Below are positions 1 through 64,000 of a DNA stretch of 64,000 nucleotides, piece after piece. Position 1 is the stretch's first letter; each line of letters begins with the position of its first letter. Position numbers and translations under genes: made by a program. This DNA is from Parapedobacter pyrenivorans. GTDB lineage: Bacteria; Bacteroidota; Bacteroidia; Sphingobacteriales; Sphingobacteriaceae. Where the stretch lies: contig NZ_BMER01000006.1 in assembly GCF_014636865.1 (NCBI RefSeq), forward strand, positions 310,001-374,000, read 5' to 3'. The notes under the pieces are model-generated. The model was not told where the DNA came from, did not search any database, and saw nothing but the letters and a program-made list of their open reading frames with translations.

Positions 1-1267
1 ACAAGATTTTACAGGTATCCAACATGAGGTTTGACCTTTTTGGATTCGTATACAAGCTGAAATCTATTTTATGGCCATCGTACGTGGATTCCGGATTATC
101 GAAATAGAAATCTCGCTTAATGTTATGCTTCGCATTTCGGATATCAGTGTTCCATTCGCCCTCCCACATGTAATAGTGGACAAAATTGGTACCCCTTGCG
201 TTACCTGTTGGTCTACTCAGTGTATCGTTATATCCGGTATAGTTTCCGTTATAAAAGTTCCCCAGAATGGCTTTCTTCCCATCAGGTGTAAGTCCGATGT
301 CAAAATAGCGGGGTCCGTAAATATAAGCTGATGAAATTTGTTTCCCTCCGGTTACGTTAGGCTCGATCTGGATGACCCACATGGCCTCTGTATTATTGGC
401 AAGGTTGTGGTTGGAATATCCGAATAGATCGTAGTATACATCTCCGGATCCCAGGTAATCGTTACCCAACCGATTCCCAAAGCGCTCGGTCATTAATTTG
501 TAATGGTAGCCATCGACCACCTGCGAAGCCGCTTCAACTGCCGATTCCGGATTTTCTTGTTCCAAATACGTTTCTGCCAAGTAATGCCAAGCCACACCCT
601 GCGTAATCCTCCCCGGTGCCGCTTCTTGCCCTTGCTTGGGTAAATAGGTCGCTGCAAACTTGAAATCTTCTTCCATCAATTTAAGAACGGACGACACCGG
701 ATCCCGGACGAAGTCTGCCTTAGCCGTCTCCACAGGACGGTCCAGTAGCGGAATATCGCCAAAGGTTGAAACCAGGTTTCGGTACGCAAATGCCCGGAAA
801 AAGCGCGCTTCACCGATATAACCATTTTTCCCTTCTTCGCCCGCAGCAAACACCGAAGGATCCAACTTTTCCAGCTGATCAATCAACACATTGGCCCATT
901 GGATAATTTTAAAGCCGGCCGTCCAATGGTCGACAACCGGTTTCCAAATCGGCGTCATATCGCGGTAAGAATTCAGGTACGGGCTTCCCCTTTCCGGTAT
1001 TTCGCCATTAAACCCAAGGTCCGAGCCGTGCGTTGCCCAATTCATCGTTCCAAATTCGGTATAACTGTAATATGCGGTACGTACCCGGTCGTGTAGCGCC
1101 GTGATCCCTTGCAAGGCCCCGGCCTCCGTGGTAAATGAGTTGTCAGGCGAAAAGAAATCCAAGGGGACTTCCTCCAATACGCTGTCGTTGCACGAAGACA
1201 ATGCCAGCGACAGCACCAACGCGGGGCTTAAAAATTTCGATAAAAAGTCAGTTAAATACGTTTTCAT
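1..1267 (-). CDS. SusD/RagB-family glycan-binding lipoprotein, partial (C-terminus beyond left edge)
   Basis: Outer-membrane lipoprotein that pairs with the SusC-like porin encoded just upstream and captures its ligand at the cell surface. I translated it directly; it is open to the left edge, giving about 422 residues. It starts MKTYLTDFLSKF and has a lipobox (LALSSC, Cys near residue 31). SusD-like features follow: the tetratricopeptide-like part contains EARFFRAFAYRNLVSTFGDIP, the usual family signature, and later HYLAETYLEQENPESAV. The ATG lies 25 bp after the SusC stop, so the two genes are surely cotranscribed. The ligand cannot be told from the sequence. The last part, roughly 80-150 residues by family length, is missing because of the window edge and not because of truncation. 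Confidence 0.93.
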   Translation of the reverse strand, partial: MKTYLTDFLSKFLSPALVLSLALSSCNDSVLEEVPLDFFSPDNSFTTEAGALQGITALHDRVRTAYYSYTEFGTMNWATHGSDLGFNGEIPERGSPYLNSYRDMTPIWKPVVDHWTAGFKIIQWANVLIDQLEKLDPSVFAAGEEGKNGYIGEARFFRAFAYRNLVSTFGDIPLLDRPVETAKADFVRDPVSSVLKLMEEDFKFAATYLPKQGQEAAPGRITQGVAWHYLAETYLEQENPESAVEAASQVVDGYHYKLMTERFGNRLGNDYLGSGDVYYDLFGYSNHNLANNTEAMWVIQIEPNVTGGKQISSAYIYGPRYFDIGLTPDGKKAILGNFYNGNYTGYNDTLSRPTGNARGTNFVHYYMWEGEWNTDIRNAKHNIKRDFYFDNPESTYDGHKIDFSLYTNPKRSNLMLDTCKIL

Positions 1268-1292
1268 GATTACTATCGTAATGTATAAATAG

Positions 1293-4200
1293 CTATAAAC
1301 TCAGTCTGACACCGAATACCAGGTTTCGCATTAGCGGCGTGTCACTCACTCCGATTTCCGGATCCCATCCCTGCCAATTGGTCCAGACGTACGGATTCTT
1401 GCTGGATACATACACCTGGCAATCGTTCAGCTTCAGCTTATCCAATAACGGTTGGCCGAATCGATAGGCCAGCGACACATCCTGTAACCGTATAAAGCTG
1501 CGGCTTTGATAGATTCCGCTTTGGCGTTGGGGGTTGTTGTAAATCCCTGTCGTGTTGGTCGTCGGAGCCTCGGGCGACCAATAGGTATTGATCGCCGAAT
1601 TATTCCTGCGATGCGTCATGGTATAAAGCGGATTGACTATTTCCGCATTGTTAGCTAAATAATAGCCGTTTCCGCCTTGGATAGAGTTAATGAACACAGA
1701 CAAGGTAAAGTTCTTATAGGACAGTGAATTGTTAAGACTAAATCGGTAATTGGGTGATTCATAGCCAACGACCGTGCGGTCGTTGTCCGGATCGAGCTTT
1801 CCATCCTGATTTTGATCTACATACCGGAATTGCCCCGGATACCAACCAGCCAGTACGTTCCCGTTGAAAAATTCCTCCTCTGTCCACACGCCACCAGCCA
1901 TCTGGTAGTCATAAAGTGCCTCGATCGGCTTGCCGACAAACCAAGCATTGCCAATGTCCGCATCGTCGCCTGAACCATACAGCCGGCTGATTTTATCCCG
2001 ATTGATGGAAAAAACAAAATTACTCTTCCAGCTAAATTCTGCGCCGTCAATGTTCACGGTATTCAGCTCCAATTCGAGGCCCTTATTGGCGAGCCCCCCG
2101 ATATTCGCCCAAATATTCGGATAGCCCGCCGCCGGGGGTAGCTGCCGTCTCACCAATACATTTTTGGTCTTTGCATCGTAGGCATTGATGGATCCGGTGA
2201 TCCGGTTGCTCAATATCCCAAAGTCTATACCGGCATTGAACGATGTGGTTTCTTCCCAACTCAAATCGGGGTTGCCCAACGTTTCCGGAAAGAGGCCAAT
2301 CGCCGTATTGCTGCCATATATATAATAGGTGGTCCCCATGGACGACAAGCTTGAATAGCGGCCAATTCCTTGGTTGCCGTTTACACCATACGAAGTCCTT
2401 ACTTTCAGGTACAGTCCCTTATCCTTCAAAAAAGCTTCTTCAGACGGTACCCATCCCAGGGAAATCGAAGGGAACGTTGCCCATTTGTTGCCTTTACCGA
2501 ATCCGGAATACCCGTCTTTACGCACCGTCGCGGTTAAGAGATAGCGCGACTTATAGGTATAATTCACACGAGCCATGTACGCCAAGCTGTTCTCTTCGTA
2601 GGCCCCTGACCCAACGGTGGCAATCTCACCGATCCCCATGTTATTAAAACCCAATGATTCGTTGTTGAACCCCTGTGCGGTCAATTTCGAGGCACTCCCA
2701 CGAATGTTTTCCCGGCTAAACAGCAACGTGGAATTGATCTGATGGTCTCCGAAATCACGCATATAGGTGACGATGTTATTCAGGATCCAGTTTCGCTCTT
2801 CCTTCGGTTCTTTAATTGCATATCCGCGATTGGTCGAACCTTGGGGAGTACGGTTGGAATGGAACGAATTGACTTCGGTGTTGAAATACGTCTGTGAATA
2901 GTTAAATTCATAGCGCAGCCCCTCTACCCAGGGCACATCAACAACTGCACGGCCAATCGCAAAAAGTTCATTACGGATATCTTTGTTGTCGATTTGGAGG
3001 TACACCAGTGGATAGGGTTGATAAAGTTCACCGCCCAGGTAAATGTCGTAATTCGGTTGTCCGATTTTGTTGTCGACCAAGGGACTCGCCACCCGGGCAT
3101 TTGCCAAGCTAGCTGGGGTTCCTGAATTATCTTGAAACGCATAGGACGTATTCAATCCGAGGGTCAACCAGTCATTCACCTTGCTTTCCAGATTGCTGCG
3201 GAGTGTGTACCGCTTGAATTGATCGTTCAGCTGGATGCCTTCGACATTAGAATGCGATCCCGAAATGTAATATGTAGTCCGGTCCGCTCCTCCTTGCAGG
3301 CTCAAACTGTAATTTTGCATCGGTGCCACTTGCAACACCTCATCCACCCAATCGATTTCATTGCCTTTTAAATAGTTCTGTTGCTCTTCGTAGGTAGGCA
3401 GATAGGACGCCACCACGTCGCGATCGTTGACGTCTGGCCTCGCGGGTCGCCCTTCGGCGCTCGTTGGATTGGTACGATACCAATTATAGACATCTTGCTG
3501 CCAGTACCAATCCAACGAACGCAACGCAAACTCCTCTGCGTTCATCACCCGCATGGGGTTGTTGGTCATGTCTTGAAAACCAGCGTAGGCATCAAACGAA
3601 ACCGTCGGTTTCTGGTTCTTTCCCGACTTGGTGGTGATCAGGATCACTCCATTGGCCGACCGGGATCCGTAAACCGCAGCTGCCGATGCGTCCTTGAGGA
3701 TGTCGATATGCTCCACGTCGTTCATGTTGATACTGGCCAACGAACCGTTAAAGATAATGCCGTCGATGACGATCAACGGCTTTGCGTTCGCTGACAAGGA
3801 CGTTTGCCCCCGGATAGAAAACGACGGATCACTGTTGGCACCCCCTCTGGCGTCTACGTTTACTCCGGCAACTCCGGTAAGCGCCTGCGTAATATTGGTA
3901 TTCGCCTGCAACATCCGGTCCTCCATGGAAATCCGGGAGACCGCACCCGTTAGGTCGCTTTTCTTCGCTACTCCATAACCCACGACAATCACCTCGTCCA
4001 ACCCGGCGATATCATCTTCCAGCATGACATCGATGATCGTATCGCCCGACACTGCTTTTTCACTTTCTTGATATCCGATACTTCGGAATACCAAAATTGC
4101 ATCCGCATCTACCCCTACGAGCATGAATTTTCCCGCAGCATCCGTAGCGGTGCCCACGTCAGAACCTTTAACACTTACACTAACGCCTTCCAGTGGCTCA

Positions 4201-4364
4201 CCCTGTCGATTAGATACCATGCCGGTAATAGACAGTTGCTGCGGTGCAACGATGGTTATAGTCGCCGAATCATGCCATGGCGCGATGGGTACTCGGTCAG
4301 AAAAGCCAAACACACTCGCAATAAACACATTGGAAAACACAAAGAAACAGCTTCTTTTTTTCAT
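1293..4364 (-). CDS. SusC/RagA-family TonB-linked outer-membrane receptor
   Basis: Energy-dependent outer-membrane importer of a saccharide or peptide, partner of the SusD encoded downstream. I chose the ATG at 4364 (MKKRSCFFVF, 1023 aa) and not the longer open frame to 4457, because it opens with a signal-peptide-like stretch; the extra 31 residues are Cys/Arg-rich and unlike a leader. After the signal comes a carboxypeptidase-regulatory-like domain (about residues 40-115, ITGMVSNRQGEPLEGVSV), a TonB-box-like DEVIVVGYG, the plug domain (SGKN end near residue 250), and a beta-barrel with the typical C-terminal YVSSKNPYVWTNWQGWDPE. Expression is probably controlled by the LacI-type protein upstream. 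Substrate is unknown. Confidence 0.95.
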   Translation of the reverse strand: MKKRSCFFVFSNVFIASVFGFSDRVPIAPWHDSATITIVAPQQLSITGMVSNRQGEPLEGVSVSVKGSDVGTATDAAGKFMLVGVDADAILVFRSIGYQESEKAVSGDTIIDVMLEDDIAGLDEVIVVGYGVAKKSDLTGAVSRISMEDRMLQANTNITQALTGVAGVNVDARGGANSDPSFSIRGQTSLSANAKPLIVIDGIIFNGSLASINMNDVEHIDILKDASAAAVYGSRSANGVILITTKSGKNQKPTVSFDAYAGFQDMTNNPMRVMNAEEFALRSLDWYWQQDVYNWYRTNPTSAEGRPARPDVNDRDVVASYLPTYEEQQNYLKGNEIDWVDEVLQVAPMQNYSLSLQGGADRTTYYISGSHSNVEGIQLNDQFKRYTLRSNLESKVNDWLTLGLNTSYAFQDNSGTPASLANARVASPLVDNKIGQPNYDIYLGGELYQPYPLVYLQIDNKDIRNELFAIGRAVVDVPWVEGLRYEFNYSQTYFNTEVNSFHSNRTPQGSTNRGYAIKEPKEERNWILNNIVTYMRDFGDHQINSTLLFSRENIRGSASKLTAQGFNNESLGFNNMGIGEIATVGSGAYEENSLAYMARVNYTYKSRYLLTATVRKDGYSGFGKGNKWATFPSISLGWVPSEEAFLKDKGLYLKVRTSYGVNGNQGIGRYSSLSSMGTTYYIYGSNTAIGLFPETLGNPDLSWEETTSFNAGIDFGILSNRITGSINAYDAKTKNVLVRRQLPPAAGYPNIWANIGGLANKGLELELNTVNIDGAEFSWKSNFVFSINRDKISRLYGSGDDADIGNAWFVGKPIEALYDYQMAGGVWTEEEFFNGNVLAGWYPGQFRYVDQNQDGKLDPDNDRTVVGYESPNYRFSLNNSLSYKNFTLSVFINSIQGGNGYYLANNAEIVNPLYTMTHRRNNSAINTYWSPEAPTTNTTGIYNNPQRQSGIYQSRSFIRLQDVSLAYRFGQPLLDKLKLNDCQVYVSSKNPYVWTNWQGWDPEIGVSDTPLMRNLVFGVRLSL

Positions 4365-4601
4365 ATATCTTTTTGATTTGTTGCCTATTAAGCGATATTC
4401 AAAGCATGATCCTCCCCTGCCGCTACATAAGATGCGGAGCCTATTACAACCTGTCATTCATCAGGCATTGCCAAGCCAATCGACAATCAGCCCGCTACGG
4501 ATATCCCGCAGTAACGCAGCGCGGGTAGAACTTTAAATAAATATCTTCTATCCATAATAAAATTGTATGATGAGGCCACCCGAAAATGGCTTTATTTACT
4601 G

Positions 4602-4615
4602 CGGGTGCGTACCCG
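4602..4615. promoter_or_regulatory. Candidate LacI-type operator (CGGGT-N4-ACCCG)
   Basis: Perfect 5-bp inverted arms around GCGT, about 10 bp downstream of the candidate -7 box of the susC promoter, where a repressor could block transcription. The CGTACCCG core recurs at 4698-4705 within the same gap, and the adjacent gene encodes a LacI-type regulator. Binding is inferred from position only. Confidence 0.4.
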
Positions 4616-4623
4616 TTATTTAC

Positions 4624-4631
4624 CAAAAGTA
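4624..4631 (-). promoter_or_regulatory. Candidate -7 box TACTTTTG of the susC promoter
   Basis: Reads TACTTTTG on the minus strand, matching the Bacteroidota TAnnTTTG consensus. No good TTG is found at the expected 17-23 bp upstream, so support is weak. The same octamer occurs upstream of the second susC (47233-47240). Confidence 0.3.
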
Positions 4632-4694
4632 AAAACGCGCCCTATATCTTCCCTCTTTCACTCAATTTTGTATCTGTTTATAATCGCCGTTCGG

Positions 4695-4717
4695 TAACGT
4701 ACCCGCTAATTACGTTA
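4695..4717. promoter_or_regulatory. Inverted repeat TAACGT-N11-ACGTTA, candidate operator
   Basis: Perfect 6-bp arms with an 11-bp centre that contains ACCCGCTAATT. The stretch CGTACCCGCTAATT resembles CGTACCCGTTATT at 4608-4620. Two related sites about 90 bp apart between a LacI-family gene and its probable target would allow looping. Inference only. Confidence 0.35.
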
Positions 4718-4778
4718 TAAAATCTTTTACTTCCAAAATTTAGTTTACTTTTTTCAAACGACTGGTCGGTTAGGTTAA

Positions 4779-5858
4779 TTAATTCAGGTAGAATTCAAAA
4801 TTTTCCTTCGTAATGATGTCAATCGGCATATATTGTTCTTTGGCCACTCGCTTACCCGCTACCACAAGCTGGAATAACGACATGACCCCTAAGTACCCCT
4901 GCTCCTCGGGCTTTTGCCCGATCAGGAAGTCAATCGTGCCGTCTTGTAAATAGCGGATATTGTCTTCTGACAAGTCATACCCAATCAAGATCCGTTGTCG
5001 CAGGGTAGTCTCGTGCAAATATTTTGCTACACTCCGCACCCTGGAATTGGTTACAAAAAACGCGTCTACATCCGTGTGTTCTTTTAAAAAAGTGTCGAGC
5101 GCACTTCGAACGGACTCATCCGTCGTATTTGTAATATCTATTTTTTCTATGGTAATATAGGCTTCGGGCGTATTGGTATCTTCCATGTAGTGACGGAAAC
5201 CGTCTTCCTTGCGAAGCAAATGATGGTACGCATCTATTTCTTTCGATATGTTAATAATCAGCACTTTCCCCTTTTTCAATCCAAAACGAACGAGCTGGCC
5301 AGCCTGGTAACCGCTTTTATACAGATGAGGGCCAATGTAGGTAAGGCTATTGGTGTTTGGCACATCAGAATTAATAAACACATAGGGGATCTGCCTATCT
5401 TGACAAATAGAGGCAAAATTGACGGCCTCTTCGATAAACGAGGGTGCGATAACCACACCATCATAATTGTTTTTAACGATGTCATTCACATGTCTTGCGA
5501 ACGTGCCTTTATCATTGAGATCAAACAAATAGCTATCCAGAAAGATACCATATTGTTTGATCTCCTGAAATGCCCGTTCGATCCCATCTAACGATGCTTT
5601 CCAGTAGTCGGTCTCCTTGGCATTTGGAATCAAAAAAGCAAAACGATTTACCTTCTTCGATGCTAAACGACTGGCCAAAATATTAGGCTGAAATCCGATT
5701 TCTTTAATAATCTCATTGATTTTCTGCCGGGTTGTTTCCGAAACGCCCTTCCGATTATGGATAACACGGTCTACCGTGGCAATTGAAACGTTAGCCCTTC
5801 GTGCTATTTCTTTCACACCGGAAAGATGCCCCGTTGTTTGTCTTTTTTTCAAGCTCAT
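4779..5858 (-). CDS. LacI-family transcriptional regulator
   Basis: DNA-binding regulator with a periplasmic-binding-protein-like sensor domain, expected to bind a sugar or sugar phosphate. With the ATG at 5858 (MSLKKRQTTGHLSG) it is 359 aa, the normal family length; the open frame extends to 5951, but the extra 31 residues precede the usual N-terminus. The helix-turn-helix and hinge are plain: VKEIARRANVSIATVDRV at residues 15-32, then the hinge helix PNILASRLASKK. The sensor domain begins NRFAFLIPNAKETDYWKASL and resembles the type-1 sugar-binding group, with INSDVPNTNSLTYIGPH. It lies immediately upstream of the SusC/SusD pair on the same strand, so that pair is its likely target. Confidence 0.9.
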   Translation of the reverse strand: MSLKKRQTTGHLSGVKEIARRANVSIATVDRVIHNRKGVSETTRQKINEIIKEIGFQPNILASRLASKKVNRFAFLIPNAKETDYWKASLDGIERAFQEIKQYGIFLDSYLFDLNDKGTFARHVNDIVKNNYDGVVIAPSFIEEAVNFASICQDRQIPYVFINSDVPNTNSLTYIGPHLYKSGYQAGQLVRFGLKKGKVLIINISKEIDAYHHLLRKEDGFRHYMEDTNTPEAYITIEKIDITNTTDESVRSALDTFLKEHTDVDAFFVTNSRVRSVAKYLHETTLRQRILIGYDLSEDNIRYLQDGTIDFLIGQKPEEQGYLGVMSLFQLVVAGKRVAKEQYMPIDIITKENFEFYLN

Positions 5859-5993
5859 AATAATGCCAAAAATAACTGATTTGTTGAATTTCCGAAATTT
5901 GTGCCCGCTAAAACTTCTACCGAGCTTCCCGGTAATGGTTGGCTTCTTCATACAGGCCAGACTTGCGACCGCTCTTTAGCTGGAAGATTTCCG

Positions 5994-6001
5994 TATTTTT
6001 G
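5994..6001 (+). promoter_or_regulatory. Candidate -7 box TATTTTTG
   Basis: Matches TAnnTTTG 18 bp before the methionine sulfoxide reductase start. The nearest upstream TTG (5963-5965) is 28 bp away, so the -33 part is poor. Confidence 0.3.
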
Positions 6002-6018
6002 GCGCATCATAAATTCAT

Positions 6019-6498
6019 ATGACGATGGCAGAAGAATTCTTAATAGCAGCGGGTAGCAAAGAAGAACAATATCAGGCATTAGTACCCCAAATCGATGCAT
6101 TGCTTGCAGGGGAACGCGATCTAATCGCCAATATGGCTAATCTAGCTGCGGTACTTAAGGAACAGTTCGATTTCTTTTGGATAGGTTTTTATTTGGTTAG
6201 AACGGATGAATTGGTACTTGGCCCTTTCCAAGGGCCGCTAGCCTGTACACGCATTGCTAAGGGCAAGGGCGTCTGCGGTAGGGCATGGGAACAACAAAAA
6301 ACACTCATCGTGCCGGATGTGGATGCCTTCCCCGGTCACATCGCCTGCAGCTCACTAGCTAAATCGGAAATTGTGGTTCCGGTCGTCTTGGAAGACGAAG
6401 TTATTGCAGTATTGGATGTAGACAGTGAATACCTGAAACACTTTGACGACGTAGATGCCGCCTATTTGGCACAAATCGTCAACTTGCTCAGGACGTAA
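6019..6498 (+). CDS. msrC: Free methionine-(R)-sulfoxide reductase (GAF domain)
   Basis: Cytoplasmic enzyme that reduces free L-methionine-(R)-sulfoxide with thioredoxin-type donors, part of oxidative-stress repair. The 159-aa protein is a single GAF domain of the YebR/fRMsr type. Three cysteines fall at residues 76, 86 and 110 (PLACTRIAKGKGVCGRAW and HIACSS); this 10/24 spacing is that of the catalytic cysteines known in E. coli YebR. The start is either M1 or M3 of MTMAEEF. It is divergent from the LacI-type gene and converges on the WD40 gene with a 4-bp gap, so it is probably a single-gene transcript. Confidence 0.9.
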   Translation: MTMAEEFLIAAGSKEEQYQALVPQIDALLAGERDLIANMANLAAVLKEQFDFFWIGFYLVRTDELVLGPFQGPLACTRIAKGKGVCGRAWEQQKTLIVPDVDAFPGHIACSSLAKSEIVVPVVLEDEVIAVLDVDSEYLKHFDDVDAAYLAQIVNLLRT

Positions 6499-6502
6499 TG
6501 CA

Positions 6503-7426
6503 CTATTGTTGATTCCCAATATCCCAAACCATTGCCCGCTTATCGTCACTTACGGAAATGAGTTGGTTTTTATAGCTGTTCCATACGATATCATTGATCG
6601 ACAAAAAGTGGCTGTCGAAGCCCTTTTCAAAGCTGATGATACGTAACAACCGGAAATCATCCGCCGCCCATATTTTGATGCTCTTATCTCGGCTTGCGGT
6701 GGCAAAGATCGGCAAATCGGGATGGTATTTAATCGCGTATACCGTAAACAGGTGCGGGGTGAAGGTTTTGATTGCTGAAAAGCCAGTTGTTTCCAGGACG
6801 TTGAGCTGCGCATCCCGCCCTCCTGTCAGCAAATGCCGGCCATCAGGCGAAAAACAAAGCGAGGTCACCGGTTTGGTATGCGCCGGCAACGCCGCGACGA
6901 AGGAATAATCCGATGCATTGTATAATTTAACGTTCCCATCTTTTGTCCCAAACACCACCCATTTCTCATCATTGCTGATGGCTATGGTTCTGATGGTCTG
7001 CTCTGCTACCTTAAAATGATACAATAGACTGAATGTATCCGTATTCCAAATCGAAACTGTTCCGTCTTCGGAAGATAGTATCAGTTCAGGCTTATTGTTG
7101 AAAGATTTGATATCAAAGACCGGCCGTTGGTGGTGTTGGAGCTGGCTCGCCAGCTCTTGAGTGCCCGTATGTACAATGTTGACCTTACCATCTCGGGTGC
7201 CGATAGCCAACAGGGGTGTGTGGGCAATCAGGTGAAGCGCATACACGGAAAACTGTACAGGATACAGGATACGCTCAAATGCCATCTTTTCCAGGTTCCA
7301 CTGTACAACGCCTTTATCATTACCGCCTGTAAATAGCGTATGAGCGTCGGGGCCATTCTCTACAGCGAAGATCGGATTTTGGTGCCCAGAAAGTGTGCCT
7401 GCCTTACTGATTTGGAGTTTACTCAT
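6503..7426 (-). CDS. WD40-repeat beta-propeller protein
   Basis: 307-aa soluble protein made almost wholly of WD40 repeats. Each unit of about 40 residues ends in a WD-like pair such as VSIWNTD, VKLYNAS, IKIWAAD and AMVWDIG, and begins with GH/H-turns (LSGHQNPIFAV, LPAHTKPVTSL, TPHLFTVYAI). Six to seven repeats would close one propeller. No signal peptide or catalytic domain is visible, so a scaffolding role is likely but the partner is unknown. It is the last gene of the minus-strand run that carries his genes, 63 bp after hisIE. Confidence 0.85.
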   Translation of the reverse strand: MSKLQISKAGTLSGHQNPIFAVENGPDAHTLFTGGNDKGVVQWNLEKMAFERILYPVQFSVYALHLIAHTPLLAIGTRDGKVNIVHTGTQELASQLQHHQRPVFDIKSFNNKPELILSSEDGTVSIWNTDTFSLLYHFKVAEQTIRTIAISNDEKWVVFGTKDGNVKLYNASDYSFVAALPAHTKPVTSLCFSPDGRHLLTGGRDAQLNVLETTGFSAIKTFTPHLFTVYAIKYHPDLPIFATASRDKSIKIWAADDFRLLRIISFEKGFDSHFLSINDIVWNSYKNQLISVSDDKRAMVWDIGNQQ

Positions 7427-7489
7427 GACAAATCGATATTGAGAGCCGCGCAGGCATTAGGTTTGCTCCCGGTTGCCTATTTCAATTAG

Positions 7490-8086
7490 TTATTGGTGCC
7501 TGCTTTCCAAATTCTTCGCAATTGCATCGAGCGAAACATCCTTTTCCTTTAGCAGCACCAACAGGTGAAATACCAAGTCGGATACTTCATTGACAAAATC
7601 CGCATCCTGTTCTGCCAAGGCGGCAATAACCGATTCAACGGCTTCTTCGCCTACCTTCTGCGCAATCTTGTTCAATCCACGCTCCCGCAACTTGTTTACA
7701 TACGAATCGGCTGTCGGAAAGTCGTACCGGTCATTGATGACGTTTACAAGTTCAAAAATGAAATTCTGGTTGTACTCCGTATTGAAGCAGCTCCTGCTAC
7801 CCGTGTGGCATGTCGGCCCCTTCGGCCGCGCTTTTATCAACAGGGTATCCGCGTCACAATCGATATGAGTACTGACCACTTCAAGGAAATTTCCGCTCTC
7901 CTCCCCTTTTGTCCACAACCTATTTTTGCTCCTCGAAAAAAAAGTAACCCGTTGTTCGGCTTGCGTCTTCTTCCAAGCATCTTCATTCATGTAGCCAAGC
8001 ATCAGTACTTCCAATGTCTGCGCCTCCTGTATGATAACCGGTATCAGGCCCCCGCTTTTTTCGAAATCTATAATACGTTCTTTCAT
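7490..8086 (-). CDS. hisIE: Bifunctional phosphoribosyl-AMP cyclohydrolase / phosphoribosyl-ATP pyrophosphatase
   Basis: Catalyses steps 2 and 3 of histidine synthesis. The 198-aa fusion has the HisI cyclohydrolase first (about residues 1-110) with the zinc/magnesium-binding segment DCDADTLLIKA followed by GPTCHTGSRSCF. The HisE pyrophosphatase follows (about 115-198), with VGEEAVESVIAALAE and NEVSDLVFHLLVLL. Its length is normal for the fusion. It lies 31 bp after hisF and is the last his gene in the run. Confidence 0.96.
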   Translation of the reverse strand: MKERIIDFEKSGGLIPVIIQEAQTLEVLMLGYMNEDAWKKTQAEQRVTFFSRSKNRLWTKGEESGNFLEVVSTHIDCDADTLLIKARPKGPTCHTGSRSCFNTEYNQNFIFELVNVINDRYDFPTADSYVNKLRERGLNKIAQKVGEEAVESVIAALAEQDADFVNEVSDLVFHLLVLLKEKDVSLDAIAKNLESRHQ

Positions 8087-8117
8087 TTGCTTACTTGTGG
8101 AACTGCAGATTTGCCAA

Positions 8118-8870
8118 TTACCTTACGCTAATCCCTTGCTTACGTAGCATGTCTTTCAAATCGGGAATCAGTATCTCCCCGTAATGGAATACCGAAGCTG
8201 CCAGCGCTGCGTCGACATTACTTTGCTGAAATACATCCACAAAGTGCTGCTTATTGCCCGCACCGCCAGAAGCGATCAAGGGGATCGATAAACTATCGTT
8301 AATTTCCTTCAAAAACTCGCAATCAAATCCATTCTTGGTACCGTCATGGTCCATGGAAGTCAACAGAATCTCCCCTGCCCCACGGCTTTCGGCCTCCCTG
8401 ATCCAATCCGCAGTTTCGATCTCCGTTTTCAACCGCCCCCCATTGAGGTGTACGTAGTTCTTGCCATCCACACGCCTGGTATCCACCGCAACGACGACAA
8501 ATTGTATACCGAAAGCCTTTGCCAGTTGGTCAATCAACATCGGGTTACGTACAGCCGCTGAATTGATCGAAATTTTGTCCGCGCCCGAATGCAACAGCAC
8601 ATCCGCATCGCCCAGTTCGTTGATCCCGCCGCCAATCGTAAACGGAATATTGACTTGTCTTGCTACCGCTTTCACTAATTCTACCGTAGTTTTACGCCGT
8701 TCGTGTGTAGCCGTGATATCCAAAAACACCAACTCATCCGCACCTTGACGCGAATATTGCCAAGCCAATTCTACTGGATCGCCCGCATCGCGTAAATCAA
8801 CGAAGTTAACCCCCTTTACGGTGCGGCCATCTTTGACATCCAAGCAAGGAATGATACGTTTTGTTAACAT
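8118..8870 (-). CDS. hisF: Imidazole glycerol phosphate synthase cyclase subunit HisF
   Basis: Cyclase half of the HisF-HisH synthase, turning PRFAR plus ammonia from HisH into imidazole glycerol phosphate and AICAR. The 250-aa (beta/alpha)8 barrel has the two catalytic aspartates in [10 protein letters not shown] (D11) and VVVAVDTRR, and phosphate-binding loops near IGGGI and ASGGAG. It is separated from hisA by only 6 bp. The AICAR product feeds purine synthesis; purC lies in the same gene run. Confidence 0.97.
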
Positions 8871-8876
8871 GATGAG

Positions 8877-9626
8877 CTAAAAGCGGATAAGGGATTTCAG
8901 GTTCCATTCCTTAATCTGCTCAATAGTAATATGATCTTCGTAAATCGCCTTACCGACCACACATGCCTCCACGCGGATGGCGTCCAGGGCATGGATATCT
9001 TCCATGGAGCTTATGCCTCCTGAAGCGATGAGTTTAATGATGGGCGAATGATCCAGTAATTTCCTATACAGATCCACTCCCGCACCACCAAGTTTACCAT
9101 CTTTGTTGATATCCGTGCAAAGAAAACGGAAAAACCCAAGGGTCAGGCACCTGTCGATGTAATCCAGTAGCTTCACCGGTGAACTTTCCATCCAACCGGA
9201 ATATTTAATCACTTCATCCAGCACATCAATGGCGATCACAACATGGTCGGCATATTTGCGCTTCCCGAGATTGAGCTGACTAAGCTCATCCAAAAAAGTC
9301 GGATTGGTAATGGCTTGTGTACCCACCACCACGCGATGGATGCCTGCGTCGATAAGCTCCTTTACCTTCTCGATACTGCGCACGCCCCCACCATATTGCA
9401 CCTTCATGTCTGTGTTACGGATAATGTCAAACAGGTAGGCCTGATTGGAAAAATCACCCTTGGCACCATTGAGATCTATAATATGCACAAATTCAGTACC
9501 GTTTGACTGGTACTTTTCGATCATCTCTTCGAGGCTCACCTCATACACGGTCGCCTCATTGTAGTTGCCCTCACGCAGACGAACAACTTTTTTGTCCAAT
9601 ACATCTATAGCTGGAATGATATACAT
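8877..9626 (-). CDS. hisA: ProFAR isomerase HisA
   Basis: Phosphoribosylformimino-5-aminoimidazole carboxamide ribotide isomerase, the step before HisF/HisH. The 249-aa barrel has catalytic D8 in IPAIDVLDKKVVRL and a second catalytic aspartate in the FLCTDINKDGKLGGAG segment. The phosphate-binding YGGGVRSIE and ASGGISS loops are present. It lies 19 bp downstream of hisH. Confidence 0.97.
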   Translation of the reverse strand: MYIIPAIDVLDKKVVRLREGNYNEATVYEVSLEEMIEKYQSNGTEFVHIIDLNGAKGDFSNQAYLFDIIRNTDMKVQYGGGVRSIEKVKELIDAGIHRVVVGTQAITNPTFLDELSQLNLGKRKYADHVVIAIDVLDEVIKYSGWMESSPVKLLDYIDRCLTLGFFRFLCTDINKDGKLGGAGVDLYRKLLDHSPIIKLIASGGISSMEDIHALDAIRVEACVVGKAIYEDHITIEQIKEWNLKSLIRF

Positions 9627-9645
9627 AGCACTCTTAAGGTTGATT

Positions 9646-10239
9646 CTAAAATAAATTTGAAAAATTCAACAATAACTGTTCACCTGCCGCACCGGACTTT
9701 TCTGGGTGAAATTGCACTCCATAGAAATTTCTATCCTGTAGAGCGGCTGAAAATTTCAGCCCATATTGGGTAAAAGCGGCCGTAAAAGTAGTATTATATT
9801 CGATAAAGTAAGCGTGTACAAAGTAAAAGTAGGCATCTTTCGCTATATTATCGAATATCGGACAGTTGTTTTCTTGAAAAACACGATTCCAGCCCACATG
9901 CGGCACTTTCTCATCGATACGGTCTTCAAAATGTAACGTTTTCAAGGGAATGATATCCAACAAAGGGCTATTACCTTCTTCCGAATAGGCGGTCAACAAC
10001 TGCATCCCCACGCATATTCCTAATACCGGTTTCGTGAGCTGCCCAACATGGGCTGCTAGGCCGGACGCCTGCAATTTCTGCATGGCGGCTCCTGCATGGC
10101 CCACCCCTGGAATGATAATCCGGTCATAAGTCGCTAACTCATCGGCCTTATTAACCATTCCATAACGGATACCCAAACGGTCTAATGCCGCAGTCAATGA
10201 AAAGATATTGCCAGCTCCATAATTAATGATACCTGTCAT
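9646..10239 (-). CDS. hisH: Imidazole glycerol phosphate synthase glutaminase subunit HisH
   Basis: Class-I glutamine amidotransferase that feeds ammonia to HisF. The 197-aa protein has the nucleophile cysteine in [11 protein letters not shown] (near residue 76) and the His-Glu pair in QFHPEKSG, with a typical N-terminal IINYGAGN. Its ATG overlaps the hisB stop by 4 bp, which suggests translational coupling. Confidence 0.97.
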
Positions 10240-11375
10240 AACATCCCCTTTGTACTTGGCAATTCCATGTGTTCCGCATCGCGCTTTACCGCCCGCTTAA
10301 TGGATTTGGCAAACGCTTTAAAAATTGCCTCTATTTTGTGGTGTTCGTTTTCTCCTTCAGCCTTGATATTGAGGTTGCATTTGGCGGCATCCGAAAAAGA
10401 CTTGAAAAAATGGAAAAACATTTCTGTAGGCATGTCGCCTATTTTCTCGCGCTTAAATTCGGCATCCCAAACAATCCAGCTGCGCCCGCCGAAATCAATG
10501 GCCACCTGCGCCAAGCAATCGTCCATCGGCAGTGAAAAGGCATAACGCTCAATACCGCGTTTATCGCCCAGTGTTTTAGCGAAAACCTCCCCCAACGCTA
10601 TTCCGGTGTCCTCTATGGTATGGTGCTCATCGATATGAAGATCACCGGTTGCGCGTACCGTAAGGTCAATATGGCCATGACGGGCTAGTTGATCAAGCAT
10701 GTGGTCAAAAAATGGCAGTCCTGTATTGATGTCGGCTTTGCCTTTGCCATCGAGATCAAGCTTGATATAAATATCCGTTTCATTGGTTTTACGATGATAT
10801 TCACCTACTCGGCTGCTCAACTTTAGAAACTCATAGATGGCTTTCCAATCTGGGGTCTCCAACGCCACCACGGATTCATCGATCAGATGCGCTTCGGCAG
10901 CGCCAAGCGCATCGTTATTCCGCAACCAAATCGCTTTGGCACCTAAGTTCTGTGCTAACTTCACATCGTTAACCCGGTCGCCAATCACGAACGACTGTGC
11001 AAGGTCATACTTTGTTTGATCAAAATAAGCAGTCAACAATGCTGTTCCCGGTTTGCGCGAGGGCGCATTGTCATGGGGATATGTGCGATCGATGTGTTCT
11101 GCAGCGAATGCCACCCCTTCACCTGCAAAGGTGTTGATGATAAAATGGTGCACCGGCCAGAAATTCTCCTCAGGGTGCGAGTCTGTGCCCAATCCATCCT
11201 GATTGGAGACCAGGATTAATTCAAAATCAAGTTCGTTCGCAATGCGCGGCAGATATTGCAGCGCACCCGGATAAAACCTCAATTTGGTAAACGAATCAAT
11301 CTGCTCGTCTTCGGGCTCCACAATCAATGTACCATCCCGGTCTATGAAAAGTAGTCTTTTAATCGTATCAGGCAT
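10236..11375 (-). CDS. hisB: Bifunctional histidinol-phosphatase / imidazoleglycerol-phosphate dehydratase
   Basis: Fusion catalysing the dehydratase (step 6) and phosphatase (step 8) reactions. The N-terminal HAD phosphatase (about residues 1-165) carries [11 protein letters not shown]; its zinc-loop region is reduced ([11 protein letters not shown]), without the cysteines of E. coli HisB. The C-terminal dehydratase has the metal-binding HHTIEDTG and a second [14 protein letters not shown] motif. I prefer the ATG at 11375 ([11 protein letters not shown]) because it sits just before the first HAD strand; the frame stays open to 11402. Confidence 0.95.
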
Positions 11376-11423
11376 CGATTTTCCTATATTGCCTTGAATC
11401 ATGGTTGTATTGAACCGCCAAAC

Positions 11424-12485
11424 TTAACTAAATTTTTCCAACGCGCTTATAAGTTCTTTGTTTTCATCCGGCGTACCCACCGTAATGCGCAAGCAGCCGG
11501 CACATAGTTCCACCTTAGACCGGTCACGCACGATGATGCTCTTGGCAACTAAATATTCGTACAGCTTTCTTGGTTCATCGATCTTTACCAATATAAAATT
11601 GGCATCTGATGGGTATACATGCAATACATAGGGGAGCGCGTGTAGCTTTTCGGCTAGCCCGTCACGCTCAGCTACAGTTTCCTTAATCCATGCGTTTACG
11701 GTATCGATATTGTCCAATGCCTTTAGCACCAGCTCCTGCGTAGCTAGATTGATGTTGTAAGGAGGTTTTATCTTATTAAAGATTTCGATGATTTCCTCGC
11801 TTGCGAAGGCCATCCCCAACCGCAGTCCGGCCAAACCCCAAGCCTTTGATAACGTCTGCAGCACCACCAAGTTACCATATTCGGTGAGCTCCTGAATGAA
11901 TGTCTTTTGCCGAGAATAGTTGATATACGCTTCATCGATGACCACCAGTCCGTTGAAGTTGGCCAAGACCGTCTCCACATCTTCCCGATGCAATGAGTTT
12001 CCCGTGGGATTATTTGGCGAACACAGAAAAATCATCCGCGTATTGGCATCGATTGCCTCTGCGATGCCATTAAGATCGAGCTGAAAATCGGCGGTCAGGT
12101 TTACCTTTTTGATGGCCACATCATTGATGTTGGCGGATACTTCGTACATGCCGTAGGTAGGGGGTACGAGAATGACGTTGTCTATCCCGGGCCGGCAGCA
12201 TGCCCGATACAGGATATCGATCGCTTCATCGCTGCCGTTGCCCAAAAACATATTCCGTGCCGGAACTCCTTTAATACCACTTAACTTCAATTTCAACTGA
12301 TGTTGTAACGGATCGGGATACCGATTAAAATTTCGTTCCAAAGGTGACCCGTATGCATTTTCATTGGCATCCAGCAATATGGAAGCTTCCCCCTTGAATT
12401 CATCGCGGGCCGACGAATACGGAACGAGTTTTTGAATATTCTCCCTCAACAATTTTGTTAGCTCAAATGTCGTTGTCATTTTCAA
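11424..12485 (-). CDS. hisC: Histidinol-phosphate aminotransferase
   Basis: PLP enzyme of aminotransferase fold type I that converts imidazole acetol phosphate to histidinol phosphate. The 353-aa protein has the PLP lysine at about K214 in TLSKAWGLAGLRLG, the substrate loop SPNNPTGN, and DEAYINY. It starts MKMTTTFELT, so M1 or M3 may initiate. It begins only 2 bp after the rnz stop; no hisG or hisD precedes it, as would be usual in a full his operon. Confidence 0.96.
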   Translation of the reverse strand: MKMTTTFELTKLLRENIQKLVPYSSARDEFKGEASILLDANENAYGSPLERNFNRYPDPLQHQLKLKLSGIKGVPARNMFLGNGSDEAIDILYRACCRPGIDNVILVPPTYGMYEVSANINDVAIKKVNLTADFQLDLNGIAEAIDANTRMIFLCSPNNPTGNSLHREDVETVLANFNGLVVIDEAYINYSRQKTFIQELTEYGNLVVLQTLSKAWGLAGLRLGMAFASEEIIEIFNKIKPPYNINLATQELVLKALDNIDTVNAWIKETVAERDGLAEKLHALPYVLHVYPSDANFILVKIDEPRKLYEYLVAKSIIVRDRSKVELCAGCLRITVGTPDENKELISALEKFS

Positions 12486-12487
12486 TT

Positions 12488-13399
12488 TTATATCCTATAC
12501 CAATTTCCTTCCAACGCCAATTGCGTTTCCGCAAAGGTCTCCCTGCTTTCTTGAAGCAGCGGCTTCAAATCCTTGTACCGCGCCGAGTAATGCCCGATGA
12601 GTAATTTCTTCGCTCCTACTTCAATAGCGACCTCCGCAGCTTGCAGCGCGGTAGTATGGTAGGTATCAACTGCCCTGTCAACCATCTCATGCAGGAAAGT
12701 GGCTTCGTGATACAGTAAGTCTATTTGCTGGATGAAGGGTAGGTAGCTCGGCGTCCTTACCGTATCAGAGCAATATGCATAGCTGCGCGGAGCGGGGGGT
12801 GCAACAGTCAAATCCTGCCAACGATATATCGTCCCATCTGATGCCGTATAATCATATCCGCGCTTAACCAGGGAAAGATACGCGCTGGGCACCCCTATCG
12901 CTTCGGTTTTTTCACGATCAATGGTTGGCAAATGTTTTTTTTCATCAAACCGGAATCCCGTGCATGCGATCCGGTGATCTAAGGGAAAACTACTCACTAA
13001 TAAATTCTCATTTTCAAAGATCACATCCTGCACATCATCCTGCGTGGTATGCACATGCAAAGCATAGCGCAATACCGTTTGGGAATGCAAAAAATGCAAG
13101 TCGATGATTTCCTTTAAGCCTGGGGGGCCGTACACATGCAATTCATCTTTACGCCCCACCAAATGCATGGAGGAGATAAGACCGATTAAGCCCAGGTAAT
13201 GGTCGCCATGCAAATGGCTAATGAAAATATGTTTGATACGGTTGCTCCTGACGCCATATTTAATCAGCTGTACCTGTGTACCCTCACCGCAATCTATCAA
13301 ATACAGCTGTTCATTGACATTGACGAGTTGAGCAGTGGGATGGCGACCATATATTGGTGTGGCGGAACTACTTCCTAATATCAATACCTCAAATTTCAT
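12488..13399 (-). CDS. rnz: Ribonuclease Z
   Basis: Metallo-beta-lactamase-fold tRNA 3'-end endonuclease, 303 aa, the usual size of the short RNase Z form. The zinc motif SHLHGDHYLGL gives H62, H64, D66 and H67, and later ligands lie in FPLDHRIACTG, YCSDT and LIGHYSARY. Its ATG overlaps the STAS stop by 4 bp, and hisC follows at 2 bp, so it is embedded in the operon. Confidence 0.95.
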   Translation of the reverse strand: MKFEVLILGSSSATPIYGRHPTAQLVNVNEQLYLIDCGEGTQVQLIKYGVRSNRIKHIFISHLHGDHYLGLIGLISSMHLVGRKDELHVYGPPGLKEIIDLHFLHSQTVLRYALHVHTTQDDVQDVIFENENLLVSSFPLDHRIACTGFRFDEKKHLPTIDREKTEAIGVPSAYLSLVKRGYDYTASDGTIYRWQDLTVAPPAPRSYAYCSDTVRTPSYLPFIQQIDLLYHEATFLHEMVDRAVDTYHTTALQAAEVAIEVGAKKLLIGHYSARYKDLKPLLQESRETFAETQLALEGNWYRI

Positions 13400-13779
13400 C
13401 CCTCTTCCGTGGCACCTCTCAAATCCTTTTCAAGTTCTTTCGAAAATATCAGATCCTCTGCTTCTGCGGTATTTGGTGCAACCGTCAACACGCCATCCAG
13501 CTTACATACGGAGATGAGGTTCTTGATCCGTTGGTTTGCACACGCCAAGATAAATACACCGCCAGCCGCCTTGCACAAACGATGCGCCAACAATCCCGTA
13601 CGCAAGCCCGATGAATCTGCGTCTTTTACATGCGATAAATCAAATACAATGTTCCGTTGGCCACCACTATTCCGAAGCAAGAATTCCAATTTTATCTTAG
13701 GTGCCGAATCCCCATCCAATAGCTCGACATGGGGTTGTATGATCACGTATTTTTCGTGCTTATCAATGGTGAATTTCAT
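13396..13779 (-). CDS. STAS-domain protein (anti-sigma factor antagonist-like)
   Basis: 127-aa single STAS domain of the SpoIIAA type. The site for serine phosphorylation is present in DADSSGLRTG, preceded by a beta strand (NIVFDLSHV). Such proteins bind an anti-sigma kinase or act as a module in signalling; no kinase partner is encoded nearby. It lies between purC and rnz and overlaps rnz by 4 bp. The C-terminal 20 residues are acidic and probably disordered. Confidence 0.85.
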   Translation of the reverse strand: MKFTIDKHEKYVIIQPHVELLDGDSAPKIKLEFLLRNSGGQRNIVFDLSHVKDADSSGLRTGLLAHRLCKAAGGVFILACANQRIKNLISVCKLDGVLTVAPNTAEAEDLIFSKELEKDLRGATEEG

Positions 13780-13823
13780 TTTACGTATTGTTTATTTTAT
13801 GGCCTGATAACCCCTGTTCCTAT

Positions 13824-14774
13824 TTAATCAGTGATGTGCCGGAGAGCAGCCGTTGTATTACGCTCCACCCTACTCAGGACATCTGCGTTTTCCGGAAAGA
13901 TAAACCGCTCCCCGGTTATGTGCTCAAAGAGCTCGATATACCTTTCAGAAATCGAAGATACGATTTCATTTGTCATTTCGGGCACCTGTTGATTTTCTTT
14001 CCCCTGAAAGCCATTCTCAATCAACCATTTCCGAACAAATTCCTTTGACAATTGTCGTTGTGGTTTGCCTTCCTGCTGCAAGCGCTCAAAACTGTCAGCA
14101 TAAAAATAGCGGGACGAATCCGGCGTATGTATCTCGTCGATCAAGTATATTTTCCCATCCAACTTACCAAACTCATACTTGGTATCCACCAAGATCAACC
14201 CTCTTTCGGCCGCTAGTTCGGTACCACGTTTAAACAATGCTTTGGTATAGATTTCTAGCTGTGCGTAGTCTGTTGCAGATACGATATTCTGCTTTAGGAT
14301 TTCAGCGCGTGAAATATCTTCATCGTGTCCTACGGCTGCTTTCGTAGTCGGTGTGATGATCGGCTCAGGTAGGCGATCATTTTCACGAAGGCCGTCCGGG
14401 AGTGGCTCGCCACAGATTTCACGTTTACCGGCATGGTATTCACGCCAAGCGTGGCCGGAGAGGTATCCGCGTATGACCATTTCTACTTTAAACGGCTGGC
14501 AAAGATGGCCGATGGTCACACAAGGATCGGGCACAGCGATGACCCAATTGGGCACGATATCTTCGGTAGCCTTGAGAAATTTCGCAGCAATCTGGTTGAG
14601 TACCTGACCTTTGTGGGGTATTGCCCGTGGCAACACCACATCAAATGCCGATATACGATCTGTCGCTACCATCGCCAGGTATTTATCGGCAATGGTATAC
14701 ACGTCGCGTACTTTACCTCTGTAAAAGGCCTGCTGCCTTTCGAAATTGAAATTGGTTTCTTTTATGGTATTCAT
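13824..14774 (-). CDS. purC: SAICAR synthetase
   Basis: Phosphoribosylaminoimidazole-succinocarboxamide synthase: joins CAIR and aspartate in purine synthesis. 316 aa, the longer form with a C-terminal extension. Recognisable segments are [45 protein letters not shown] and [15 protein letters not shown] made by HisFH also enters this pathway, which may be why the gene stands in the same run, though the 44-bp gap to the STAS gene leaves room for a separate promoter. Confidence 0.96.
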
Positions 14775-14781
14775 GTTTTAA

Positions 14782-14812
14782 CTATCAGCTTTCGGATATC
14801 GACGATCAGCTT
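14782..14812. repeat. Short repeats with CTATCAGCTT core between phoH and purC
   Basis: CTATCAGCTT at 14782-14791 and GATCAGCTTA at 14804-14813 lie in the 61-bp phoH-purC gap. The same core occurs three times just upstream of phoH (15804-15840). Read on the minus strand it is AAGCTGATAG. Confidence 0.5.
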
Positions 14813-14835
14813 ATGACTAGTGGCTTATGGCTAAA

Positions 14836-15798
14836 TCAAATATCCCCATACGCTTCCAATATCCGTCTTACGAGTCTGTGCCGCACGACATCCCCGCCAC
14901 TTAGGTGAATGATATCAATCCCTTCGATACCGTCGAGCAACTTCAATGCGGTCGGCAAGCCGGATTGCTGCTTTTTGGGCAGGTCTATCTGCGTGACGTC
15001 ACCGGTGACGATAAACTTTGCCGTCGGTCCCATCCTGGTAAGAAACATTTTCACCTGCATATCTGTGGCATTTTGGGCTTCATCCAAGATGACAAAACAA
15101 TTATCGAGTGTCCGGCCACGCATGAACGCCAAGGGGGCGACTTCAATTGTCCGGTTTTCCAGAAAGATCTTCAATTTTTCAGCAGGAATCATATCGTCCA
15201 ACGCATCATAAAGCGGCCTAAGATATGGATCTACTTTTTCCTTGAGATCACCCGGTAAGAACCCCAGGTTTTCACCAGCCTCCACGGCGGGCCTCGTGAG
15301 GATAATACGCTTCACCTCCTTATTGCGCAACGCCCTTACGGCAAGCGCTACTGCGGTATATGTTTTACCTGTTCCTGCGGGCCCGATGGCAAAGAGGATA
15401 TCATTTTTGAGTATGCTCTCCACCATCCGCCGTTGGTTTGCTGTCCGTGCTTTTACCACGATACCGTTGGGGCCGAAAACGATGGGTTCGGCACCTACGC
15501 CACCGGCAACCGCTTTTTCCCCATTTTTGGTTATAATACCTGCTTTGGTATTCCCCAAAATGGTCTCCACGTCATTGGCAGTTAGGCTATTATACTGTTC
15601 GACATGAGCAACAACCTTGTCAAAATCATCCTTGAACAAGGTAATTTCTCGTTCATCCCCAAGCACCTTCACTTCATTGCCCCTAGCCACGATCTTTAAC
15701 TTCGGAAATTGTTTTTTGAACACCTCGAAATGCTCATTCTGTGCCCCCCACAATACAGCGGGATTCACATATTCCAACGTAATATTTAACTCGTTCAA
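14836..15798 (-). CDS. PhoH-family ATPase
   Basis: Predicted cytoplasmic ATPase, possibly linked to RNA metabolism; the cellular role is not settled. 320 aa with an N-terminal KH-like/PhoH-specific part and an ATPase domain: Walker A GPAGTGKTYTA (K145), Walker B CFVILDEAQNA, and the GDVTQIDLP motif. The start codon at 15798 is TTG; there is no ATG between it and the upstream in-frame stop, and NELNITLEYVNP fits the family N-terminus. It is the first gene of the minus-strand run and divergent from the SAM hydroxide adenosyltransferase. Confidence 0.92.
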   Translation of the reverse strand: MNELNITLEYVNPAVLWGAQNEHFEVFKKQFPKLKIVARGNEVKVLGDEREITLFKDDFDKVVAHVEQYNSLTANDVETILGNTKAGIITKNGEKAVAGGVGAEPIVFGPNGIVVKARTANQRRMVESILKNDILFAIGPAGTGKTYTAVALAVRALRNKEVKRIILTRPAVEAGENLGFLPGDLKEKVDPYLRPLYDALDDMIPAEKLKIFLENRTIEVAPLAFMRGRTLDNCFVILDEAQNATDMQVKMFLTRMGPTAKFIVTGDVTQIDLPKKQQSGLPTALKLLDGIEGIDIIHLSGGDVVRHRLVRRILEAYGDI

Positions 15799-15803
15799 TC
15801 TTT

Positions 15804-15840
15804 TATCAGCTATCAGCTTTCTGCCCTTGGCTATCAGCTT
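15804..15840. repeat. Three TATCAGC(TT) repeats directly upstream of phoH
   Basis: TATCAGC at 15804-15810, TATCAGCTT at 15811-15819 and CTATCAGCTT at 15831-15840. On the minus strand this is a run of AAGCTGATAGC units in the leader just before the TTG start of phoH. The unit recurs at 14782-14813. It looks like a short dispersed intergenic repeat. Confidence 0.55.
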
Positions 15841-15907
15841 AGATCCTTCTTCGTTTATATTTCAACTCCCATACGCTGTTGCCGATTCCTATAGGCGATA
15901 CAGCCCT

Positions 15908-15915
15908 CAAATATA
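15908..15915 (-). promoter_or_regulatory. Candidate -7 box TATATTTG for phoH
   Basis: Matches TAnnTTTG on the minus strand, 110 bp before the phoH start. No TTG is found at the right distance upstream, so this is tentative. Confidence 0.3.
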
Positions 15916-15977
15916 GCGATAAATTGCCATTCATATCTGCGAATTAAAAAATCTCCTTTGCCGACAATTCTGAATAA

Positions 15978-16008
15978 TTGGATATAATACCAACTTTATC
16001 TAAGTTTG
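15978..16008 (+). promoter_or_regulatory. Bacteroidota-type promoter TTG-N20-TAAGTTTG
   Basis: TTG at 15978-15980, a 20-bp spacer, and TAAGTTTG at 16001-16008 fit the known TTG-N17-23-TAnnTTTG consensus. The start codon at 16031 follows after 22 bp, giving a short leader. Confidence 0.6.
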
Positions 16009-16030
16009 CAACGATTCAAGAAAAGCGGGT

Positions 16031-16810
16031 ATGGGTATCATTACCTTAACAACTGATTTAGGGCACAAAGATTTTTACCAAGCTGCGCTTAAGGGTAGCA
16101 TCATTAGTCAATTCCCAACGGCGAACTTGATCGATATTTCTCATGAAATCCCGCCCTTCGATATTCAATACGCGGCCTTCGTTCTCAAAAACGCATATCC
16201 TTATTTTCCAAAAAAAACCGTTCACCTTGTGGGCATTGATTCGGTTTTCAACCAGGATACGCGCTACCTAGCCTTACAGCACAACGGGCATTATTTCGTC
16301 GGTGCAGACAATGGCATCTTTTCGCTGATCCTGGATGGCGTTCCTGAAGAAGTGGTTGAGCTGAACATCATCCAAGACCTGAAATACCTGCATTTTCCCT
16401 TGACCGACATTTTCGCCAAGGCAGCATGCGTGCTTGCGAAAGGTGGTGTGCTCAACGATATCGGCGATCCGGTTACTGCCATAGTGGACCGTACGCTGGT
16501 GCAACCCGTCGTCGAAAAAGACAGTCTGCGGGGCAGTGTGGTCTTCATTGATTCATTCGGCAACGTCATCAGCAATATCAATAAAGAGCTGTTCAACAAG
16601 GTGCAACGAAGTCGGAATTTCGTATTATATTTCAGGCGCAATGAGACGATCGAACAGATGAGCTGGCATTATAACGATGTGCCTGAAGGGGAAAAGCTGT
16701 GTTTGTTTGGCATCAGTAATTATTTGGAAATCGCCATCAACAAAGGGAATGCGAGTGGTCTGCTGGGGCTCAACAAAGGAGACATCCTCCGTGTGGAATT
16801 TGGAAAGTAG
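16031..16810 (+). CDS. SAM hydroxide adenosyltransferase (SAM-dependent chlorinase/fluorinase superfamily)
   Basis: Member of the former DUF62 family, known to hydrolyse S-adenosylmethionine to adenosine and methionine. The 259-aa protein has the family N-terminus IITLTTDLGHKDFYQAALKG with its SAM-binding aspartate, an Asn-rich adenosine pocket (VGADNGIFSLI), and the C-terminal domain with GSVVFIDSFGNVISNI. It is the first gene of the plus-strand run and has a convincing promoter. The family seldom halogenates, and nothing here suggests that it does. Confidence 0.9.
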   Translation: MGIITLTTDLGHKDFYQAALKGSIISQFPTANLIDISHEIPPFDIQYAAFVLKNAYPYFPKKTVHLVGIDSVFNQDTRYLALQHNGHYFVGADNGIFSLILDGVPEEVVELNIIQDLKYLHFPLTDIFAKAACVLAKGGVLNDIGDPVTAIVDRTLVQPVVEKDSLRGSVVFIDSFGNVISNINKELFNKVQRSRNFVLYFRRNETIEQMSWHYNDVPEGEKLCLFGISNYLEIAINKGNASGLLGLNKGDILRVEFGK

Positions 16811-16864
16811 CCTATTCGGCGCTCGCATGCCGATTTTGGTCCGTTTTTTGAGCCTACGCCCCCT

Positions 16865-17443
16865 ATGCGACCCTATCAGCTAACAAGTGTGCCTCGCAGA
16901 TCGCGGTTTTTTCGTTCCTGCAGCGTTGCCTGCACACTTACTTTCTTACTGCTCGTCTATATCCCGTCGTTTGCCCAACAGTCGACATCCGACACCTCCG
17001 GTTACGAAATGCAACGTCAGAGAGTGAATGAACTCCTGCAGCAGCGCAGTGCACGGTTTGGCCAATTTGATGAGAGCCTCAAAAAACGCACCGGTATCTT
17101 CGGCTTAAAGACCAAAAAAGACATGCAGTCCTCGATCGATATCTTGAAGCAGATCGTCATGACGGACAATAACATTTTCCGGGAAACGAAGATGCTGCTC
17201 GACTACAAAGATTTTGAAAAGTCGCAAATCGCCGAACAGGCCAATGAATTTGACGGGCGTATCAACGGTTATATTAAGACCATCAGCAAACTACAACGCG
17301 AACAAGAACGATTAACCGCAGAAGTCGATGCACTTGAAAAATCCACCCGTTTTTATGAGGGCATGCTGGTGTTACTGGGACTATCCATTGTGGGTGCAGG
17401 CATCTTCCTCATTCTACGCCGCCAAAAATTGACGAAAGCGTGA
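16865..17443 (+). CDS. Hypothetical membrane-anchored coiled-coil protein
   Basis: 192 aa of no recognised family. The N-terminus carries an export signal (VACTLTFLLLVYIPSFAQQ, cleavage after FAQ). The middle, about residues 50-160, is helical and charged with heptad-like spacing (LQREQERLTAEVDALEKS), suggesting a coiled coil. A single membrane helix follows (MLVLLGLSIVGAGIFLILRR) with a positive tail. A periplasmic coiled coil tethered to the inner membrane is a fair reading. It lies between the SAM enzyme and an ABC exporter, 54 bp after the former. Confidence 0.7.
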   Translation: MRPYQLTSVPRRSRFFRSCSVACTLTFLLLVYIPSFAQQSTSDTSGYEMQRQRVNELLQQRSARFGQFDESLKKRTGIFGLKTKKDMQSSIDILKQIVMTDNNIFRETKMLLDYKDFEKSQIAEQANEFDGRINGYIKTISKLQREQERLTAEVDALEKSTRFYEGMLVLLGLSIVGAGIFLILRRQKLTKA

Positions 17444-17465
17444 TATGCGTCAATGTTATTGTCTA

Positions 17466-17473
17466 TACTTTTG
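17466..17473 (+). promoter_or_regulatory. Candidate -7 box TACTTTTG for the ABC exporter
   Basis: Matches TAnnTTTG 25 bp before the ATG at 17499. The expected upstream TTG is not well placed. Confidence 0.35.
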
Positions 17474-17498
17474 CCCCTATAGTTTTTAATGATAGGAC

Positions 17499-19325
17499 AT
17501 GGCAAGACAACGGTTAAACAGTGGGCATACGCCATCGGAGGATCTACCCAAACCGAAACTCACAAAAACAACTCTTAAAAAAGCAGGCAAACTGCTAACC
17601 TACCTGAGACCTTATCGGGGTAAATTCATCGTGGGCATGGTTTTTCTACTCCTTTCCAGCCTCACCTTCCTTGCTTTTCCCGCTCTTTTGGGCGCGATGA
17701 TTGATGCCGCCCAAGGTAAACAAACCTATCCTTCATTGCCGGCCGATTTGGGAATAATTGGTGCTATCGCATTTGTTATCCTAGTTTTCCAGTCGCTGTT
17801 TTCATTTTTTCGCATACGTTTGTTCGTAGAAGTGGCCGAAAAGGCCCTGGCTAATATTCGTCGTGATTCGTATCACAAGCTTATTACGATGCCACTCGAT
17901 TTTTTTGCCAATCGCCGGGTTGGGGAACTCAACAGCCGGTTATCCGCTGATCTGGCGCAAATACAAGATACGATGACGACCACCTTTGCGGAAATGATCA
18001 GGCAGATCGTTTTCTTGATTGGTTGTGTTATCCTGCTTTTTACCGTATCCATCAAACTAACCTTACTCAACCTCAGCATCTTGCCTATCCTGGTTGTGAT
18101 TGCAGTTGTTTTTGGAAGGTTTATCCGCAAATTATCACGCCAAGCACAGGATAAACTAGCTGAATCGAACACCGTTGTACAAGAGACCCTGCAGGGCATC
18201 AGCAATGTAAAGGCATTCGTTAATGAAGCTTATGAAGCATCACGTTATTCCAAGACGCTCGAAGCAGTCGTCAAAATCGCTGTCAAAGGAGCGACTTATC
18301 GGGGTATCTTTGCATCATTTATTATTTTCTGCCTTTTCGGTGCGGTCGTTGCGGTTATCTGGTACGGCTCGGCGCTGGTGGCTGCAGGGAACATTTCCGT
18401 CGGCGACCTGACGATCTATATCCTTTATTCCATGGTCGTAGCGGGCTCGATGGGCAGTTTCCCTGAGCTATACGCCAATATCCAAAAGGCCATAGGTGCG
18501 AGTGAGCGCGTAATCGAAATCTTGGATGAAGTACAAGAAGACATCGGTTTGCTGCAAGAAGAAAAGCATATTGAGAATTTCATTGAGGGCACGATCGCAT
18601 TCGAAGACGTCACCTTCGCCTATCCATCGCGCCGCGAGATCACCGTTTTGAAAAACGTATCCTTTGAGGCACAAGCGGGTGAGAAACTCGCTATCGTGGG
18701 GCCAAGCGGAACGGGTAAGTCTACTATCGCCGCTTTGGTATTGCAATTCTACAAACCCGATAGCGGCCGCGTGCTCTTCGATAATCGCCCGGCCGACGAA
18801 TATCCGCTGACAGATATTCGCAATCAGGTAGCTATTGTGCCTCAGGACGTGTTGTTGTTCGGAGGAACCATCCGTGAAAACATCGCCTATGGAAAGTTGA
18901 GTGCAGACGCCGAGGAAATTATTACGGCCGCGAAACGTGCCAATGCGCATGATTTTATCATGGAATTCCCAGAAGGCTATGATACCGTAGTGGGCGAGCG
19001 TGGAGTGAAATTATCGGGCGGTCAACGCCAGCGCGTCGCCATAGCGCGTGCGTTGCTCAAAGATCCCGCAATCCTCATCCTCGATGAGGCTACATCTTCA
19101 CTCGATTCCGAGTCCGAGCGCTTGGTACAACAAGCCCTGGAAGAGCTGATGAAAAACCGTACTTCCATCATCATCGCCCATCGTCTGTCTACCATCCGTG
19201 AAGCCGATAAAATCGTAGTGGTCGAATGTGGAGAGGTAGTGGCTTCGGGCACACACCAAACGTTAATGGAGAAAGGCGAAGGGTTGTATCATCATTTGTA
19301 CAAGCTCCAGCTTGTTGATAAATAG
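17499..19325 (+). CDS. ABC exporter, fused membrane and ATP-binding domains (MsbA/multidrug type)
   Basis: 608-aa half-transporter, expected to act as a homodimer exporting a lipid or drug. Six membrane helices fall in about residues 40-330. The nucleotide-binding domain has Walker A GPSGTGKST (near 402-410), the Q-loop in VAIVPQD, signature LSGGQRQRVAIARALL (near 505), Walker B ILILDEATSSLD, and switch histidine in IIAHRLST. The substrate cannot be told. The same layout occurs in the MsbA, LmrA and BmrA groups; none is favoured by context. Confidence 0.93.
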   Translation: MARQRLNSGHTPSEDLPKPKLTKTTLKKAGKLLTYLRPYRGKFIVGMVFLLLSSLTFLAFPALLGAMIDAAQGKQTYPSLPADLGIIGAIAFVILVFQSLFSFFRIRLFVEVAEKALANIRRDSYHKLITMPLDFFANRRVGELNSRLSADLAQIQDTMTTTFAEMIRQIVFLIGCVILLFTVSIKLTLLNLSILPILVVIAVVFGRFIRKLSRQAQDKLAESNTVVQETLQGISNVKAFVNEAYEASRYSKTLEAVVKIAVKGATYRGIFASFIIFCLFGAVVAVIWYGSALVAAGNISVGDLTIYILYSMVVAGSMGSFPELYANIQKAIGASERVIEILDEVQEDIGLLQEEKHIENFIEGTIAFEDVTFAYPSRREITVLKNVSFEAQAGEKLAIVGPSGTGKSTIAALVLQFYKPDSGRVLFDNRPADEYPLTDIRNQVAIVPQDVLLFGGTIRENIAYGKLSADAEEIITAAKRANAHDFIMEFPEGYDTVVGERGVKLSGGQRQRVAIARALLKDPAILILDEATSSLDSESERLVQQALEELMKNRTSIIIAHRLSTIREADKIVVVECGEVVASGTHQTLMEKGEGLYHHLYKLQLVDK

Positions 19326-19377
19326 GGAGCTGTATCGTTCATCGCAAACATTTTAAACTGTCCGTTGTTTTTAGTTT

Positions 19378-19767
19378 ATGAAAGCAAAAAACGAAAACGG
19401 TAAGATAAAAAAGGACACGATGATGAAGACAAAAAACAGTATTATTACATACGCATTGGTAGGGCTGGCTGCCGGCACGGCAGCATGGCTGCTTTTAGGC
19501 ACCAAAGAAGGCCGAAAACAATTGGGCTGTGCAAGCGATGGCATACGGGAACTCACCAAAACTATCCGAAAGACCACCAAAGACGGGATTCAAAAAGCAT
19601 CAAAGTTAGCTGACCGTGCTACAGCAGAAATTGACAACCTGCGTGCCCAAGCAAAAAACAAAGGTCAGTCGACGATTGATAAAGCGGATCGCTTTGCAAA
19701 GGATGGCATCGACAAAGCACGCAATGCGGCAAAAACAGCCAAACGCAAAGCTCAGGAAGAAATATAA
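19378..19767 (+). CDS. YtxH-domain small membrane protein
   Basis: 129 aa: one N-terminal membrane helix (SIITYALVGLAAGTAAWLLL) followed by GTKEGRKQL, the YtxH-family signature. A long Lys/Ala-rich amphipathic helical tail follows (about residues 55-129) with repeated AKNKGQ and DKARNAAKTAKRKAQ stretches resembling LEA or apolipoprotein-like helices. Family members are often stress-induced; the function is unknown. M1 or the internal MMKTKN at residue 15-16 may be the start. Confidence 0.8.
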   Translation: MKAKNENGKIKKDTMMKTKNSIITYALVGLAAGTAAWLLLGTKEGRKQLGCASDGIRELTKTIRKTTKDGIQKASKLADRATAEIDNLRAQAKNKGQSTIDKADRFAKDGIDKARNAAKTAKRKAQEEI

Positions 19768-19801
19768 CATCGTGGCTATACCCGCAGTAACGAACGAATC
19801 G

Positions 19802-19809
19802 TATCTTTG
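19802..19809 (+). promoter_or_regulatory. Candidate -7 box TATCTTTG for ccmB
   Basis: Matches TAnnTTTG and ends 5 bp before the ccmB ATG, so the transcript would be nearly leaderless. No TTG lies at the proper distance upstream. Confidence 0.35.
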
Positions 19810-19814
19810 CGGGA

Positions 19815-20474
19815 ATGAGTCTATTCAAAGAGGTTAAATCTCTTATCCGAAAAGATATCGTCTTAGAATGGCGGTCGAAGTATGCCATTAATGGCATCGT
19901 ACTCTATGTGGTGTCTACGGTCTTTGTGTGCTATCAAGCCTTTAAGTCCGTGGATCCTACCACATGGAATGCATTATTTTGGATTATTCTGTTATTTGCC
20001 TCGGTGAATGCCATCAATAAAAGTTTCGTGCAGGAAAGCCGAAGCCGACAGTTTTATTATTATACCATCGCCAGCGCGAAAGCGATTATTCTTTCGAAAA
20101 TCGTCTATAATATGCTAATGATGTTATTGCTGTCGTCAATAGCCTATCTCGTTTACTCCATTATTTTCAGCACCCCCCTCGGTGACCCCATACTTTATCT
20201 AATTGCAGTCTCGCTCGGAGGTATCGGATTCGCTGCAGTATTTACCATGGTTTCCGCGATAAGTGCCAAAGCAGGCAACAACAGCACGCTCATGGCTATC
20301 CTTAGCTTCCCCATCATCATTCCATTACTCCTCGTGCTCATCAAGGTCTCTAAAAATGCCATGGACGGATTGGAGCGAAGTATTAGTTATGACGAATTAA
20401 CCGTTCTCGCTGCAATCAACATCCTTACCGTTGCCATTTCTTTGTTGTTATTTCCTTACCTTTGGAGGGACTAA
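19815..20474 (+). CDS. ccmB: Heme exporter membrane subunit CcmB
   Basis: 219-aa inner-membrane protein of the CcmB family, part of the system I cytochrome c maturation ABC complex. Six hydrophobic helices are visible; the family N-terminus (EVKSLIRKDIVLEWRSKYAINGI) and the FVQESRSRQFYYYTIA loop are clear. In this phylum ccmB and ccmC commonly stand together without ccmA, as here. The c-type cytochromes encoded near 48 and 61 kb would need this pathway. Confidence 0.9.
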   Translation: MSLFKEVKSLIRKDIVLEWRSKYAINGIVLYVVSTVFVCYQAFKSVDPTTWNALFWIILLFASVNAINKSFVQESRSRQFYYYTIASAKAIILSKIVYNMLMMLLLSSIAYLVYSIIFSTPLGDPILYLIAVSLGGIGFAAVFTMVSAISAKAGNNSTLMAILSFPIIIPLLLVLIKVSKNAMDGLERSISYDELTVLAAINILTVAISLLLFPYLWRD

Positions 20475-20541
20475 TCCGTAGTAGGTAACTAAACCTCGAT
20501 GGTTGGTTTAATAGCTAGCGTCTAATATCAATGTCTTAAAA

Positions 20542-21210
20542 ATGAAAAAGTACTGGTGGAAAATCTTAGGGATTATACTGTTAATATATAGCATCATCAT
20601 GGGACTTTTGGGCCATGTTCCAGCCTTGCCCATCGTTCATGAAACAATCCGGAATGTATATTTCCACGTGCCGATGTGGTTTACGATGTTTACCCTATAC
20701 ATCGTTTCGGTCGTTTACAGCATTAAATACTTGTCGTCGGCTAATCCCCAGCACGATTTTGTGGCAGTCGAAAGTGTTAATGTGGGAATCATATTCTGCA
20801 TATTTGGATTACTTAGCGGGATGCTATGGGCTAATTTCACCTGGGGTGCTCCCTGGCCCAACGATCCGAAACTGAACGGATCAGCTATTGCAACGCTGAT
20901 GTACCTTGCTTACCTGGTGTTGCGTAATGCCCTGGAAGAAGAACAGAAACGGGCTCGGATATCAGCAATCTACAACATATTCGCCTTTCCCATCATGATC
21001 GCCCTCATGTACATCCTTCCCAAAACCACAGACTCCCTCCACCCCGGTGCCGGCGGCAACTCAGGGTTTGGTCAATTTGACCTGGATGGCTCGATGAAAG
21101 CTGTGCTATATCCCGCTTCCTTAGGTTGGATACTCATCGGTATATGGCTGATGACACTACGATTCCGCATCCGTAAATTGGAATACCAAAACCATACGGC
21201 AACCTTATAA
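20542..21210 (+). CDS. ccmC: Cytochrome c biogenesis protein CcmC (heme handling)
   Basis: 222-aa integral membrane protein with six helices and the tryptophan-rich WWD-type segment (GMLWANFTWGAPWPNDPK) that binds heme before transfer to the chaperone CcmE. A histidine in HVPMWFTMF and another in the periplasmic loop near DSLHPG are in the places expected for heme ligands. It lies 67 bp after ccmB. Confidence 0.92.
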   Translation: MKKYWWKILGIILLIYSIIMGLLGHVPALPIVHETIRNVYFHVPMWFTMFTLYIVSVVYSIKYLSSANPQHDFVAVESVNVGIIFCIFGLLSGMLWANFTWGAPWPNDPKLNGSAIATLMYLAYLVLRNALEEEQKRARISAIYNIFAFPIMIALMYILPKTTDSLHPGAGGNSGFGQFDLDGSMKAVLYPASLGWILIGIWLMTLRFRIRKLEYQNHTATL

Positions 21211-21278
21211 ATATTCGTATAATGGCAATTATAAATCGATTAAACAATAAAAATTGACAAGGTTTGTCACTAAACAAT

Positions 21279-21497
21279 ATGAAAAAAACAATTCTTTTTT
21301 TGCTATTAGTTATCAATGGGTTAATGTGTAGTTTTGCCCAATCGAATACCGGGGTTGAGATGGCCACGGGGTTACGTAGTTCGGGCAAGATTTATGTGGT
21401 TGTTGCCGTTTTGGTTGTCCTTTTTTTAGGTTTGGCTGTTTATTTATTTACCATCGATAGGAAACTCGCGCGATTGGAAAAACAGCAGAAACGATAA
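21279..21497 (+). CDS. CcmD-like small membrane protein
   Basis: 72 aa from the ATG at 21279 (MKKTILFLLLVING); the frame is open from 21264. There is a signal-like N-terminus ending CSFAQ and a second hydrophobic helix (IYVVVAVLVVLFLGLAVYLF), followed by a charged IDRKLARLEKQQKR tail. This tail and the position after ccmC match the small CcmD-family proteins of Bacteroidota. Homology to proteobacterial CcmD is not provable from the sequence alone. Confidence 0.7.
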   Translation: MKKTILFLLLVINGLMCSFAQSNTGVEMATGLRSSGKIYVVVAVLVVLFLGLAVYLFTIDRKLARLEKQQKR

Positions 21498-21586
21498 TCA
21501 TTACCAGCACTTCGCCCAAATCTTCCCACGGCGTCAGCACATTTCAGGATTTTGGAAATCCAATGAATGGATAAATGGCCATGTTT

Positions 21587-21658
21587 TCGTCATTTCGACG
21601 TATTGGGCGCATGGATGAGTTTAAGCTCACGGTCACTAATGCAGTTTCGCAATGACGA
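21587..21658. repeat. Imperfect inverted repeat with TCGTCATT / AATGACGA ends
   Basis: 8-bp perfect arms at 21587-21594 and 21651-21658 in the 226-bp gap before the glutamate dehydrogenase gene; flanks extend the match (TCGTCATTTCG against CGCAATGACGA). It resembles a decayed dispersed intergenic repeat of REP type. No further gene is seen in this gap. Confidence 0.45.
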
Positions 21659-21723
21659 CAACATAACCATTGGAAAAAAACGGATTAATTAAGTCACTAA
21701 TTATCTATTAAATAACTATTGTT

Positions 21724-23160
21724 ATGGCTAAGTCAATAGCAAAAACAGCGCAAGAGCCCCATTTTTTTGATGATGTATCCGCGTTCTTTGATCATGCAGC
21801 GCAATTCACCAAGCATCCTCAAGGACTATTGAACCAGATTAAAGTGTGCAACAGCGTTTACCGCTTTAGTTTCCCATTCAGGAGGGGGGATCAAATTGAA
21901 GTCATCAATGCTTGGCGGGTAGAGCACTCACAACACATGTCGCCCACCAAGGGCGGTATTCGGTATAGCGATATGGTCAACGAAGATGAAGTGATGGCGC
22001 TTGCTGCGCTAATGACCTATAAATGTGCCATTGTGAACGTTCCTTTCGGCGGTGCTAAGGGTGGAATAGCCATCAATCCAAAAAACTACTCTGTCAGCGA
22101 ATTAGAAAACATAACCAGGCGATATACTGTAGAATTAATCAAGAAGAATTTTATCGGACCGGCCATTGATGTTCCTGCACCGGATTATGGAACGGGCGAG
22201 CGGGAGATGAGTTGGATAGCAGACACTTATACCACGATGAACCCGGGCCAGTTAGACGCCTTTGGTTGTGTGACAGGAAAGCCTTTGTCCCTGCACGGCA
22301 TCAGCGGCCGGAAGGCTGCGACCGGACGTGGGGTTGCCATTGCCATACGGGAATGCATGGATGTAGCCGAAGACATGAAAGGGATCGGTCTCACCCCTGG
22401 TATCACCGGAAAACGCGTAATCATACAAGGATTGGGCAATGTCGGTTATAATACCGCCAAGGTGCTTATCGAATTTGGGGCGATCATTGTAGGCGTGTGC
22501 GAGTATGATGGCGCATTGTATAATCCAGATGGATTAGACCCCGATGCGATCCTCGAACACCGCAAAAACACAGGTTCTATACTGGGCTATAAGAAGGCCA
22601 CCCAATCGTTCAAAACCCCCGCCGAAGGTTTAGAACAAGCCTGCGATATTTTAGTTCCGGCTGCGTTGGAAAATCAATTGACGGAAGAAAACATCGGTCG
22701 TATCAAAGCCAAGGTCATCGCTGAAGGTGCCAATGGCCCCACTACTCCCGGTGCCGCAGATGCATTCGTGAAAAACGGCGGTATCATCATCCCGGATATG
22801 TACTGCAATGCCGGTGGCGTAACGGTTTCCTATTTCGAATGGTTAAAAAACCTGTCGCACGTTTCCTTTGGCCGTATGGACAAACGGTATGAGGAAATGT
22901 CTAATCTCAATCTGGTTAATACCGTCGAAACCATTACCGGCAAGTCACTCACTTCCGCTCAGCGAATGGCTATTGTGAAAGGGGCAGACGAGCTGGAATT
23001 GGTTAATTCCGGACTGGAAGATACCATGATCCGATCCTACCATGAGATCCGCGAGATTAAAAATTCCAATCAGGCAATTGATACATTACGGACGGCTGCT
23101 TTTGTCGGATCAATCAATAAGATTGCAGTTTCTTATCAGAACTTAGGCATCTGGCCATAA
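21724..23160 (+). CDS. Glu/Leu/Phe/Val dehydrogenase family (probable glutamate dehydrogenase)
   Basis: Oxidative deamination of glutamate to 2-oxoglutarate, or the reverse. 478 aa, slightly longer than the 420-450 aa NAD-linked form. The substrate lysine is about K112 in [10 protein letters not shown]; the first lysine is in SPTKGGIRY. The nucleotide fold follows with [13 protein letters not shown] near residue 237, and the later [11 protein letters not shown] and [13 protein letters not shown] are typical. The fingerprint GLGNVG with following VCEYDGAL fits NAD use, but cofactor choice is not certain. Confidence 0.93.
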
Positions 23161-23173
23161 CTAACACTTCCTG

Positions 23174-23218
23174 GCCCACGGTCTAAACCTCTTTTGCGGT
23201 TTAAACCGTGGGCTTTTT
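23174..23218 (+). terminator. Rho-independent terminator after glutamate dehydrogenase
   Basis: A 16-bp stem with one mismatch (23174-23189 against 23198-23213), an 8-base loop, then TTTTT. It starts 13 bp after the stop codon. The stem is close to symmetric, but the T-run is on the plus strand, so it serves the upstream gene. Confidence 0.9.
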
Positions 23219-23373
23219 GTTGGCTACCCGACGGTTTGCCATATTTTAGTAAAAGATCCGCCTGCAATCCGGACGAGTAAGCGACGGTCAAAAATGTTAG
23301 GATTTTCATTAAAAAGACTTAACTTTATTTTTTTAAACATAAAACGCATAGTTACTTAACCATTCAAACAGCG

Positions 23374-25671
23374 ATGATTGGCGAGCAGCATTATTCGGTT
23401 GTGTTTCAGGCATTGCCTATACCCTGCTTGGTCTTGCTTCCTAACGCGCCCGAGTTTACGATCATCAATGTGAGTGATGCCTATGCTGAAGTGACCAATA
23501 CCAACCGTTGCGACTTGATCGGCAAAGGGTTTTTCGAAATCTTTCCTAACAGCCCCTATCTTAGCGACACGATATGGAAAAACATTTTCGACGAAGTCAT
23601 CCGTAGAAAAAAGCCTTGCAAAGTAGCACCGCAAAAATATGCATTCCCCACGGCAGACGTACCCGCCCGTCTTGACGTAAAATACCTAGAGGTAGTCAAT
23701 ACACCAGTACTAGACGCCGAAGGTGAAATCGAGTTTATCATCCGGTCGATGACAGACGTGACCGATACCATTTATCATGAAAGATTTCTTGAAGATACAC
23801 AACACGCGGCCCGGATAGGGAGCTGGGAAGTAAACATGGCTCGTCAGACAGTTACGTGGTCGGTGGGCTTGCGGAAAATTTACGAAGTAGCGTCCAATTA
23901 TTGTCCGGACTTTGACTCCACGATGGCCTTTTATCCGGACGAATCGGATCGGCAGAAAATCAAGCAAGCTTTTCAAAAAGCCATGAAGGACGGTACGGTC
24001 TTCCATATCGCGCTTCCTATCACCACAGCCAAAGGACATAGACGCTGGCTGTCTGTAGTTGGAAAAGCCGATTTGGTAGATGGAACGTGCATACGCGTTT
24101 ACGGGATTTCACAGGACATCACTGACACCAAGCGGCTCACAGACTTAGATCATCTCGAACGAACTATACTGGAATTGAATGCCCAGCGAACCACTTCGCT
24201 TAAAGCTATCCTAGCCGATTACCTGTTAGGCCTCGAAGCGCTTCTTCCGGGTATATACTGCTCCATACACCGGGTAAAGGACGGCCATTTGCTTAATTGG
24301 GTCGCTCCTTCGCTGCCATTATCATATACCTCTTCCCTTCACAACCTGCCCATTGGTAAAAAAACAGGTTCATGCGGCACGGCGGCCTATTCAAAAAAGC
24401 GTGTAATTGCCAAAGATATTGCCAACGACAGCCGATGGGCAGCTTACAAGCACCTGGCGCTACCACATGACCTCAAAGCCTGTTGGTCTCATCCCATCAT
24501 GGATTCCGGGGGCGAGGTCATTGCCGTGCTCGGCATGTATTACAAGCAAGTCAAGACCCCTAATCACGACGAGCTGATTATCATTGACCGTACGAGTTCG
24601 CTATTAAAAACAATCATCGAAAGCCGCCAGAATGCCGATTTGGCTCAAGAAACGACTGCTATGATGGCCCAAGGACAGGAACTGGCCTGCTTTGGCAATT
24701 GGCAGCGGGATTTCGAAACAGATCGGACCACCTGGTCTCCGACATTGTGTGATATTTACGGTATAAATCCGGCAGCATACCTTCCCAGCTTCGAGCATTA
24801 TCTGGCACTTGTACATCCGGATGACCGGGAGCGAGTTATGCATATCGTTAAACAGATACACCAAACCGGCAACGATACGGTCTTCGAAGAACGGATCGTA
24901 CGCCCAAGTGGAGAGATCCGCCATATACGTTCGTGGGCACGGCTCCTTACCAATGGCGATAACGTGCCGATAAAGTTAATTGGAGCCTGCCTAGACATTA
25001 CCGAAACCAAGCAAGCTGAATTGACGCTAAAAAATCTCCATGCCGAACTGGAAAAGCACCTTAAGGAAGTAGAAGAATCTGAAAAGAAATATAGTGATCT
25101 TTTCCATCTCAGTCCGCAACCGATGTGGGTGTATGATTTGGAAACTTACCGCTATCTGGATGTAAATGCTGCGGCCATTACCCACTATGGTTATACGCGG
25201 GAGGAATTTATGTCCATGACCATCAAGGACATTCGGCCTCCATCCGAAATACAAAAAATGGAAGCAGCCGTTGCTTTATCAAGGCAGCATGACAAATTAT
25301 TCAGTAAAGGCATATATAAACACCGCAAAAAGAACGGTGAGATTATCCATGTGGAGGTTCGGAGCAATATCATCAAATCCCATGGCCGAAAAGCCGAGAT
25401 CATTTTAGCACAGGACATTACGGAAAAACTGTACTACATTGAGGCCATTGAAGCACAAAACAAAAAGCTACAGGAAATCGCTTGGATGCAATCCCATATG
25501 GTACGAGCACCGTTAGCCCGCATTATGGGATTGGTTGACCTTATTCAACACGTACCGGAATCAGGCATTGAAAACAGCGAATTATTAGATGCAATCAATA
25601 GTTCTGCCATCGAACTGGACGACATCTTGAGGAGCATCACCGCAAAAGCCGAGCAGATCAATCTCACGTAA
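23374..25671 (+). CDS. Multi-PAS/GAF sensor protein with HisKA-like end but no ATPase domain
   Basis: 765-aa soluble sensor. In order: PAS (about residues 8-125), PAS with PAC (about 135-255), GAF (about 270-420, with GKKTGSCGTAAYSKKRV), PAS with PAC (about 445-555), PAS (about 575-690), and a short helical end. The end contains QEIAWMQSHMVRAPLARI, an H-box of the HisKA type with a candidate phospho-histidine. The gene stops about 50 residues later, before any N, G1 or G2 box, so the protein cannot bind ATP as a normal kinase does. A response regulator follows 18 bp later. No membrane helix is seen. Confidence 0.88.
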   Translation: MIGEQHYSVVFQALPIPCLVLLPNAPEFTIINVSDAYAEVTNTNRCDLIGKGFFEIFPNSPYLSDTIWKNIFDEVIRRKKPCKVAPQKYAFPTADVPARLDVKYLEVVNTPVLDAEGEIEFIIRSMTDVTDTIYHERFLEDTQHAARIGSWEVNMARQTVTWSVGLRKIYEVASNYCPDFDSTMAFYPDESDRQKIKQAFQKAMKDGTVFHIALPITTAKGHRRWLSVVGKADLVDGTCIRVYGISQDITDTKRLTDLDHLERTILELNAQRTTSLKAILADYLLGLEALLPGIYCSIHRVKDGHLLNWVAPSLPLSYTSSLHNLPIGKKTGSCGTAAYSKKRVIAKDIANDSRWAAYKHLALPHDLKACWSHPIMDSGGEVIAVLGMYYKQVKTPNHDELIIIDRTSSLLKTIIESRQNADLAQETTAMMAQGQELACFGNWQRDFETDRTTWSPTLCDIYGINPAAYLPSFEHYLALVHPDDRERVMHIVKQIHQTGNDTVFEERIVRPSGEIRHIRSWARLLTNGDNVPIKLIGACLDITETKQAELTLKNLHAELEKHLKEVEESEKKYSDLFHLSPQPMWVYDLETYRYLDVNAAAITHYGYTREEFMSMTIKDIRPPSEIQKMEAAVALSRQHDKLFSKGIYKHRKKNGEIIHVEVRSNIIKSHGRKAEIILAQDITEKLYYIEAIEAQNKKLQEIAWMQSHMVRAPLARIMGLVDLIQHVPESGIENSELLDAINSSAIELDDILRSITAKAEQINLT

Positions 25672-25689
25672 ATTCAAAAGGACCTGACA

Positions 25690-26094
25690 ATGGAGCTACG
25701 TGTGATGATCATTGATGATGACAAAATATTCAATTTGATGACGACGGTGCTACTGCGTAACACGGGTATCACAATCAATCCAATAAGCTGCACCAGCGGT
25801 CAAGAGGCGTTGGCCTTGCTACTATCGCCTACTACCCAAGATACAGCATTTCTACTATTCCTTGACATCAATATGCCCATGATGAGCGGGTGGGAGGTAT
25901 TAGCGCGGATCGAAGAACTTGCGTGCCCACCTCCTATTTACGTCGTCATGGTCACTTCATCAATAGATGAGGCCGACAAAGCAAAAGCAATGAGTTACGA
26001 GCGAGTAATTGGTTACATGGTTAAGCCCATAAAGCGGGAAAAGCTGATTGCCCTGAAAAACGTGATCGCATTAACTGACTTCTTTTCGTATTGA
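25690..26094 (+). CDS. Single-domain response regulator (CheY-like)
   Basis: 134-aa receiver domain without an output domain. The acidic pocket is IIDDDKIF (residues 8-11), phospho-acceptor aspartate D59 in LFLDINMPMMSGWE, T89 in MVTSS and K112 in MVKPIK, all as expected. It follows the PAS sensor by 18 bp and is probably its partner in a phosphorelay. It converges on the FAD/Fe-S oxidoreductase gene with an 18-bp gap. Confidence 0.92.
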   Translation: MELRVMIIDDDKIFNLMTTVLLRNTGITINPISCTSGQEALALLLSPTTQDTAFLLFLDINMPMMSGWEVLARIEELACPPPIYVVMVTSSIDEADKAKAMSYERVIGYMVKPIKREKLIALKNVIALTDFFSY

Positions 26095-26112
26095 TTAATA
26101 TATGCGAACTTA

Positions 26113-29058
26113 TTACCTGCGCAATGCTTCCCAAAGGATTTCAACAGGATGATATGCAGTACGCTGGGCACCATCTTTAATCTGGTGGCGGCAGCTCGTA
26201 CCGGGAGCAGCGATTAATACTTCATCGGGTGTACTCCGTACCGTTGGGAGCAGTATCAATTCCCCCACTTTCATGGACACGTCGTAATGTTCTTTCTCAT
26301 AACCAAACGAGCCTGCCATACCACAACATCCCGATGGGATTACCGTCACTTCATATCCTTTTGGAAATGCAAGTATCTTCGCGGTATGTTCCACCAAATG
26401 AAACGCCTTTTGGTAACAATGTCCATGCAGCTTTACTTGGCGGGGCACGTCACTAAACATGGACTCGACAATATGTCCAGCCTCCATTTCCATTGCCAGG
26501 AATTCGTCGATAAGCAGTGTATGTTTTGCCAGCTGATAAGCGTCTTTCTGCAGCTCCTTGTCGACCAAATCCGGGTATTCATCCCGGAAAGTAAGAATAG
26601 CCGAAGGCTCAATACCAATCAATGGTGTGTTAGTGGTGATGAGGTCCTTCAGGTAGTTGACGTTGGTATTGGCAATTGCCTTGGCCTTCCGTACCAAACC
26701 CTTTGATAGATAAGTACGACCACTTTCGACATGCCTGGCCAGTTCTACTTGATAACCCAATGCGGTGAGTAGCCGATAGGTGGCTTGGCCGATGCTCACG
26801 TCATTATATTCTGTAAATTCATCACAAAATAGGTAAACTTGCTTTTTTTGCGTAGGCTGCCAACCGCTTGGCGGTTGCTGTTTTTCAATCCACTTGCGCA
26901 GCGTCGTCCGCCCAACCTTGGGCAGCGATCTATTCTTCGCAAAGCCAAGCACCTGCTTCACCAATGGCGACAGTATCCGGCTGCTAATCGTTGCATTGTA
27001 TAATTTAGGGAAATACGAAGCGAGTTGCTGTGATTTGGTGAAATTGGCGATTACCCAGGTTCTGAACGGCGTCCCGTTGGCATCGTAATAATGCTGCAGG
27101 AACTCGGCTTTCATTTTTGCCACATCGACGCCCGATGGGCATTCTGTTTTGCAGCCTTTGCAGCTTAAGCATAAATCCATCACTTCCTTGATTTCGGGAT
27201 GATCAAAGCGGTTAGCTTTCGTTGACGTGGTTAGAAACTGACGCAATATATTTGCTCGAGCGCGGGTCGTATCCTTTTCTTCCCGTGTGGCCATGTACGA
27301 GGGGCACATCGTGCCACCGGAGATATGCGTTTTGCGGCAGTCGCCGGATCCGGAACACTTTTCAGACAACCGTAAAATACTTTCCTGTTTACGGAAATCA
27401 AAGACGGTATCGATCTTAATGGCGCTCGTATCCTGTTCGTAGCGCAGGAATTTGTCCATCGGCGGTGCGTCTACGATCTTGTTTGCATTGAATACCCCCT
27501 TTGGGTCGAAGATCATTTTCACCTCTTTGAGCAACCCATATACGGCTTCACCCAGCACGGCACCGATAAATTCGCCACGGAGCCGTCCATCGCCATGCTC
27601 GCCACTCAATGAGCCATTATACTTCTTAACCAGCTGGGTGGTATCGGCCAGCACCGCACGGAATACACGTTTCCCTTCATCGGTTTTCAAATTAATCAAC
27701 GGTTCCACATGCAATTCACCAGCTCCGGCGTGCGCATAATACGACGCATCCAATCCGTGGTGACTAAGTATCTGCTGCAGATCTTCGATATATGCAGGCA
27801 GGTTTTCCGGTGGTACGGCACAATCTTCAATAAGATTTACCGGCTGGGTATCACCAGGCAAGTTACGGATCAATCCCAAGCCTGCTTTGCGGACATCCCA
27901 CACCAAGTTGGTCTCCGGGCCGGTAATCAGTGGATAAGCGTACCCCAATCCAACGGCCATTAGCTCTGCCTTCAACGCCGCGGCTTTCTGTTGCACCTCG
28001 TCAATAGTATCACCTCTGAATTCCACCATCAACAATGCGGCCGGATCACCTTCGATGAAAAACCGGTTATACCGGTAGGTGGGATGCTCTTTGGTGAAGT
28101 CCATGATGTATTTATCGACCAACTCGGACGCCTCAGGATGGTGGCGCAACGCCACGATGTTGGCGTGCAGGGATTCGATGAGTGTACTGCAATGTATACA
28201 CAGCAATCCTACTTCACTCGGCGGCAGCGGGATTAAGTTCAGTTTAGCCCCCGTAAGGATGCCTAGTGTTCCTTCCGATCCGGCAAGCAGTTTGCAGAAA
28301 TTAAAGGGCTGTCCGGTATCGACCATCATATCCAGTGCGTATCCGGTATTACGCCGTGTGAGCGTAGGCTTTGGATAACCGGTCTTTATGGCTTCGCGAT
28401 TGTCGGCATCCGAGAGCAAATCGTTCATCCGGCGGTAGATATCGCCCTCCCGGGTCGACAAGGTTAGCTTATCGAACAATGTCGCATCATCCAATGCCCG
28501 AAAAACCACTTCCGATCCATCATCGAGGAGAACGGTTGCTTCCAACAAGTGGCTGCGTGTGTCTCCCCATACGATGGAATGCAAGCCCGATGAATTGTTA
28601 CCCACCATACCGCCAACCATCGCCCGGTTTGCCGTGGATGTCTCAGGCCCGAACATCACCCCATACGGTCGAAGATGCGCATTCAGGTCATCGCGAACCA
28701 CACCGGGCTGTACGCGTACCCAATGTTCCTGCGCATTTACTTCAAGTATTCCATTGAAATGCTTGGATACATCCACCACGATACCCCGGCCTACTACTTG
28801 TCCGGCCAGCGACGTGCCAGCTGTGCGCGGAATAAGGGTCACACCGTGAGCGGAAGCAAATGCGATCAACGTTTTTAAGTCTTCCCCATTCATGGGTACT
28901 GCTACCGCTAGCGGGCGTTCCTGGTATACCGATGCATCCGTGGAATACGCACGGAGCAATGTTTGGTGTTCGGCACTTGAATTGTAGTAAAAAGCTCCCT
29001 TTAATGCCCCCGCCAATTTGGCTAAACCATCTTGCATATTATCGACACTTCTATTCAC
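26113..29058 (-). CDS. FAD-linked oxidase / Fe-S 2-hydroxyacid dehydrogenase (YdiJ-like)
   Basis: 981-aa flavoprotein that should oxidise a 2-hydroxyacid such as D-2-hydroxyglutarate or D-lactate and pass electrons on. It has an FAD-binding PCMH domain (about residues 40-270, with GPETSTANRAMVGG), an FAD_oxidase_C domain (to about 540), two 4Fe-4S clusters (CSGSGDCRK...MCP and CLSCKGCKTECPSG), and cysteine-rich CCG domains (GHCYQKA, SGCCGMAGSFG). The layout and length match E. coli YdiJ. The start at 29058 is GTG; an ATG at 29037 (MQDGLAKLAG) is an alternative. It lies 46 bp after pyruvate carboxylase and may share its mRNA. Confidence 0.92.
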   Translation of the reverse strand: MNRSVDNMQDGLAKLAGALKGAFYYNSSAEHQTLLRAYSTDASVYQERPLAVAVPMNGEDLKTLIAFASAHGVTLIPRTAGTSLAGQVVGRGIVVDVSKHFNGILEVNAQEHWVRVQPGVVRDDLNAHLRPYGVMFGPETSTANRAMVGGMVGNNSSGLHSIVWGDTRSHLLEATVLLDDGSEVVFRALDDATLFDKLTLSTREGDIYRRMNDLLSDADNREAIKTGYPKPTLTRRNTGYALDMMVDTGQPFNFCKLLAGSEGTLGILTGAKLNLIPLPPSEVGLLCIHCSTLIESLHANIVALRHHPEASELVDKYIMDFTKEHPTYRYNRFFIEGDPAALLMVEFRGDTIDEVQQKAAALKAELMAVGLGYAYPLITGPETNLVWDVRKAGLGLIRNLPGDTQPVNLIEDCAVPPENLPAYIEDLQQILSHHGLDASYYAHAGAGELHVEPLINLKTDEGKRVFRAVLADTTQLVKKYNGSLSGEHGDGRLRGEFIGAVLGEAVYGLLKEVKMIFDPKGVFNANKIVDAPPMDKFLRYEQDTSAIKIDTVFDFRKQESILRLSEKCSGSGDCRKTHISGGTMCPSYMATREEKDTTRARANILRQFLTTSTKANRFDHPEIKEVMDLCLSCKGCKTECPSGVDVAKMKAEFLQHYYDANGTPFRTWVIANFTKSQQLASYFPKLYNATISSRILSPLVKQVLGFAKNRSLPKVGRTTLRKWIEKQQPPSGWQPTQKKQVYLFCDEFTEYNDVSIGQATYRLLTALGYQVELARHVESGRTYLSKGLVRKAKAIANTNVNYLKDLITTNTPLIGIEPSAILTFRDEYPDLVDKELQKDAYQLAKHTLLIDEFLAMEMEAGHIVESMFSDVPRQVKLHGHCYQKAFHLVEHTAKILAFPKGYEVTVIPSGCCGMAGSFGYEKEHYDVSMKVGELILLPTVRSTPDEVLIAAPGTSCRHQIKDGAQRTAYHPVEILWEALRR

Positions 29059-29104
29059 GTCTTAAAGATACGTTTCCTTCATTTAATAGGACACATCCAC
29101 GATA

Positions 29105-32100
29105 CTATTCCATCTCTACCACAAGGTCATCGGTATTTACCAACGTACCAGTCGCAAGTGCAACCTGCTTAACCCGTCCTTCCACCGCAGCGGTTACGGT
29201 GGTTTCCATTTTCATCGCTTCAATGATAAAAAGCGGTTGATTTACCCTTACCGTATCGCCTACAGTCACAAACACCGTCGATAGCATGCCCTGCAACGGC
29301 GACCCCACCTGCCGGCCATCGGCTATATCCACTTTTTTATTCTCTTTTCGTACCACATTTGAACTGGCATCATGTATTTCCAGATTACGTGTCTGACCAT
29401 TCAACTTGAAGAAGACCGTGCAGTTGCCCTCCGTATCGGACGGCCCGATAGACACGAGTTTTACCAGGAGGGTTTTCCCTTTGGCTATCTCAATGGTCGT
29501 TTCCTCTCCGGGTTCCATCCCATACAGGAAATACCGCGTAGGCACTACGGAAACATCGCCGTATTTCCGATACGCTTTCGCGTACTCGGTAAATACTTTC
29601 GGATAGAACTTATAGCTTAAGTAGTCCGTAAAGACAAAATCCATCCCATATTCTCGCAGGAATGTTTTGAAATCCTGTTCCAAATCCAAGGGGGGCAGAT
29701 GCACATTCGGGCGTTCAGTGTAGGCCGGTTGGCCCTTCATCACCATTCTTTGTAGTTTTGCCGGAAAACCACCCTCCGGCTGCCCGATATCTCCTCTAAA
29801 AAACGACACGACCGAGTCGGGAAATGATAAGCTCCCTCCTTTTGTCATCACATCATCTTTTGAAAGATTATTGGCCACCATATACTGTGCCATGTCACCC
29901 ACCACTTTTGAACTGGGCGTTACCTTTACAATATCACCAAATAAACTGTTGGCATCCGCGTAGCTGTGCTTGATATCCGCGATACGATCACCCAGGCCCA
30001 AAGCTGTAGCCTGTTGTTTCAGGTTGGAATATTGCCCTCCCGGGATTTCGTGCTGAAAAACCTCGGCTGACCCTGCTTTCAGCCCTGATTCAAACGGTGC
30101 GTAGTACGTGCGGACATGCTCCCAATAATCACTATACGCATTCAAACTATCCATATCGAATAGATTTTCCCGCCTATGGAAACGCATCATTTCCGCAACG
30201 GCATTAAGGTTGGGCTGTGAGGTAAGGCCCGAGAGCGCACCCAATGCACAATCCACCACATCGACTCCCGCCTCTATGGCTTTGAGGTAGGTAGCGGTCT
30301 GCAAAGACGACGTATCATGTGTATGCAGGTGTATCGGTATCTTAACCGTATCCTTCAATGCGGTGATGAGTTCTTGCGCCGCATACGGTTTCAGCAAGCC
30401 CGACATATCCTTAATGCCCAGTATGTGAGCTCCTGCATTCTCTAAATCCTTAGCCATTCTTACATAGTAGCTGAGGTCATATTTCGTACGTGCAGGATCG
30501 AGGATGTCTCCGGTATAGCAAAGGGTTCCTTCGGCGAGACCACCTGTGCGCTTTCGCACCATTTCGATACAGGGAGCAATATTCTCCATCCAGTTGAGCG
30601 AGTCAAAAATGCGGAAGATATCCACCCCCGTCTCCCAGCTTTTTTCCACGAACGCCTCGATGAGGTTATCCGGATAGGCAGCGTAGCCCACGCCGTTACA
30701 CCCCCGGATGAGCATCTGCAGTAAGATATTTGGAATCGCTTTACGCAATTTCGCCAATCGCTGCCAAGGATCCTCCAATTGGAAGCGCAGGCATACGTCA
30801 AAAGTAGCTCCGCCCCACACCTCCATACTGAATAGTTGTGGGTGTGCCTTTGCAAATCCGGCAGCCACCTTCAACATATCATACGTGCGTAAGCGGGTAG
30901 CCAGCAACGATTGATGGGCATCACGTAGGGTCGTATCGGTGTAATGTATTCGCTTTTCGTTAAACAACCATTCGCAAAACCCTTCCGGGCCGAGTTCCGT
31001 AAGGCGATCTTTGGTTCCCTTTGGATAAGCCGCCTGAACGTCGGTCGCCGGCATAGATGGTTGATCCAACCGGGACGGCCTGGCCTGCCCTTTAACATCA
31101 GGGTTGCCATTTACCGAAATATCTCCAAGAAACTCCAGCAATTTGGTACCACGATCCAACCGGCCAGCCGGCTTGAGCAGTTCAGGATGAGCTGCGATGA
31201 ACCCCACCGTGGCCTCCCCAGCCAAAAAGACTGGATGAGTGACTAAGTTTTCCAAGAACCCGATATTATTTTTTACTCCCCGGATACGGAATTCCCGAAG
31301 CGCCCTATCCATACGTTTTGCAGCCTCAGCCAAGGTGTTGCCATGCGTACTCAACTTTACCAGCATCGAGTCGAAAAATGGGCTTACCTTCATGCCCGGA
31401 TAGGCACTACCCTCATCCAACCGTACGCCAAAACCCGCGGCATTACGGTAAGTAATGATGGTGCCATAATCGGGTTTAAAGCCCTCTGCCGGATCCTCGG
31501 TGGTAATCCGGCATTGAATGGCATAACCATTCAGCGGAATGGCCGCCTGCTCATCCAGCGACACCTGTTTGTCAGTTAACCGGTACCCCGAAGCAATATA
31601 TAATTGTGTTTTGATCAGGTCTATACCCGTCACCATCTCCGTGACTGTATGTTCCACCTGGATGCGTGGGTTTACTTCAATAAAATATACCCGCCCGTTG
31701 GCATCTACCAGAAACTCCACGGTTCCCACATTGTCGTATCCTGCTTCCTTGGCTATACCTGTCGCATAAGCATACAATTGCTCACGTGTTTCGGTCAGCA
31801 GATTAGCAGCGGGGGCCACTTCTACCACCTTTTGGAAGCGACGTTGCACAGAGCAATCACGCTCGTATAAATGCCTGATGTTGCCATGTTGGTCGCCTAC
31901 GATCTGAACCTCGATATGTCTTGGGTTTTCGATGTACTTTTCCAGGAATACCGTACCATCGCCAAACGCATTCAGGGCCTCATTGCGGGCGCTGGCAAAA
32001 GCCCCTTCCAGTTCCACATCATTGCGAACTACGCGCATGCCACGTCCTCCACCACCGGCGGCGGCTTTCAACATCAATGGATAGCCGATGCGCCACGCTT

Positions 32101-32548
32101 CGGAAAGTGCCGCCGCTACAACATCCAAGGTCCCTCTACTGCTTTCGATAATGGGTACCGCTGCTTTTTGAGCGACCTCTTTAGCACTCACCTTATCGCC
32201 GAGCATTTCCATCACGGTCGGCGACGGCCCCACGAAGATGATTCCTTCTGCCGCACACCGACGTGCAAACGTCGCGTTTTCGGACAAAAAGCCATAGCCC
32301 GGGTGTATCGCATCCGCATCGCAATCTTTGGCAATAGCGATAATAGCTTCGATATCTAAGTAAGGCTTCAGCGGCTCTGTATCCAAGCCGATCTGATAAG
32401 CCTCATCCGCCTTATAGCGATGCAACGAATACCGATCTTCGAAGGTATAAACGGCCACGGTACCGATTCCAAGTTCGTTGCAAGCGCGGCTGATTCGGAT
32501 AGCAATCTCACCACGATTGGCGATGAGTACTTTTTTGATGTTCATCAT
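29105..32548 (-). CDS. pyc: Pyruvate carboxylase
   Basis: Biotin-dependent enzyme that makes oxaloacetate from pyruvate, bicarbonate and ATP. 1147 aa in one chain: biotin carboxylase (residues 1-450, starting KKVLIANRGEIAIRI, with GGGGRGMRVV), carboxyltransferase (about 530-1000, with DTTLRDAHQSLLATR and HLHTHDTS) and a biotin carrier end with EAMKMETTV, the biotinylated lysine near K1113. The family normally has 1140-1180 aa, so it is complete. It starts only 15 bp after the stop of the FAH-family hydrolase, whose product should include pyruvate. Confidence 0.97.
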   Translation of the reverse strand: MMNIKKVLIANRGEIAIRISRACNELGIGTVAVYTFEDRYSLHRYKADEAYQIGLDTEPLKPYLDIEAIIAIAKDCDADAIHPGYGFLSENATFARRCAAEGIIFVGPSPTVMEMLGDKVSAKEVAQKAAVPIIESSRGTLDVVAAALSEAWRIGYPLMLKAAAGGGGRGMRVVRNDVELEGAFASARNEALNAFGDGTVFLEKYIENPRHIEVQIVGDQHGNIRHLYERDCSVQRRFQKVVEVAPAANLLTETREQLYAYATGIAKEAGYDNVGTVEFLVDANGRVYFIEVNPRIQVEHTVTEMVTGIDLIKTQLYIASGYRLTDKQVSLDEQAAIPLNGYAIQCRITTEDPAEGFKPDYGTIITYRNAAGFGVRLDEGSAYPGMKVSPFFDSMLVKLSTHGNTLAEAAKRMDRALREFRIRGVKNNIGFLENLVTHPVFLAGEATVGFIAAHPELLKPAGRLDRGTKLLEFLGDISVNGNPDVKGQARPSRLDQPSMPATDVQAAYPKGTKDRLTELGPEGFCEWLFNEKRIHYTDTTLRDAHQSLLATRLRTYDMLKVAAGFAKAHPQLFSMEVWGGATFDVCLRFQLEDPWQRLAKLRKAIPNILLQMLIRGCNGVGYAAYPDNLIEAFVEKSWETGVDIFRIFDSLNWMENIAPCIEMVRKRTGGLAEGTLCYTGDILDPARTKYDLSYYVRMAKDLENAGAHILGIKDMSGLLKPYAAQELITALKDTVKIPIHLHTHDTSSLQTATYLKAIEAGVDVVDCALGALSGLTSQPNLNAVAEMMRFHRRENLFDMDSLNAYSDYWEHVRTYYAPFESGLKAGSAEVFQHEIPGGQYSNLKQQATALGLGDRIADIKHSYADANSLFGDIVKVTPSSKVVGDMAQYMVANNLSKDDVMTKGGSLSFPDSVVSFFRGDIGQPEGGFPAKLQRMVMKGQPAYTERPNVHLPPLDLEQDFKTFLREYGMDFVFTDYLSYKFYPKVFTEYAKAYRKYGDVSVVPTRYFLYGMEPGEETTIEIAKGKTLLVKLVSIGPSDTEGNCTVFFKLNGQTRNLEIHDASSNVVRKENKKVDIADGRQVGSPLQGMLSTVFVTVGDTVRVNQPLFIIEAMKMETTVTAAVEGRVKQVALATGTLVNTDDLVVEME

Positions 32549-32563
32549 GCTTTGATCGTGGCA

Positions 32564-33415
32564 CTACGCCTGTTCGCACACCTGTTTCTGCTCACCGAGT
32601 CCATCAATGCCCAACTCCACTACGTCACCCGCCTTCAGGTATAGCGGTGGCTTCATTCCCAATCCGACACCGGCAGGCGTACCTGTTAAAATCAAGTCGC
32701 CAGCTTCCAGGGTCATGAACTGAGAGAGGTAATGGATGATATGATATACATCGAAAATCAGATTTTTCGTATTGCCATCTTGCATGGTATGGTCATTCAC
32801 GGTTAGCTTTAGGCTGAGGTTGTGTACATCCGCCACCTCCTCTGCAGTTAGTAGCCAAGGCCCGGTGGGGCTGAAGTTATCACACGATTTCCCCTTTGTC
32901 CACTGCCCGCCACGCTCCAATTGGAATGCCCGCTCGGATACATCGTTGACCACGCAGTATCCCAAGATATAGCCTTTCGCCTCCTCCTTGGTTTGCAAGT
33001 AACGTGCATCTTTACCGATAACTACACCGAGCTCGACCTCCCAATCAGTCTTTTCGCTGCCACGTGGTATAATGATGGGGTCATACGGACCTACCACCGT
33101 ATTGGAGCCTTTTTGGAAGACAATGGGTTCCTGCGGGATAGCCATGTTGGATTCCTTGGCATGGTCGGAGTAGTTCAATCCGATACAGATCACTTTACCC
33201 GGCCGGGCAATGGGTGCAGCCCAACGTTCGTCGTCTGCTACGGCGCTTGGACGCGGGTTAATGGATAGGTATTCATTTAGCTTTTCCAGTCCGCCATCGT
33301 TGAAAAACGCCCGATCCCAATCGCGGAAACGGCCTGACAGGTCCCGTCTAATATTGTGTTCATCCAAAATTCCCGGGCGTTCAGTCCCCGGATTGCCAAA
33401 ACGGATTAATCTCAT
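32564..33415 (-). CDS. Fumarylacetoacetate hydrolase family protein (candidate 2,4-diketo-3-deoxy-sugar-acid hydrolase)
   Basis: 283 aa, a single FAH domain with metal ligands in DWEVELGVVIGKDARYL, and with SDNFSPTGPW and GDLILTGTPAGVG typical of the family. Related enzymes cleave 2,4-diketo-3-deoxy-L-rhamnonate or -fuconate to pyruvate and lactate; others hydrolyse ureidoglycolate or acylpyruvates. The neighbouring dehydratase and SDR genes favour the diketo acid role. A near-palindrome (33450-33463) lies 34 bp before the start, and pyc follows by 15 bp. Confidence 0.88.
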   Translation of the reverse strand: MRLIRFGNPGTERPGILDEHNIRRDLSGRFRDWDRAFFNDGGLEKLNEYLSINPRPSAVADDERWAAPIARPGKVICIGLNYSDHAKESNMAIPQEPIVFQKGSNTVVGPYDPIIIPRGSEKTDWEVELGVVIGKDARYLQTKEEAKGYILGYCVVNDVSERAFQLERGGQWTKGKSCDNFSPTGPWLLTAEEVADVHNLSLKLTVNDHTMQDGNTKNLIFDVYHIIHYLSQFMTLEAGDLILTGTPAGVGLGMKPPLYLKAGDVVELGIDGLGEQKQVCEQA

Positions 33416-33449
33416 GATGTATGAATTTATATCGATCTCTATTTATTTG

Positions 33450-33463
33450 CTTGTATATACATG
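33450..33463. promoter_or_regulatory. Candidate operator CTTGTATATACATG (one mismatch to the shared palindrome)
   Basis: 13 of 14 bases match CTTGTATATACAAG, the palindrome found at 50284-50297 and 61344-61357. It stands 34 bp upstream of the FAH-family gene in a 235-bp gap that otherwise shows no gene. The GT-N4-AC core fits the general form of GntR-family operators. Confidence 0.6.
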
Positions 33464-33650
33464 ACAACTCGCACTTCAAAAATAGGCAAGCTCAACTATA
33501 TTCCCCACACAATGGCAATATAACATCCGATATTGATAAGATTGGATAACGAGCATGGACATTGGCATACTTGCTTAATAAATTTAGGTTTGCTAGAGTT
33601 GATACATTATTTGCTTGACTGTAAAAAACGCCATTCCATTTTTCGAAAAA

Positions 33651-34406
33651 CTAAAATGTTATCGTTAGCCCGCCATCAACTGTAACGACCGAACCCGTCA
33701 TATAAGACGCATCCGGTCCTGCTAAGAAGTAAGCCACGCCAGCCACCTCTTCAGGGCGCCCGGGGCGTTTCAATGGCAAGTGATCATATTTGATATAATT
33801 ATCACGAAACCATTCGGTCTCCAACTCGTTCTGCCCGTTATCATCCACAGACATCGGCGTGTCAATAAAACCCGGCGCAATCGTGTTGGCCAGGATATTT
33901 TCAGGTGCCAGCTCCAAGGCCAGTGACCGTGTAAACTGTGTAATGGCGGCTTTTGCCATTCCGTAAGCCGAACTTCCTTTCTCGACCCGATTGTTGTGGA
34001 TGGAAGTAATATGGATGATACGCCCACCATGTTTCATCAAGGGCACCAAACTTCGACAGCTTTTTACCGTGCCGTATAACATCACCTGTAGTGCATTATC
34101 CCAATCCACAAAATTGGACTCCAATAAGTCCATATGCGCCGACACGCCGATGCTGTTAACAAGTACATCAAATTTATTATACTTATCTGCAATATGTGTT
34201 ACAAAACTTTTCAGGTGTTTTTCGTTCCTAATATCCAATTGAATGGCCTCGTGCCCGCCCCCTATCAATCCACCATACGCTATATCTAATTTGGATTGAT
34301 CGGAAGAGGCTATAATGACCAACCAACCTTCTTTTGCAAACCGTTCGGCGATGGCCTTTCCGATACCGGATGAACCACCCAAAACCACTACTTTTTTTCT
34401 TGACAT
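33651..34406 (-). CDS. SDR-family oxidoreductase (candidate sugar or sugar-acid dehydrogenase)
   Basis: 251-aa classical short-chain dehydrogenase. The nucleotide motif is GGSSGIG (residues 10-16), the active site S135, Y148 and K152 (SSAYGMAKAA), with the later APGFIDTPM loop. A serine-rich loop after strand 2 (ASSDQSK) could allow NADP. It follows the other SDR by 8 bp and is the last gene before the 235-bp gap. Two SDRs with a dehydratase suggest that one oxidises the sugar and the other the 2-keto-3-deoxy acid; which does which is not clear. Confidence 0.88.
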   Translation of the reverse strand: MSRKKVVVLGGSSGIGKAIAERFAKEGWLVIIASSDQSKLDIAYGGLIGGGHEAIQLDIRNEKHLKSFVTHIADKYNKFDVLVNSIGVSAHMDLLESNFVDWDNALQVMLYGTVKSCRSLVPLMKHGGRIIHITSIHNNRVEKGSSAYGMAKAAITQFTRSLALELAPENILANTIAPGFIDTPMSVDDNGQNELETEWFRDNYIKYDHLPLKRPGRPEEVAGVAYFLAGPDASYMTGSVVTVDGGLTITF

Positions 34407-34414
34407 ATCGCTTA

Positions 34415-35173
34415 TTAATAGGTCGCTCGACCACCTGAAATATCATAAACAAACCCCGTGGAAAAACTGTTCTCTGGCGAAACAATGAAAGCGGCCATAG
34501 CAGCTACCTCCGCCACGGTACCTAGTCGCCCCATAGGAATTTTGCTCGTCATATAAGCTAGCTGTTCCGGGGCTGTATCTTCATTCATCGCTGTCTTTAT
34601 AACGGCGGGAGCCAACCCATTGACAGTTATTCCCTTTTCGGCGAATTCCTTGCCCAGCCCTTTTACCAAGCCGATCACACCTGCCTTCGTCGCCGAGTAG
34701 CCCGCCATGAACGGATTTCCTTCTTTGCCCGCTATGGAGGCGATGAGCAACATGCGACCGTACCCTTTTACTGCCATCGCCTGCAGACCGTACTTTGCGA
34801 TCAAAAATGCACCCCGTAAATTCACTTGATACACACGATCAAAATCTGCCAAGGTATAATCCAGTATGGACGTGCTGGTAGGCCCTACGATACCAGCCGA
34901 ATTAATGACTACGTCAATTTTTCCGAATTTTTCTTCAGCGGCTTTGTAGCCTGATTTCACCGCCTGTTCATCAGCTATGTCTACACAACGCCCCAGTACA
35001 GCAATACCCCGGCTTTCGAGTACTCGGACGGTCGCTGTCAGCTTCTTTTCATTGACATCAAACAAGACAATCCTAGCTCCCTCTGAAGCCAGCCGAAGCG
35101 CGACAGCTTTGCCCAACCCTTCCGCACCGCCGGATATTACCGCGACCTGATTTTCGAATCTTTTATTATCCAT
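34415..35173 (-). CDS. SDR-family oxidoreductase (candidate 2-keto-3-deoxy-sugar-acid dehydrogenase)
   Basis: 252-aa classical SDR with GGAEGLG (residues 15-21), catalytic S146, Y159 and K163 (GYSATKAG), and D39 after the second strand, which points to NAD. The motif RMLLIASIAGKEGNPFMAGYS resembles 2-keto-3-deoxy-L-rhamnonate or -fuconate dehydrogenases and gluconate 5-dehydrogenase-like enzymes. It is 1 bp after the dehydratase gene and so is a natural candidate for the next step. It ends GGRATY, the usual SDR tail. Confidence 0.88.
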   Translation of the reverse strand: MDNKRFENQVAVISGGAEGLGKAVALRLASEGARIVLFDVNEKKLTATVRVLESRGIAVLGRCVDIADEQAVKSGYKAAEEKFGKIDVVINSAGIVGPTSTSILDYTLADFDRVYQVNLRGAFLIAKYGLQAMAVKGYGRMLLIASIAGKEGNPFMAGYSATKAGVIGLVKGLGKEFAEKGITVNGLAPAVIKTAMNEDTAPEQLAYMTSKIPMGRLGTVAEVAAMAAFIVSPENSFSTGFVYDISGGRATY

Positions 35174-35174
35174 T

Positions 35175-36386
35175 TTATATAGCTGGTGTTTGGTATATCA
35201 ATGATCCGCCGATACGAATCTCAGCGTCTACCACATAGTCCTTCAGTGCTTCTAGTTGTACGTCAACTCCTAAACCCGGGGCATCAGGCACGACAATCTG
35301 TCCATTCTCATCCGGAAGGATTTTATTCGTGGTGATATCCAGCGCCAGTTGTTTGGGCTCCACGGGATACTCGCAGATCACGTCCTCCTTCACGCCGGCG
35401 TAAGGTTGGAGGGAAGCACTGAGTGCCAGATGGGATGTAAACGTGTGGTTCACATACGTAATCCCTTTGGCCGCCGCGTCGTCAGCCACCCGCTTTGCGG
35501 GGGTGATACCGCCGATGCGGCCCGTATCGATCTGGATAAAACCGAGTTCCGCATAATCCAACATGGCGGCCGCTTGCACATAGTTATTGCATCCTTCGCC
35601 TGCCGCCAGCCGTACCCGCGGTTCGCTCTTCGCCAGTTTGCTATAGGGCCCCAGTGCCATATTCGTAAAGGGTTCTTCCAGCCAGTAGGCATTCACATCT
35701 TTCAACGCGGCTAACCGCTCGCGTGCCACCGCCACATCTTCGCCCCACACGGTACCCAGGTCAATCATCAGGTACGCGTCCGCGCCCAGCCCCTCACGCG
35801 CCGCCCGGAAATGGGCAGCGTCGACTGCGGCGCTATCCCGCCCGATCGGCCCCCAGCCGAATTTGACTGCCCGATAACCCGACGCCCGCGATTGCACCGC
35901 CTTTTCGTAGGTCAGCTCCGGGGTATCCCCAAACAGCTGCGATGCATACGGGGTTTTCGGATACGCGCGTTTATACCCTAACAATCGATATACCGGTTCT
36001 CCCAATTTTTTTCCGAGCAGATCCCATAACGCAATGTCAATTCCCGACAACGTATGGTCGGCCTGCAACAAGTCAAAGCTGTGCGCGTGAACCTTCTGCC
36101 CAATTTTCCGGATGTCTTCCGGCTCGTTCAGGGGCATCCCTTCCACGCCATAGCTCACCGGCTTACAGGCGCTATGCGACATCGGACATACATAAGCGGC
36201 AATCGTTGGCAACGGCGCCGCTTCGCATTCGCCCCAGCCTTCCAGGCCCCCGGCCCGCACGCGTACTAATGTTGCATCCTGGCTACCATCTCCGATATCC
36301 AGTACCTCTGGCATCCGTAAGTAAAAAAAGTCTACTGATTCTATCTTCATATTGCTGTTTATTTTTGTGTTTCGATTGCTATCCAT
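35175..36386 (-). CDS. Enolase-superfamily (mandelate racemase/muconate lactonizing) sugar-acid dehydratase-like
   Basis: Expected to abstract the alpha-proton of an aldonate and eliminate water to give a 2-keto-3-deoxy acid. The barrel metal ligands lie in LMIDLGTVWG, YWLEEPF and AAGEGCNNY. The acid/base pair is likely the lysine in RAVKFGWGP and the histidine in NHTFTSHLALS, with the aspartate in IQIDTGRIGG. Two starts are possible: 36386, which overlaps the upstream gene by 8 bp, or 36350 (MKIESVDFFYLRMPE), which fits the family N-terminus better. Substrate is not identifiable. Confidence 0.88.
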   Translation of the reverse strand: MDSNRNTKINSNMKIESVDFFYLRMPEVLDIGDGSQDATLVRVRAGGLEGWGECEAAPLPTIAAYVCPMSHSACKPVSYGVEGMPLNEPEDIRKIGQKVHAHSFDLLQADHTLSGIDIALWDLLGKKLGEPVYRLLGYKRAYPKTPYASQLFGDTPELTYEKAVQSRASGYRAVKFGWGPIGRDSAAVDAAHFRAAREGLGADAYLMIDLGTVWGEDVAVARERLAALKDVNAYWLEEPFTNMALGPYSKLAKSEPRVRLAAGEGCNNYVQAAAMLDYAELGFIQIDTGRIGGITPAKRVADDAAAKGITYVNHTFTSHLALSASLQPYAGVKEDVICEYPVEPKQLALDITTNKILPDENGQIVVPDAPGLGVDVQLEALKDYVVDAEIRIGGSLIYQTPAI

Positions 36387-37296
36387 TCCCGCCGGCGTAA
36401 ATCGTCACCACGGTATCGATTGATTCCCCCGGCTCCAACACCGAACATTGCCCCCGGTCAGCCGCTTCGTTCACCTGCACAGGCATCGCAGATGCCGGTT
36501 CCAGTATCGCGGTATAATGATCCCGAAATTGACCGTAAGAAGCAAAGTACCACTGATAGGGGAAAACCCGCTGGTCATAAAGGTAAGAAAAGCGGCATTT
36601 CCCATTTTCCGACAGTAACGCCATCTCCCCAGCTGGCGAATCATATAGGTAGAAAAAATCCATGGTGCCATTTTTCTCCGGCACCACCGATGCGTCTACT
36701 CCCGCAATGACCGGCCATTTGAACTCGCCGGGATCGCCGAAGCGTGACGCCGCCAGGTTCACCACCTTCGCTTGGCGTGCCGGAGTAACGAGCCGATCGC
36801 CCGGGGCAATCCGTAGCGCGGCATGTAGCTTCCACAAGAACCGGCGGCGTTCGCCCGACTCGTTGATGATGTGGTACGTCAACTTAATTTTCGCGGTCCC
36901 TGTCTCCAAACACACCGTTTTTCGATAATGCAATCCACTTAGTGGCAGCACCCCATACACCGAGACCGCATTTTCAGATACCGCGTGCTCCAGACGGCAC
37001 GTCCAGAGTTCGCCGTGATCGGGATAGGCCGTGCCATCGATTTCCTCTGGGAGATCGTTAGGGAGTAACTCATCGATGCCCCCCAAAAAGTGGCTATCGT
37101 AATCATCCCCCGGGCGGTTTTCCTGCAGGTCGAGCTTTTCGTTATGCCACAAAAACTCCTTTTTATATTCCTTATTGAATACGCTGCTGATTTTTCCGCC
37201 CAATGCCGGGATGACATCCACGCGCAAGTGGTCGTTCTCCATGCAGATGATATCCAATCCTTGCTCCATACGCGGGGTGATCAGCGTCTTACGCAT
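36379..37296 (-). CDS. Aldose 1-epimerase-like (galactose mutarotase fold) protein
   Basis: 305 aa of the galactose-mutarotase-like fold: N-terminal NDHLRVDVIPALGGKISSV, then GGIDELLPN and a run of beta strands ending VLEPGESIDTVVTIYAG, the usual family end. It lacks a signal peptide, so a cytoplasmic job such as anomer interconversion before the dehydrogenase is plausible. It overlaps the genes on both sides by 8 bp, which shows tight operon packing. Catalytic His and Glu could not be assigned with confidence. Confidence 0.7.
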   Translation of the reverse strand: MRKTLITPRMEQGLDIICMENDHLRVDVIPALGGKISSVFNKEYKKEFLWHNEKLDLQENRPGDDYDSHFLGGIDELLPNDLPEEIDGTAYPDHGELWTCRLEHAVSENAVSVYGVLPLSGLHYRKTVCLETGTAKIKLTYHIINESGERRRFLWKLHAALRIAPGDRLVTPARQAKVVNLAASRFGDPGEFKWPVIAGVDASVVPEKNGTMDFFYLYDSPAGEMALLSENGKCRFSYLYDQRVFPYQWYFASYGQFRDHYTAILEPASAMPVQVNEAADRGQCSVLEPGESIDTVVTIYAGGNG

Positions 37297-38056
37297 GGTA
37301 TTCGTGGATTAATGTCCCTAATTCCGTAGCCAGCAAATTATCCTGCGGATAGCTGAACCCCAAGTGCTGCCGGTAGCCCTCCGCATACCGTTGGCCGATC
37401 AGCTTGCCGTTACGTTCCGAAAACGACTTCATCAACAAAACGAACTCATCCACTTTCGATATCGAGCGCAGCCAATCCCGTTGGCTATGATGGCAGCAAA
37501 GCATCGTCTCCTTCGTTGCCATTACGTCCGTAATGTCTACCATGGTGTCTCCAACGATCTCCCGGCCGACCCGATCTTTCCCATGCACCGCATCCGCATA
37601 GTAGAGATGTGGCACCTGTCGAAGAAGCGGCAAACCGGGCGTCACGATATTGGGAATGGTCGCCGCCATGCATGCCGTCTGTATAAGGTGGCTGGTGATT
37701 TCGTGATCTAGCATATAGTCGTCTGGACTAGCTGTAATTACCAGCGTTGGCTGTACCTCCCGGAACAACGCAATGACCTTCAGCAAAGTCGGTTTGTCGT
37801 ATAAAATAAAGATATCCTCCGATTCCAGGCAATGGTAATTCCCGCCAATGACCGCAGCAGCCGCGGCCGCTTCCTTGCGCCGGACCGCACTGATCGCTTC
37901 GGCATCGAGTTGGGTAGAACCCGCTTGCCCCGGCGTCATCGTAGCTATCGTTACCTGCCAACCTCTCGCGGCCAACAGTGCCAACAATCCCCCACTCAAA
38001 ATCTCCGCATCGTCGGGATGCGCCATCAGGCAGAGTACTGTATTTTTATTCGTCAT
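37289..38056 (-). CDS. PIG-L family deacetylase
   Basis: 255-aa zinc-dependent N-deacetylase of the GlcNAc-PI/MshB/BshB type. The metal motif AHPDDAE is at residues 12-18 (H13, D15, D16) and the third ligand is probably in the YMLDHEITSH segment. No signal peptide, so it acts in the cytoplasm after uptake. In a saccharide locus it may remove acetyl groups from an amino or acetylated sugar. BshB-type bacillithiol synthesis is an alternative, but no bshA/C stands nearby. Confidence 0.85.
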   Translation of the reverse strand: MTNKNTVLCLMAHPDDAEILSGGLLALLAARGWQVTIATMTPGQAGSTQLDAEAISAVRRKEAAAAAAVIGGNYHCLESEDIFILYDKPTLLKVIALFREVQPTLVITASPDDYMLDHEITSHLIQTACMAATIPNIVTPGLPLLRQVPHLYYADAVHGKDRVGREIVGDTMVDITDVMATKETMLCCHHSQRDWLRSISKVDEFVLLMKSFSERNGKLIGQRYAEGYRQHLGFSYPQDNLLATELGTLIHEYHA

Positions 38057-38071
38057 CTTTTAATCAACTAA

Positions 38072-39694
38072 TTACCACCAAAGGATGTAAAGCACCAGAT
38101 AAATAAGGGCTAAAATGCCCCACCAGAGCCATACCGATTGCCACCACAGCCGGCGCGGCTCATTTTCGGGAAGCCGCAACAGCTTGGGCGTCCATGTGAG
38201 GTTACTGATTTCGGCAACGGCACGCGGCCGAGTATACCAGCTTACACCCACCATAATGGCCACACAGAAAATCTGGGTAATCCCACCGATTACATAAAAA
38301 TTATCCAAGCCATAAGTGGCTATGGCCGTTTCAGGAAACAACGCGGGGATCAGCACCAACTGGATCAGCGCACCGAGGGGTATCCCTACGGTCAAAACCG
38401 TAAGGGATGCCGCCGGTGTAGCCCGTTTCCAAAACATGCCGGCCAAAAAACAGGTAGCCACAGGCACCGCCAAATACGTAGATAGCGACTGGAAATAAAT
38501 GAAAATCCCGCCCATGTTGCTAATCACCGGCGCATAGAGCACGCTGAATGCCATCAGCCCGAAGGTACACCACATCCCTACGCGCACCAACTGCTTATCG
38601 CTGGCTTGCCGGTTGATCCATTTCTTGTACACATCGTACGTAAACAAGGTGGAAATCGAATTCAGGAAAGCCGAAATGGTCGACATGATCGCTGCCAATA
38701 TACCCACCAATATGAGCCCTTGCATCCCCTTGGGAATAAGGTTGGCAATCAACATCGGGTATACGTTATCCACTTGATCCGGCGTAACCGCAAATTCCGG
38801 ATATCCCGTATTCGCAAGCGCTCTGGCGATCATCCCCGGAAATATTTCCAGGAACGGCCGTAACAGCACAAATGCCAATGCAAATACGACGGCCATGCGC
38901 ACATCCCATTCCGTTTTCGCCCCGAAGCCACGCTGCACCAGCGTTTGGTTAATGCAGGAGTAGAACAATTGGAGGTTAAATAGCGAAAACAGCACGGCGT
39001 GCCAAGGCATAATCGGTGTATCCATGGGCTGCATCAGGTGAAAACCACCCGCTGCATGGTCCACGATGTCTTGCCATCCATTTTCCAGCTTCACATACCC
39101 CAAGTAAAACAGGATGCCACCGGCCACGAACATCAACGCGAATTGAAATACGGAAGCGTTGATCATCGAAGACATGCCGCCGAATATGGTAAAGACACCC
39201 GACACCAGACCCAACACCAATATGCCCTGCCAGAGCGGTATATCATAGATTACCTCAAACAGTTTCGCGCCGCCATACAATACGACCGCCAAACTCAGAA
39301 ACACGTAGCTGAGCAGCAATAGTACCCCAAACACGTTCTGGCTGCGCTTATCGAACCGTTCACCGAGGTATTGCGGCATGGTCACGATGTTATTGCGGCG
39401 GTAAAGCGGAAAAAACACGAAAATCAACGCCGTATAGACAAAAATCGCAATCAAATACGAGTTCACCAGCGGCAAGCCCACGAGGTAGCCCATGCCGTTC
39501 ATTCCGATGAGCTGCTCCGAGTTGAGCCCCGTGGCCACGTAGGCCGCACCTATCGCCCACCACGGCAGCAACCCCTTCGAGGTAAAATATTGCGCTGCAT
39601 CGTCTTTCTTGCCGCGGCTAGACCAAACACCGATGACGATGATGATGGTAAAGTAACCGACAATGGTGAGGATGTCTAAGGTGCTTGCGGACAT
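38072..39694 (-). CDS. Sodium:solute symporter (SSS/SLC5 family)
   Basis: 540-aa inner-membrane transporter with about 14 helices, of the SGLT-like group. Recognisable parts are FTSKGLLPWWAIGAAYVATGLNSEQ near the N-terminus, GGMSSMINASVFQFALMFVAGG, and the TM8 sodium-site region AIMSTISAFLNSISTLFTYDVYKK. It should take the released sugar into the cell. It stands between the glycosidase (3-bp gap) and the deacetylase (15-bp gap). Confidence 0.92.
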   Translation of the reverse strand: MSASTLDILTIVGYFTIIIVIGVWSSRGKKDDAAQYFTSKGLLPWWAIGAAYVATGLNSEQLIGMNGMGYLVGLPLVNSYLIAIFVYTALIFVFFPLYRRNNIVTMPQYLGERFDKRSQNVFGVLLLLSYVFLSLAVVLYGGAKLFEVIYDIPLWQGILVLGLVSGVFTIFGGMSSMINASVFQFALMFVAGGILFYLGYVKLENGWQDIVDHAAGGFHLMQPMDTPIMPWHAVLFSLFNLQLFYSCINQTLVQRGFGAKTEWDVRMAVVFALAFVLLRPFLEIFPGMIARALANTGYPEFAVTPDQVDNVYPMLIANLIPKGMQGLILVGILAAIMSTISAFLNSISTLFTYDVYKKWINRQASDKQLVRVGMWCTFGLMAFSVLYAPVISNMGGIFIYFQSLSTYLAVPVATCFLAGMFWKRATPAASLTVLTVGIPLGALIQLVLIPALFPETAIATYGLDNFYVIGGITQIFCVAIMVGVSWYTRPRAVAEISNLTWTPKLLRLPENEPRRLWWQSVWLWWGILALIYLVLYILWW

Positions 39695-39697
39695 ATA

Positions 39698-42400
39698 TTA
39701 AAACGTTAACCTGACCGTTGCTTTACCTGTAAAATCACTCACAATGACGCTTTCTGTTTTTTCGTCGTACGTACCCCCCGTTACCTGTACCGGCGTTTTA
39801 TGTGCCGGATGCGGCAGCCTAACGCGTACGGTCTCGGGTTTCCGATCTCCCGTGCTTTCAACGGTCGCCTCGATGTACCCTTCTTCTACGTGTGATTTCG
39901 CTTCGACACGCAGCGGTCCGAAGTAGCTCCATACGCCATCCATTAAAAGCTCTTCGCCATCGGCCATCCAAGCCCGGGGTATGGTCTTAAATATGTCCAA
40001 CGCATTCCCGTCTTCCATATAGAGCATCCATCGGGTTTCCATCAGGAACCAACCCTCTTCATGGGTTTTATGAGGGGATAATTTGTATAGATGCTCCCAA
40101 AAGGTGTAGGTCTCCCGGTCGGCCAATGCCGCGAAGGTACTGTAATACGTTTCTAAGAACGGTTTGGTCATGCCCAGCTTCGCCTGCACCCAGTTGTGGC
40201 GGCTGTAGTAAGGCTGACTAAATGCGGCATTACCTTGGTAAAACAGTTCGCTATTGTAATCCAGCAGCATCTTGGCCGCTGGCTCATCCGCATCCAGCAC
40301 TTCGCAAAACACCAGGTAGAGAGGGCCAAGCATCGCATCCGACACAGAAACTGTACCGTGGGACCAAAACGCTTCCGGTTTCATATAGAGTGCACGAAGT
40401 CCGACGGCCTCCGTCCATGGTGGTGCCGTGGGGCACCATGTGCCATCGCCCAGCGGCACGACGGGCGATAGCGCCATCACATTAAAGAAAGACTCGCGGA
40501 TATCCGCCTTCCATGCTGCCGCTTCCTTGCCGATCCGATCAGCATCCGCGTGACCGATGGCCGCTAGCACCTCCGCGACGCGGCTCATACCGATATATGC
40601 ATATCCGTTAAGCATAAATTGGTGGAAATGATCTTCCGGATCGGCGACCTTCCCCGAGATCATCCCATAGCCCCGACCGGCCAGCTCGTCCTTCTTATTC
40701 TGGTTGCGCCACTCGATAAGGTAGTCCGCCGATTTCAACAGCTTCGGTGACGCTTGCCGTGCCCATTCCGTATCGTTGGTATACCTGAAATATTCACCCA
40801 TGGTCCACAGTGCAGCGCCTGTCTCAACCATGTAACCACCGAAATTCTGGATGAACCCATCTTCATGCTGCTTATCCAAAAAATAGGTCAGCGAGCGCTT
40901 GGCTACGTCCTGCCAGCCCATCGAGTTGTAAAATTGGATAATCGGCGAACTCTCCGTGCCGATGGGTGAATATACTCCGATGTTCGGTGCCAAGGTCTCG
41001 TTGGGGTCGTTACCGAATGTAATCAGGTCGAGATGCAGTAAACCGGCCTTGATCATTTCTTCGATCCGCTTTTCGGGCAGCTTGATGGTTGCCGCTTGCG
41101 CGAGTTTATCTTGCCAGAACTTTTTAGTTTCGGTATACCGTTGATCAAACGACTGGCCGGCCAGCGCCGTAGCCCGCTCCTTGTCGATGGGGCTATGCGG
41201 GACATAAAATTCAAACACCACCTTTTCGCCCGGTGCTACAAGGACAGCAATCTCCTCATTCTGTAGGGGCTGGCCGTTCAAACGGGAAATGCTGAATACC
41301 CGTCCGGATGCGTAGGTGGAAAAGCCCGTCTCCGCGTCGAACGTGTAGTCTTTCTTATGGTGCCAACCCGTGCCGGGCCGCGGCGCCTTAAACCAGGCGT
41401 ATCGTGGCACGGTGCCGGTATTGACCGCTTCCGACCGGAAATACAACACGGTTTCTTCCGCCGGGTTGAGCACTTCTTCCTGTCTCTCCGCGAGCAATTG
41501 CTTCTGGCCCTCCGTAAACATATGTCCGCCGCTATGGCTATCGGCTACCAAAAAGTCGGTACCGAATTGCGACCCAAGCGAGAGGGCCGATTTCTCAAAA
41601 CCGACAAATGTAGTCGAATGATATTGAATGTCGTCATCGGTCAATGTACTATGCAATAGGGGCAGCGATCCCTGTTCCAAGCGGCGCGAAATATTGTCTT
41701 GCACACCGACACCACGTCCCACGGTGTACAGGTAATTAACTGCCTGGTCTCCGGTTTCGGGCAACGTTACCGCCGAAACCGACCTTCGTGGCGAAATGAT
41801 ATTGGCCTCCCCTGGCGATAAATCCGACAGTGCTTCCGTGATCTGAAAAATCCGGAAATCACGGCTGGTACCCAACCATGTCGGTACGGACATATCCCGC
41901 GTCCGATTTTCCACGGAAGCGAAAGACGTCTCCTCCGGTGCGTCGGTAAGCTGTTGGATTTTGGTCTTTGATTTTCTAGATAAAACCGCTTGTTCGACGG
42001 CATCGTAAGACCGTGGATCATCGGCTTTCAATACAACCACACCGAACTCGGGTATGTAAATGGGGTACTCCGATGTGACATCGCGCAGGAAGAATGAGAA
42101 CGACCCGGTCAGTGCCCCCAGCGTGACCACCGTTGAATAGCTACCCGTTTTTGTATTGGCGCCGTCTAGCAATAAGCGTACCCGCCCGCGGCCCTCGGAA
42201 GAGAACCGGAAGGTGCTGTCACTTGTCCTTCCCTTTCCGACAGCGATTTCAAGGCCCGCAAGCCGACCATGCGTTACACCGATGCTCCCTGACTCAGGAA
42301 CCTGTTTCCACTCCAGAATAACTTCGTCAACTTTTTGGGCGAAAGCGCCCACACTAACCGCTAAGAAAAAAGTCAGAAAAATAAGCTTCATGTCAATCAT
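39698..42400 (-). CDS. Exported (alpha/alpha)6 six-hairpin glycosidase-like protein
   Basis: 900 aa with a signal peptide (MKLIFLTFFLAVSVGAFAQ). The N-terminal 400 residues look beta-rich; about residues 430-780 show the helical-hairpin pattern of the six-hairpin glycosidases (KRSLTYFLDKQHEDGFIQN, YFRYTNDTEWARQA, WKADIRESFFNV, CPTAPPWTEAVG), and a beta end follows. This resembles rhamnosidase- or glucoamylase-type folds, but I cannot place it in a GH family. Candidate acids are in KQHEDGF and PPWTEAVG. The start may be 42400, overlapping the susD stop, or 42391. Confidence 0.75.
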   Translation of the reverse strand: MIDMKLIFLTFFLAVSVGAFAQKVDEVILEWKQVPESGSIGVTHGRLAGLEIAVGKGRTSDSTFRFSSEGRGRVRLLLDGANTKTGSYSTVVTLGALTGSFSFFLRDVTSEYPIYIPEFGVVVLKADDPRSYDAVEQAVLSRKSKTKIQQLTDAPEETSFASVENRTRDMSVPTWLGTSRDFRIFQITEALSDLSPGEANIISPRRSVSAVTLPETGDQAVNYLYTVGRGVGVQDNISRRLEQGSLPLLHSTLTDDDIQYHSTTFVGFEKSALSLGSQFGTDFLVADSHSGGHMFTEGQKQLLAERQEEVLNPAEETVLYFRSEAVNTGTVPRYAWFKAPRPGTGWHHKKDYTFDAETGFSTYASGRVFSISRLNGQPLQNEEIAVLVAPGEKVVFEFYVPHSPIDKERATALAGQSFDQRYTETKKFWQDKLAQAATIKLPEKRIEEMIKAGLLHLDLITFGNDPNETLAPNIGVYSPIGTESSPIIQFYNSMGWQDVAKRSLTYFLDKQHEDGFIQNFGGYMVETGAALWTMGEYFRYTNDTEWARQASPKLLKSADYLIEWRNQNKKDELAGRGYGMISGKVADPEDHFHQFMLNGYAYIGMSRVAEVLAAIGHADADRIGKEAAAWKADIRESFFNVMALSPVVPLGDGTWCPTAPPWTEAVGLRALYMKPEAFWSHGTVSVSDAMLGPLYLVFCEVLDADEPAAKMLLDYNSELFYQGNAAFSQPYYSRHNWVQAKLGMTKPFLETYYSTFAALADRETYTFWEHLYKLSPHKTHEEGWFLMETRWMLYMEDGNALDIFKTIPRAWMADGEELLMDGVWSYFGPLRVEAKSHVEEGYIEATVESTGDRKPETVRVRLPHPAHKTPVQVTGGTYDEKTESVIVSDFTGKATVRLTF

Positions 42401-44042
42401 AATTTGGATTTTGAGTTAATTTCGAGTTAGCATCCCTAGCCGACTGCGGGATGGGATAGACATAGTTCTTCTCCGGATGGAATACTTTTGCGCCGCCGCC
42501 GGCATTTACGTATTTATAAACCCACTGCCCATTTTCCCTGACGATGGATACCGCATGCATATGGCCGTTCAACAAGTCTTCGGCGGTCTTCCAGCGGATA
42601 ATATCATACCACCGCTTGTCTTCAGAAGCCAGTTCAACCCGGCGCTCGCGGTGGATAACCGCCCGCATTTGCGCTTGAGTTAAACCGCTTTCCACAGCCG
42701 GTAGACCAACCCGCTCGCGGACCTGGTTTATTGCGTCATATACCGACCCATCGGGCCCATTCGCTTCATTTTGTGCTTCGGCATAACCAAGGAGGACGTC
42801 TGCATATCTAAAAATAATATAGTTCGCGCCATTCTCCAGGTTGTTGAGATTCGCATATTTAGGGTCTATGGCTTTCTTCCAATAGTAACCGGTGTTCGTG
42901 GCTTCGTTATTATCACTCAAATCGGTCTGATTTTTACTTCCAACGCCTTGTCTCATAATAATTTCATCGTCCAGCCATTCCGCACCATCATAAATGATAT
43001 CGTCATAAAATCGTTGTTCCCGTCCAACGTACGGTTGCTGCGGGTCAAAGCCAGACAAAGGATCATCGATCGGCAAACCATTCGCCATCACATAGTCATC
43101 GACCAACTCCTGCGTGGGGTTCGACCCTGCAAATGCCCTTGCTGTGCCATTCACAAAGGTTGGTGCATAGTTCGATGCCCGCATATTAGCCATCGACGTA
43201 CCGCCCAAATGCACCCGATCAAATATAACTTCATTATTGCTGTTATTCTCTTCAAAAAATAACGTCCTATAGTCGGAAAACAATCCATAAACCCCCAATT
43301 CCATCACGTCTTTGTACGAATCGGCTGCCTTTTGCCATTTCGCGTTGTCGTTCGCCGTATTGTAGAGCGGGCTGGCTTGAAAGAGTTCACACCATGCTTT
43401 GAGCGTTAAGGCCGCCCCGCGGGTAGCCCTTCCCGTTACGGCGGTTAATGGCAAACCCGGTTCAATAGTAGCACATTCACTCGTGATGAAATCAATTGTT
43501 TCATCAAAAGTGTTCCTGGCCCGAAAGATTTCGTCGCCTTGTTCGTACCGGTCGAGCACATCCGTAATAATGGGTACACCGCCATGGTGCAGGGCCAACA
43601 AGGAATAAAAATACGCACGTAAAAACCGTACTTCTGCCAACCGGAGTCCTTTCCAATCATCGGGCAATGTCGATTCGGTGACTTTTTCAATAAACAGGTT
43701 GCACTTACGGATTTCATTATAATACCCCCATTGGCTTGGGCCATTGCTCGGCGTATAACTCGAATTTCCATACACCGAAGCACTGTATCTCCCCGCAATG
43801 CCGTTGATTGCATTATCTGAAAAATTCTCCAAGGGGTCACCGCTGCCCGCGTAACTTGGCACGGCCGCATAAATATTGTTCAGGAACAGATCTGCGTTTT
43901 CAGTTGTTTCCCATAAGGTATTATCATTTACCTGATCTTTTGGTACGACGTCAAGCGATTCGTCACAGGCGCCGAAAAACGCGATCACCACGAGTAATAT
44001 CCAAATCGACGCAGGGTTGGTTAGACTTATAGATTTCATCAC
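42393..44042 (-). CDS. SusD/RagB-family glycan-binding lipoprotein
   Basis: 549-aa surface lipoprotein, partner of the SusC encoded 12 bp upstream. N-terminal signal with lipobox (IAFFGAC, Cys near 26) followed by ESLDVVPKDQVNDNTLW, the classical SusD N-terminus. It has RLAEVRFLRAYFYSLLALHHGGVP and, near the end, RRVELASEDKRWYDIIRWK, both hallmarks of the family. Length is normal. It defines, with SusC and the glycosidase, a compact saccharide-utilisation locus. Confidence 0.96.
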   Translation of the reverse strand: MMKSISLTNPASIWILLVVIAFFGACDESLDVVPKDQVNDNTLWETTENADLFLNNIYAAVPSYAGSGDPLENFSDNAINGIAGRYSASVYGNSSYTPSNGPSQWGYYNEIRKCNLFIEKVTESTLPDDWKGLRLAEVRFLRAYFYSLLALHHGGVPIITDVLDRYEQGDEIFRARNTFDETIDFITSECATIEPGLPLTAVTGRATRGAALTLKAWCELFQASPLYNTANDNAKWQKAADSYKDVMELGVYGLFSDYRTLFFEENNSNNEVIFDRVHLGGTSMANMRASNYAPTFVNGTARAFAGSNPTQELVDDYVMANGLPIDDPLSGFDPQQPYVGREQRFYDDIIYDGAEWLDDEIIMRQGVGSKNQTDLSDNNEATNTGYYWKKAIDPKYANLNNLENGANYIIFRYADVLLGYAEAQNEANGPDGSVYDAINQVRERVGLPAVESGLTQAQMRAVIHRERRVELASEDKRWYDIIRWKTAEDLLNGHMHAVSIVRENGQWVYKYVNAGGGAKVFHPEKNYVYPIPQSARDANSKLTQNPNYD

Positions 44043-44054
44043 AAAAAAATAAAG

Positions 44055-47000
44055 TTAATACACAATCGTTATTCCTAAAGAAACTACTTTCTGCTGTGGG
44101 TATGACCAAGCACTATTCGCGTTATACGAATTGTTAGGGCCAATTTCCGGGTCATAAAGCAGGTCGGTCCATGTGAGCAGATTTTGACCGGCAGCATAGA
44201 CCCGGGCATGCTGTAGACCGATGCGGGAGGCCAATGACGTTGGCAATGTATAAGACAACGTAATCGTTTTTAAGCGCAGATAAGCTGCATTTCCTACCCA
44301 GAATGAAGACCTTACCGAGTTGTTCGTCGTCGGTGAAGTTGTTAACCGTGGATTTTTGGCATTGGGATTCTCGGGGGTCCAATAATCCAAGTTGTGTTTG
44401 TAGGGCTTCATGCCATTCCAAAAGGGCATTATAGCGGATGCGTCATAGTACCAGTCGGTCTTCGCAGCACCTTGGAACAGTGCGTCGATGGTAAAACCTT
44501 TGAAGCTCACCGAAGGAGAGATGCCGTATAACATCAGCGGTGCTCCATTTGGATGACCTATAGGTACGATGTCGCTTTCATCGATCTTCCCATTTCCGTC
44601 CGTATCGGCGTAGCGAATGTCTCCCGGCTGCACGGCTCCCCACGGTTGCACGGCAATACCGGGGTTCAGATTACCATCCGCATCAAAATCATCCAGTTGG
44701 AAATAGCCCAGTGCCTCATAACCGAACTGTGTCCCTAGTGAACGGCCCGTCACCCGTCTATTTGGATTATTATACGTTACGTCGGTCTCGAACACTTGCA
44801 AAAGCTTATTCTTTGCATAGGTGAAATTTCCTCCAAGCGATACCGTGAGGTCGTCAGAAAAGGAGTGCCGGGTACGAAGTGCGAGCTCGATCCCTCGATT
44901 GCTCATAATGCCGGCATTTTCCTGGCTCAGCCCGATGCCGTATTCGGTGGGTATGATCACATTCGGGTTCAACAACATGTTGGACCGCTTTTCAAAGAAA
45001 TAGTCCGCTTCCAGCTCAACCCTGCCGTTCCATAGCCCCAGCTCCAATCCGACATCTAACTTTTTAGCCCGCTCCCAGGTAATGTTGGGGTTGGCCTCCG
45101 CACGTTCGAAAACGCCTTGCACCGCTGTACCCCCAAAACCGTAGGCCGCGCCAATTACGCCGTATGAACTTAGGTACTGGAAGGGACTGCCGGCTAACGC
45201 GCCCACCTCTCCATACGAGCCCCGTAGCTTCAGGTTGGTTAACCATTCAAACCGGTCTTTAAGGAAATTTTCCTCGGAGATCCTCCAGCCCAGGGAAAAT
45301 GCAGGGAAGAAGCCAAACCGGTTCCCCGGCGCGAAGTAGTAACTGCCGTCGTAACGCCCGCTCGCTTCCACCAGGTACTTATCGGCATACCCGTAAGTCA
45401 ACCGATATACCAATCCAAGCTGTTTCGCCATGCTGGATGTTCCTGCTACATCGTTATCAACGGGGTTTGGACTGCCCATGTCCACCTCGTCTATGGTGAG
45501 GTTGTAATTCCGTGCAAATATGTCCGTTCCGCGGCTATCATTTGACTTTGATTCGAACGCTACCAACGCAGTGAGATCGTTGAGCGAAAATGATTTCGCA
45601 TAATTGAGGCTTGCTTGATAAGTAAACTGCTGGTATTTCCTGAAGCTCTCGACCAGCAACGGCTTCGGGTTACCGAAAATAGCATCGGTAATGACGTACG
45701 GCCGTTGGGTTGTGTCGATGTTGGCGACGTGCATCGGTGTTTTCCATAATTTCGAATCCGCAAAATCAGGGTCGTAGGCAAATGTACCTTTAAACGATAA
45801 CCCATCGATGAACGGGATTTTCTGGTCGATGGTTAGCTGATTGAACTGCGTCGTATTTTTTACCTTTTCATAGCCGGTACCAAAAATTGCCGATGATACA
45901 TAGCTTCCAAACATGCCGTTGCTGTAGAAAAGTGGCCCGTACCCTACCTGTGCGAAACCTGCCAGTTCGAAGATCCGCCCCGTCCGCCCAGATCCACCCA
46001 AATTCTGGTCGGAAGGTGGGTAGCGTCTGTTATTCGCACGGCCAATGATACTGGCTGTCACCGTTGTGAGCGGGCTCGCATCGATTTCCAGGTTTACAGC
46101 CCAATTAAACCGGTTGGTCGTCGTTGTCTCCCACATACCCTCCTGCTCTTGGTACCCAAAGCTCCCGTAATAACGAATGGACTCACTGCCACCCGAAAGC
46201 TCGACATTATGATTGGTCAGCAACGCGTTCTTTGAAACGATGTGGTTCCATACATCGTGGTTTGGATAGGCGTCGGGATCAGACCCGTCTTTAAACTTCT
46301 GCAAGGCGTAGTCTGAATAGGGTTCAGGTAAGCCTGCGTTTTTAGCAGCCGCGTTTTTTAAAGAAGCTTCGTCATACGATGACAAGTATGCTGGCAGGAC
46401 CGTTGGATTCTGGAAGCCTACATAGCCGTTATACGTTAATGTTGGTTTCCCTTGCGTTCCTCTTTTGGTCGTCACCAAAATTACGCCGTTGGCGCCCGCC
46501 ACCCCGAAAGGCGCTACTGCAGCCGCGTCTTTTAGGATGGTAAATGTTTCGATGTTATTCGGATCCAATTGCGTGAAATCCCTGGGAATACCATCAACTA
46601 CCAACAAGGGTTGGCTATTCCCTGTAGACGAAATCCCGCGTATGAAAATATTTGACCCATCCCGTCCGGGTTCACCTGACCCTTGTTTCACAATAACGCC
46701 TGCTACACGGCCACCCAACGTGTTGCTCAGGTTCGCAACGGGCACCGCGTCAATTGCATCGCCCTTTAACGTGGAAACAGCGGCGGTTACCGATGTTTTC
46801 TTTTGTACACCATAACCAACAACAACGACCTCTTCGAGATCTTGCAATATTGGAGTTAGGTTGATATGCAAGGGCTGGCTATTTGTCACTTCCAATTGAG
46901 TTTCGCGGTGTCCTATTGACGAAAAAACCAAGGTTGCGGGTATTACAACACGAATGGAGAATTCACCGGACTGACCTGTCTTTGTGGAAGCGGTACTTCC

Positions 47001-47162
47001 ACGTATTTCAATCGTTACGCCTTCAACTACTTCATTAGTCAGGGAATCCGTCACCAGACCCCTAATCGTAATCTCCTGCTGTGCGAATACTGGAAAACTT
47101 AAAATGAAACTTAACAGCATCAAAAGCAGGCAGGTAATCGGTCTATTGTTTTGCTTTTTCAT
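44055..47162 (-). CDS. SusC/RagA-family TonB-linked outer-membrane receptor
   Basis: 1035 aa. Signal peptide ends SFPVFAQ; a carboxypeptidase-regulatory-like domain follows (about residues 30-110, TIRGLVTDSLTNEVVEG), then the TonB-box-like EEVVVVGYG, plug (NIFIRGISSTGNSQPLLVVDG), and a barrel ending VVSLGITIVY. It is the first gene of the locus and is divergent from an AraC-type regulator (244-bp gap). The barrel end motif LTWTDLLYDPEIGP is typical. Confidence 0.96.
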   Translation of the reverse strand: MKKQNNRPITCLLLMLLSFILSFPVFAQQEITIRGLVTDSLTNEVVEGVTIEIRGSTASTKTGQSGEFSIRVVIPATLVFSSIGHRETQLEVTNSQPLHINLTPILQDLEEVVVVGYGVQKKTSVTAAVSTLKGDAIDAVPVANLSNTLGGRVAGVIVKQGSGEPGRDGSNIFIRGISSTGNSQPLLVVDGIPRDFTQLDPNNIETFTILKDAAAVAPFGVAGANGVILVTTKRGTQGKPTLTYNGYVGFQNPTVLPAYLSSYDEASLKNAAAKNAGLPEPYSDYALQKFKDGSDPDAYPNHDVWNHIVSKNALLTNHNVELSGGSESIRYYGSFGYQEQEGMWETTTTNRFNWAVNLEIDASPLTTVTASIIGRANNRRYPPSDQNLGGSGRTGRIFELAGFAQVGYGPLFYSNGMFGSYVSSAIFGTGYEKVKNTTQFNQLTIDQKIPFIDGLSFKGTFAYDPDFADSKLWKTPMHVANIDTTQRPYVITDAIFGNPKPLLVESFRKYQQFTYQASLNYAKSFSLNDLTALVAFESKSNDSRGTDIFARNYNLTIDEVDMGSPNPVDNDVAGTSSMAKQLGLVYRLTYGYADKYLVEASGRYDGSYYFAPGNRFGFFPAFSLGWRISEENFLKDRFEWLTNLKLRGSYGEVGALAGSPFQYLSSYGVIGAAYGFGGTAVQGVFERAEANPNITWERAKKLDVGLELGLWNGRVELEADYFFEKRSNMLLNPNVIIPTEYGIGLSQENAGIMSNRGIELALRTRHSFSDDLTVSLGGNFTYAKNKLLQVFETDVTYNNPNRRVTGRSLGTQFGYEALGYFQLDDFDADGNLNPGIAVQPWGAVQPGDIRYADTDGNGKIDESDIVPIGHPNGAPLMLYGISPSVSFKGFTIDALFQGAAKTDWYYDASAIMPFWNGMKPYKHNLDYWTPENPNAKNPRLTTSPTTNNSVRSSFWVGNAAYLRLKTITLSYTLPTSLASRIGLQHARVYAAGQNLLTWTDLLYDPEIGPNNSYNANSAWSYPQQKVVSLGITIVY

Positions 47163-47232
47163 AATTTCTCATACTATTTTTGGTTAATTTCTACGAAGCC
47201 CAAAAGATTTGCATTACCATAATTGGATAAAG

Positions 47233-47240
47233 CAAAAGTA
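47233..47240 (-). promoter_or_regulatory. Candidate -7 box TACTTTTG of the second susC promoter
   Basis: Matches TAnnTTTG on the minus strand, 70 bp before the susC start; identical to the octamer at 4624-4631. The -33 part is not evident. Confidence 0.35.
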
Positions 47241-47317
47241 TACGGTATTCCCGCACCGTGACACTACCTCATTTGCTATTGCCGGTACAATATTTACATA
47301 TACGTGGAAAATGGGGG

Positions 47318-47325
47318 TAAATTTG
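47318..47325 (+). promoter_or_regulatory. Candidate -7 box TAAATTTG for the AraC-type gene
   Basis: Matches TAnnTTTG 81 bp before the AraC-family ATG. A TTTA about 21 bp upstream is a weak -33 candidate. Confidence 0.3.
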
Positions 47326-47406
47326 TAAATCTTAGTTTTTATAGCTAATTATGTATGCTCGAATGGTTGCTGAGCATGATTACAGTCGCCACTACAAAAA
47401 CCAATT

Positions 47407-48306
47407 ATGAAGGTAATTTTCGAACATCAATCTCACCCTGCTGGACTGGGCTTTTTAGTGAAGGAGTACGTACAAACCTACTTCACGTCGTCTTTTCATT
47501 TTCACGATTTGTATGAACTTATCTGGATCAAAAAAAGCTATGGTAAACTTTATGCGGGCAAAAACATCATGAACTTCCAAGAGGGTGACGTTTATCTTTT
47601 TGGCCCGGGTTTCGGCCACTGTTTCTATAATGAGAAGACGTTTATCGAACAGGGAGAAAAGGCACACGCGGTAGCTATATTTTTTAAAGCGGATTTTTTG
47701 GGCGAAGGCTTTTTCGAGAATGCCGCTTATGTGCGTGTTAGGGATATGTTGGATAAGTCATCCTTCGGTCTCCATATCCAGCATACGCCAACACCCATTC
47801 ATGACTTGTTTACAACCCTTACTAAACAAAACGGCATGGATGAACTGATTACATTTTTAAAATTGCTCAACGAGGTCTCCCGTTTGCCACAAATGGATGT
47901 GAAAGTGCTGAATGAAACCCTATCTGTGATGAAGCTCACCAATAAGGATTCCGCCAGATTAGAGCCCGTGCTTAAATACGTGATCGAAAACTTCCGGGAT
48001 GAACTCGACAGCAAAACTGCAGCCACTTTGATACACCTCAATGAAGCGGCTTTTTGCCGATATTTCAAAAGGCGTATGGAGCAGACCTTTTCGCAATTCG
48101 TCAACAATGTCCGCATCATCCATGCTACCAACCTACTGCTTACCGAAGAATGGGACGTCTTGCGTATTTGTTACGAAAGTGGCTTCAAAAACCTTTCCTA
48201 TTTCAACCGGCAATTTAGAGAAATTACCAACCAGAGCCCAAAAGAATATCGAAAAGCTTTTCGGGGTGCCAATGAGGCATTAGTGATGGATAATCAGACC
48301 GATTGA
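47407..48306 (+). CDS. AraC-family transcriptional regulator
   Basis: 299 aa: an N-terminal cupin-like sensor (about residues 1-150, with FHFHDLYELIWIKKSYG and FGPGFGHCFYN) and a C-terminal double helix-turn-helix (about 190-290: AATLIHLNEAAFCRYFKRRM and ICYESGFKNLSYFNRQFREITNQSPKEYR). It is divergent from susC and so probably activates the saccharide locus in response to a sugar. It converges on the cytochrome c gene with a 14-bp gap. Confidence 0.93.
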   Translation: MKVIFEHQSHPAGLGFLVKEYVQTYFTSSFHFHDLYELIWIKKSYGKLYAGKNIMNFQEGDVYLFGPGFGHCFYNEKTFIEQGEKAHAVAIFFKADFLGEGFFENAAYVRVRDMLDKSSFGLHIQHTPTPIHDLFTTLTKQNGMDELITFLKLLNEVSRLPQMDVKVLNETLSVMKLTNKDSARLEPVLKYVIENFRDELDSKTAATLIHLNEAAFCRYFKRRMEQTFSQFVNNVRIIHATNLLLTEEWDVLRICYESGFKNLSYFNRQFREITNQSPKEYRKAFRGANEALVMDNQTD

Positions 48307-48320
48307 AACAAGATGGTGCA

Positions 48321-48782
48321 CTAATCCGGTCGAGCCAAGGAAAGGATGTACATAACCATGGTTTCTGCGTCCTTTTCCGATAGTGTTGGGTGTGGGGGCA
48401 TCACCACATTTCCCCATGTACCCTTGGTACCTAGCATGATCCGTTTTGCTAGGATATTGATATAGGTACTGTTCATCGGGTACCGGGCGGCGATGTCCTC
48501 GAATGCTGGGCCACGTTTTCTATCGGCTTCTTTGTGGCAGGTAGCGCAGTCGGAATAAGACATCAATACCCTTCCTTTATCTAATAACTCGATCGAAGGC
48601 ATGATGTCTGCTTCTCCTCCTAGCCTCTCAATGGGCAGTTTCCTGCTTTCCTGTGGCTGATTCCCGCTTCGACGGCTTGCTTCGGACGTACATCCCGCCA
48701 TCACTACGAAAACCAATAACACGATAAAATCAGAAAAGGAGACATACATGACCATCGGATTTTGGTAAAGATACGGAAACAC
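48321..48782 (-). CDS. Cytochrome c lipoprotein (mono-heme)
   Basis: Up to 153 aa. A hydrophobic leader ends in a lipobox (FVVMAGC, Cys31), so the protein is anchored on the periplasmic side. One heme site, CATCH at residues 79-83, with the sixth ligand methionine in GNVVMPPHPTLS, as in small class-I cytochromes. Starts at residue 10 or 12 are also possible. It is the last gene of the sugar-oxidation run and is a natural electron acceptor for the GMC dehydrogenase encoded at 55.9 kb. Confidence 0.88.
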   Translation of the reverse strand: MFPYLYQNPMVMYVSFSDFIVLLVFVVMAGCTSEASRRSGNQPQESRKLPIERLGGEADIMPSIELLDKGRVLMSYSDCATCHKEADRKRGPAFEDIAARYPMNSTYINILAKRIMLGTKGTWGNVVMPPHPTLSEKDAETMVMYILSLARPD

Positions 48783-48834
48783 TGCATTTTTCTAAGCGTA
48801 TTACCAAGATCGCCTGGATAGGGGATGTTAGCCC

Positions 48835-50211
48835 CTAGCTAAATCCCTTGCGCTGCCAGCCTTTTCGATAGGTGCGGCGTAGGTATTTTTCCGCAGCTGA
48901 ATAATTGGGAAACTTCATATTGGCCGCATCCCATTCCAGTACTTTCCCCGGTACGCGAATAGCTACGGTACCCAAAAGGATCGCCTCGGTCATCGGCCCC
49001 GTTTGGCCGAAATATGATTCTGTTTTAGCCCGGTCCAAACACGCCTCTACAAAGTGATGGTAATGGTTACGTTCTTCCAGTTTAGGATATTTATAGTCCT
49101 TGAATTTGCTTTCCGGGAGCAGTACAGGCGTTCCGCCATGTGGAATAAGCAGTGCTCCTTCGGTACCAATCAGCATGGCAGCCTCCTCTGGATAGTTCCC
49201 GCCTGAATATAGCGCACGTACCTCTTCAGGAGGATAGAATTCGCCATCGAACCATTCCAGAGGCAACGTATCTGATGCCGTCCGTTCATTGCCGGGAAAC
49301 ATCCAGGTAATGTGGTCGCCTTGCGGCCACGTATCGCCACGTCGTTCGGGCGAGTCCTCCCATGATTTCTGCACTTCCGCCACTACCGATAAAGGCGACT
49401 TCAAGTCCAGCCCTTTCCAAACCGCATCAAAAATATGGCAGCCGATGTCACCTGACCATCCGGTGCCAAAGTCCTGCCAGGTACGCCATATCGCGGGATG
49501 ATAGATATCAGCAGCATAAGGTCGCATAGGCGCGGTACCAATCCAATTGTCCCAGTGCAAATGTGCGGGCGGCTCCTGGCCTTGCGCCGGTCGCGGTCCA
49601 GCCAGTCGGTAACCCGCAATGCCCGAACGGTTTGAGCAAAGGTAGGCATGTTTTACTTTCCCGATAATGCCCGCTTTGATCCATTTAACGGCCGTCCGGT
49701 CGCCAATTGAAGAAGCAATCTGTGTTCCCAATTGGGTGACGACCCCAGCTTTTATCGATGCTTCCGTAAGGACACGTACTTCGGCTACATCGTGGCACAT
49801 GGGCTTTTGAAGATACACGTGTTTGCCTGCTTCGATGGCCCCCATAGCGATGATAAAGTGGTTATGATCGGGTACCGTGATATTTACAGCGTCGATTTTG
49901 TTTTTTTCCTTTTTAAGGAGTTCACGCCAATCGGTATACAGGCGTGCACCGGGAATAATCTCTGCGGCTTTTTTCAGGTTATTTTCATCTACATCACACA
50001 GGGCCACGATTTCCACGTCCGGATGGGATTTGAAATTTTGGAGATCGTGAGCGCCCATACCGCCAACACCAATGCAGGCATGCCGCAATTTCCCGCCAGG
50101 CAATGCAGCTAGTGCTTTAGCTGAGGCCTCTAGCATAAATGGTACGCCCATGGCCGCCGTTGCGGCTGTCAATAGAAATTTTCTCCGTGATGTTGAATGG
50201 TTATTGTCCAT
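48835..50211 (-). CDS. Tat-exported Gfo/Idh/MocA-family oxidoreductase
   Basis: 458 aa from the ATG at 50211 (MDNNHSTSRRKFLL). The twin-arginine signal SRRKFLLTAATAAMG sends the folded NAD(P)-bound protein to the periplasm. The Rossmann part has CIGVGGMGAHDLQ and the cofactor/substrate motif LQKPMCHDVAE, a variant of the usual EKP. In Bacteroides, exported or keto-sugar-acting members of this family work beside DUF1080 enzymes on 3-keto-glycosides, and DUF1080 is the upstream neighbour here. A promoter and palindrome lie directly upstream (50266-50297). Confidence 0.9.
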   Translation of the reverse strand: MDNNHSTSRRKFLLTAATAAMGVPFMLEASAKALAALPGGKLRHACIGVGGMGAHDLQNFKSHPDVEIVALCDVDENNLKKAAEIIPGARLYTDWRELLKKEKNKIDAVNITVPDHNHFIIAMGAIEAGKHVYLQKPMCHDVAEVRVLTEASIKAGVVTQLGTQIASSIGDRTAVKWIKAGIIGKVKHAYLCSNRSGIAGYRLAGPRPAQGQEPPAHLHWDNWIGTAPMRPYAADIYHPAIWRTWQDFGTGWSGDIGCHIFDAVWKGLDLKSPLSVVAEVQKSWEDSPERRGDTWPQGDHITWMFPGNERTASDTLPLEWFDGEFYPPEEVRALYSGGNYPEEAAMLIGTEGALLIPHGGTPVLLPESKFKDYKYPKLEERNHYHHFVEACLDRAKTESYFGQTGPMTEAILLGTVAIRVPGKVLEWDAANMKFPNYSAAEKYLRRTYRKGWQRKGFS

Positions 50212-50265
50212 GTCTTTGCACATTCGATTTACAGGTTTAAAAAATTGGTTATCTTTTACCTCACA

Positions 50266-50296
50266 CAAAGATAACACATCAAACTTGTATATACAA
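50266..50296 (-). promoter_or_regulatory. Bacteroidota-type promoter TTG-N20-TATCTTTG overlapping the shared palindrome
   Basis: On the minus strand, TTG (50296-50294) is part of the palindrome, followed after 20 bp by TATCTTTG (50273-50266). Spacing fits TTG-N17-23-TAnnTTTG, and the Gfo/Idh start is 55 bp further on. A bound regulator would cover the -33 element. Confidence 0.6.
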
Positions 50297-50297
50297 G
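50284..50297. promoter_or_regulatory. Perfect 14-bp palindrome CTTGTATATACAAG (candidate operator)
   Basis: Identical to 61344-61357 and one mismatch from 33450-33463. It lies 11 bp after the DUF1080 stop and 72 bp before the exported Gfo/Idh gene, in the 97-bp gap that splits an otherwise tightly packed run. The GT-N4-AC core is of GntR-operator form. Confidence 0.7.
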
Positions 50298-50308
50298 AAA
50301 AAACACGA

Positions 50309-50980
50309 TCAATCCGGAAGTATCTTCACGCGGATATTCCGAAACAGCACCTTGCTCTGCGGATCATGCCCCTGCAACGCGAAAGTTCCGCTTGAAATGG
50401 TATGTCCTGTATGGGGTTCAATATCCGTTCTAGGTTCATTGTATTCCAAAATGAGCTTTCCATCGATCAGTATCCGAACCTGATTCCCGTTCACGACAAT
50501 ATGTTGTGTATACCATTGTTTATCGATCACAGGCACCGTATCCACGTGTACAATACCATAGATACTGCCCGATCTCCGCCAATCAGTGTGGGAAATATTT
50601 ACCTGCACTTCGTGGCCAATACGAGGGAAACCTGCCTCCTGAAATTGGGTATGGAAATAGATACCGGAATTTGAACCGGGGAATGTCATTACATCCACTT
50701 TTAGTTCAAAATTCTTGAAATCGTGATCATTCACATTTCCCGCATAAAAAAGATGTGATGTCGGACCATTTACCACAATCGCGCCGTTTTCTACCTTAAA
50801 CGTTTCCGGGTGCTCGTTGACTTTCCAGCCATTCAATGTCTTACCGTCGAAAAGAGAAATCCACCCATCATTCGATTTCGGTATATCCGAATCACCTCCA
50901 GCAGTACCTCCATCGCTAGCAACGGACCTTACGCTTAATAGCACTAATAATGCTATTGAAAAAAACCTGTTCATATACAT
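50309..50980 (-). CDS. DUF1080-family protein (3-keto-disaccharide hydrolase/lyase-like), exported
   Basis: 223 aa with a signal peptide (MNRFFSIALLVLLSVRSVAS; start at 50980 or 50974). One concanavalin-like DUF1080 domain (about residues 38-220): SLFDGKTLNGWKV at the front, GIYFHTQFQEAGFPRIGHEVQV with the usual acidic and His residues, and GTFALQGHDPQSKVLFRNIRVKIL at the end. Characterised members cleave 3-keto-glycosides. The context of GMC dehydrogenase, TIM-barrel protein and Gfo/Idh supports such a role. Confidence 0.88.
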   Translation of the reverse strand: MYMNRFFSIALLVLLSVRSVASDGGTAGGDSDIPKSNDGWISLFDGKTLNGWKVNEHPETFKVENGAIVVNGPTSHLFYAGNVNDHDFKNFELKVDVMTFPGSNSGIYFHTQFQEAGFPRIGHEVQVNISHTDWRRSGSIYGIVHVDTVPVIDKQWYTQHIVVNGNQVRILIDGKLILEYNEPRTDIEPHTGHTISSGTFALQGHDPQSKVLFRNIRVKILPD

Positions 50981-51019
50981 ATATATAATTTAATAAAAAT
51001 CAAAACCCCAACAATTTGG

Positions 51020-51793
51020 TCAATAAGGCGACGGGCTCACTGTGGTCCAGCCTCCGTCTACGATCAATGTCTGCCCGGTAATATGCCGGGCGCTGTCACC
51101 CACTAAAAATAAGGCAGCAGCGGCAATGTCATCCGGCCTGGCTGCACGCCCCATCGGCGTGATCGAAGCCCATGTCGCGGCATATGCCGCATCCGCTGCT
51201 GTACGTTCGGTGAGCGTCGCCCCGGGCGCTACCGTGTTCACGTTGATGCCATACGGCGAAAGCTCTACCACCAGGTTCTTGGCTAGCATCTCCAGCGCGG
51301 CCTTAGACATCCCATAAGCTGCAAGGTCTTTGTGGGCTTGATGACCCGTAACGGATGATGTGAAAAGCAACGATCCTCCACGCCCTTGCCGAATCAGCTG
51401 CTTGGCTGCCGCCTGCGCCAGAAAAAAGGTGCCGCCCAAGTTCACCGCCATCACTTTATGAAACGACTCGGGCGCATAGCTTAAAAAATCGCCGAATAGC
51501 GTAATCCCCGCGTTGGCAATCACGATATCCAATGTACCTGTTTCCGTAACTGCACGATCTACGATCCCTTCGATGAATGCAAGGTCGCCCGAATCACCGG
51601 GGCATGGTAGGCACCGGCCCACGGCGTTAATACGTGTTGCCGCATGGGCTGTCAACGCTTCATCGATATCATTCAGCAGTACAGTAGCTCCTTCAGCCGC
51701 TAGCTGATGAGCAATTTCGAATCCGATACCCTGGCCTGCGCCTGTGATAATCGCTGTTTTGCCGATAAATCTTCCTTTGGTTATCTTGTCCAT
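51020..51793 (-). CDS. SDR-family oxidoreductase (sugar 1-dehydrogenase-like)
   Basis: 257-aa classical SDR: TGAGQGIG (residues 17-24), active site S147, Y160 and K164 (AAYGMSKAAL), APGATLTERT loop and the tail ITGQTLIVDGGWTT. ND at residues 41-42 after strand 2 suggests NAD. Next to a lactonase and a sugar-acid dehydratase it most likely oxidises an aldose to its lactone. It stands 17 bp after the dehydratase gene and 39 bp before DUF1080. Confidence 0.88.
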   Translation of the reverse strand: MDKITKGRFIGKTAIITGAGQGIGFEIAHQLAAEGATVLLNDIDEALTAHAATRINAVGRCLPCPGDSGDLAFIEGIVDRAVTETGTLDIVIANAGITLFGDFLSYAPESFHKVMAVNLGGTFFLAQAAAKQLIRQGRGGSLLFTSSVTGHQAHKDLAAYGMSKAALEMLAKNLVVELSPYGINVNTVAPGATLTERTAADAAYAATWASITPMGRAARPDDIAAAALFLVGDSARHITGQTLIVDGGWTTVSPSPY

Positions 51794-51810
51794 GAGTTAT
51801 TACGGTTTAA

Positions 51811-53526
51811 TCAGTGCGAATCTCGTGATACCTCACTTCCTGATCCGCCCTTCAGGAAATCGAAATCCGCACCCAGGTGCGCCTGCTCCACGTGCTCCAC
51901 ATACAGTTTCGCATATCCCCGGCTGAAACGGTCCTCAGCCGGAACCAGCAGCCCACGGCGGCGCTCAAGCTCATCCGCACCCACCAGCAGCTCCAGCCGG
52001 CGGCCGGCAACATCAAGACGGATCAGGTCGCCGTCGGCAACCAGCCCCAGCGTGCCGCCCGCGGCAGCCTCCGGAGAAACATGAAGAACGACCGTCCCGA
52101 AACCCGTGCCGCTCATCCGACCGTCCGAGATCCGCACCATGTCCGTAACGCCCCGCTCCAGCAGCTTCTTCGGGATGCCCATATTGCCGACCTCGGGCAT
52201 ACCCGGGTACCCCTTCGGTCCGACGTTCTTCAGCACCAGCACCGAGCGCTCATCGACATCCAGCTCCGGATCGTCGATCTTCAGTCGGTAGTCCTCGATA
52301 TCCTCGAACACAACCGCCCTGCCCGTATGCTGCATCAGCGCTGGCGTGGCCGCGGAGGGCTTCAGTACCGCCCCGTCAGCACACAGGTTCCCCCGTAGCA
52401 CCACCATGCCCGATATCGGATTGAAAGGATCCTCCACCGTCGAGATAACCGTCCCATTCAGGCTTTCGCAACCCGTAATATTTTCACCCATAGTCCGGCC
52501 ATTAACCGTCAGCACGTCGGTATGCAGGGATGCCTCGATGGAATGCATCACCGCTGGCAACCCCCCGGCATAATACAGGTCCTCCATGAAGTACTTGCCC
52601 GACGGCTGCAGGTTGGCCACCAGCGGGACATCACGCGAATACCGGTCGAAATCTTCCAGCTCCAGCTCCACGCCCATACGACCCGCAATGGCCATCAGGT
52701 GGATCGCGAAATTCGTCGATCCACCGATCGCTGCGTTCACACGGATCGCGTTCTCGAACGCACGGCGCGTCAGCACGTCGGACAGCTTTACGCCCTCCCG
52801 AACCAGATCCACGATCCGACGACCGGAAAGCTGCGCCAACACCTTCCGGTTCGCATCCGCAGCCGGTATCGCCGCATTCCCCGGAAGGGTGATCCCCAGC
52901 GCCTCAACCATCGCGGCCATCGAGGAGGCCGTACCCATCACAGCGCAGTGACCGCGGCTCCGGCACATCCCCGACTCGGCCAGGTTCAGCTCTTCCTCCG
53001 TCATCAGCCCCTGCCGCGCATCCTCCGAAAATCGCCACAGGTCGCTCGTGCCAATGTCCCGTCCCCGGTACTTCCCCGTCAGCATTGGACCGCCCGAAAC
53101 AACAATCGTCGGAAGGTTCACACTGCAGGCGCCCATAACCAGCGAAGGCGTCGTCTTGTCGCAGCCGCAAAGCAGGATCACCCCGTCGAGCGGGTTCGCA
53201 CGGATCGACTCCTCCACATCCATGCTCGCCAAGTTGCGGAACAGCATCGCCGTCGGCTTCATCAGCGTCTCCCCAAGAGACATCACCGGAAACTCCACCG
53301 GAAAACCGCCGGCCTCCAGAACGCCCCGACGCACTGACTCCGCAAGCTCGCGGAAATGCGCGTTGCACGGCGTCAGCTCGGACCACGTGTTGCAGATCCC
53401 GATAACGGGCTTTCCCCGGAAACTGTCCGAAGGTATACCCTGGTTCTTCATCCATGCCCGGTAAATGAAACCGTCCTTACCCGAACGACCGAACCAATCC
53501 GAACTCCTTAATTTCTTCATCGTCAT
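51811..53526 (-). CDS. IlvD/Edd-family dehydratase, sugar-acid type (compositionally foreign)
   Basis: 571-aa [Fe-S] dehydratase expected to turn an aldonate into a 2-keto-3-deoxy acid. The motif GICNTWSELTPCNAH marks the sugar-acid branch (arabinonate/xylonate/galactonate type) and not IlvD proper. Candidate cluster ligands are C54, C122 (LCGCDKTTPS) and C194 (RSRGHCAVMGTAS), with K124 the likely carbamylated metal ligand. Hand counts of two 60-base lines gave about 65% and 73% GC, against 45% in a line from the nearby TIM-barrel gene, so horizontal transfer is likely. Confidence 0.93.
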   Translation of the reverse strand: MTMKKLRSSDWFGRSGKDGFIYRAWMKNQGIPSDSFRGKPVIGICNTWSELTPCNAHFRELAESVRRGVLEAGGFPVEFPVMSLGETLMKPTAMLFRNLASMDVEESIRANPLDGVILLCGCDKTTPSLVMGACSVNLPTIVVSGGPMLTGKYRGRDIGTSDLWRFSEDARQGLMTEEELNLAESGMCRSRGHCAVMGTASSMAAMVEALGITLPGNAAIPAADANRKVLAQLSGRRIVDLVREGVKLSDVLTRRAFENAIRVNAAIGGSTNFAIHLMAIAGRMGVELELEDFDRYSRDVPLVANLQPSGKYFMEDLYYAGGLPAVMHSIEASLHTDVLTVNGRTMGENITGCESLNGTVISTVEDPFNPISGMVVLRGNLCADGAVLKPSAATPALMQHTGRAVVFEDIEDYRLKIDDPELDVDERSVLVLKNVGPKGYPGMPEVGNMGIPKKLLERGVTDMVRISDGRMSGTGFGTVVLHVSPEAAAGGTLGLVADGDLIRLDVAGRRLELLVGADELERRRGLLVPAEDRFSRGYAKLYVEHVEQAHLGADFDFLKGGSGSEVSRDSH

Positions 53527-53539
53527 ATTCGTTTGTTAA

Positions 53540-54442
53540 TCATGCAATTGGCAGTTGGCAATCGTGTGTTGGCAATCCAGACACCGCCATTTCTACTAGA
53601 AAAGTGGATCCGCTATCTGGATATTGCGCAAGCTGCTCATCACTCATTTCTTTCTGGGCTGTCGTCACCAGCAAACGATCCAGCGCTGGGCCTACGAATG
53701 CACAGGACGAAACATGCGGCACGGGCATGGGTATCCAATGCGCTAGTTCGCCCGTCACGGAATTAAAGCCGCCAACACCGCTCCCACCCCAAATAGCCAC
53801 CCAAATCGTCCCCGCCGTATCCATCGAGATCCCATCCGGAAATCCCATCGATGCAGGAACCTGCACGGCTATCCGGTCAAACGTAATCTCACCGGTTGCC
53901 ACATCATTCCGGTATGCCTTAATCTCCCTCGTCGGGCTGTCCGTATGAAATAGGGTCTTCCTATCGGCCGACCAGCACATCCCATTAGGAATCGACACCC
54001 GTTCAATTTTTTTAGTCGCGTGCCACGACCCCGAAACGCGGTACAAATCTCCCGCTCCTGGTTCATGGTCTACATGGGTTGTTCCAACCCATAGGTTTCC
54101 GAAACAGTCCACAGCACCGTCATTACAGCGATGGTTTTCCCAATCCCTCTCTAGATCGGAAATCAACAACAGCTCGTGCGATTCCAGATTGTAAGTACCT
54201 ATGCCTCCTTGCGCGCCGGCAACGAGCAGGTTATCATTGCCGTCGACTTGGCAGATCAACGAAATCATCCGGCTTCCTGCGTACTGCTTCACCGCGCCAT
54301 CATCCAACTTGTATTCAAAGATGGCATTACCTAAAATATCTACCCAGAAAGCGCTGTTACGCCCGGAATGCCACATTGGACTTTCACCCAGCTTGCAGGC
54401 TGGGGCATCCACTTTCTTCACTTGCTTTTCATTAAACATCAT
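53540..54442 (-). CDS. SMP-30/gluconolactonase-family lactonase
   Basis: 300-aa six-bladed propeller that opens a sugar lactone to the aldonate. Metal ligands are E in KLGESPMW, N in SIPNGMCW and D in GFPDGISMD; NDGAVDCFGNLWVGT is the usual second signature. No signal peptide. Its ATG lies inside the end of the upstream gene (11-bp overlap). The last residues (THDCQLPIA) fall in a TTGGCA repeat and extend beyond the normal GLP ending, so the tail is probably recent. Confidence 0.92.
   Translation of the reverse strand: MMFNEKQVKKVDAPACKLGESPMWHSGRNSAFWVDILGNAIFEYKLDDGAVKQYAGSRMISLICQVDGNDNLLVAGAQGGIGTYNLESHELLLISDLERDWENHRCNDGAVDCFGNLWVGTTHVDHEPGAGDLYRVSGSWHATKKIERVSIPNGMCWSADRKTLFHTDSPTREIKAYRNDVATGEITFDRIAVQVPASMGFPDGISMDTAGTIWVAIWGGSGVGGFNSVTGELAHWIPMPVPHVSSCAFVGPALDRLLVTTAQKEMSDEQLAQYPDSGSTFLVEMAVSGLPTHDCQLPIA
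53548..53577. repeat. TTGGCA direct repeats at the lactonase/dehydratase junction
   Basis: TTGGCA occurs at 53548-53553, 53555-53560 and 53569-53574; the last two extend to TTGGCAATC. They form the 3' end of the lactonase gene, just before the GC-rich dehydratase gene. Confidence 0.55.
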
Positions 54443-55265
54443 TGCGCCTATCCCAATCGGTCAATAAATCGACCGCAGCTTTCACATCATCGAGATTGTT
54501 ATCCCAATCATGCTCACATTCCACGAAGATAAATCCTTCGAATCCTTGACGCCTTAACTCCGCAAACACTGCTTTATAGTCAATGATTCCGCTTCCGACT
54601 TTTACATCAGCCGCATCCGGATTCCCAAAAGCATCAAGGTCTTTCGCATGGATACTTGCCAAGCGTCCTTCAAGCTGCTTTAAGCATGCTACCGGATCAA
54701 GTCCGCTCCGCACCCAATGCCCGAGATCGCCACAGACCGCGAAATTCGGGTGGCCTTCCAAAGCGGCGAGAACCGAATCGGGGTGCCAGAATCGGCTCTG
54801 TTCCTTGGCATGTTGGTGGATAGCTAGCTTGAGACCATAATCCCCGGCCAAACGATCCAGCTCATCCCAAAGGTGCGGTTCCGGCTCACCCACCAGAAAT
54901 TTCAACCCCAGTTGTTTTCCCTTCTCGAACAGCACCTGCCATTCGGCACTGGTCTTACCGTCGGCATACATGGAAACCATACGCAGACCATTTTCCTGCA
55001 CGAGCGACCGGACGTCAGCAAGTTCGGATTCACTCAACGCGGAAAGCGGTCGCTCACCGAATTTTCCACCCAGTTGCTGGAAAGAGAAGCCCTCCACGTA
55101 ATCTACCCCGCTTTGTTTCGCTTTTTGCAATCCCTCTTCCAGCGAGAAGCGATTAAACGAGTATAGGGCAACCCCTACTTTGGAGCCTTCGTTTTGCTCC
55201 CCTGGGGTACAGCCTGCACACCAGGCGGCTACCGCCAACATCATTACTATTTTTATCTTCATCAT
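54432..55265 (-). CDS. TIM-barrel sugar isomerase/hydratase-like lipoprotein
   Basis: 277 aa of the xylose-isomerase-like (AP endonuclease 2) barrel. It carries a lipoprotein signal (AVAAWCAGC), so it works in the periplasm or at a membrane, which is unlike the cytoplasmic inositol enzymes IolE and IolI. Metal-site segments are FLVGEPEPHLW, LAIHQHAKEQSRFW, GDLGHWVRSG, SIHAKDL and FVECEHDWD. Relatives in Bacteroides act as hydratases in 3-keto-glycoside breakdown after DUF1080 enzymes. It follows the GMC small subunit by 22 bp. Confidence 0.85.
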   Translation of the reverse strand: MMKIKIVMMLAVAAWCAGCTPGEQNEGSKVGVALYSFNRFSLEEGLQKAKQSGVDYVEGFSFQQLGGKFGERPLSALSESELADVRSLVQENGLRMVSMYADGKTSAEWQVLFEKGKQLGLKFLVGEPEPHLWDELDRLAGDYGLKLAIHQHAKEQSRFWHPDSVLAALEGHPNFAVCGDLGHWVRSGLDPVACLKQLEGRLASIHAKDLDAFGNPDAADVKVGSGIIDYKAVFAELRRQGFEGFIFVECEHDWDNNLDDVKAAVDLLTDWDRRNDV

Positions 55266-55287
55266 CTAACGTTTACGACAAGCATCA

Positions 55288-55917
55288 TTACCCCCATGCA
55301 CTTTCGAATCCATGTTGCTGAAGGATGTCTTCTGGCACACCATCCCAATTTCCCGGACGGTTGCCCATATATCCGATATCTTTTACGCCAATTTCACTGG
55401 TAAAGAACCCAGAGGCCGTCAAATTACGGACTAAATTGAAAAAAGCAATACCGGGCATCATATCAGCATCGGCTTTTGCCGGATAGGCGATCGCATCCAC
55501 CAACTCCAATTGTTGTTTTTCTTCGCACTTTACAAACGCATTGCCGTAACGCCGATGGCTTTGTATATCCAGCCATTTTAACCCACCACGCATCGGCACC
55601 TGGTAGGAAGGGATATCCTTTACCATAAACTCAATAAATGCCGGCACCCCCGCATCCGTGGCACTACCTGAGACGCCATCGGCGGGGATGATGATATCGG
55701 AAAGCACGGCAATCGTGGTCAGTTCGTGGTCCGTAAAAAACGTTTCGGCCGCTAACCGTTGATTGCGTTCATGCTCGGTACCGGTAATACCGGGCAGCTT
55801 CTCCACATCGGCCTTACTTCCGTTTGCTGTCTTCGCTCCAGGGCTACAAGCGTCCAGTAGCAACGCCCCACCGGTTGCTGCAAGCCCAAGAACCTTGATC
55901 GAATCTCTCCTATTCAT
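55288..55917 (-). CDS. Gluconate 2-dehydrogenase subunit 3-like protein (GMC small subunit, Tat)
   Basis: 209 aa. The N-terminus MNRRDSIKVLGLAATGG is a Tat signal joined to a lipobox (LLLDAC, Cys24), so it is exported folded and lipid-anchored. The subunit-3 domain includes FFTDHELTTIAVLSDIIIPAD and the typical MRGGLKWLDIQSHRRYGNAF. The GMC flavoprotein encoded 17 bp upstream has no signal of its own and would be co-exported with this subunit, as in periplasmic sugar dehydrogenases. Confidence 0.9.
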   Translation of the reverse strand: MNRRDSIKVLGLAATGGALLLDACSPGAKTANGSKADVEKLPGITGTEHERNQRLAAETFFTDHELTTIAVLSDIIIPADGVSGSATDAGVPAFIEFMVKDIPSYQVPMRGGLKWLDIQSHRRYGNAFVKCEEKQQLELVDAIAYPAKADADMMPGIAFFNLVRNLTASGFFTSEIGVKDIGYMGNRPGNWDGVPEDILQQHGFESAWG

Positions 55918-55934
55918 AAGCTAGAATTTTGTTG

Positions 55935-57677
55935 TTAAATAGTTAGTTTGTTCCGCTCTTCAATAATATATTCCGCCGTGCGCATCGACAGTGCAAGAAT
56001 GGTCCACGTCAGATTTTTATCACCTTGTTGCACAAAAGGACCGGCATCTACAACGAACAGATTTTGGCAGTCGTGAGCCTGCCCCCATCTATTTAGTACC
56101 GATTTTTTCGGATCATCTCCCATACGCGTTGTGCCGCCTTCATGGATGATCTTACCGGGCGCTTCCAATCCGTAAAGCGTTTCAGGCCCCGGCATCGGCG
56201 AAATGGCAATGGCACCCATCTCGTGCAGGATTTCTTGAAAAGTTTCTTGCATATGCTTAGCTTGCGCAATCTCCTCACTGCCCCATTTATAATGGAATCG
56301 CAGCACCGGAATACCGTATTTATCTACCCTTGTAGGGTCTATTTCGCAGTAATTATCATAACGGGCAAGCGCCGTACCACGGCCTGCCATGCCCACGCCG
56401 GTACCGTAGAACCGTCGATAGTCATCCTTCAAGGCAGCACCGTATCCCCCTTGTTCGCGTTGGCCGCCGTCTTTCGTCGGCACCATATGGTTTACATGTG
56501 GAACACCATCCAGAAAGCCAAAGGAAGGCATATGCAAACCACCGCCGTATTCGATATGGTACCCTCTAGGGAAATTGAGCTTTTTATTGTCTTCCCACCA
56601 AGGCGAGTAAATGTGCACACTTCCAACACCATCTTCGTTATAGCGTTTCCTATCCAACAATTGTGGGAGCAGTCCGCCTGCTCCTGCGCCTGTAGAATCG
56701 TGCAGGTACCGGCCTACAAGCCCACTGCTGTTCGCAAGTCCCCCCGGGTGTGCCGAAGATTTAGAGTTGAGCAGCAACCGTGCACTTTCACAGGCGCTTG
56801 CGCCGAGGATCACCAGTTTCCCTTTCACGGTATGTTCCTCAAGGTTCTGTGTATTGACGTAAGAAACACCAGTGGCCAACCCTTCGTTGTCGGTAAGCAC
56901 TTCCCGTACCATCGCATGGTCAATGACCGTCAGGTTACCGGTCTTCATTGCCGGTATAACGAGGCATGACGACGATGAAAAATCACCATACACCTTGCAT
57001 GACCTGCCGCACTGACCACAATAAAAGCAAGTACCGCGGCCTTCGACTCCCGGGAGGGCTTCCGTCAGTACCGAACCGCGGCCGGCGATAACAGGAACTC
57101 CTGCTTTCTGTGCTCCCCGTTTGATATAAAGTTCATTCAGTCTTGGCTTGGGCGGCTTTAAAAATATACCGTCGGGCTCGTTCTTTATCCCTTCCACTGT
57201 GCCATATATCCCGATCATGCGGTCTATGCGGTCGTAAAAGGGTTTGACCTCGTCGTAGCTAATCGGCCAAGCATCCGTCACACCGTCAACAGGCTTGAAA
57301 TCATCTGGCCCCATACGTAAAGAAATGCGACCCCAATGGTTCGTGCGCCCGCCAAGCATACGAGCCCGAAACCAATCGAACTGTGTGCCGCCAACCCGCG
57401 TGTAAGGTTCCCCGTCAAGCTCCCAACCACCGTAAGCAGCATCGAAGTCGCCGAATGGCCGGGTTGTACTTGCACCGCGGCGCGGAGATTCCCACGGCCA
57501 GCGCATTTGAAGAGCATCTTTAGCGGGGTCAAAAAAAGGACCAGCCTCGAGCATCAATACGTTCAATCCAGCATGTGCCAATACATAACCAGCCATCCCG
57601 CCGCCCGCACCGGAACCGACAACAATAGCGTCATACAAAACGGGACTTTCCTTAATTTGAAATGAACTCATACGCAT
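55935..57677 (-). CDS. GMC-family FAD sugar dehydrogenase, catalytic subunit
   Basis: 580 aa. FAD motif GSGAGGG at residues 21-27, LEAGPFF at the end of the second strand, ARMLGGRTNHWGRIS in the GMC signature region, and HEGGTTRMGDDP with DAGPFVQQGDKNLTWTILALS at the C-terminus. A Cys cluster (C217, C220, C223, C227 in CFYCGQCGRSC) may hold an Fe-S centre as in FAD-glucose dehydrogenases. With subunit 3 and the cytochrome c it forms a likely periplasmic dehydrogenase that oxidises a sugar or glycoside, perhaps at C3. Confidence 0.9.
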   Translation of the reverse strand: MRMSSFQIKESPVLYDAIVVGSGAGGGMAGYVLAHAGLNVLMLEAGPFFDPAKDALQMRWPWESPRRGASTTRPFGDFDAAYGGWELDGEPYTRVGGTQFDWFRARMLGGRTNHWGRISLRMGPDDFKPVDGVTDAWPISYDEVKPFYDRIDRMIGIYGTVEGIKNEPDGIFLKPPKPRLNELYIKRGAQKAGVPVIAGRGSVLTEALPGVEGRGTCFYCGQCGRSCKVYGDFSSSSCLVIPAMKTGNLTVIDHAMVREVLTDNEGLATGVSYVNTQNLEEHTVKGKLVILGASACESARLLLNSKSSAHPGGLANSSGLVGRYLHDSTGAGAGGLLPQLLDRKRYNEDGVGSVHIYSPWWEDNKKLNFPRGYHIEYGGGLHMPSFGFLDGVPHVNHMVPTKDGGQREQGGYGAALKDDYRRFYGTGVGMAGRGTALARYDNYCEIDPTRVDKYGIPVLRFHYKWGSEEIAQAKHMQETFQEILHEMGAIAISPMPGPETLYGLEAPGKIIHEGGTTRMGDDPKKSVLNRWGQAHDCQNLFVVDAGPFVQQGDKNLTWTILALSMRTAEYIIEERNKLTI

Positions 57678-57682
57678 ATTCT

Positions 57683-58738
57683 TTATTTCTGAATTTCGAC
57701 TTTATTTCCCGCTCGGTACCCATACACTTCGGAAAGCGACAAACAATCCGGATAAGGGATTATCCCGTCTGAGCACGTCACATGAGACAAACTGGCTGCT
57801 GCAGCACAAACCCCAAGATCAAGGCACACTTCCATCTTCCATCCTTCGTGTATACCTAGCAATACACCGGCTGCCAAGGCATCGCCCGCTCCATTTGCCC
57901 CAACCACCTGCTCCCGGGGGAGTTGCAGGCTGGGCTGGTATAACTGCCTACCATCCCGGTGCGCTGCCCATACACCATCCGGGTGATGGATGATGATCCA
58001 TTCGTTAACCCCCATCCGGAAGATGATCTCAAAAACCTCCACACATCGGCTGCCCATTTCCTCCTGGCCTGCCACGTTCATCACATCGATCCCCGACAGC
58101 CGGCTTGCTTCATATTCATTGAGGAACAGGTAATCCACGTACGGCAACGCGCAGGGAATGATCGTGGCGAAACGATCCGAATCTTCGCTCACCAAATCAA
58201 TGGACGTCAAAAATCCTTCCTTCTTGGCTTGCTCCAGCAAATGCGAAGCCTTAGTCCTGCCGTTGTCCTGGATTTCATCCAACCGGTCCAGCAGGAGCAG
58301 GTAACCCAAGTGAAAAATCCTGGCATTCGAAATACGGAAATCGAAATGACCGATATCCAAAAGCGAATTGGCACCCCGGTGATGGAAAAACGTACGTTTC
58401 CCGGTTTGCTTTACCGAGGTCACAATGGTATAGGACGTCGGCGTATCAGGGGTCATTTGCAGCTGCCGCACGTCGATGCCCGCCTCACGGCAATGGTCGA
58501 CGATCCGTACCCCATTGAAGTCATTGCCTACCAAGCCAACGGCCTCCAACCGAAAGGGAGCCCCCAGTTTGGTTAAATCCATCAAAATATTATAAGCCGA
58601 CCCCCCATTGCTCGTGTACTCGTGCAGAATATTTACAAGAGACTGTTCTGCCGGGAACTTGTCGATCAGCTTCACCTGATCCAATATCCAGTTGCCGGCT
58701 ATCAGCAACCCCGACCGATTCATTTGATTTATTGACAT
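57683..58738 (-). CDS. PfkB-family carbohydrate kinase
   Basis: 351 aa ribokinase-fold kinase. N-terminal GGSAYNILMDLTKLG substrate loop, middle sheet with NEYEASRLSGI, and the catalytic/anion-hole motif GANGAGDALAAGVLLG (Asp as base). The substrate is not known; the partners suggest a ketose phosphorylated before cleavage by the class-I aldolase encoded 1.7 kb upstream. It ends 5 bp before the GMC gene. Confidence 0.9.
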   Translation of the reverse strand: MSINQMNRSGLLIAGNWILDQVKLIDKFPAEQSLVNILHEYTSNGGSAYNILMDLTKLGAPFRLEAVGLVGNDFNGVRIVDHCREAGIDVRQLQMTPDTPTSYTIVTSVKQTGKRTFFHHRGANSLLDIGHFDFRISNARIFHLGYLLLLDRLDEIQDNGRTKASHLLEQAKKEGFLTSIDLVSEDSDRFATIIPCALPYVDYLFLNEYEASRLSGIDVMNVAGQEEMGSRCVEVFEIIFRMGVNEWIIIHHPDGVWAAHRDGRQLYQPSLQLPREQVVGANGAGDALAAGVLLGIHEGWKMEVCLDLGVCAAAASLSHVTCSDGIIPYPDCLSLSEVYGYRAGNKVEIQK

Positions 58739-58772
58739 GGTCTAATTGGTTCTTCTTTCCGCTGCTGCTTTG

Positions 58773-59339
58773 CTATTCACTAAGCAACTTCACCAGCGGA
58801 GGTTCATCTTCTATGATTTCGGGGAATCGCCCGATTTCAGTATCCCAAAAGAAATTATCGTTTTCGTCATCGTTGGCAGTGGAAACCTCACCGATAATGC
58901 ACTCGGCAGAAACCGGGTAAAATGCATGCCAAAGCAGCGGTGTGATCGTGATACGTTCTCCGGCTTTTAGCAAAATAGGCTCACCATTGCTAACCGCCCG
59001 GTATTCACCATTGATTTTGACGTTTATAACTTGCCCCCCAACGGTATCCGGGCTTTCTCCCCAAAGCGTAACGGCGAGTTCACCCACCCTGCAGATGATA
59101 TCTTCCTTTTTCTGTTTATGGTAATGTGCCGGTGTGGTTTGATCCCGCCAGGCATACATCAGTTTTTCACAATATTCGGATTCAGCGGCAAGGTTTACCA
59201 ATACCAGCCCTTCTTTGCGGAAAATACCCAATCCAAAGTCCGTCACATCCCATGCCGGATTGGGTGGCAGCACCCAACCGTTACGTTCAAAAAAATTGAT
59301 CGCAGATCGAACTGCATAATTTATTTCTGACCTTTTCAT
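58773..59339 (-). CDS. D-lyxose ketol-isomerase-like cupin
   Basis: 188-aa single cupin of the former DUF1498 family; D-lyxose isomerases interconvert lyxose/xylulose and mannose/fructose. Metal ligands are in TTPAHYHKQKKEDI (His-X-His, Glu) and LLWHAFYP (His). It is shorter than the 227-aa E. coli homologue. Its ATG overlaps the Gfo/Idh stop by 4 bp. It would supply a ketose to the kinase encoded next. Confidence 0.88.
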   Translation of the reverse strand: MKRSEINYAVRSAINFFERNGWVLPPNPAWDVTDFGLGIFRKEGLVLVNLAAESEYCEKLMYAWRDQTTPAHYHKQKKEDIICRVGELAVTLWGESPDTVGGQVINVKINGEYRAVSNGEPILLKAGERITITPLLWHAFYPVSAECIIGEVSTANDDENDNFFWDTEIGRFPEIIEDEPPLVKLLSE

Positions 59340-60481
59340 ATCACAAGCGTTGAAGGAAATGAGACATCTACGAAGGAACCGGATTCCTGGGAAAGCAGTG
59401 CTGCTTTGAAGATCCGATGGCTATCTACCGCTTCTTCCGGTGTAGCGCAACCGAATTTTCCATTCAGCAGGCCTTCGCGCTCGGCAACGTATGCCGCAAT
59501 CATCTGCATGAAGCAGTCGGGAAAACCCGCTTCGAAAATACCGCCGGTAATGGTTTCAAAGGGCATTTGAAATCCGAGGTCCGTGCGCTTCCACCATTGC
59601 TCTGCACCATTGGTAAACTGCCAAAAAGCCTTGGTGTCTTTGGTACTGTACCGTACACCGCCTTCCGTCCCGTAAATCTCGATATACCATGTATTGGTTT
59701 CACCCGGCGCCAAGCGTTTCATTTCCAATTGCATGGGCACCTGCTCACCATTGATATCAACCTGGGTGCTCAATGTCGCATTGTTCCAAGTATCACATAC
59801 CGCCATTCCTCCCTTACCGTCAGGTCGTTCGGTAATGATTTTCTGCAATTGAGCGAATACCTTCGACGGTTTCCAACCCAACCGCAGTGGTACGTGAAGG
59901 GCATGCATACCCAGGTCTCCCATCACACCGATTTCGCCGCAGTATTGCGATTGGCGCTTCCAATTGATGGGCTTCTGTGCGTTCATATCGCTCGCATGAA
60001 GGAAACCCGACCGGATTTCAAATATCCGACCCAGTCTTCCCGACTGCACTTCGGCGATCACCCGCTGCGGCCCGGGCAGAAAAGGCATTTCCGAGCTGCA
60101 ACGTACAAATCGCCCTAATTTCGTGGCTTCGGCGGCAATCGTCTCCGCCGCTTCCTGATCGATGCCGAAGGGCTTTTCCCCCAGCAAATCCTTGCCCGCC
60201 CGCAGGATATCCAGATAGATCTCGCGGTGCAGGTTATGTGGCACAGCGATGTATACCACATCCACCTCGTCGCTGTTGATCAGCTCCCTGTAGTCCGTAG
60301 TCAGCAACGAAACGCTGTCAATCTGTTTATACCAGGATAATATTCCTTCGTTCAGGTCGCATACCGCAGTAAGTCGCACCCGAACCGGAAAATCCTTCAG
60401 CGCAAACCACCGCCCGAACGCGCTGGCTGCCTCACGTCCCATCAGACCGCCGCCGATGATGCCTATATTGACCGTTTTCAT
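59336..60481 (-). CDS. Gfo/Idh/MocA-family oxidoreductase (cytoplasmic)
   Basis: 381 aa with no export signal. The Rossmann fold starts VNIGIIGGGLMGREAASAFG; the hallmark EKPFGIDQEAAE and GEIGVMGDLGMHALHVPLRLG follow. NAD(P)-linked oxidation or reduction of a keto-sugar is expected, for example returning a 3-keto sugar to the ordinary sugar. It lies between the aldolase (3-bp gap) and the lyxose-isomerase-like gene. Confidence 0.9.
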   Translation of the reverse strand: MKTVNIGIIGGGLMGREAASAFGRWFALKDFPVRVRLTAVCDLNEGILSWYKQIDSVSLLTTDYRELINSDEVDVVYIAVPHNLHREIYLDILRAGKDLLGEKPFGIDQEAAETIAAEATKLGRFVRCSSEMPFLPGPQRVIAEVQSGRLGRIFEIRSGFLHASDMNAQKPINWKRQSQYCGEIGVMGDLGMHALHVPLRLGWKPSKVFAQLQKIITERPDGKGGMAVCDTWNNATLSTQVDINGEQVPMQLEMKRLAPGETNTWYIEIYGTEGGVRYSTKDTKAFWQFTNGAEQWWKRTDLGFQMPFETITGGIFEAGFPDCFMQMIAAYVAEREGLLNGKFGCATPEEAVDSHRIFKAALLSQESGSFVDVSFPSTLVI

Positions 60482-60484
60482 TTG

Positions 60485-61318
60485 TTAGCTGTTTAACAAT
60501 TGGATTACTTCCTCAGGCTTGGCACCCTCATGGACAATAGCCATCAACGCTCGGGTCATCCCGCTTGGATTGGCATGCTGGATGACGTTTCGGCCATATA
60601 CAATGCCTTTCACGCCTTGTTGCATGAGGCCATATGTCCGCTGCAGAATCTCTTCATCGGTCGCTTTCCCGCCACCGCGTACCAAAACCGGGATATCGCC
60701 CGCAATTTCCACCACGCGATGGTAATCGTTCACATCATCGGTGGGGTCGGCCTTAATGATGTCCGCACCCAACTCTACACCCTGCCTCACTAATGGAATG
60801 ATTTTCTCGGGATCACCGTTCACCATGTATCCCCCCGCCTCGCTGTTCGGACGGAATACCAAAGGCTCCACCATCAGCGGAATACCGTAACGCTCGGTTT
60901 CGGGCTTTATTCTCAGGATATTCTGGATGCATTGGTCGGTCACCTCCGGTTCATCCGGAATACTGAATAGGTTCACCACCACGCAAACGGCGTCCAGTCG
61001 TATTGCCTGCTCCACGGGATTTTCGATCATCCGGCTAAATAACGCGCGGGGCAATTGCTTTCCATAGACATTGGCCACATCCGTGCGTAAAACCAGCGAA
61101 GGCTTTTCGCGTCCTGGAATAGACTGTAGGTAATGGGCCTGACCAACTGTAAGTTGGATGGCATCCGGAGCGGCATCTACCAATACATTCACCGCATTCT
61201 TGATACTTTCAATCCCTTGCAAAAATGGATATTCATTAAAAAATCCATGATCAATAGCAACATCGAAACAGTTACCAGATCTGCTATTGAAAAGTCTATT
61301 TAATCGATAAGTTTTCAT
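60485..61318 (-). CDS. Class-I aldolase of the DhnA/LsrF (DeoC/LacD) family
   Basis: 277-aa TIM barrel. The Schiff-base lysine is K189 in GADIIKADPTDD; the phosphate-binding loop is VRGGGKATDEEIL with KGIVYGRNVIQH at the end. Family members cleave ketose 1-phosphates or related phosphates. The pairing with PfkB and a lyxose/mannose-type isomerase suggests splitting a ketose phosphate to dihydroxyacetone phosphate and an aldehyde. It is the first gene of the long operon, 26 bp after the shared palindrome. Confidence 0.9.
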   Translation of the reverse strand: MKTYRLNRLFNSRSGNCFDVAIDHGFFNEYPFLQGIESIKNAVNVLVDAAPDAIQLTVGQAHYLQSIPGREKPSLVLRTDVANVYGKQLPRALFSRMIENPVEQAIRLDAVCVVVNLFSIPDEPEVTDQCIQNILRIKPETERYGIPLMVEPLVFRPNSEAGGYMVNGDPEKIIPLVRQGVELGADIIKADPTDDVNDYHRVVEIAGDIPVLVRGGGKATDEEILQRTYGLMQQGVKGIVYGRNVIQHANPSGMTRALMAIVHEGAKPEEVIQLLNS

Positions 61319-61322
61319 GAAG

Positions 61323-61356
61323 CAAATATAAACAAATAAACAACTTGTATATACAA
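61323..61356 (-). promoter_or_regulatory. Bacteroidota-type promoter TTG-N23-TATATTTG overlapping the shared palindrome
   Basis: On the minus strand, TTG (61356-61354) within the palindrome is followed after 23 bp by TATATTTG (61330-61323), at the long limit of the consensus spacing. The aldolase ATG follows after 4 bp, so this -7 box may be close to the start for a leader; the assignment is tentative. Confidence 0.4.
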
Positions 61357-61357
61357 G
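61344..61357. promoter_or_regulatory. Perfect 14-bp palindrome CTTGTATATACAAG (candidate operator)
   Basis: The symmetry extends to 16 bp (61343-61358). It lies in the 48-bp gap between the stop of the DUF2231/cytochrome gene and the aldolase ATG. Identical to 50284-50297 and one mismatch from 33450-33463. Confidence 0.75.
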
Positions 61358-61366
61358 TAATGCAAC

Positions 61367-63523
61367 TTATTTCAAAATAATCTCATCGACAAAAAGCCAT
61401 GCGGGGGCTCCAGAACCCGGATAGCCAGCTGGAATATTTTGGTATGGTTTTGCCACTAATTTCAAATACTGAACGTTTGATGCCTTCACCGGGCAATGGA
61501 TAAGTCTTCTTCTTGTCAGGTGCTCATGTTTCATTAGGTCCGGTGCCACTTTAGCAAGTAATCTCGTATTCACGGAATCTTTTCCACCCCATATTTCAAT
61601 ATGCTCGGGCGGATAAACGGGCATATACGTAACTCCGGCGTAGTTCTGCAACACACTAAGCATAAGCGTATCTATCGTGGTCGGCTTATCAAAGTACAAC
61701 GCCGTCGCAAATGATGACTGAAGGTATCCTTGCCATCTGCCATCAGCATGATTGTCCCCACCGCTTTCTAAGTCCATTAATGACAATTCCATTCTCGCGG
61801 GGAATAAATAATGGGGCCTAGATTGCAATTCCATCCGATCAGGCAGATTTGGCGACTTTACATATTCGCGCTCTACGATACCACTGGGCAGCCAGCCTTT
61901 TTTATAGGCCTTCATCCGAAGTTTTTGTGCGCGATCGATTACAATGGGGTTATCAAATAGAGTCCCGGTTATACTATCCGGCTCACTTCCATCCAGCGAA
62001 TAGCGGATTTCTACTCCGGGAATAGCATGGCTCAATGAGATTTCCAGGTTATCACGGAAAAATGTGCGGGCAGGTGTAACCTGCGGTGTGGTCAGCGGCA
62101 ACAGGGATGTTTCGTCGCTTACAAACCCGCCTTCGATATACTTGGTAGGATAGGATGCGGCCAATTGACCGACTTCTTCCGTATTGATCGCGGTATTCCA
62201 AACGTACAGCTTTTGGATCGCCTCGTTTGCCAGCAAGGATTTGGCTCCTTCAACCGTCACACCGGTACCACTCAGACTGACACTTTTCAATGTTGGCACG
62301 GCATTCAATAAGGCGATGCCTTCATCATCCAACGGGGTATTATTTAGGTTTACCTTCCGTAGGTTACTGAAACTTTTGAGCATCTCCAAATCCTTTTTGT
62401 CAATCGGCATGCCACTCAGGTTCAGGGTGACGATCTGCTGAACGATCGGCTTCAAATCTGACAAGGACTGTTGATTATAAAAACTTGTGCCATAAAAACT
62501 GACTGCAAGGGCCGGCGATCCGTTGGCCACCGATCTGATTACACGATATGGACTTGCTAGCTTTTTGATCGACGCTTCATCAGCGGATGGAAAGTCGAAA
62601 TGCTCTTCCTCCTCCACCTGATAAATTGCCTGGATAGCGAGCATCAGGGTGTCATCCGCTCTGAGTGTCGCCACCGGCAATCCAAATTGAGCACCGTTGG
62701 CCACCCATGCCTCAAGCAGCGCTAGTTCCTCCGCAGTTAATTGTGGCTTCCCTTCCGGTGGCATATGGTGTTCGTGACTGATGTCCAAAGACAACCGCTG
62801 GATCAACAGGCTCTCCGTTGTACCTCCCCCCAGCAGCAACGGCCCATTTTCACCACCCTTTAAAATAGATGCAGAGTCCGACAACACCAAATCACCCTTC
62901 GGCTTACTTGGATTATGGCAGGATAGGCATTTCGCCTTGAATATTGGAAGTACCGCATCTTCAAATACCTTGGCATGCTCCAAATCAAAGGCCTTTGCAT
63001 CACCAGACCTCAGGGGCGATAATACGAAATCGGCCCCATGAGTCAACGATGCTCCAAAATGGCCAGCAATCAATACCAAAACTAAGCACAGGTTGGTAGC
63101 GCCGACAAAGAAATAACGATGAAGCTTATGTTGATTAGCCTGTATCCACAGGAGACCCCACGAAACAAAGGAAATCGCAACACCAATCCATTTATGCCAC
63201 TGGAACTCACGCCCGTCATACCCGCCTTCACGTGCAAGAAGCAAACCCATAATCACCGTGAGGGCACTGGTCAGTGCGCTTACAAACAGCAACTCCCGAA
63301 TCAATACCGAAATAGAAACTGACTCCTGAAACCGCTTGGGAAAATTAACAAACAGGCCGGTAAGCACCAATAAAACGATGGGGAAGTGCAGCAACATGGG
63401 ATGCATTCTCCCAATAACCTGGATCCCCGAAGGCACTTTAATCAGATGTTCGACCAGCAGAAAAAAAACAATAAAACAATTGAGGCCAACCAGTAAGTTA
63501 AACCTCCAATAGGTTGCCTTCAT
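61367..63523 (-). CDS. DUF2231 membrane protein with cytochrome c, LRR-like and chitobiase-C-like domains
   Basis: 718-aa mosaic. Residues 1-170 have about five membrane helices (RMHPMLLHFPIVLLVLTG, DUF2231-like). Then comes a planctomycete-type cytochrome c domain with CLSCH (near 198-202) and HHMPPEGKPQL, then leucine-rich-repeat-like units (LRKVNLNNTPLDDEGIALL, LKSVSLSGTGVTVEGA), a chitobiase C-terminal-like domain (ISLSHAIPGVEIRYSLDGSEP) and a beta-rich end. It is likely an inner-membrane protein with its cytochrome outside the cytoplasm. The role is unknown. Its ATG overlaps the upstream stop by 1 bp (TAATG). Confidence 0.85.
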   Translation of the reverse strand: MKATYWRFNLLVGLNCFIVFFLLVEHLIKVPSGIQVIGRMHPMLLHFPIVLLVLTGLFVNFPKRFQESVSISVLIRELLFVSALTSALTVIMGLLLAREGGYDGREFQWHKWIGVAISFVSWGLLWIQANQHKLHRYFFVGATNLCLVLVLIAGHFGASLTHGADFVLSPLRSGDAKAFDLEHAKVFEDAVLPIFKAKCLSCHNPSKPKGDLVLSDSASILKGGENGPLLLGGGTTESLLIQRLSLDISHEHHMPPEGKPQLTAEELALLEAWVANGAQFGLPVATLRADDTLMLAIQAIYQVEEEEHFDFPSADEASIKKLASPYRVIRSVANGSPALAVSFYGTSFYNQQSLSDLKPIVQQIVTLNLSGMPIDKKDLEMLKSFSNLRKVNLNNTPLDDEGIALLNAVPTLKSVSLSGTGVTVEGAKSLLANEAIQKLYVWNTAINTEEVGQLAASYPTKYIEGGFVSDETSLLPLTTPQVTPARTFFRDNLEISLSHAIPGVEIRYSLDGSEPDSITGTLFDNPIVIDRAQKLRMKAYKKGWLPSGIVEREYVKSPNLPDRMELQSRPHYLFPARMELSLMDLESGGDNHADGRWQGYLQSSFATALYFDKPTTIDTLMLSVLQNYAGVTYMPVYPPEHIEIWGGKDSVNTRLLAKVAPDLMKHEHLTRRRLIHCPVKASNVQYLKLVAKPYQNIPAGYPGSGAPAWLFVDEIILK

Positions 63524-64000
63524 TAATTTTTACCTGCTACGCGCTCAAATTTGTACGGGTAAACCTTACCGGAAGCCCATTGGGCTACATAAATATTCTC
63601 ATCCTTATCGACACAGACATCATGTGGATGAGCGAACAACGGGCTCGATTGGGTCATCACTTGTAATTTACCCCCCTCATAGATAGGCTCAGTACCACCG
63701 ATATTGGCCACTACTTTATTTGCTTTGTCCAATATGGTCACAAAACCGGAGTTAGCTTGATTCATATCCGGCGAACGAAGCACCGCTGCATAGAGCCGAT
63801 CTCCATGGATAACAGGACGGCAGACTCCTGCTCCCGGTAAATCAATGATTTCCAAAAGCTCGCCGGCAAGGCTAAACCGCTTGAAGCAACATCTTGTCCG
63901 ATCTGTCACCAACAAGGTCGGCTTACCCGCGCGCTGATCAATGGCGATTCCGTGTGCATTGTCAAGAAATCGATCTCCCTCGCCTCTTCCTCCAAACCAT
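63523..64000 (-). CDS. NHL-repeat/six-bladed beta-propeller protein, partial (N-terminus beyond right edge)
   Basis: About 158 residues of the C-terminal part; the frame is open to the window edge. NHL-like blades are visible: GEGDRFLDNAHGIAIDQ, LFAHPHDVCVDKDENIYVAQW, with the family NIYVA strand. Its stop overlaps the DUF2231 start (TAATG), which suggests coupling. The real start lies outside the window; the in-frame TTG at 63915 is internal. Confidence 0.85.
   Translation of the reverse strand, partial: WFGGRGEGDRFLDNAHGIAIDQRAGKPTLLVTDRTRCCFKRFSLAGELLEIIDLPGAGVCRPVIHGDRLYAAVLRSPDMNQANSGFVTILDKANKVVANIGGTEPIYEGGKLQVMTQSSPLFAHPHDVCVDKDENIYVAQWASGKVYPYKFERVAGKN

Follow-up and report, generated by a model that had tools for sequence, protein, structure and literature searches.

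What is the role of a 14-letter palindrome that recurs just ahead of sugar-degradation operons in the soil bacterium Parapedobacter pyrenivorans? The window analysed here, a stretch of 64,000 nucleotides (C6:310001-374000), contained perfect copies of CTTGTATATACAAG at 50284-50297 and 61344-61357 and a 13/14 copy at 33450-33463, exactly where the initial annotation had located them. The latter also placed the copies in gaps upstream of minus-strand operon heads and none inside genes; all three were indeed intergenic, just upstream of minus-strand genes, and the window held no further copy with up to three mismatches. Our results point, with a probability of about 0.86, to an operator recognised by a HutC-type GntR repressor that is encoded nearby, at C6:404668-405384, and would co-control these operons.

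At up to three mismatches, the window count was not above that of shuffled sequences (mean 2.23 copies, with at least three copies in 33 of 100 shuffles), and it is the near-perfection of the copies, not this count, that rules out chance. For 64 kb, a first-order model built on the window predicted 0.0001 perfect copies and 0.006 copies with at most one mismatch, as against two and three found; at genome size (5.93 Mb) the expectations were 0.012 and 0.60, as against four and nine. The reversed pattern, used as a control at up to one mismatch, did not occur in this genome. Genome-wide, the copies were not scattered without relation to operon starts, the pattern named initially as speaking against a regulon. 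All four perfect ones fell within one 48-kb stretch that begins in the window, and seven of the nine with at most one mismatch (the four perfect and three of the five one-mismatch copies) lay within 64.5 kb, from C6:343450 to C6:407968. Each of these seven precedes a gene head; for the copy at 407955, this holds only if an MFS gene is taken to start at the ATG L017:14916 instead of the automatically assigned TTG. Outside the 14 bp, the flanks displayed A/T richness alone.

The initial annotation recognised a core of the GntR-operator form, saw no GntR gene in the window and expected one nearby. The core does fit the published HutC operator consensus NyGTMTAKACNy (PMC4494728) through GTATATAC, which is contained in CTTGTATATACAAG. 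A six-frame search of the genome with PF00392 gave 16 matches, 14 of them over the cut-off and none at C6:310001-374000; the top-scoring one was the gene at C6:404668-405384, 30.7 kb past the window end, and the anticipated neighbour was thereby found. Its product of 238 amino acids displays an N-terminal GntR HTH (PF00392, 62.5 bits for a cut-off of 27) and a C-terminal UTRA domain (PF07702, 69.2 bits for a cut-off of 23.8), the Pfam combination that characterises the HutC subfamily. The AlphaFold2 model of the P. defluvii orthologue (mean pLDDT 85.5) fits this HTH and UTRA-like layout. Two equivalog assignments were rejected: the trehalose repressor TreR (TIGR02404) scored 101.8 bits for a cut-off of 211.95, and the histidine-utilisation repressor HutC (TIGR02018) 106.7 bits for a cut-off of 220. 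Three palindrome copies occur between gntR and a divergent GH92 gene, in the gntR promoter region, at 404394 (two mismatches), 404458 (perfect) and 404595 (one mismatch). The perfect copy at 407955 is situated about 2.6 kb past the end of gntR, with an MFS transporter-SGNH operon that probably starts 39 bp further on, and a one-mismatch copy at 378510 stands at the head of a PSCyt/DUF1553-DUF1501-NHL operon.

In the window, all genes behind the predicted operators are on the minus strand. The perfect palindrome at 61344..61357 precedes the four enzymes that recur as a core in other genomes (see below), namely a DeoC/LacD-family (LsrF/MJ0400-like) class I aldolase (core enzyme 1, 60485..61318), a Gfo/Idh dehydrogenase (core enzyme 2, 59336..60481), a D-lyxose/D-mannose-isomerase-like cupin (core enzyme 3, 58773..59339) and a PfkB sugar kinase (core enzyme 4, 57683..58738). 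The rest of this same-strand run (50309..57677) comprises, according to Pfam, a GMC oxidoreductase, a gluconate-2-DH subunit 3, a TIM-barrel protein (AP_endonuc_2), an SMP-30 lactonase, an IlvD/EDD dehydratase, an SDR and a 3-keto-disaccharide hydrolase; the spacing suggests that it forms a single operon with the core genes. The second perfect copy (50284..50297) precedes an exported Gfo/Idh oxidoreductase (48835..50277), with which a cytochrome c (48321..48782) probably shares an operon (both Pfam). Transcription is predicted to start downstream of the GTG (50277) of this oxidoreductase, which therefore probably begins at ATG 50223 or 50211. The one-mismatch operator at 33450..33463 (CTTGTATATACATG) occurs 34 bp upstream of an FAH-family hydrolase gene (32564..33415), whose nearest NCBIfam model, 2,4-didehydro-3-deoxy-L-rhamnonate hydrolase, remained below its cut-off; a pyruvate-carboxylase-like protein (29105..32548) and an FAD-linked oxidase/Fe-S dehydrogenase (26113..29058) follow (both Pfam).

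Promoters in Bacteroidota have been described by the consensus TTTG/TANNTTTG with a -33 element that is weak in Flavobacterium (PMC6847099), and by a -7 box TAnnTTTG at -12 to -5 (PMC9723704). A set of 37 sequences, of which related ones are not independent, provided 68 unique palindrome copies with no more than one mismatch. Of these, 43 displayed a perfect TAnnTTTG on one side at a distance of 15-22 bp from the centre of the palindrome, with offsets of 15-17 in 35 and 20-22 in eight; the other 25 had no perfect -7 box in the expected range. This set excludes the two C1 copies of the present genome, and one of 69 copies was removed for its identical flank. In 20 equally sized control windows taken from these flanks, TAnnTTTG occurred in 0-9 of 68. 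A -7 box at this distance means that the palindrome covers the -33 region, which is the geometry of a repressor. At offset 17, the palindrome spans -36 to -23 and its own CTTG provides the -33 TTG; this is the arrangement predicted at 50284 (-7 box TATCTTTG). At 61344, the -7 box TATATTTG is found at offset 20 and the palindrome at -39 to -26; the mRNA of the aldolase behind it is predicted to be leaderless. The overlap with the -33 TTG that was initially proposed for two sites is thus exact at 50284 (TTG at -35 to -33), whereas 61344 covers the -33 region with a TTG about 3 bp off. At 407955, the box is one base off consensus at offset 17. The gntR-proximal copy, 404595, had no -7 box in the tested orientation, and it is position that suggests autoregulation of gntR for this reason. 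A composite pattern of HutC core and -7 box occurred at seven places in the genome, i.e. five known palindromes and two others, as against three for its reversed control.

At 33450, no -7 box was observed downstream of the operator. TATTTTTG is situated 28 bp upstream of the operator centre, which would place the operator at about +10 to +23, where it could act as a roadblock. In the one relative checked (G093), the region 400 bp upstream of the FAH homologue (88% identical) contained nothing better than five mismatches, which makes the FAH operon a possible, not a certain, regulon member and the weakest of all. The initial grouping of three operons was upheld in its principle and enlarged, with the reservation for FAH (one mismatch, no downstream -7 box, no operator in G093): the predicted regulon extends to six heads within the cluster, to gntR itself and, probably, to a single distant gene.

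This distant gene codes for a 3-keto-disaccharide hydrolase and follows the copy at C1:1211378, whose -7 box is at offset 17. Orthologues of this hydrolase were found within the cluster in two genomes, G057 and G093, and on a separate contig in G003, suggesting that the C1 member moved and kept its operator. The same variant of the palindrome occurred at C85:101500 of G087, a genome devoid of this GntR, seemingly inside coding DNA as judged by eye. The remaining copy, C1:891156, was taken as chance because no -7 box was seen on either side in the 80 bp inspected.

We propose that a GntR dimer would bind CTTGTATATACAAG, which at most targets coincides with the housekeeping promoter's -33 region, and would thereby block RNA polymerase at the core operon (aldolase, Gfo/Idh, isomerase and PfkB), at the accessory oxidoreductase, GH92-SusCD, PSCyt-DUF1501 and MFS-SGNH operons and at gntR itself. 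A phosphorylated pathway sugar, perhaps the PfkB product, would bind the UTRA pocket and release GntR. Binding itself, and repression rather than activation, are what we infer from the sites. That the same GntR uses them chiefly to activate transcription, or has both functions, is improbable in our view: some operators do lie slightly upstream (offset 20-22 in eight of 43) and the sign of regulation is deduced from sequence, but 35 of 43 fall at offset 15-17, atop the -33 box, where a bound dimer should exclude polymerase, and NagR and DasR, two HutC factors, are repressors according to the literature.

The regulator sequence is compatible with a repressor of this operator that answers to a sugar phosphate. 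Contact positions, mapped to residues by counting from a published table, placed an arginine at position 38 (R46) and a glycine at position 59 (G67), each in 35/35 proteins; the former contacts G in FadR and AraR (PMC4494728). Position 28 is an asparagine (N36) where the operator carries T, and the preference of asparagine for A/T at this position is reported as weak and not significant (PMC4494728). The search pattern PSEN[ED]LCK accounts in part for the invariance of N36 in the larger set, and N36 was also invariant in eight proteins found by whole-protein search. NagR, in contrast, is described as reading G at -5 and -4 via Arg38 and Arg48; here, Asn36 replaces Arg38 and the operator has T. 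NagR (YvoA, Bacillus subtilis) and DasR (Streptomyces), both GntR/HutC repressors answering to sugar phosphates, are the best solved relatives of this GntR, and NagR holds the phosphate of its effector by Thr90, Arg133, Arg135 and a helix start at Ser165 (PMC4333415). In sequence alignment, these ligands correspond to T88, R131, R133 and S164; the last three were conserved in 35/35 and T88 in 32/35, with Ser in three, whereas two of four distant outgroup proteins had no arginine at each arginine position. In the AlphaFold2 model, R131 and R133 share one strand (126-135) and S164 stands just before a helix (165-173), the residues around T88 (88-91) being below pLDDT 50. Conservation of this phosphate-binding set makes a phosphorylated sugar the most likely inducer, one that the PfkB kinase of the core operon could make. 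Contrary to the NagR and DasR systems, the core operon displays no amino-sugar genes.

A clear relationship was observed between regulator, palindrome and core operon across genomes. In the family sample (121 genomes), this GntR (E <= 1e-20) occurred in eight genomes and the perfect palindrome in nine, including all eight. Each of the eight displayed perfect copies on the contig of GntR and copies in its promoter region. Only one of the 113 genomes without GntR had a perfect palindrome (Fisher p 1e-11, uncorrected for kinship); this ninth genome, G043, carries a single copy, located inside an ORF. Within the genus (nine genomes), the same five combined GntR with 2-4 perfect copies each and with the core aldolase at 92-100% identity; in the other four, perfect copies were absent, one-mismatch copies were scattered and numbered two at most, and no aldolase reached E <= 1e-40. 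In the class sample (345 genomes), GntR was recorded in two (E <= 1e-20, with at most eight candidates scored per genome), the palindrome as one copy each in four of the 343 without GntR and the reversed control once each in six of 345. Sixteen genomes of one further family sample gave no GntR match. In the second of the two class genomes with GntR, G355, the homologue is a distant one (E 5e-50) and had no palindrome copy in its 3.7-kb locus, which counts against a universal pairing of GntR and palindrome.

A scan of named genomes with the above-mentioned protein pattern yielded 67 loci. Of these, 34 with Bacteroidota titles and at least 41% identity along most of their length were counted as orthologues. 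The other 33, being distant or partial, were left out; seven of them were looked at and had no upstream copy with up to two mismatches. The orthologues of Parapedobacter defluvii, P. composti, P. soli and P. indicus were 76-89% identical; others were titled Sphingobacterium, Pedobacter, Mucilaginibacter, Chitinophagales, Bacteroidales and further Bacteroidota. A copy with up to two mismatches was present upstream of 33 of the 34, the best copy having 0, 1, 2 or 3 mismatches in 22, 8, 3 and 1 loci, respectively. Controls at the same threshold gave 0/340 for shuffled windows, 0/34 for the reversed pattern and 6/219 for windows upstream of other genes, and these six may be further regulon heads. 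In six Bacteroidales-titled loci (45-47% identical), the best copy was CTTGTATTTACAAG or CTTGTAAATACAAG in four, CTTGTAATTACAAG in one and the perfect form in one.

This association with one gene makes it very unlikely that the palindromes serve some other regulator as operators, be it another GntR-domain protein or the AraC-type regulator at 47407-48306. HutC-type palindromes do resemble one another and the genome offers 14 GntR-domain places over the Pfam cut-off, including C6:429553, about 25 kb past the candidate gntR; against this stand the promoter-region copies in 8/8 family genomes and the near-copies in 33/34 orthologues, and the only other UTRA gene of the genome had no copy with fewer than four mismatches in its 3.4-kb locus. 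An AT-rich palindrome recurring by chance or as a repeat element, without regulatory meaning, would agree with the window count at up to three mismatches but is hardly conceivable beside four perfect copies in this genome for 0.012 expected and flanks that are merely A/T rich, and the cross-genome co-occurrence makes it untenable.

With the operator assigned to the HutC-type GntR, the recurrent core of DeoC/LacD-type aldolase, Gfo/Idh dehydrogenase, isomerase-like cupin and PfkB kinase becomes the centre of the proposed regulon. It was directly divergent from GntR, with the operator in between, in 10 of 29 mapped named-genome loci (all titled Pedobacter or Mucilaginibacter) and divergent with one intervening gene in four more. 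The aldolase, with MJ0400 and LsrF as close relatives, kept a lysine at the aligned position (GADIIK/GADIVK), which we take to be the Schiff-base residue. The cupin retained the HxH...KxED stretch of a solved D-lyxose isomerase, residues that presumably are the metal ligands. Accessory genes varied between loci and coded for GH92, GH38 and GxGYxYP proteins, 3-keto-disaccharide hydrolases, ceramidase-like proteins or 2-oxoacid dehydrogenase operons. The core operon sometimes adjoined GH92 or GH38 enzymes, and alpha-mannosides or alpha-mannoside-type glycans are our best guess for the source substrate, at about even odds. More tentatively, and with somewhat less than an even chance of being right, the regulon would mark an undescribed catabolic pathway of Bacteroidota travelling as a unit with its regulator: a glycosidase-released sugar would be oxidised by Gfo/Idh, isomerised by the cupin, phosphorylated by PfkB and cleaved by the LsrF-like class I aldolase, a phosphorylated intermediate serving as GntR inducer. 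Sulfo-EMP2, in which isomerase, kinase and aldolase form a sulfoquinovose pathway, was rejected because its enzyme families (SqvD, FucI-like PF02952; SqiK, PF00365; SqiA, PF01116; PMC9594981) differ from those found here. The classical inositol (Iol) pathway was not favoured either; resemblance to IolC, IolE and IolG remained below cut-off and no IolD was seen among the annotated genes.

Within the phylum, the nearest known parallel is ManR (BT2103), a predicted GntR-family regulator of mannose and mannosides in Bacteroides thetaiotaomicron (PMC3878776), compared here by description rather than by sequence. As described there, its predicted regulon includes alpha-mannosidases, a SusC/D system and sugar catabolism, and its enzymes yield fructose 6-phosphate, whereas the present core consists of aldolase, Gfo/Idh, isomerase and PfkB. 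The operator sequence as such is already known as a HutC type, since the box of the GntR-family TreR of Bacillus licheniformis, TTGTATATACAA (PMC11356801), is identical to the inner 12 bp of the palindrome; no trehalose genes were noticed among the annotated targets. A literature search confined to one open-access library found no description of this GntR or palindrome, and among the matches listed for sequence strings none contained the 13- or 14-mer. The proposed control is of an ordinary HutC kind, and the novelty is this regulon with its uncharacterised core pathway.

HutC regulons have rarely been described in Bacteroidota, and one Bacteroidetes HutC factor figures in a survey (PMC4494728). 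The present analysis links a palindrome first seen in raw sequence to one regulator, with support that spans several groups of Bacteroidota. An operator placed this tightly on the -33 and -7 elements would be a clear example of the way in which repressors fit onto promoters of this phylum. The enzymes of the regulon are mostly uncharacterised (3-keto-sugar hydrolases, Planctomycete-type cytochromes, GxGYxYP putative hydrolases and the unexplained four-enzyme core), and one gene with one operator would provide a single handle on all of them.

The predicted transcription start of the aldolase gene, as placed by its -7 box, coincided with the A of the ATG start codon (61318), which suggests that the aldolase mRNA may be leaderless. 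Judging from promoter sequences, this layout was also displayed by relatives G057, G045 and G091, but not by G003. Two operators preceded gntR itself (locus L017; C6:404458 and C6:404595), separated by 137 bp in the source genome, 137 in G057, 134 in G045 and 124 in G003. These spacings are close to whole helical turns, and DNA looping between both sites is possible.

Two regulon operons flanked a run of SDR, SDR, enolase-superfamily, mutarotase-like, PIG-L, SSF, SusD and SusC genes (33651-47162), together with a divergent AraC-type regulator (47407-48306). Neither the run nor the regulator was accompanied by a palindrome at up to 3 mismatches, and the run looks separately controlled. A second aldolase paralogue, 52% identical, occurred on contig C2 of the source genome (200193-201005), where the genome scan recorded a single palindrome copy (C2:390049, 2 mismatches).

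Ceramidase_alk-like genes were found in relatives' loci (L057:14787-16247 and L052:5520-7076, the latter scoring under the Pfam cut-off); these genes, in G064 and G093, adjoined GntR or directly followed operator copies. Operator copies (L104:1132-1145 and L108:7851-7864) also stood before 2-oxoacid dehydrogenase (E1/E2) operons of relatives; regulon content therefore varies from one group to another, and it is possible that the pathway supplies a 2-oxoacid or a diketone.
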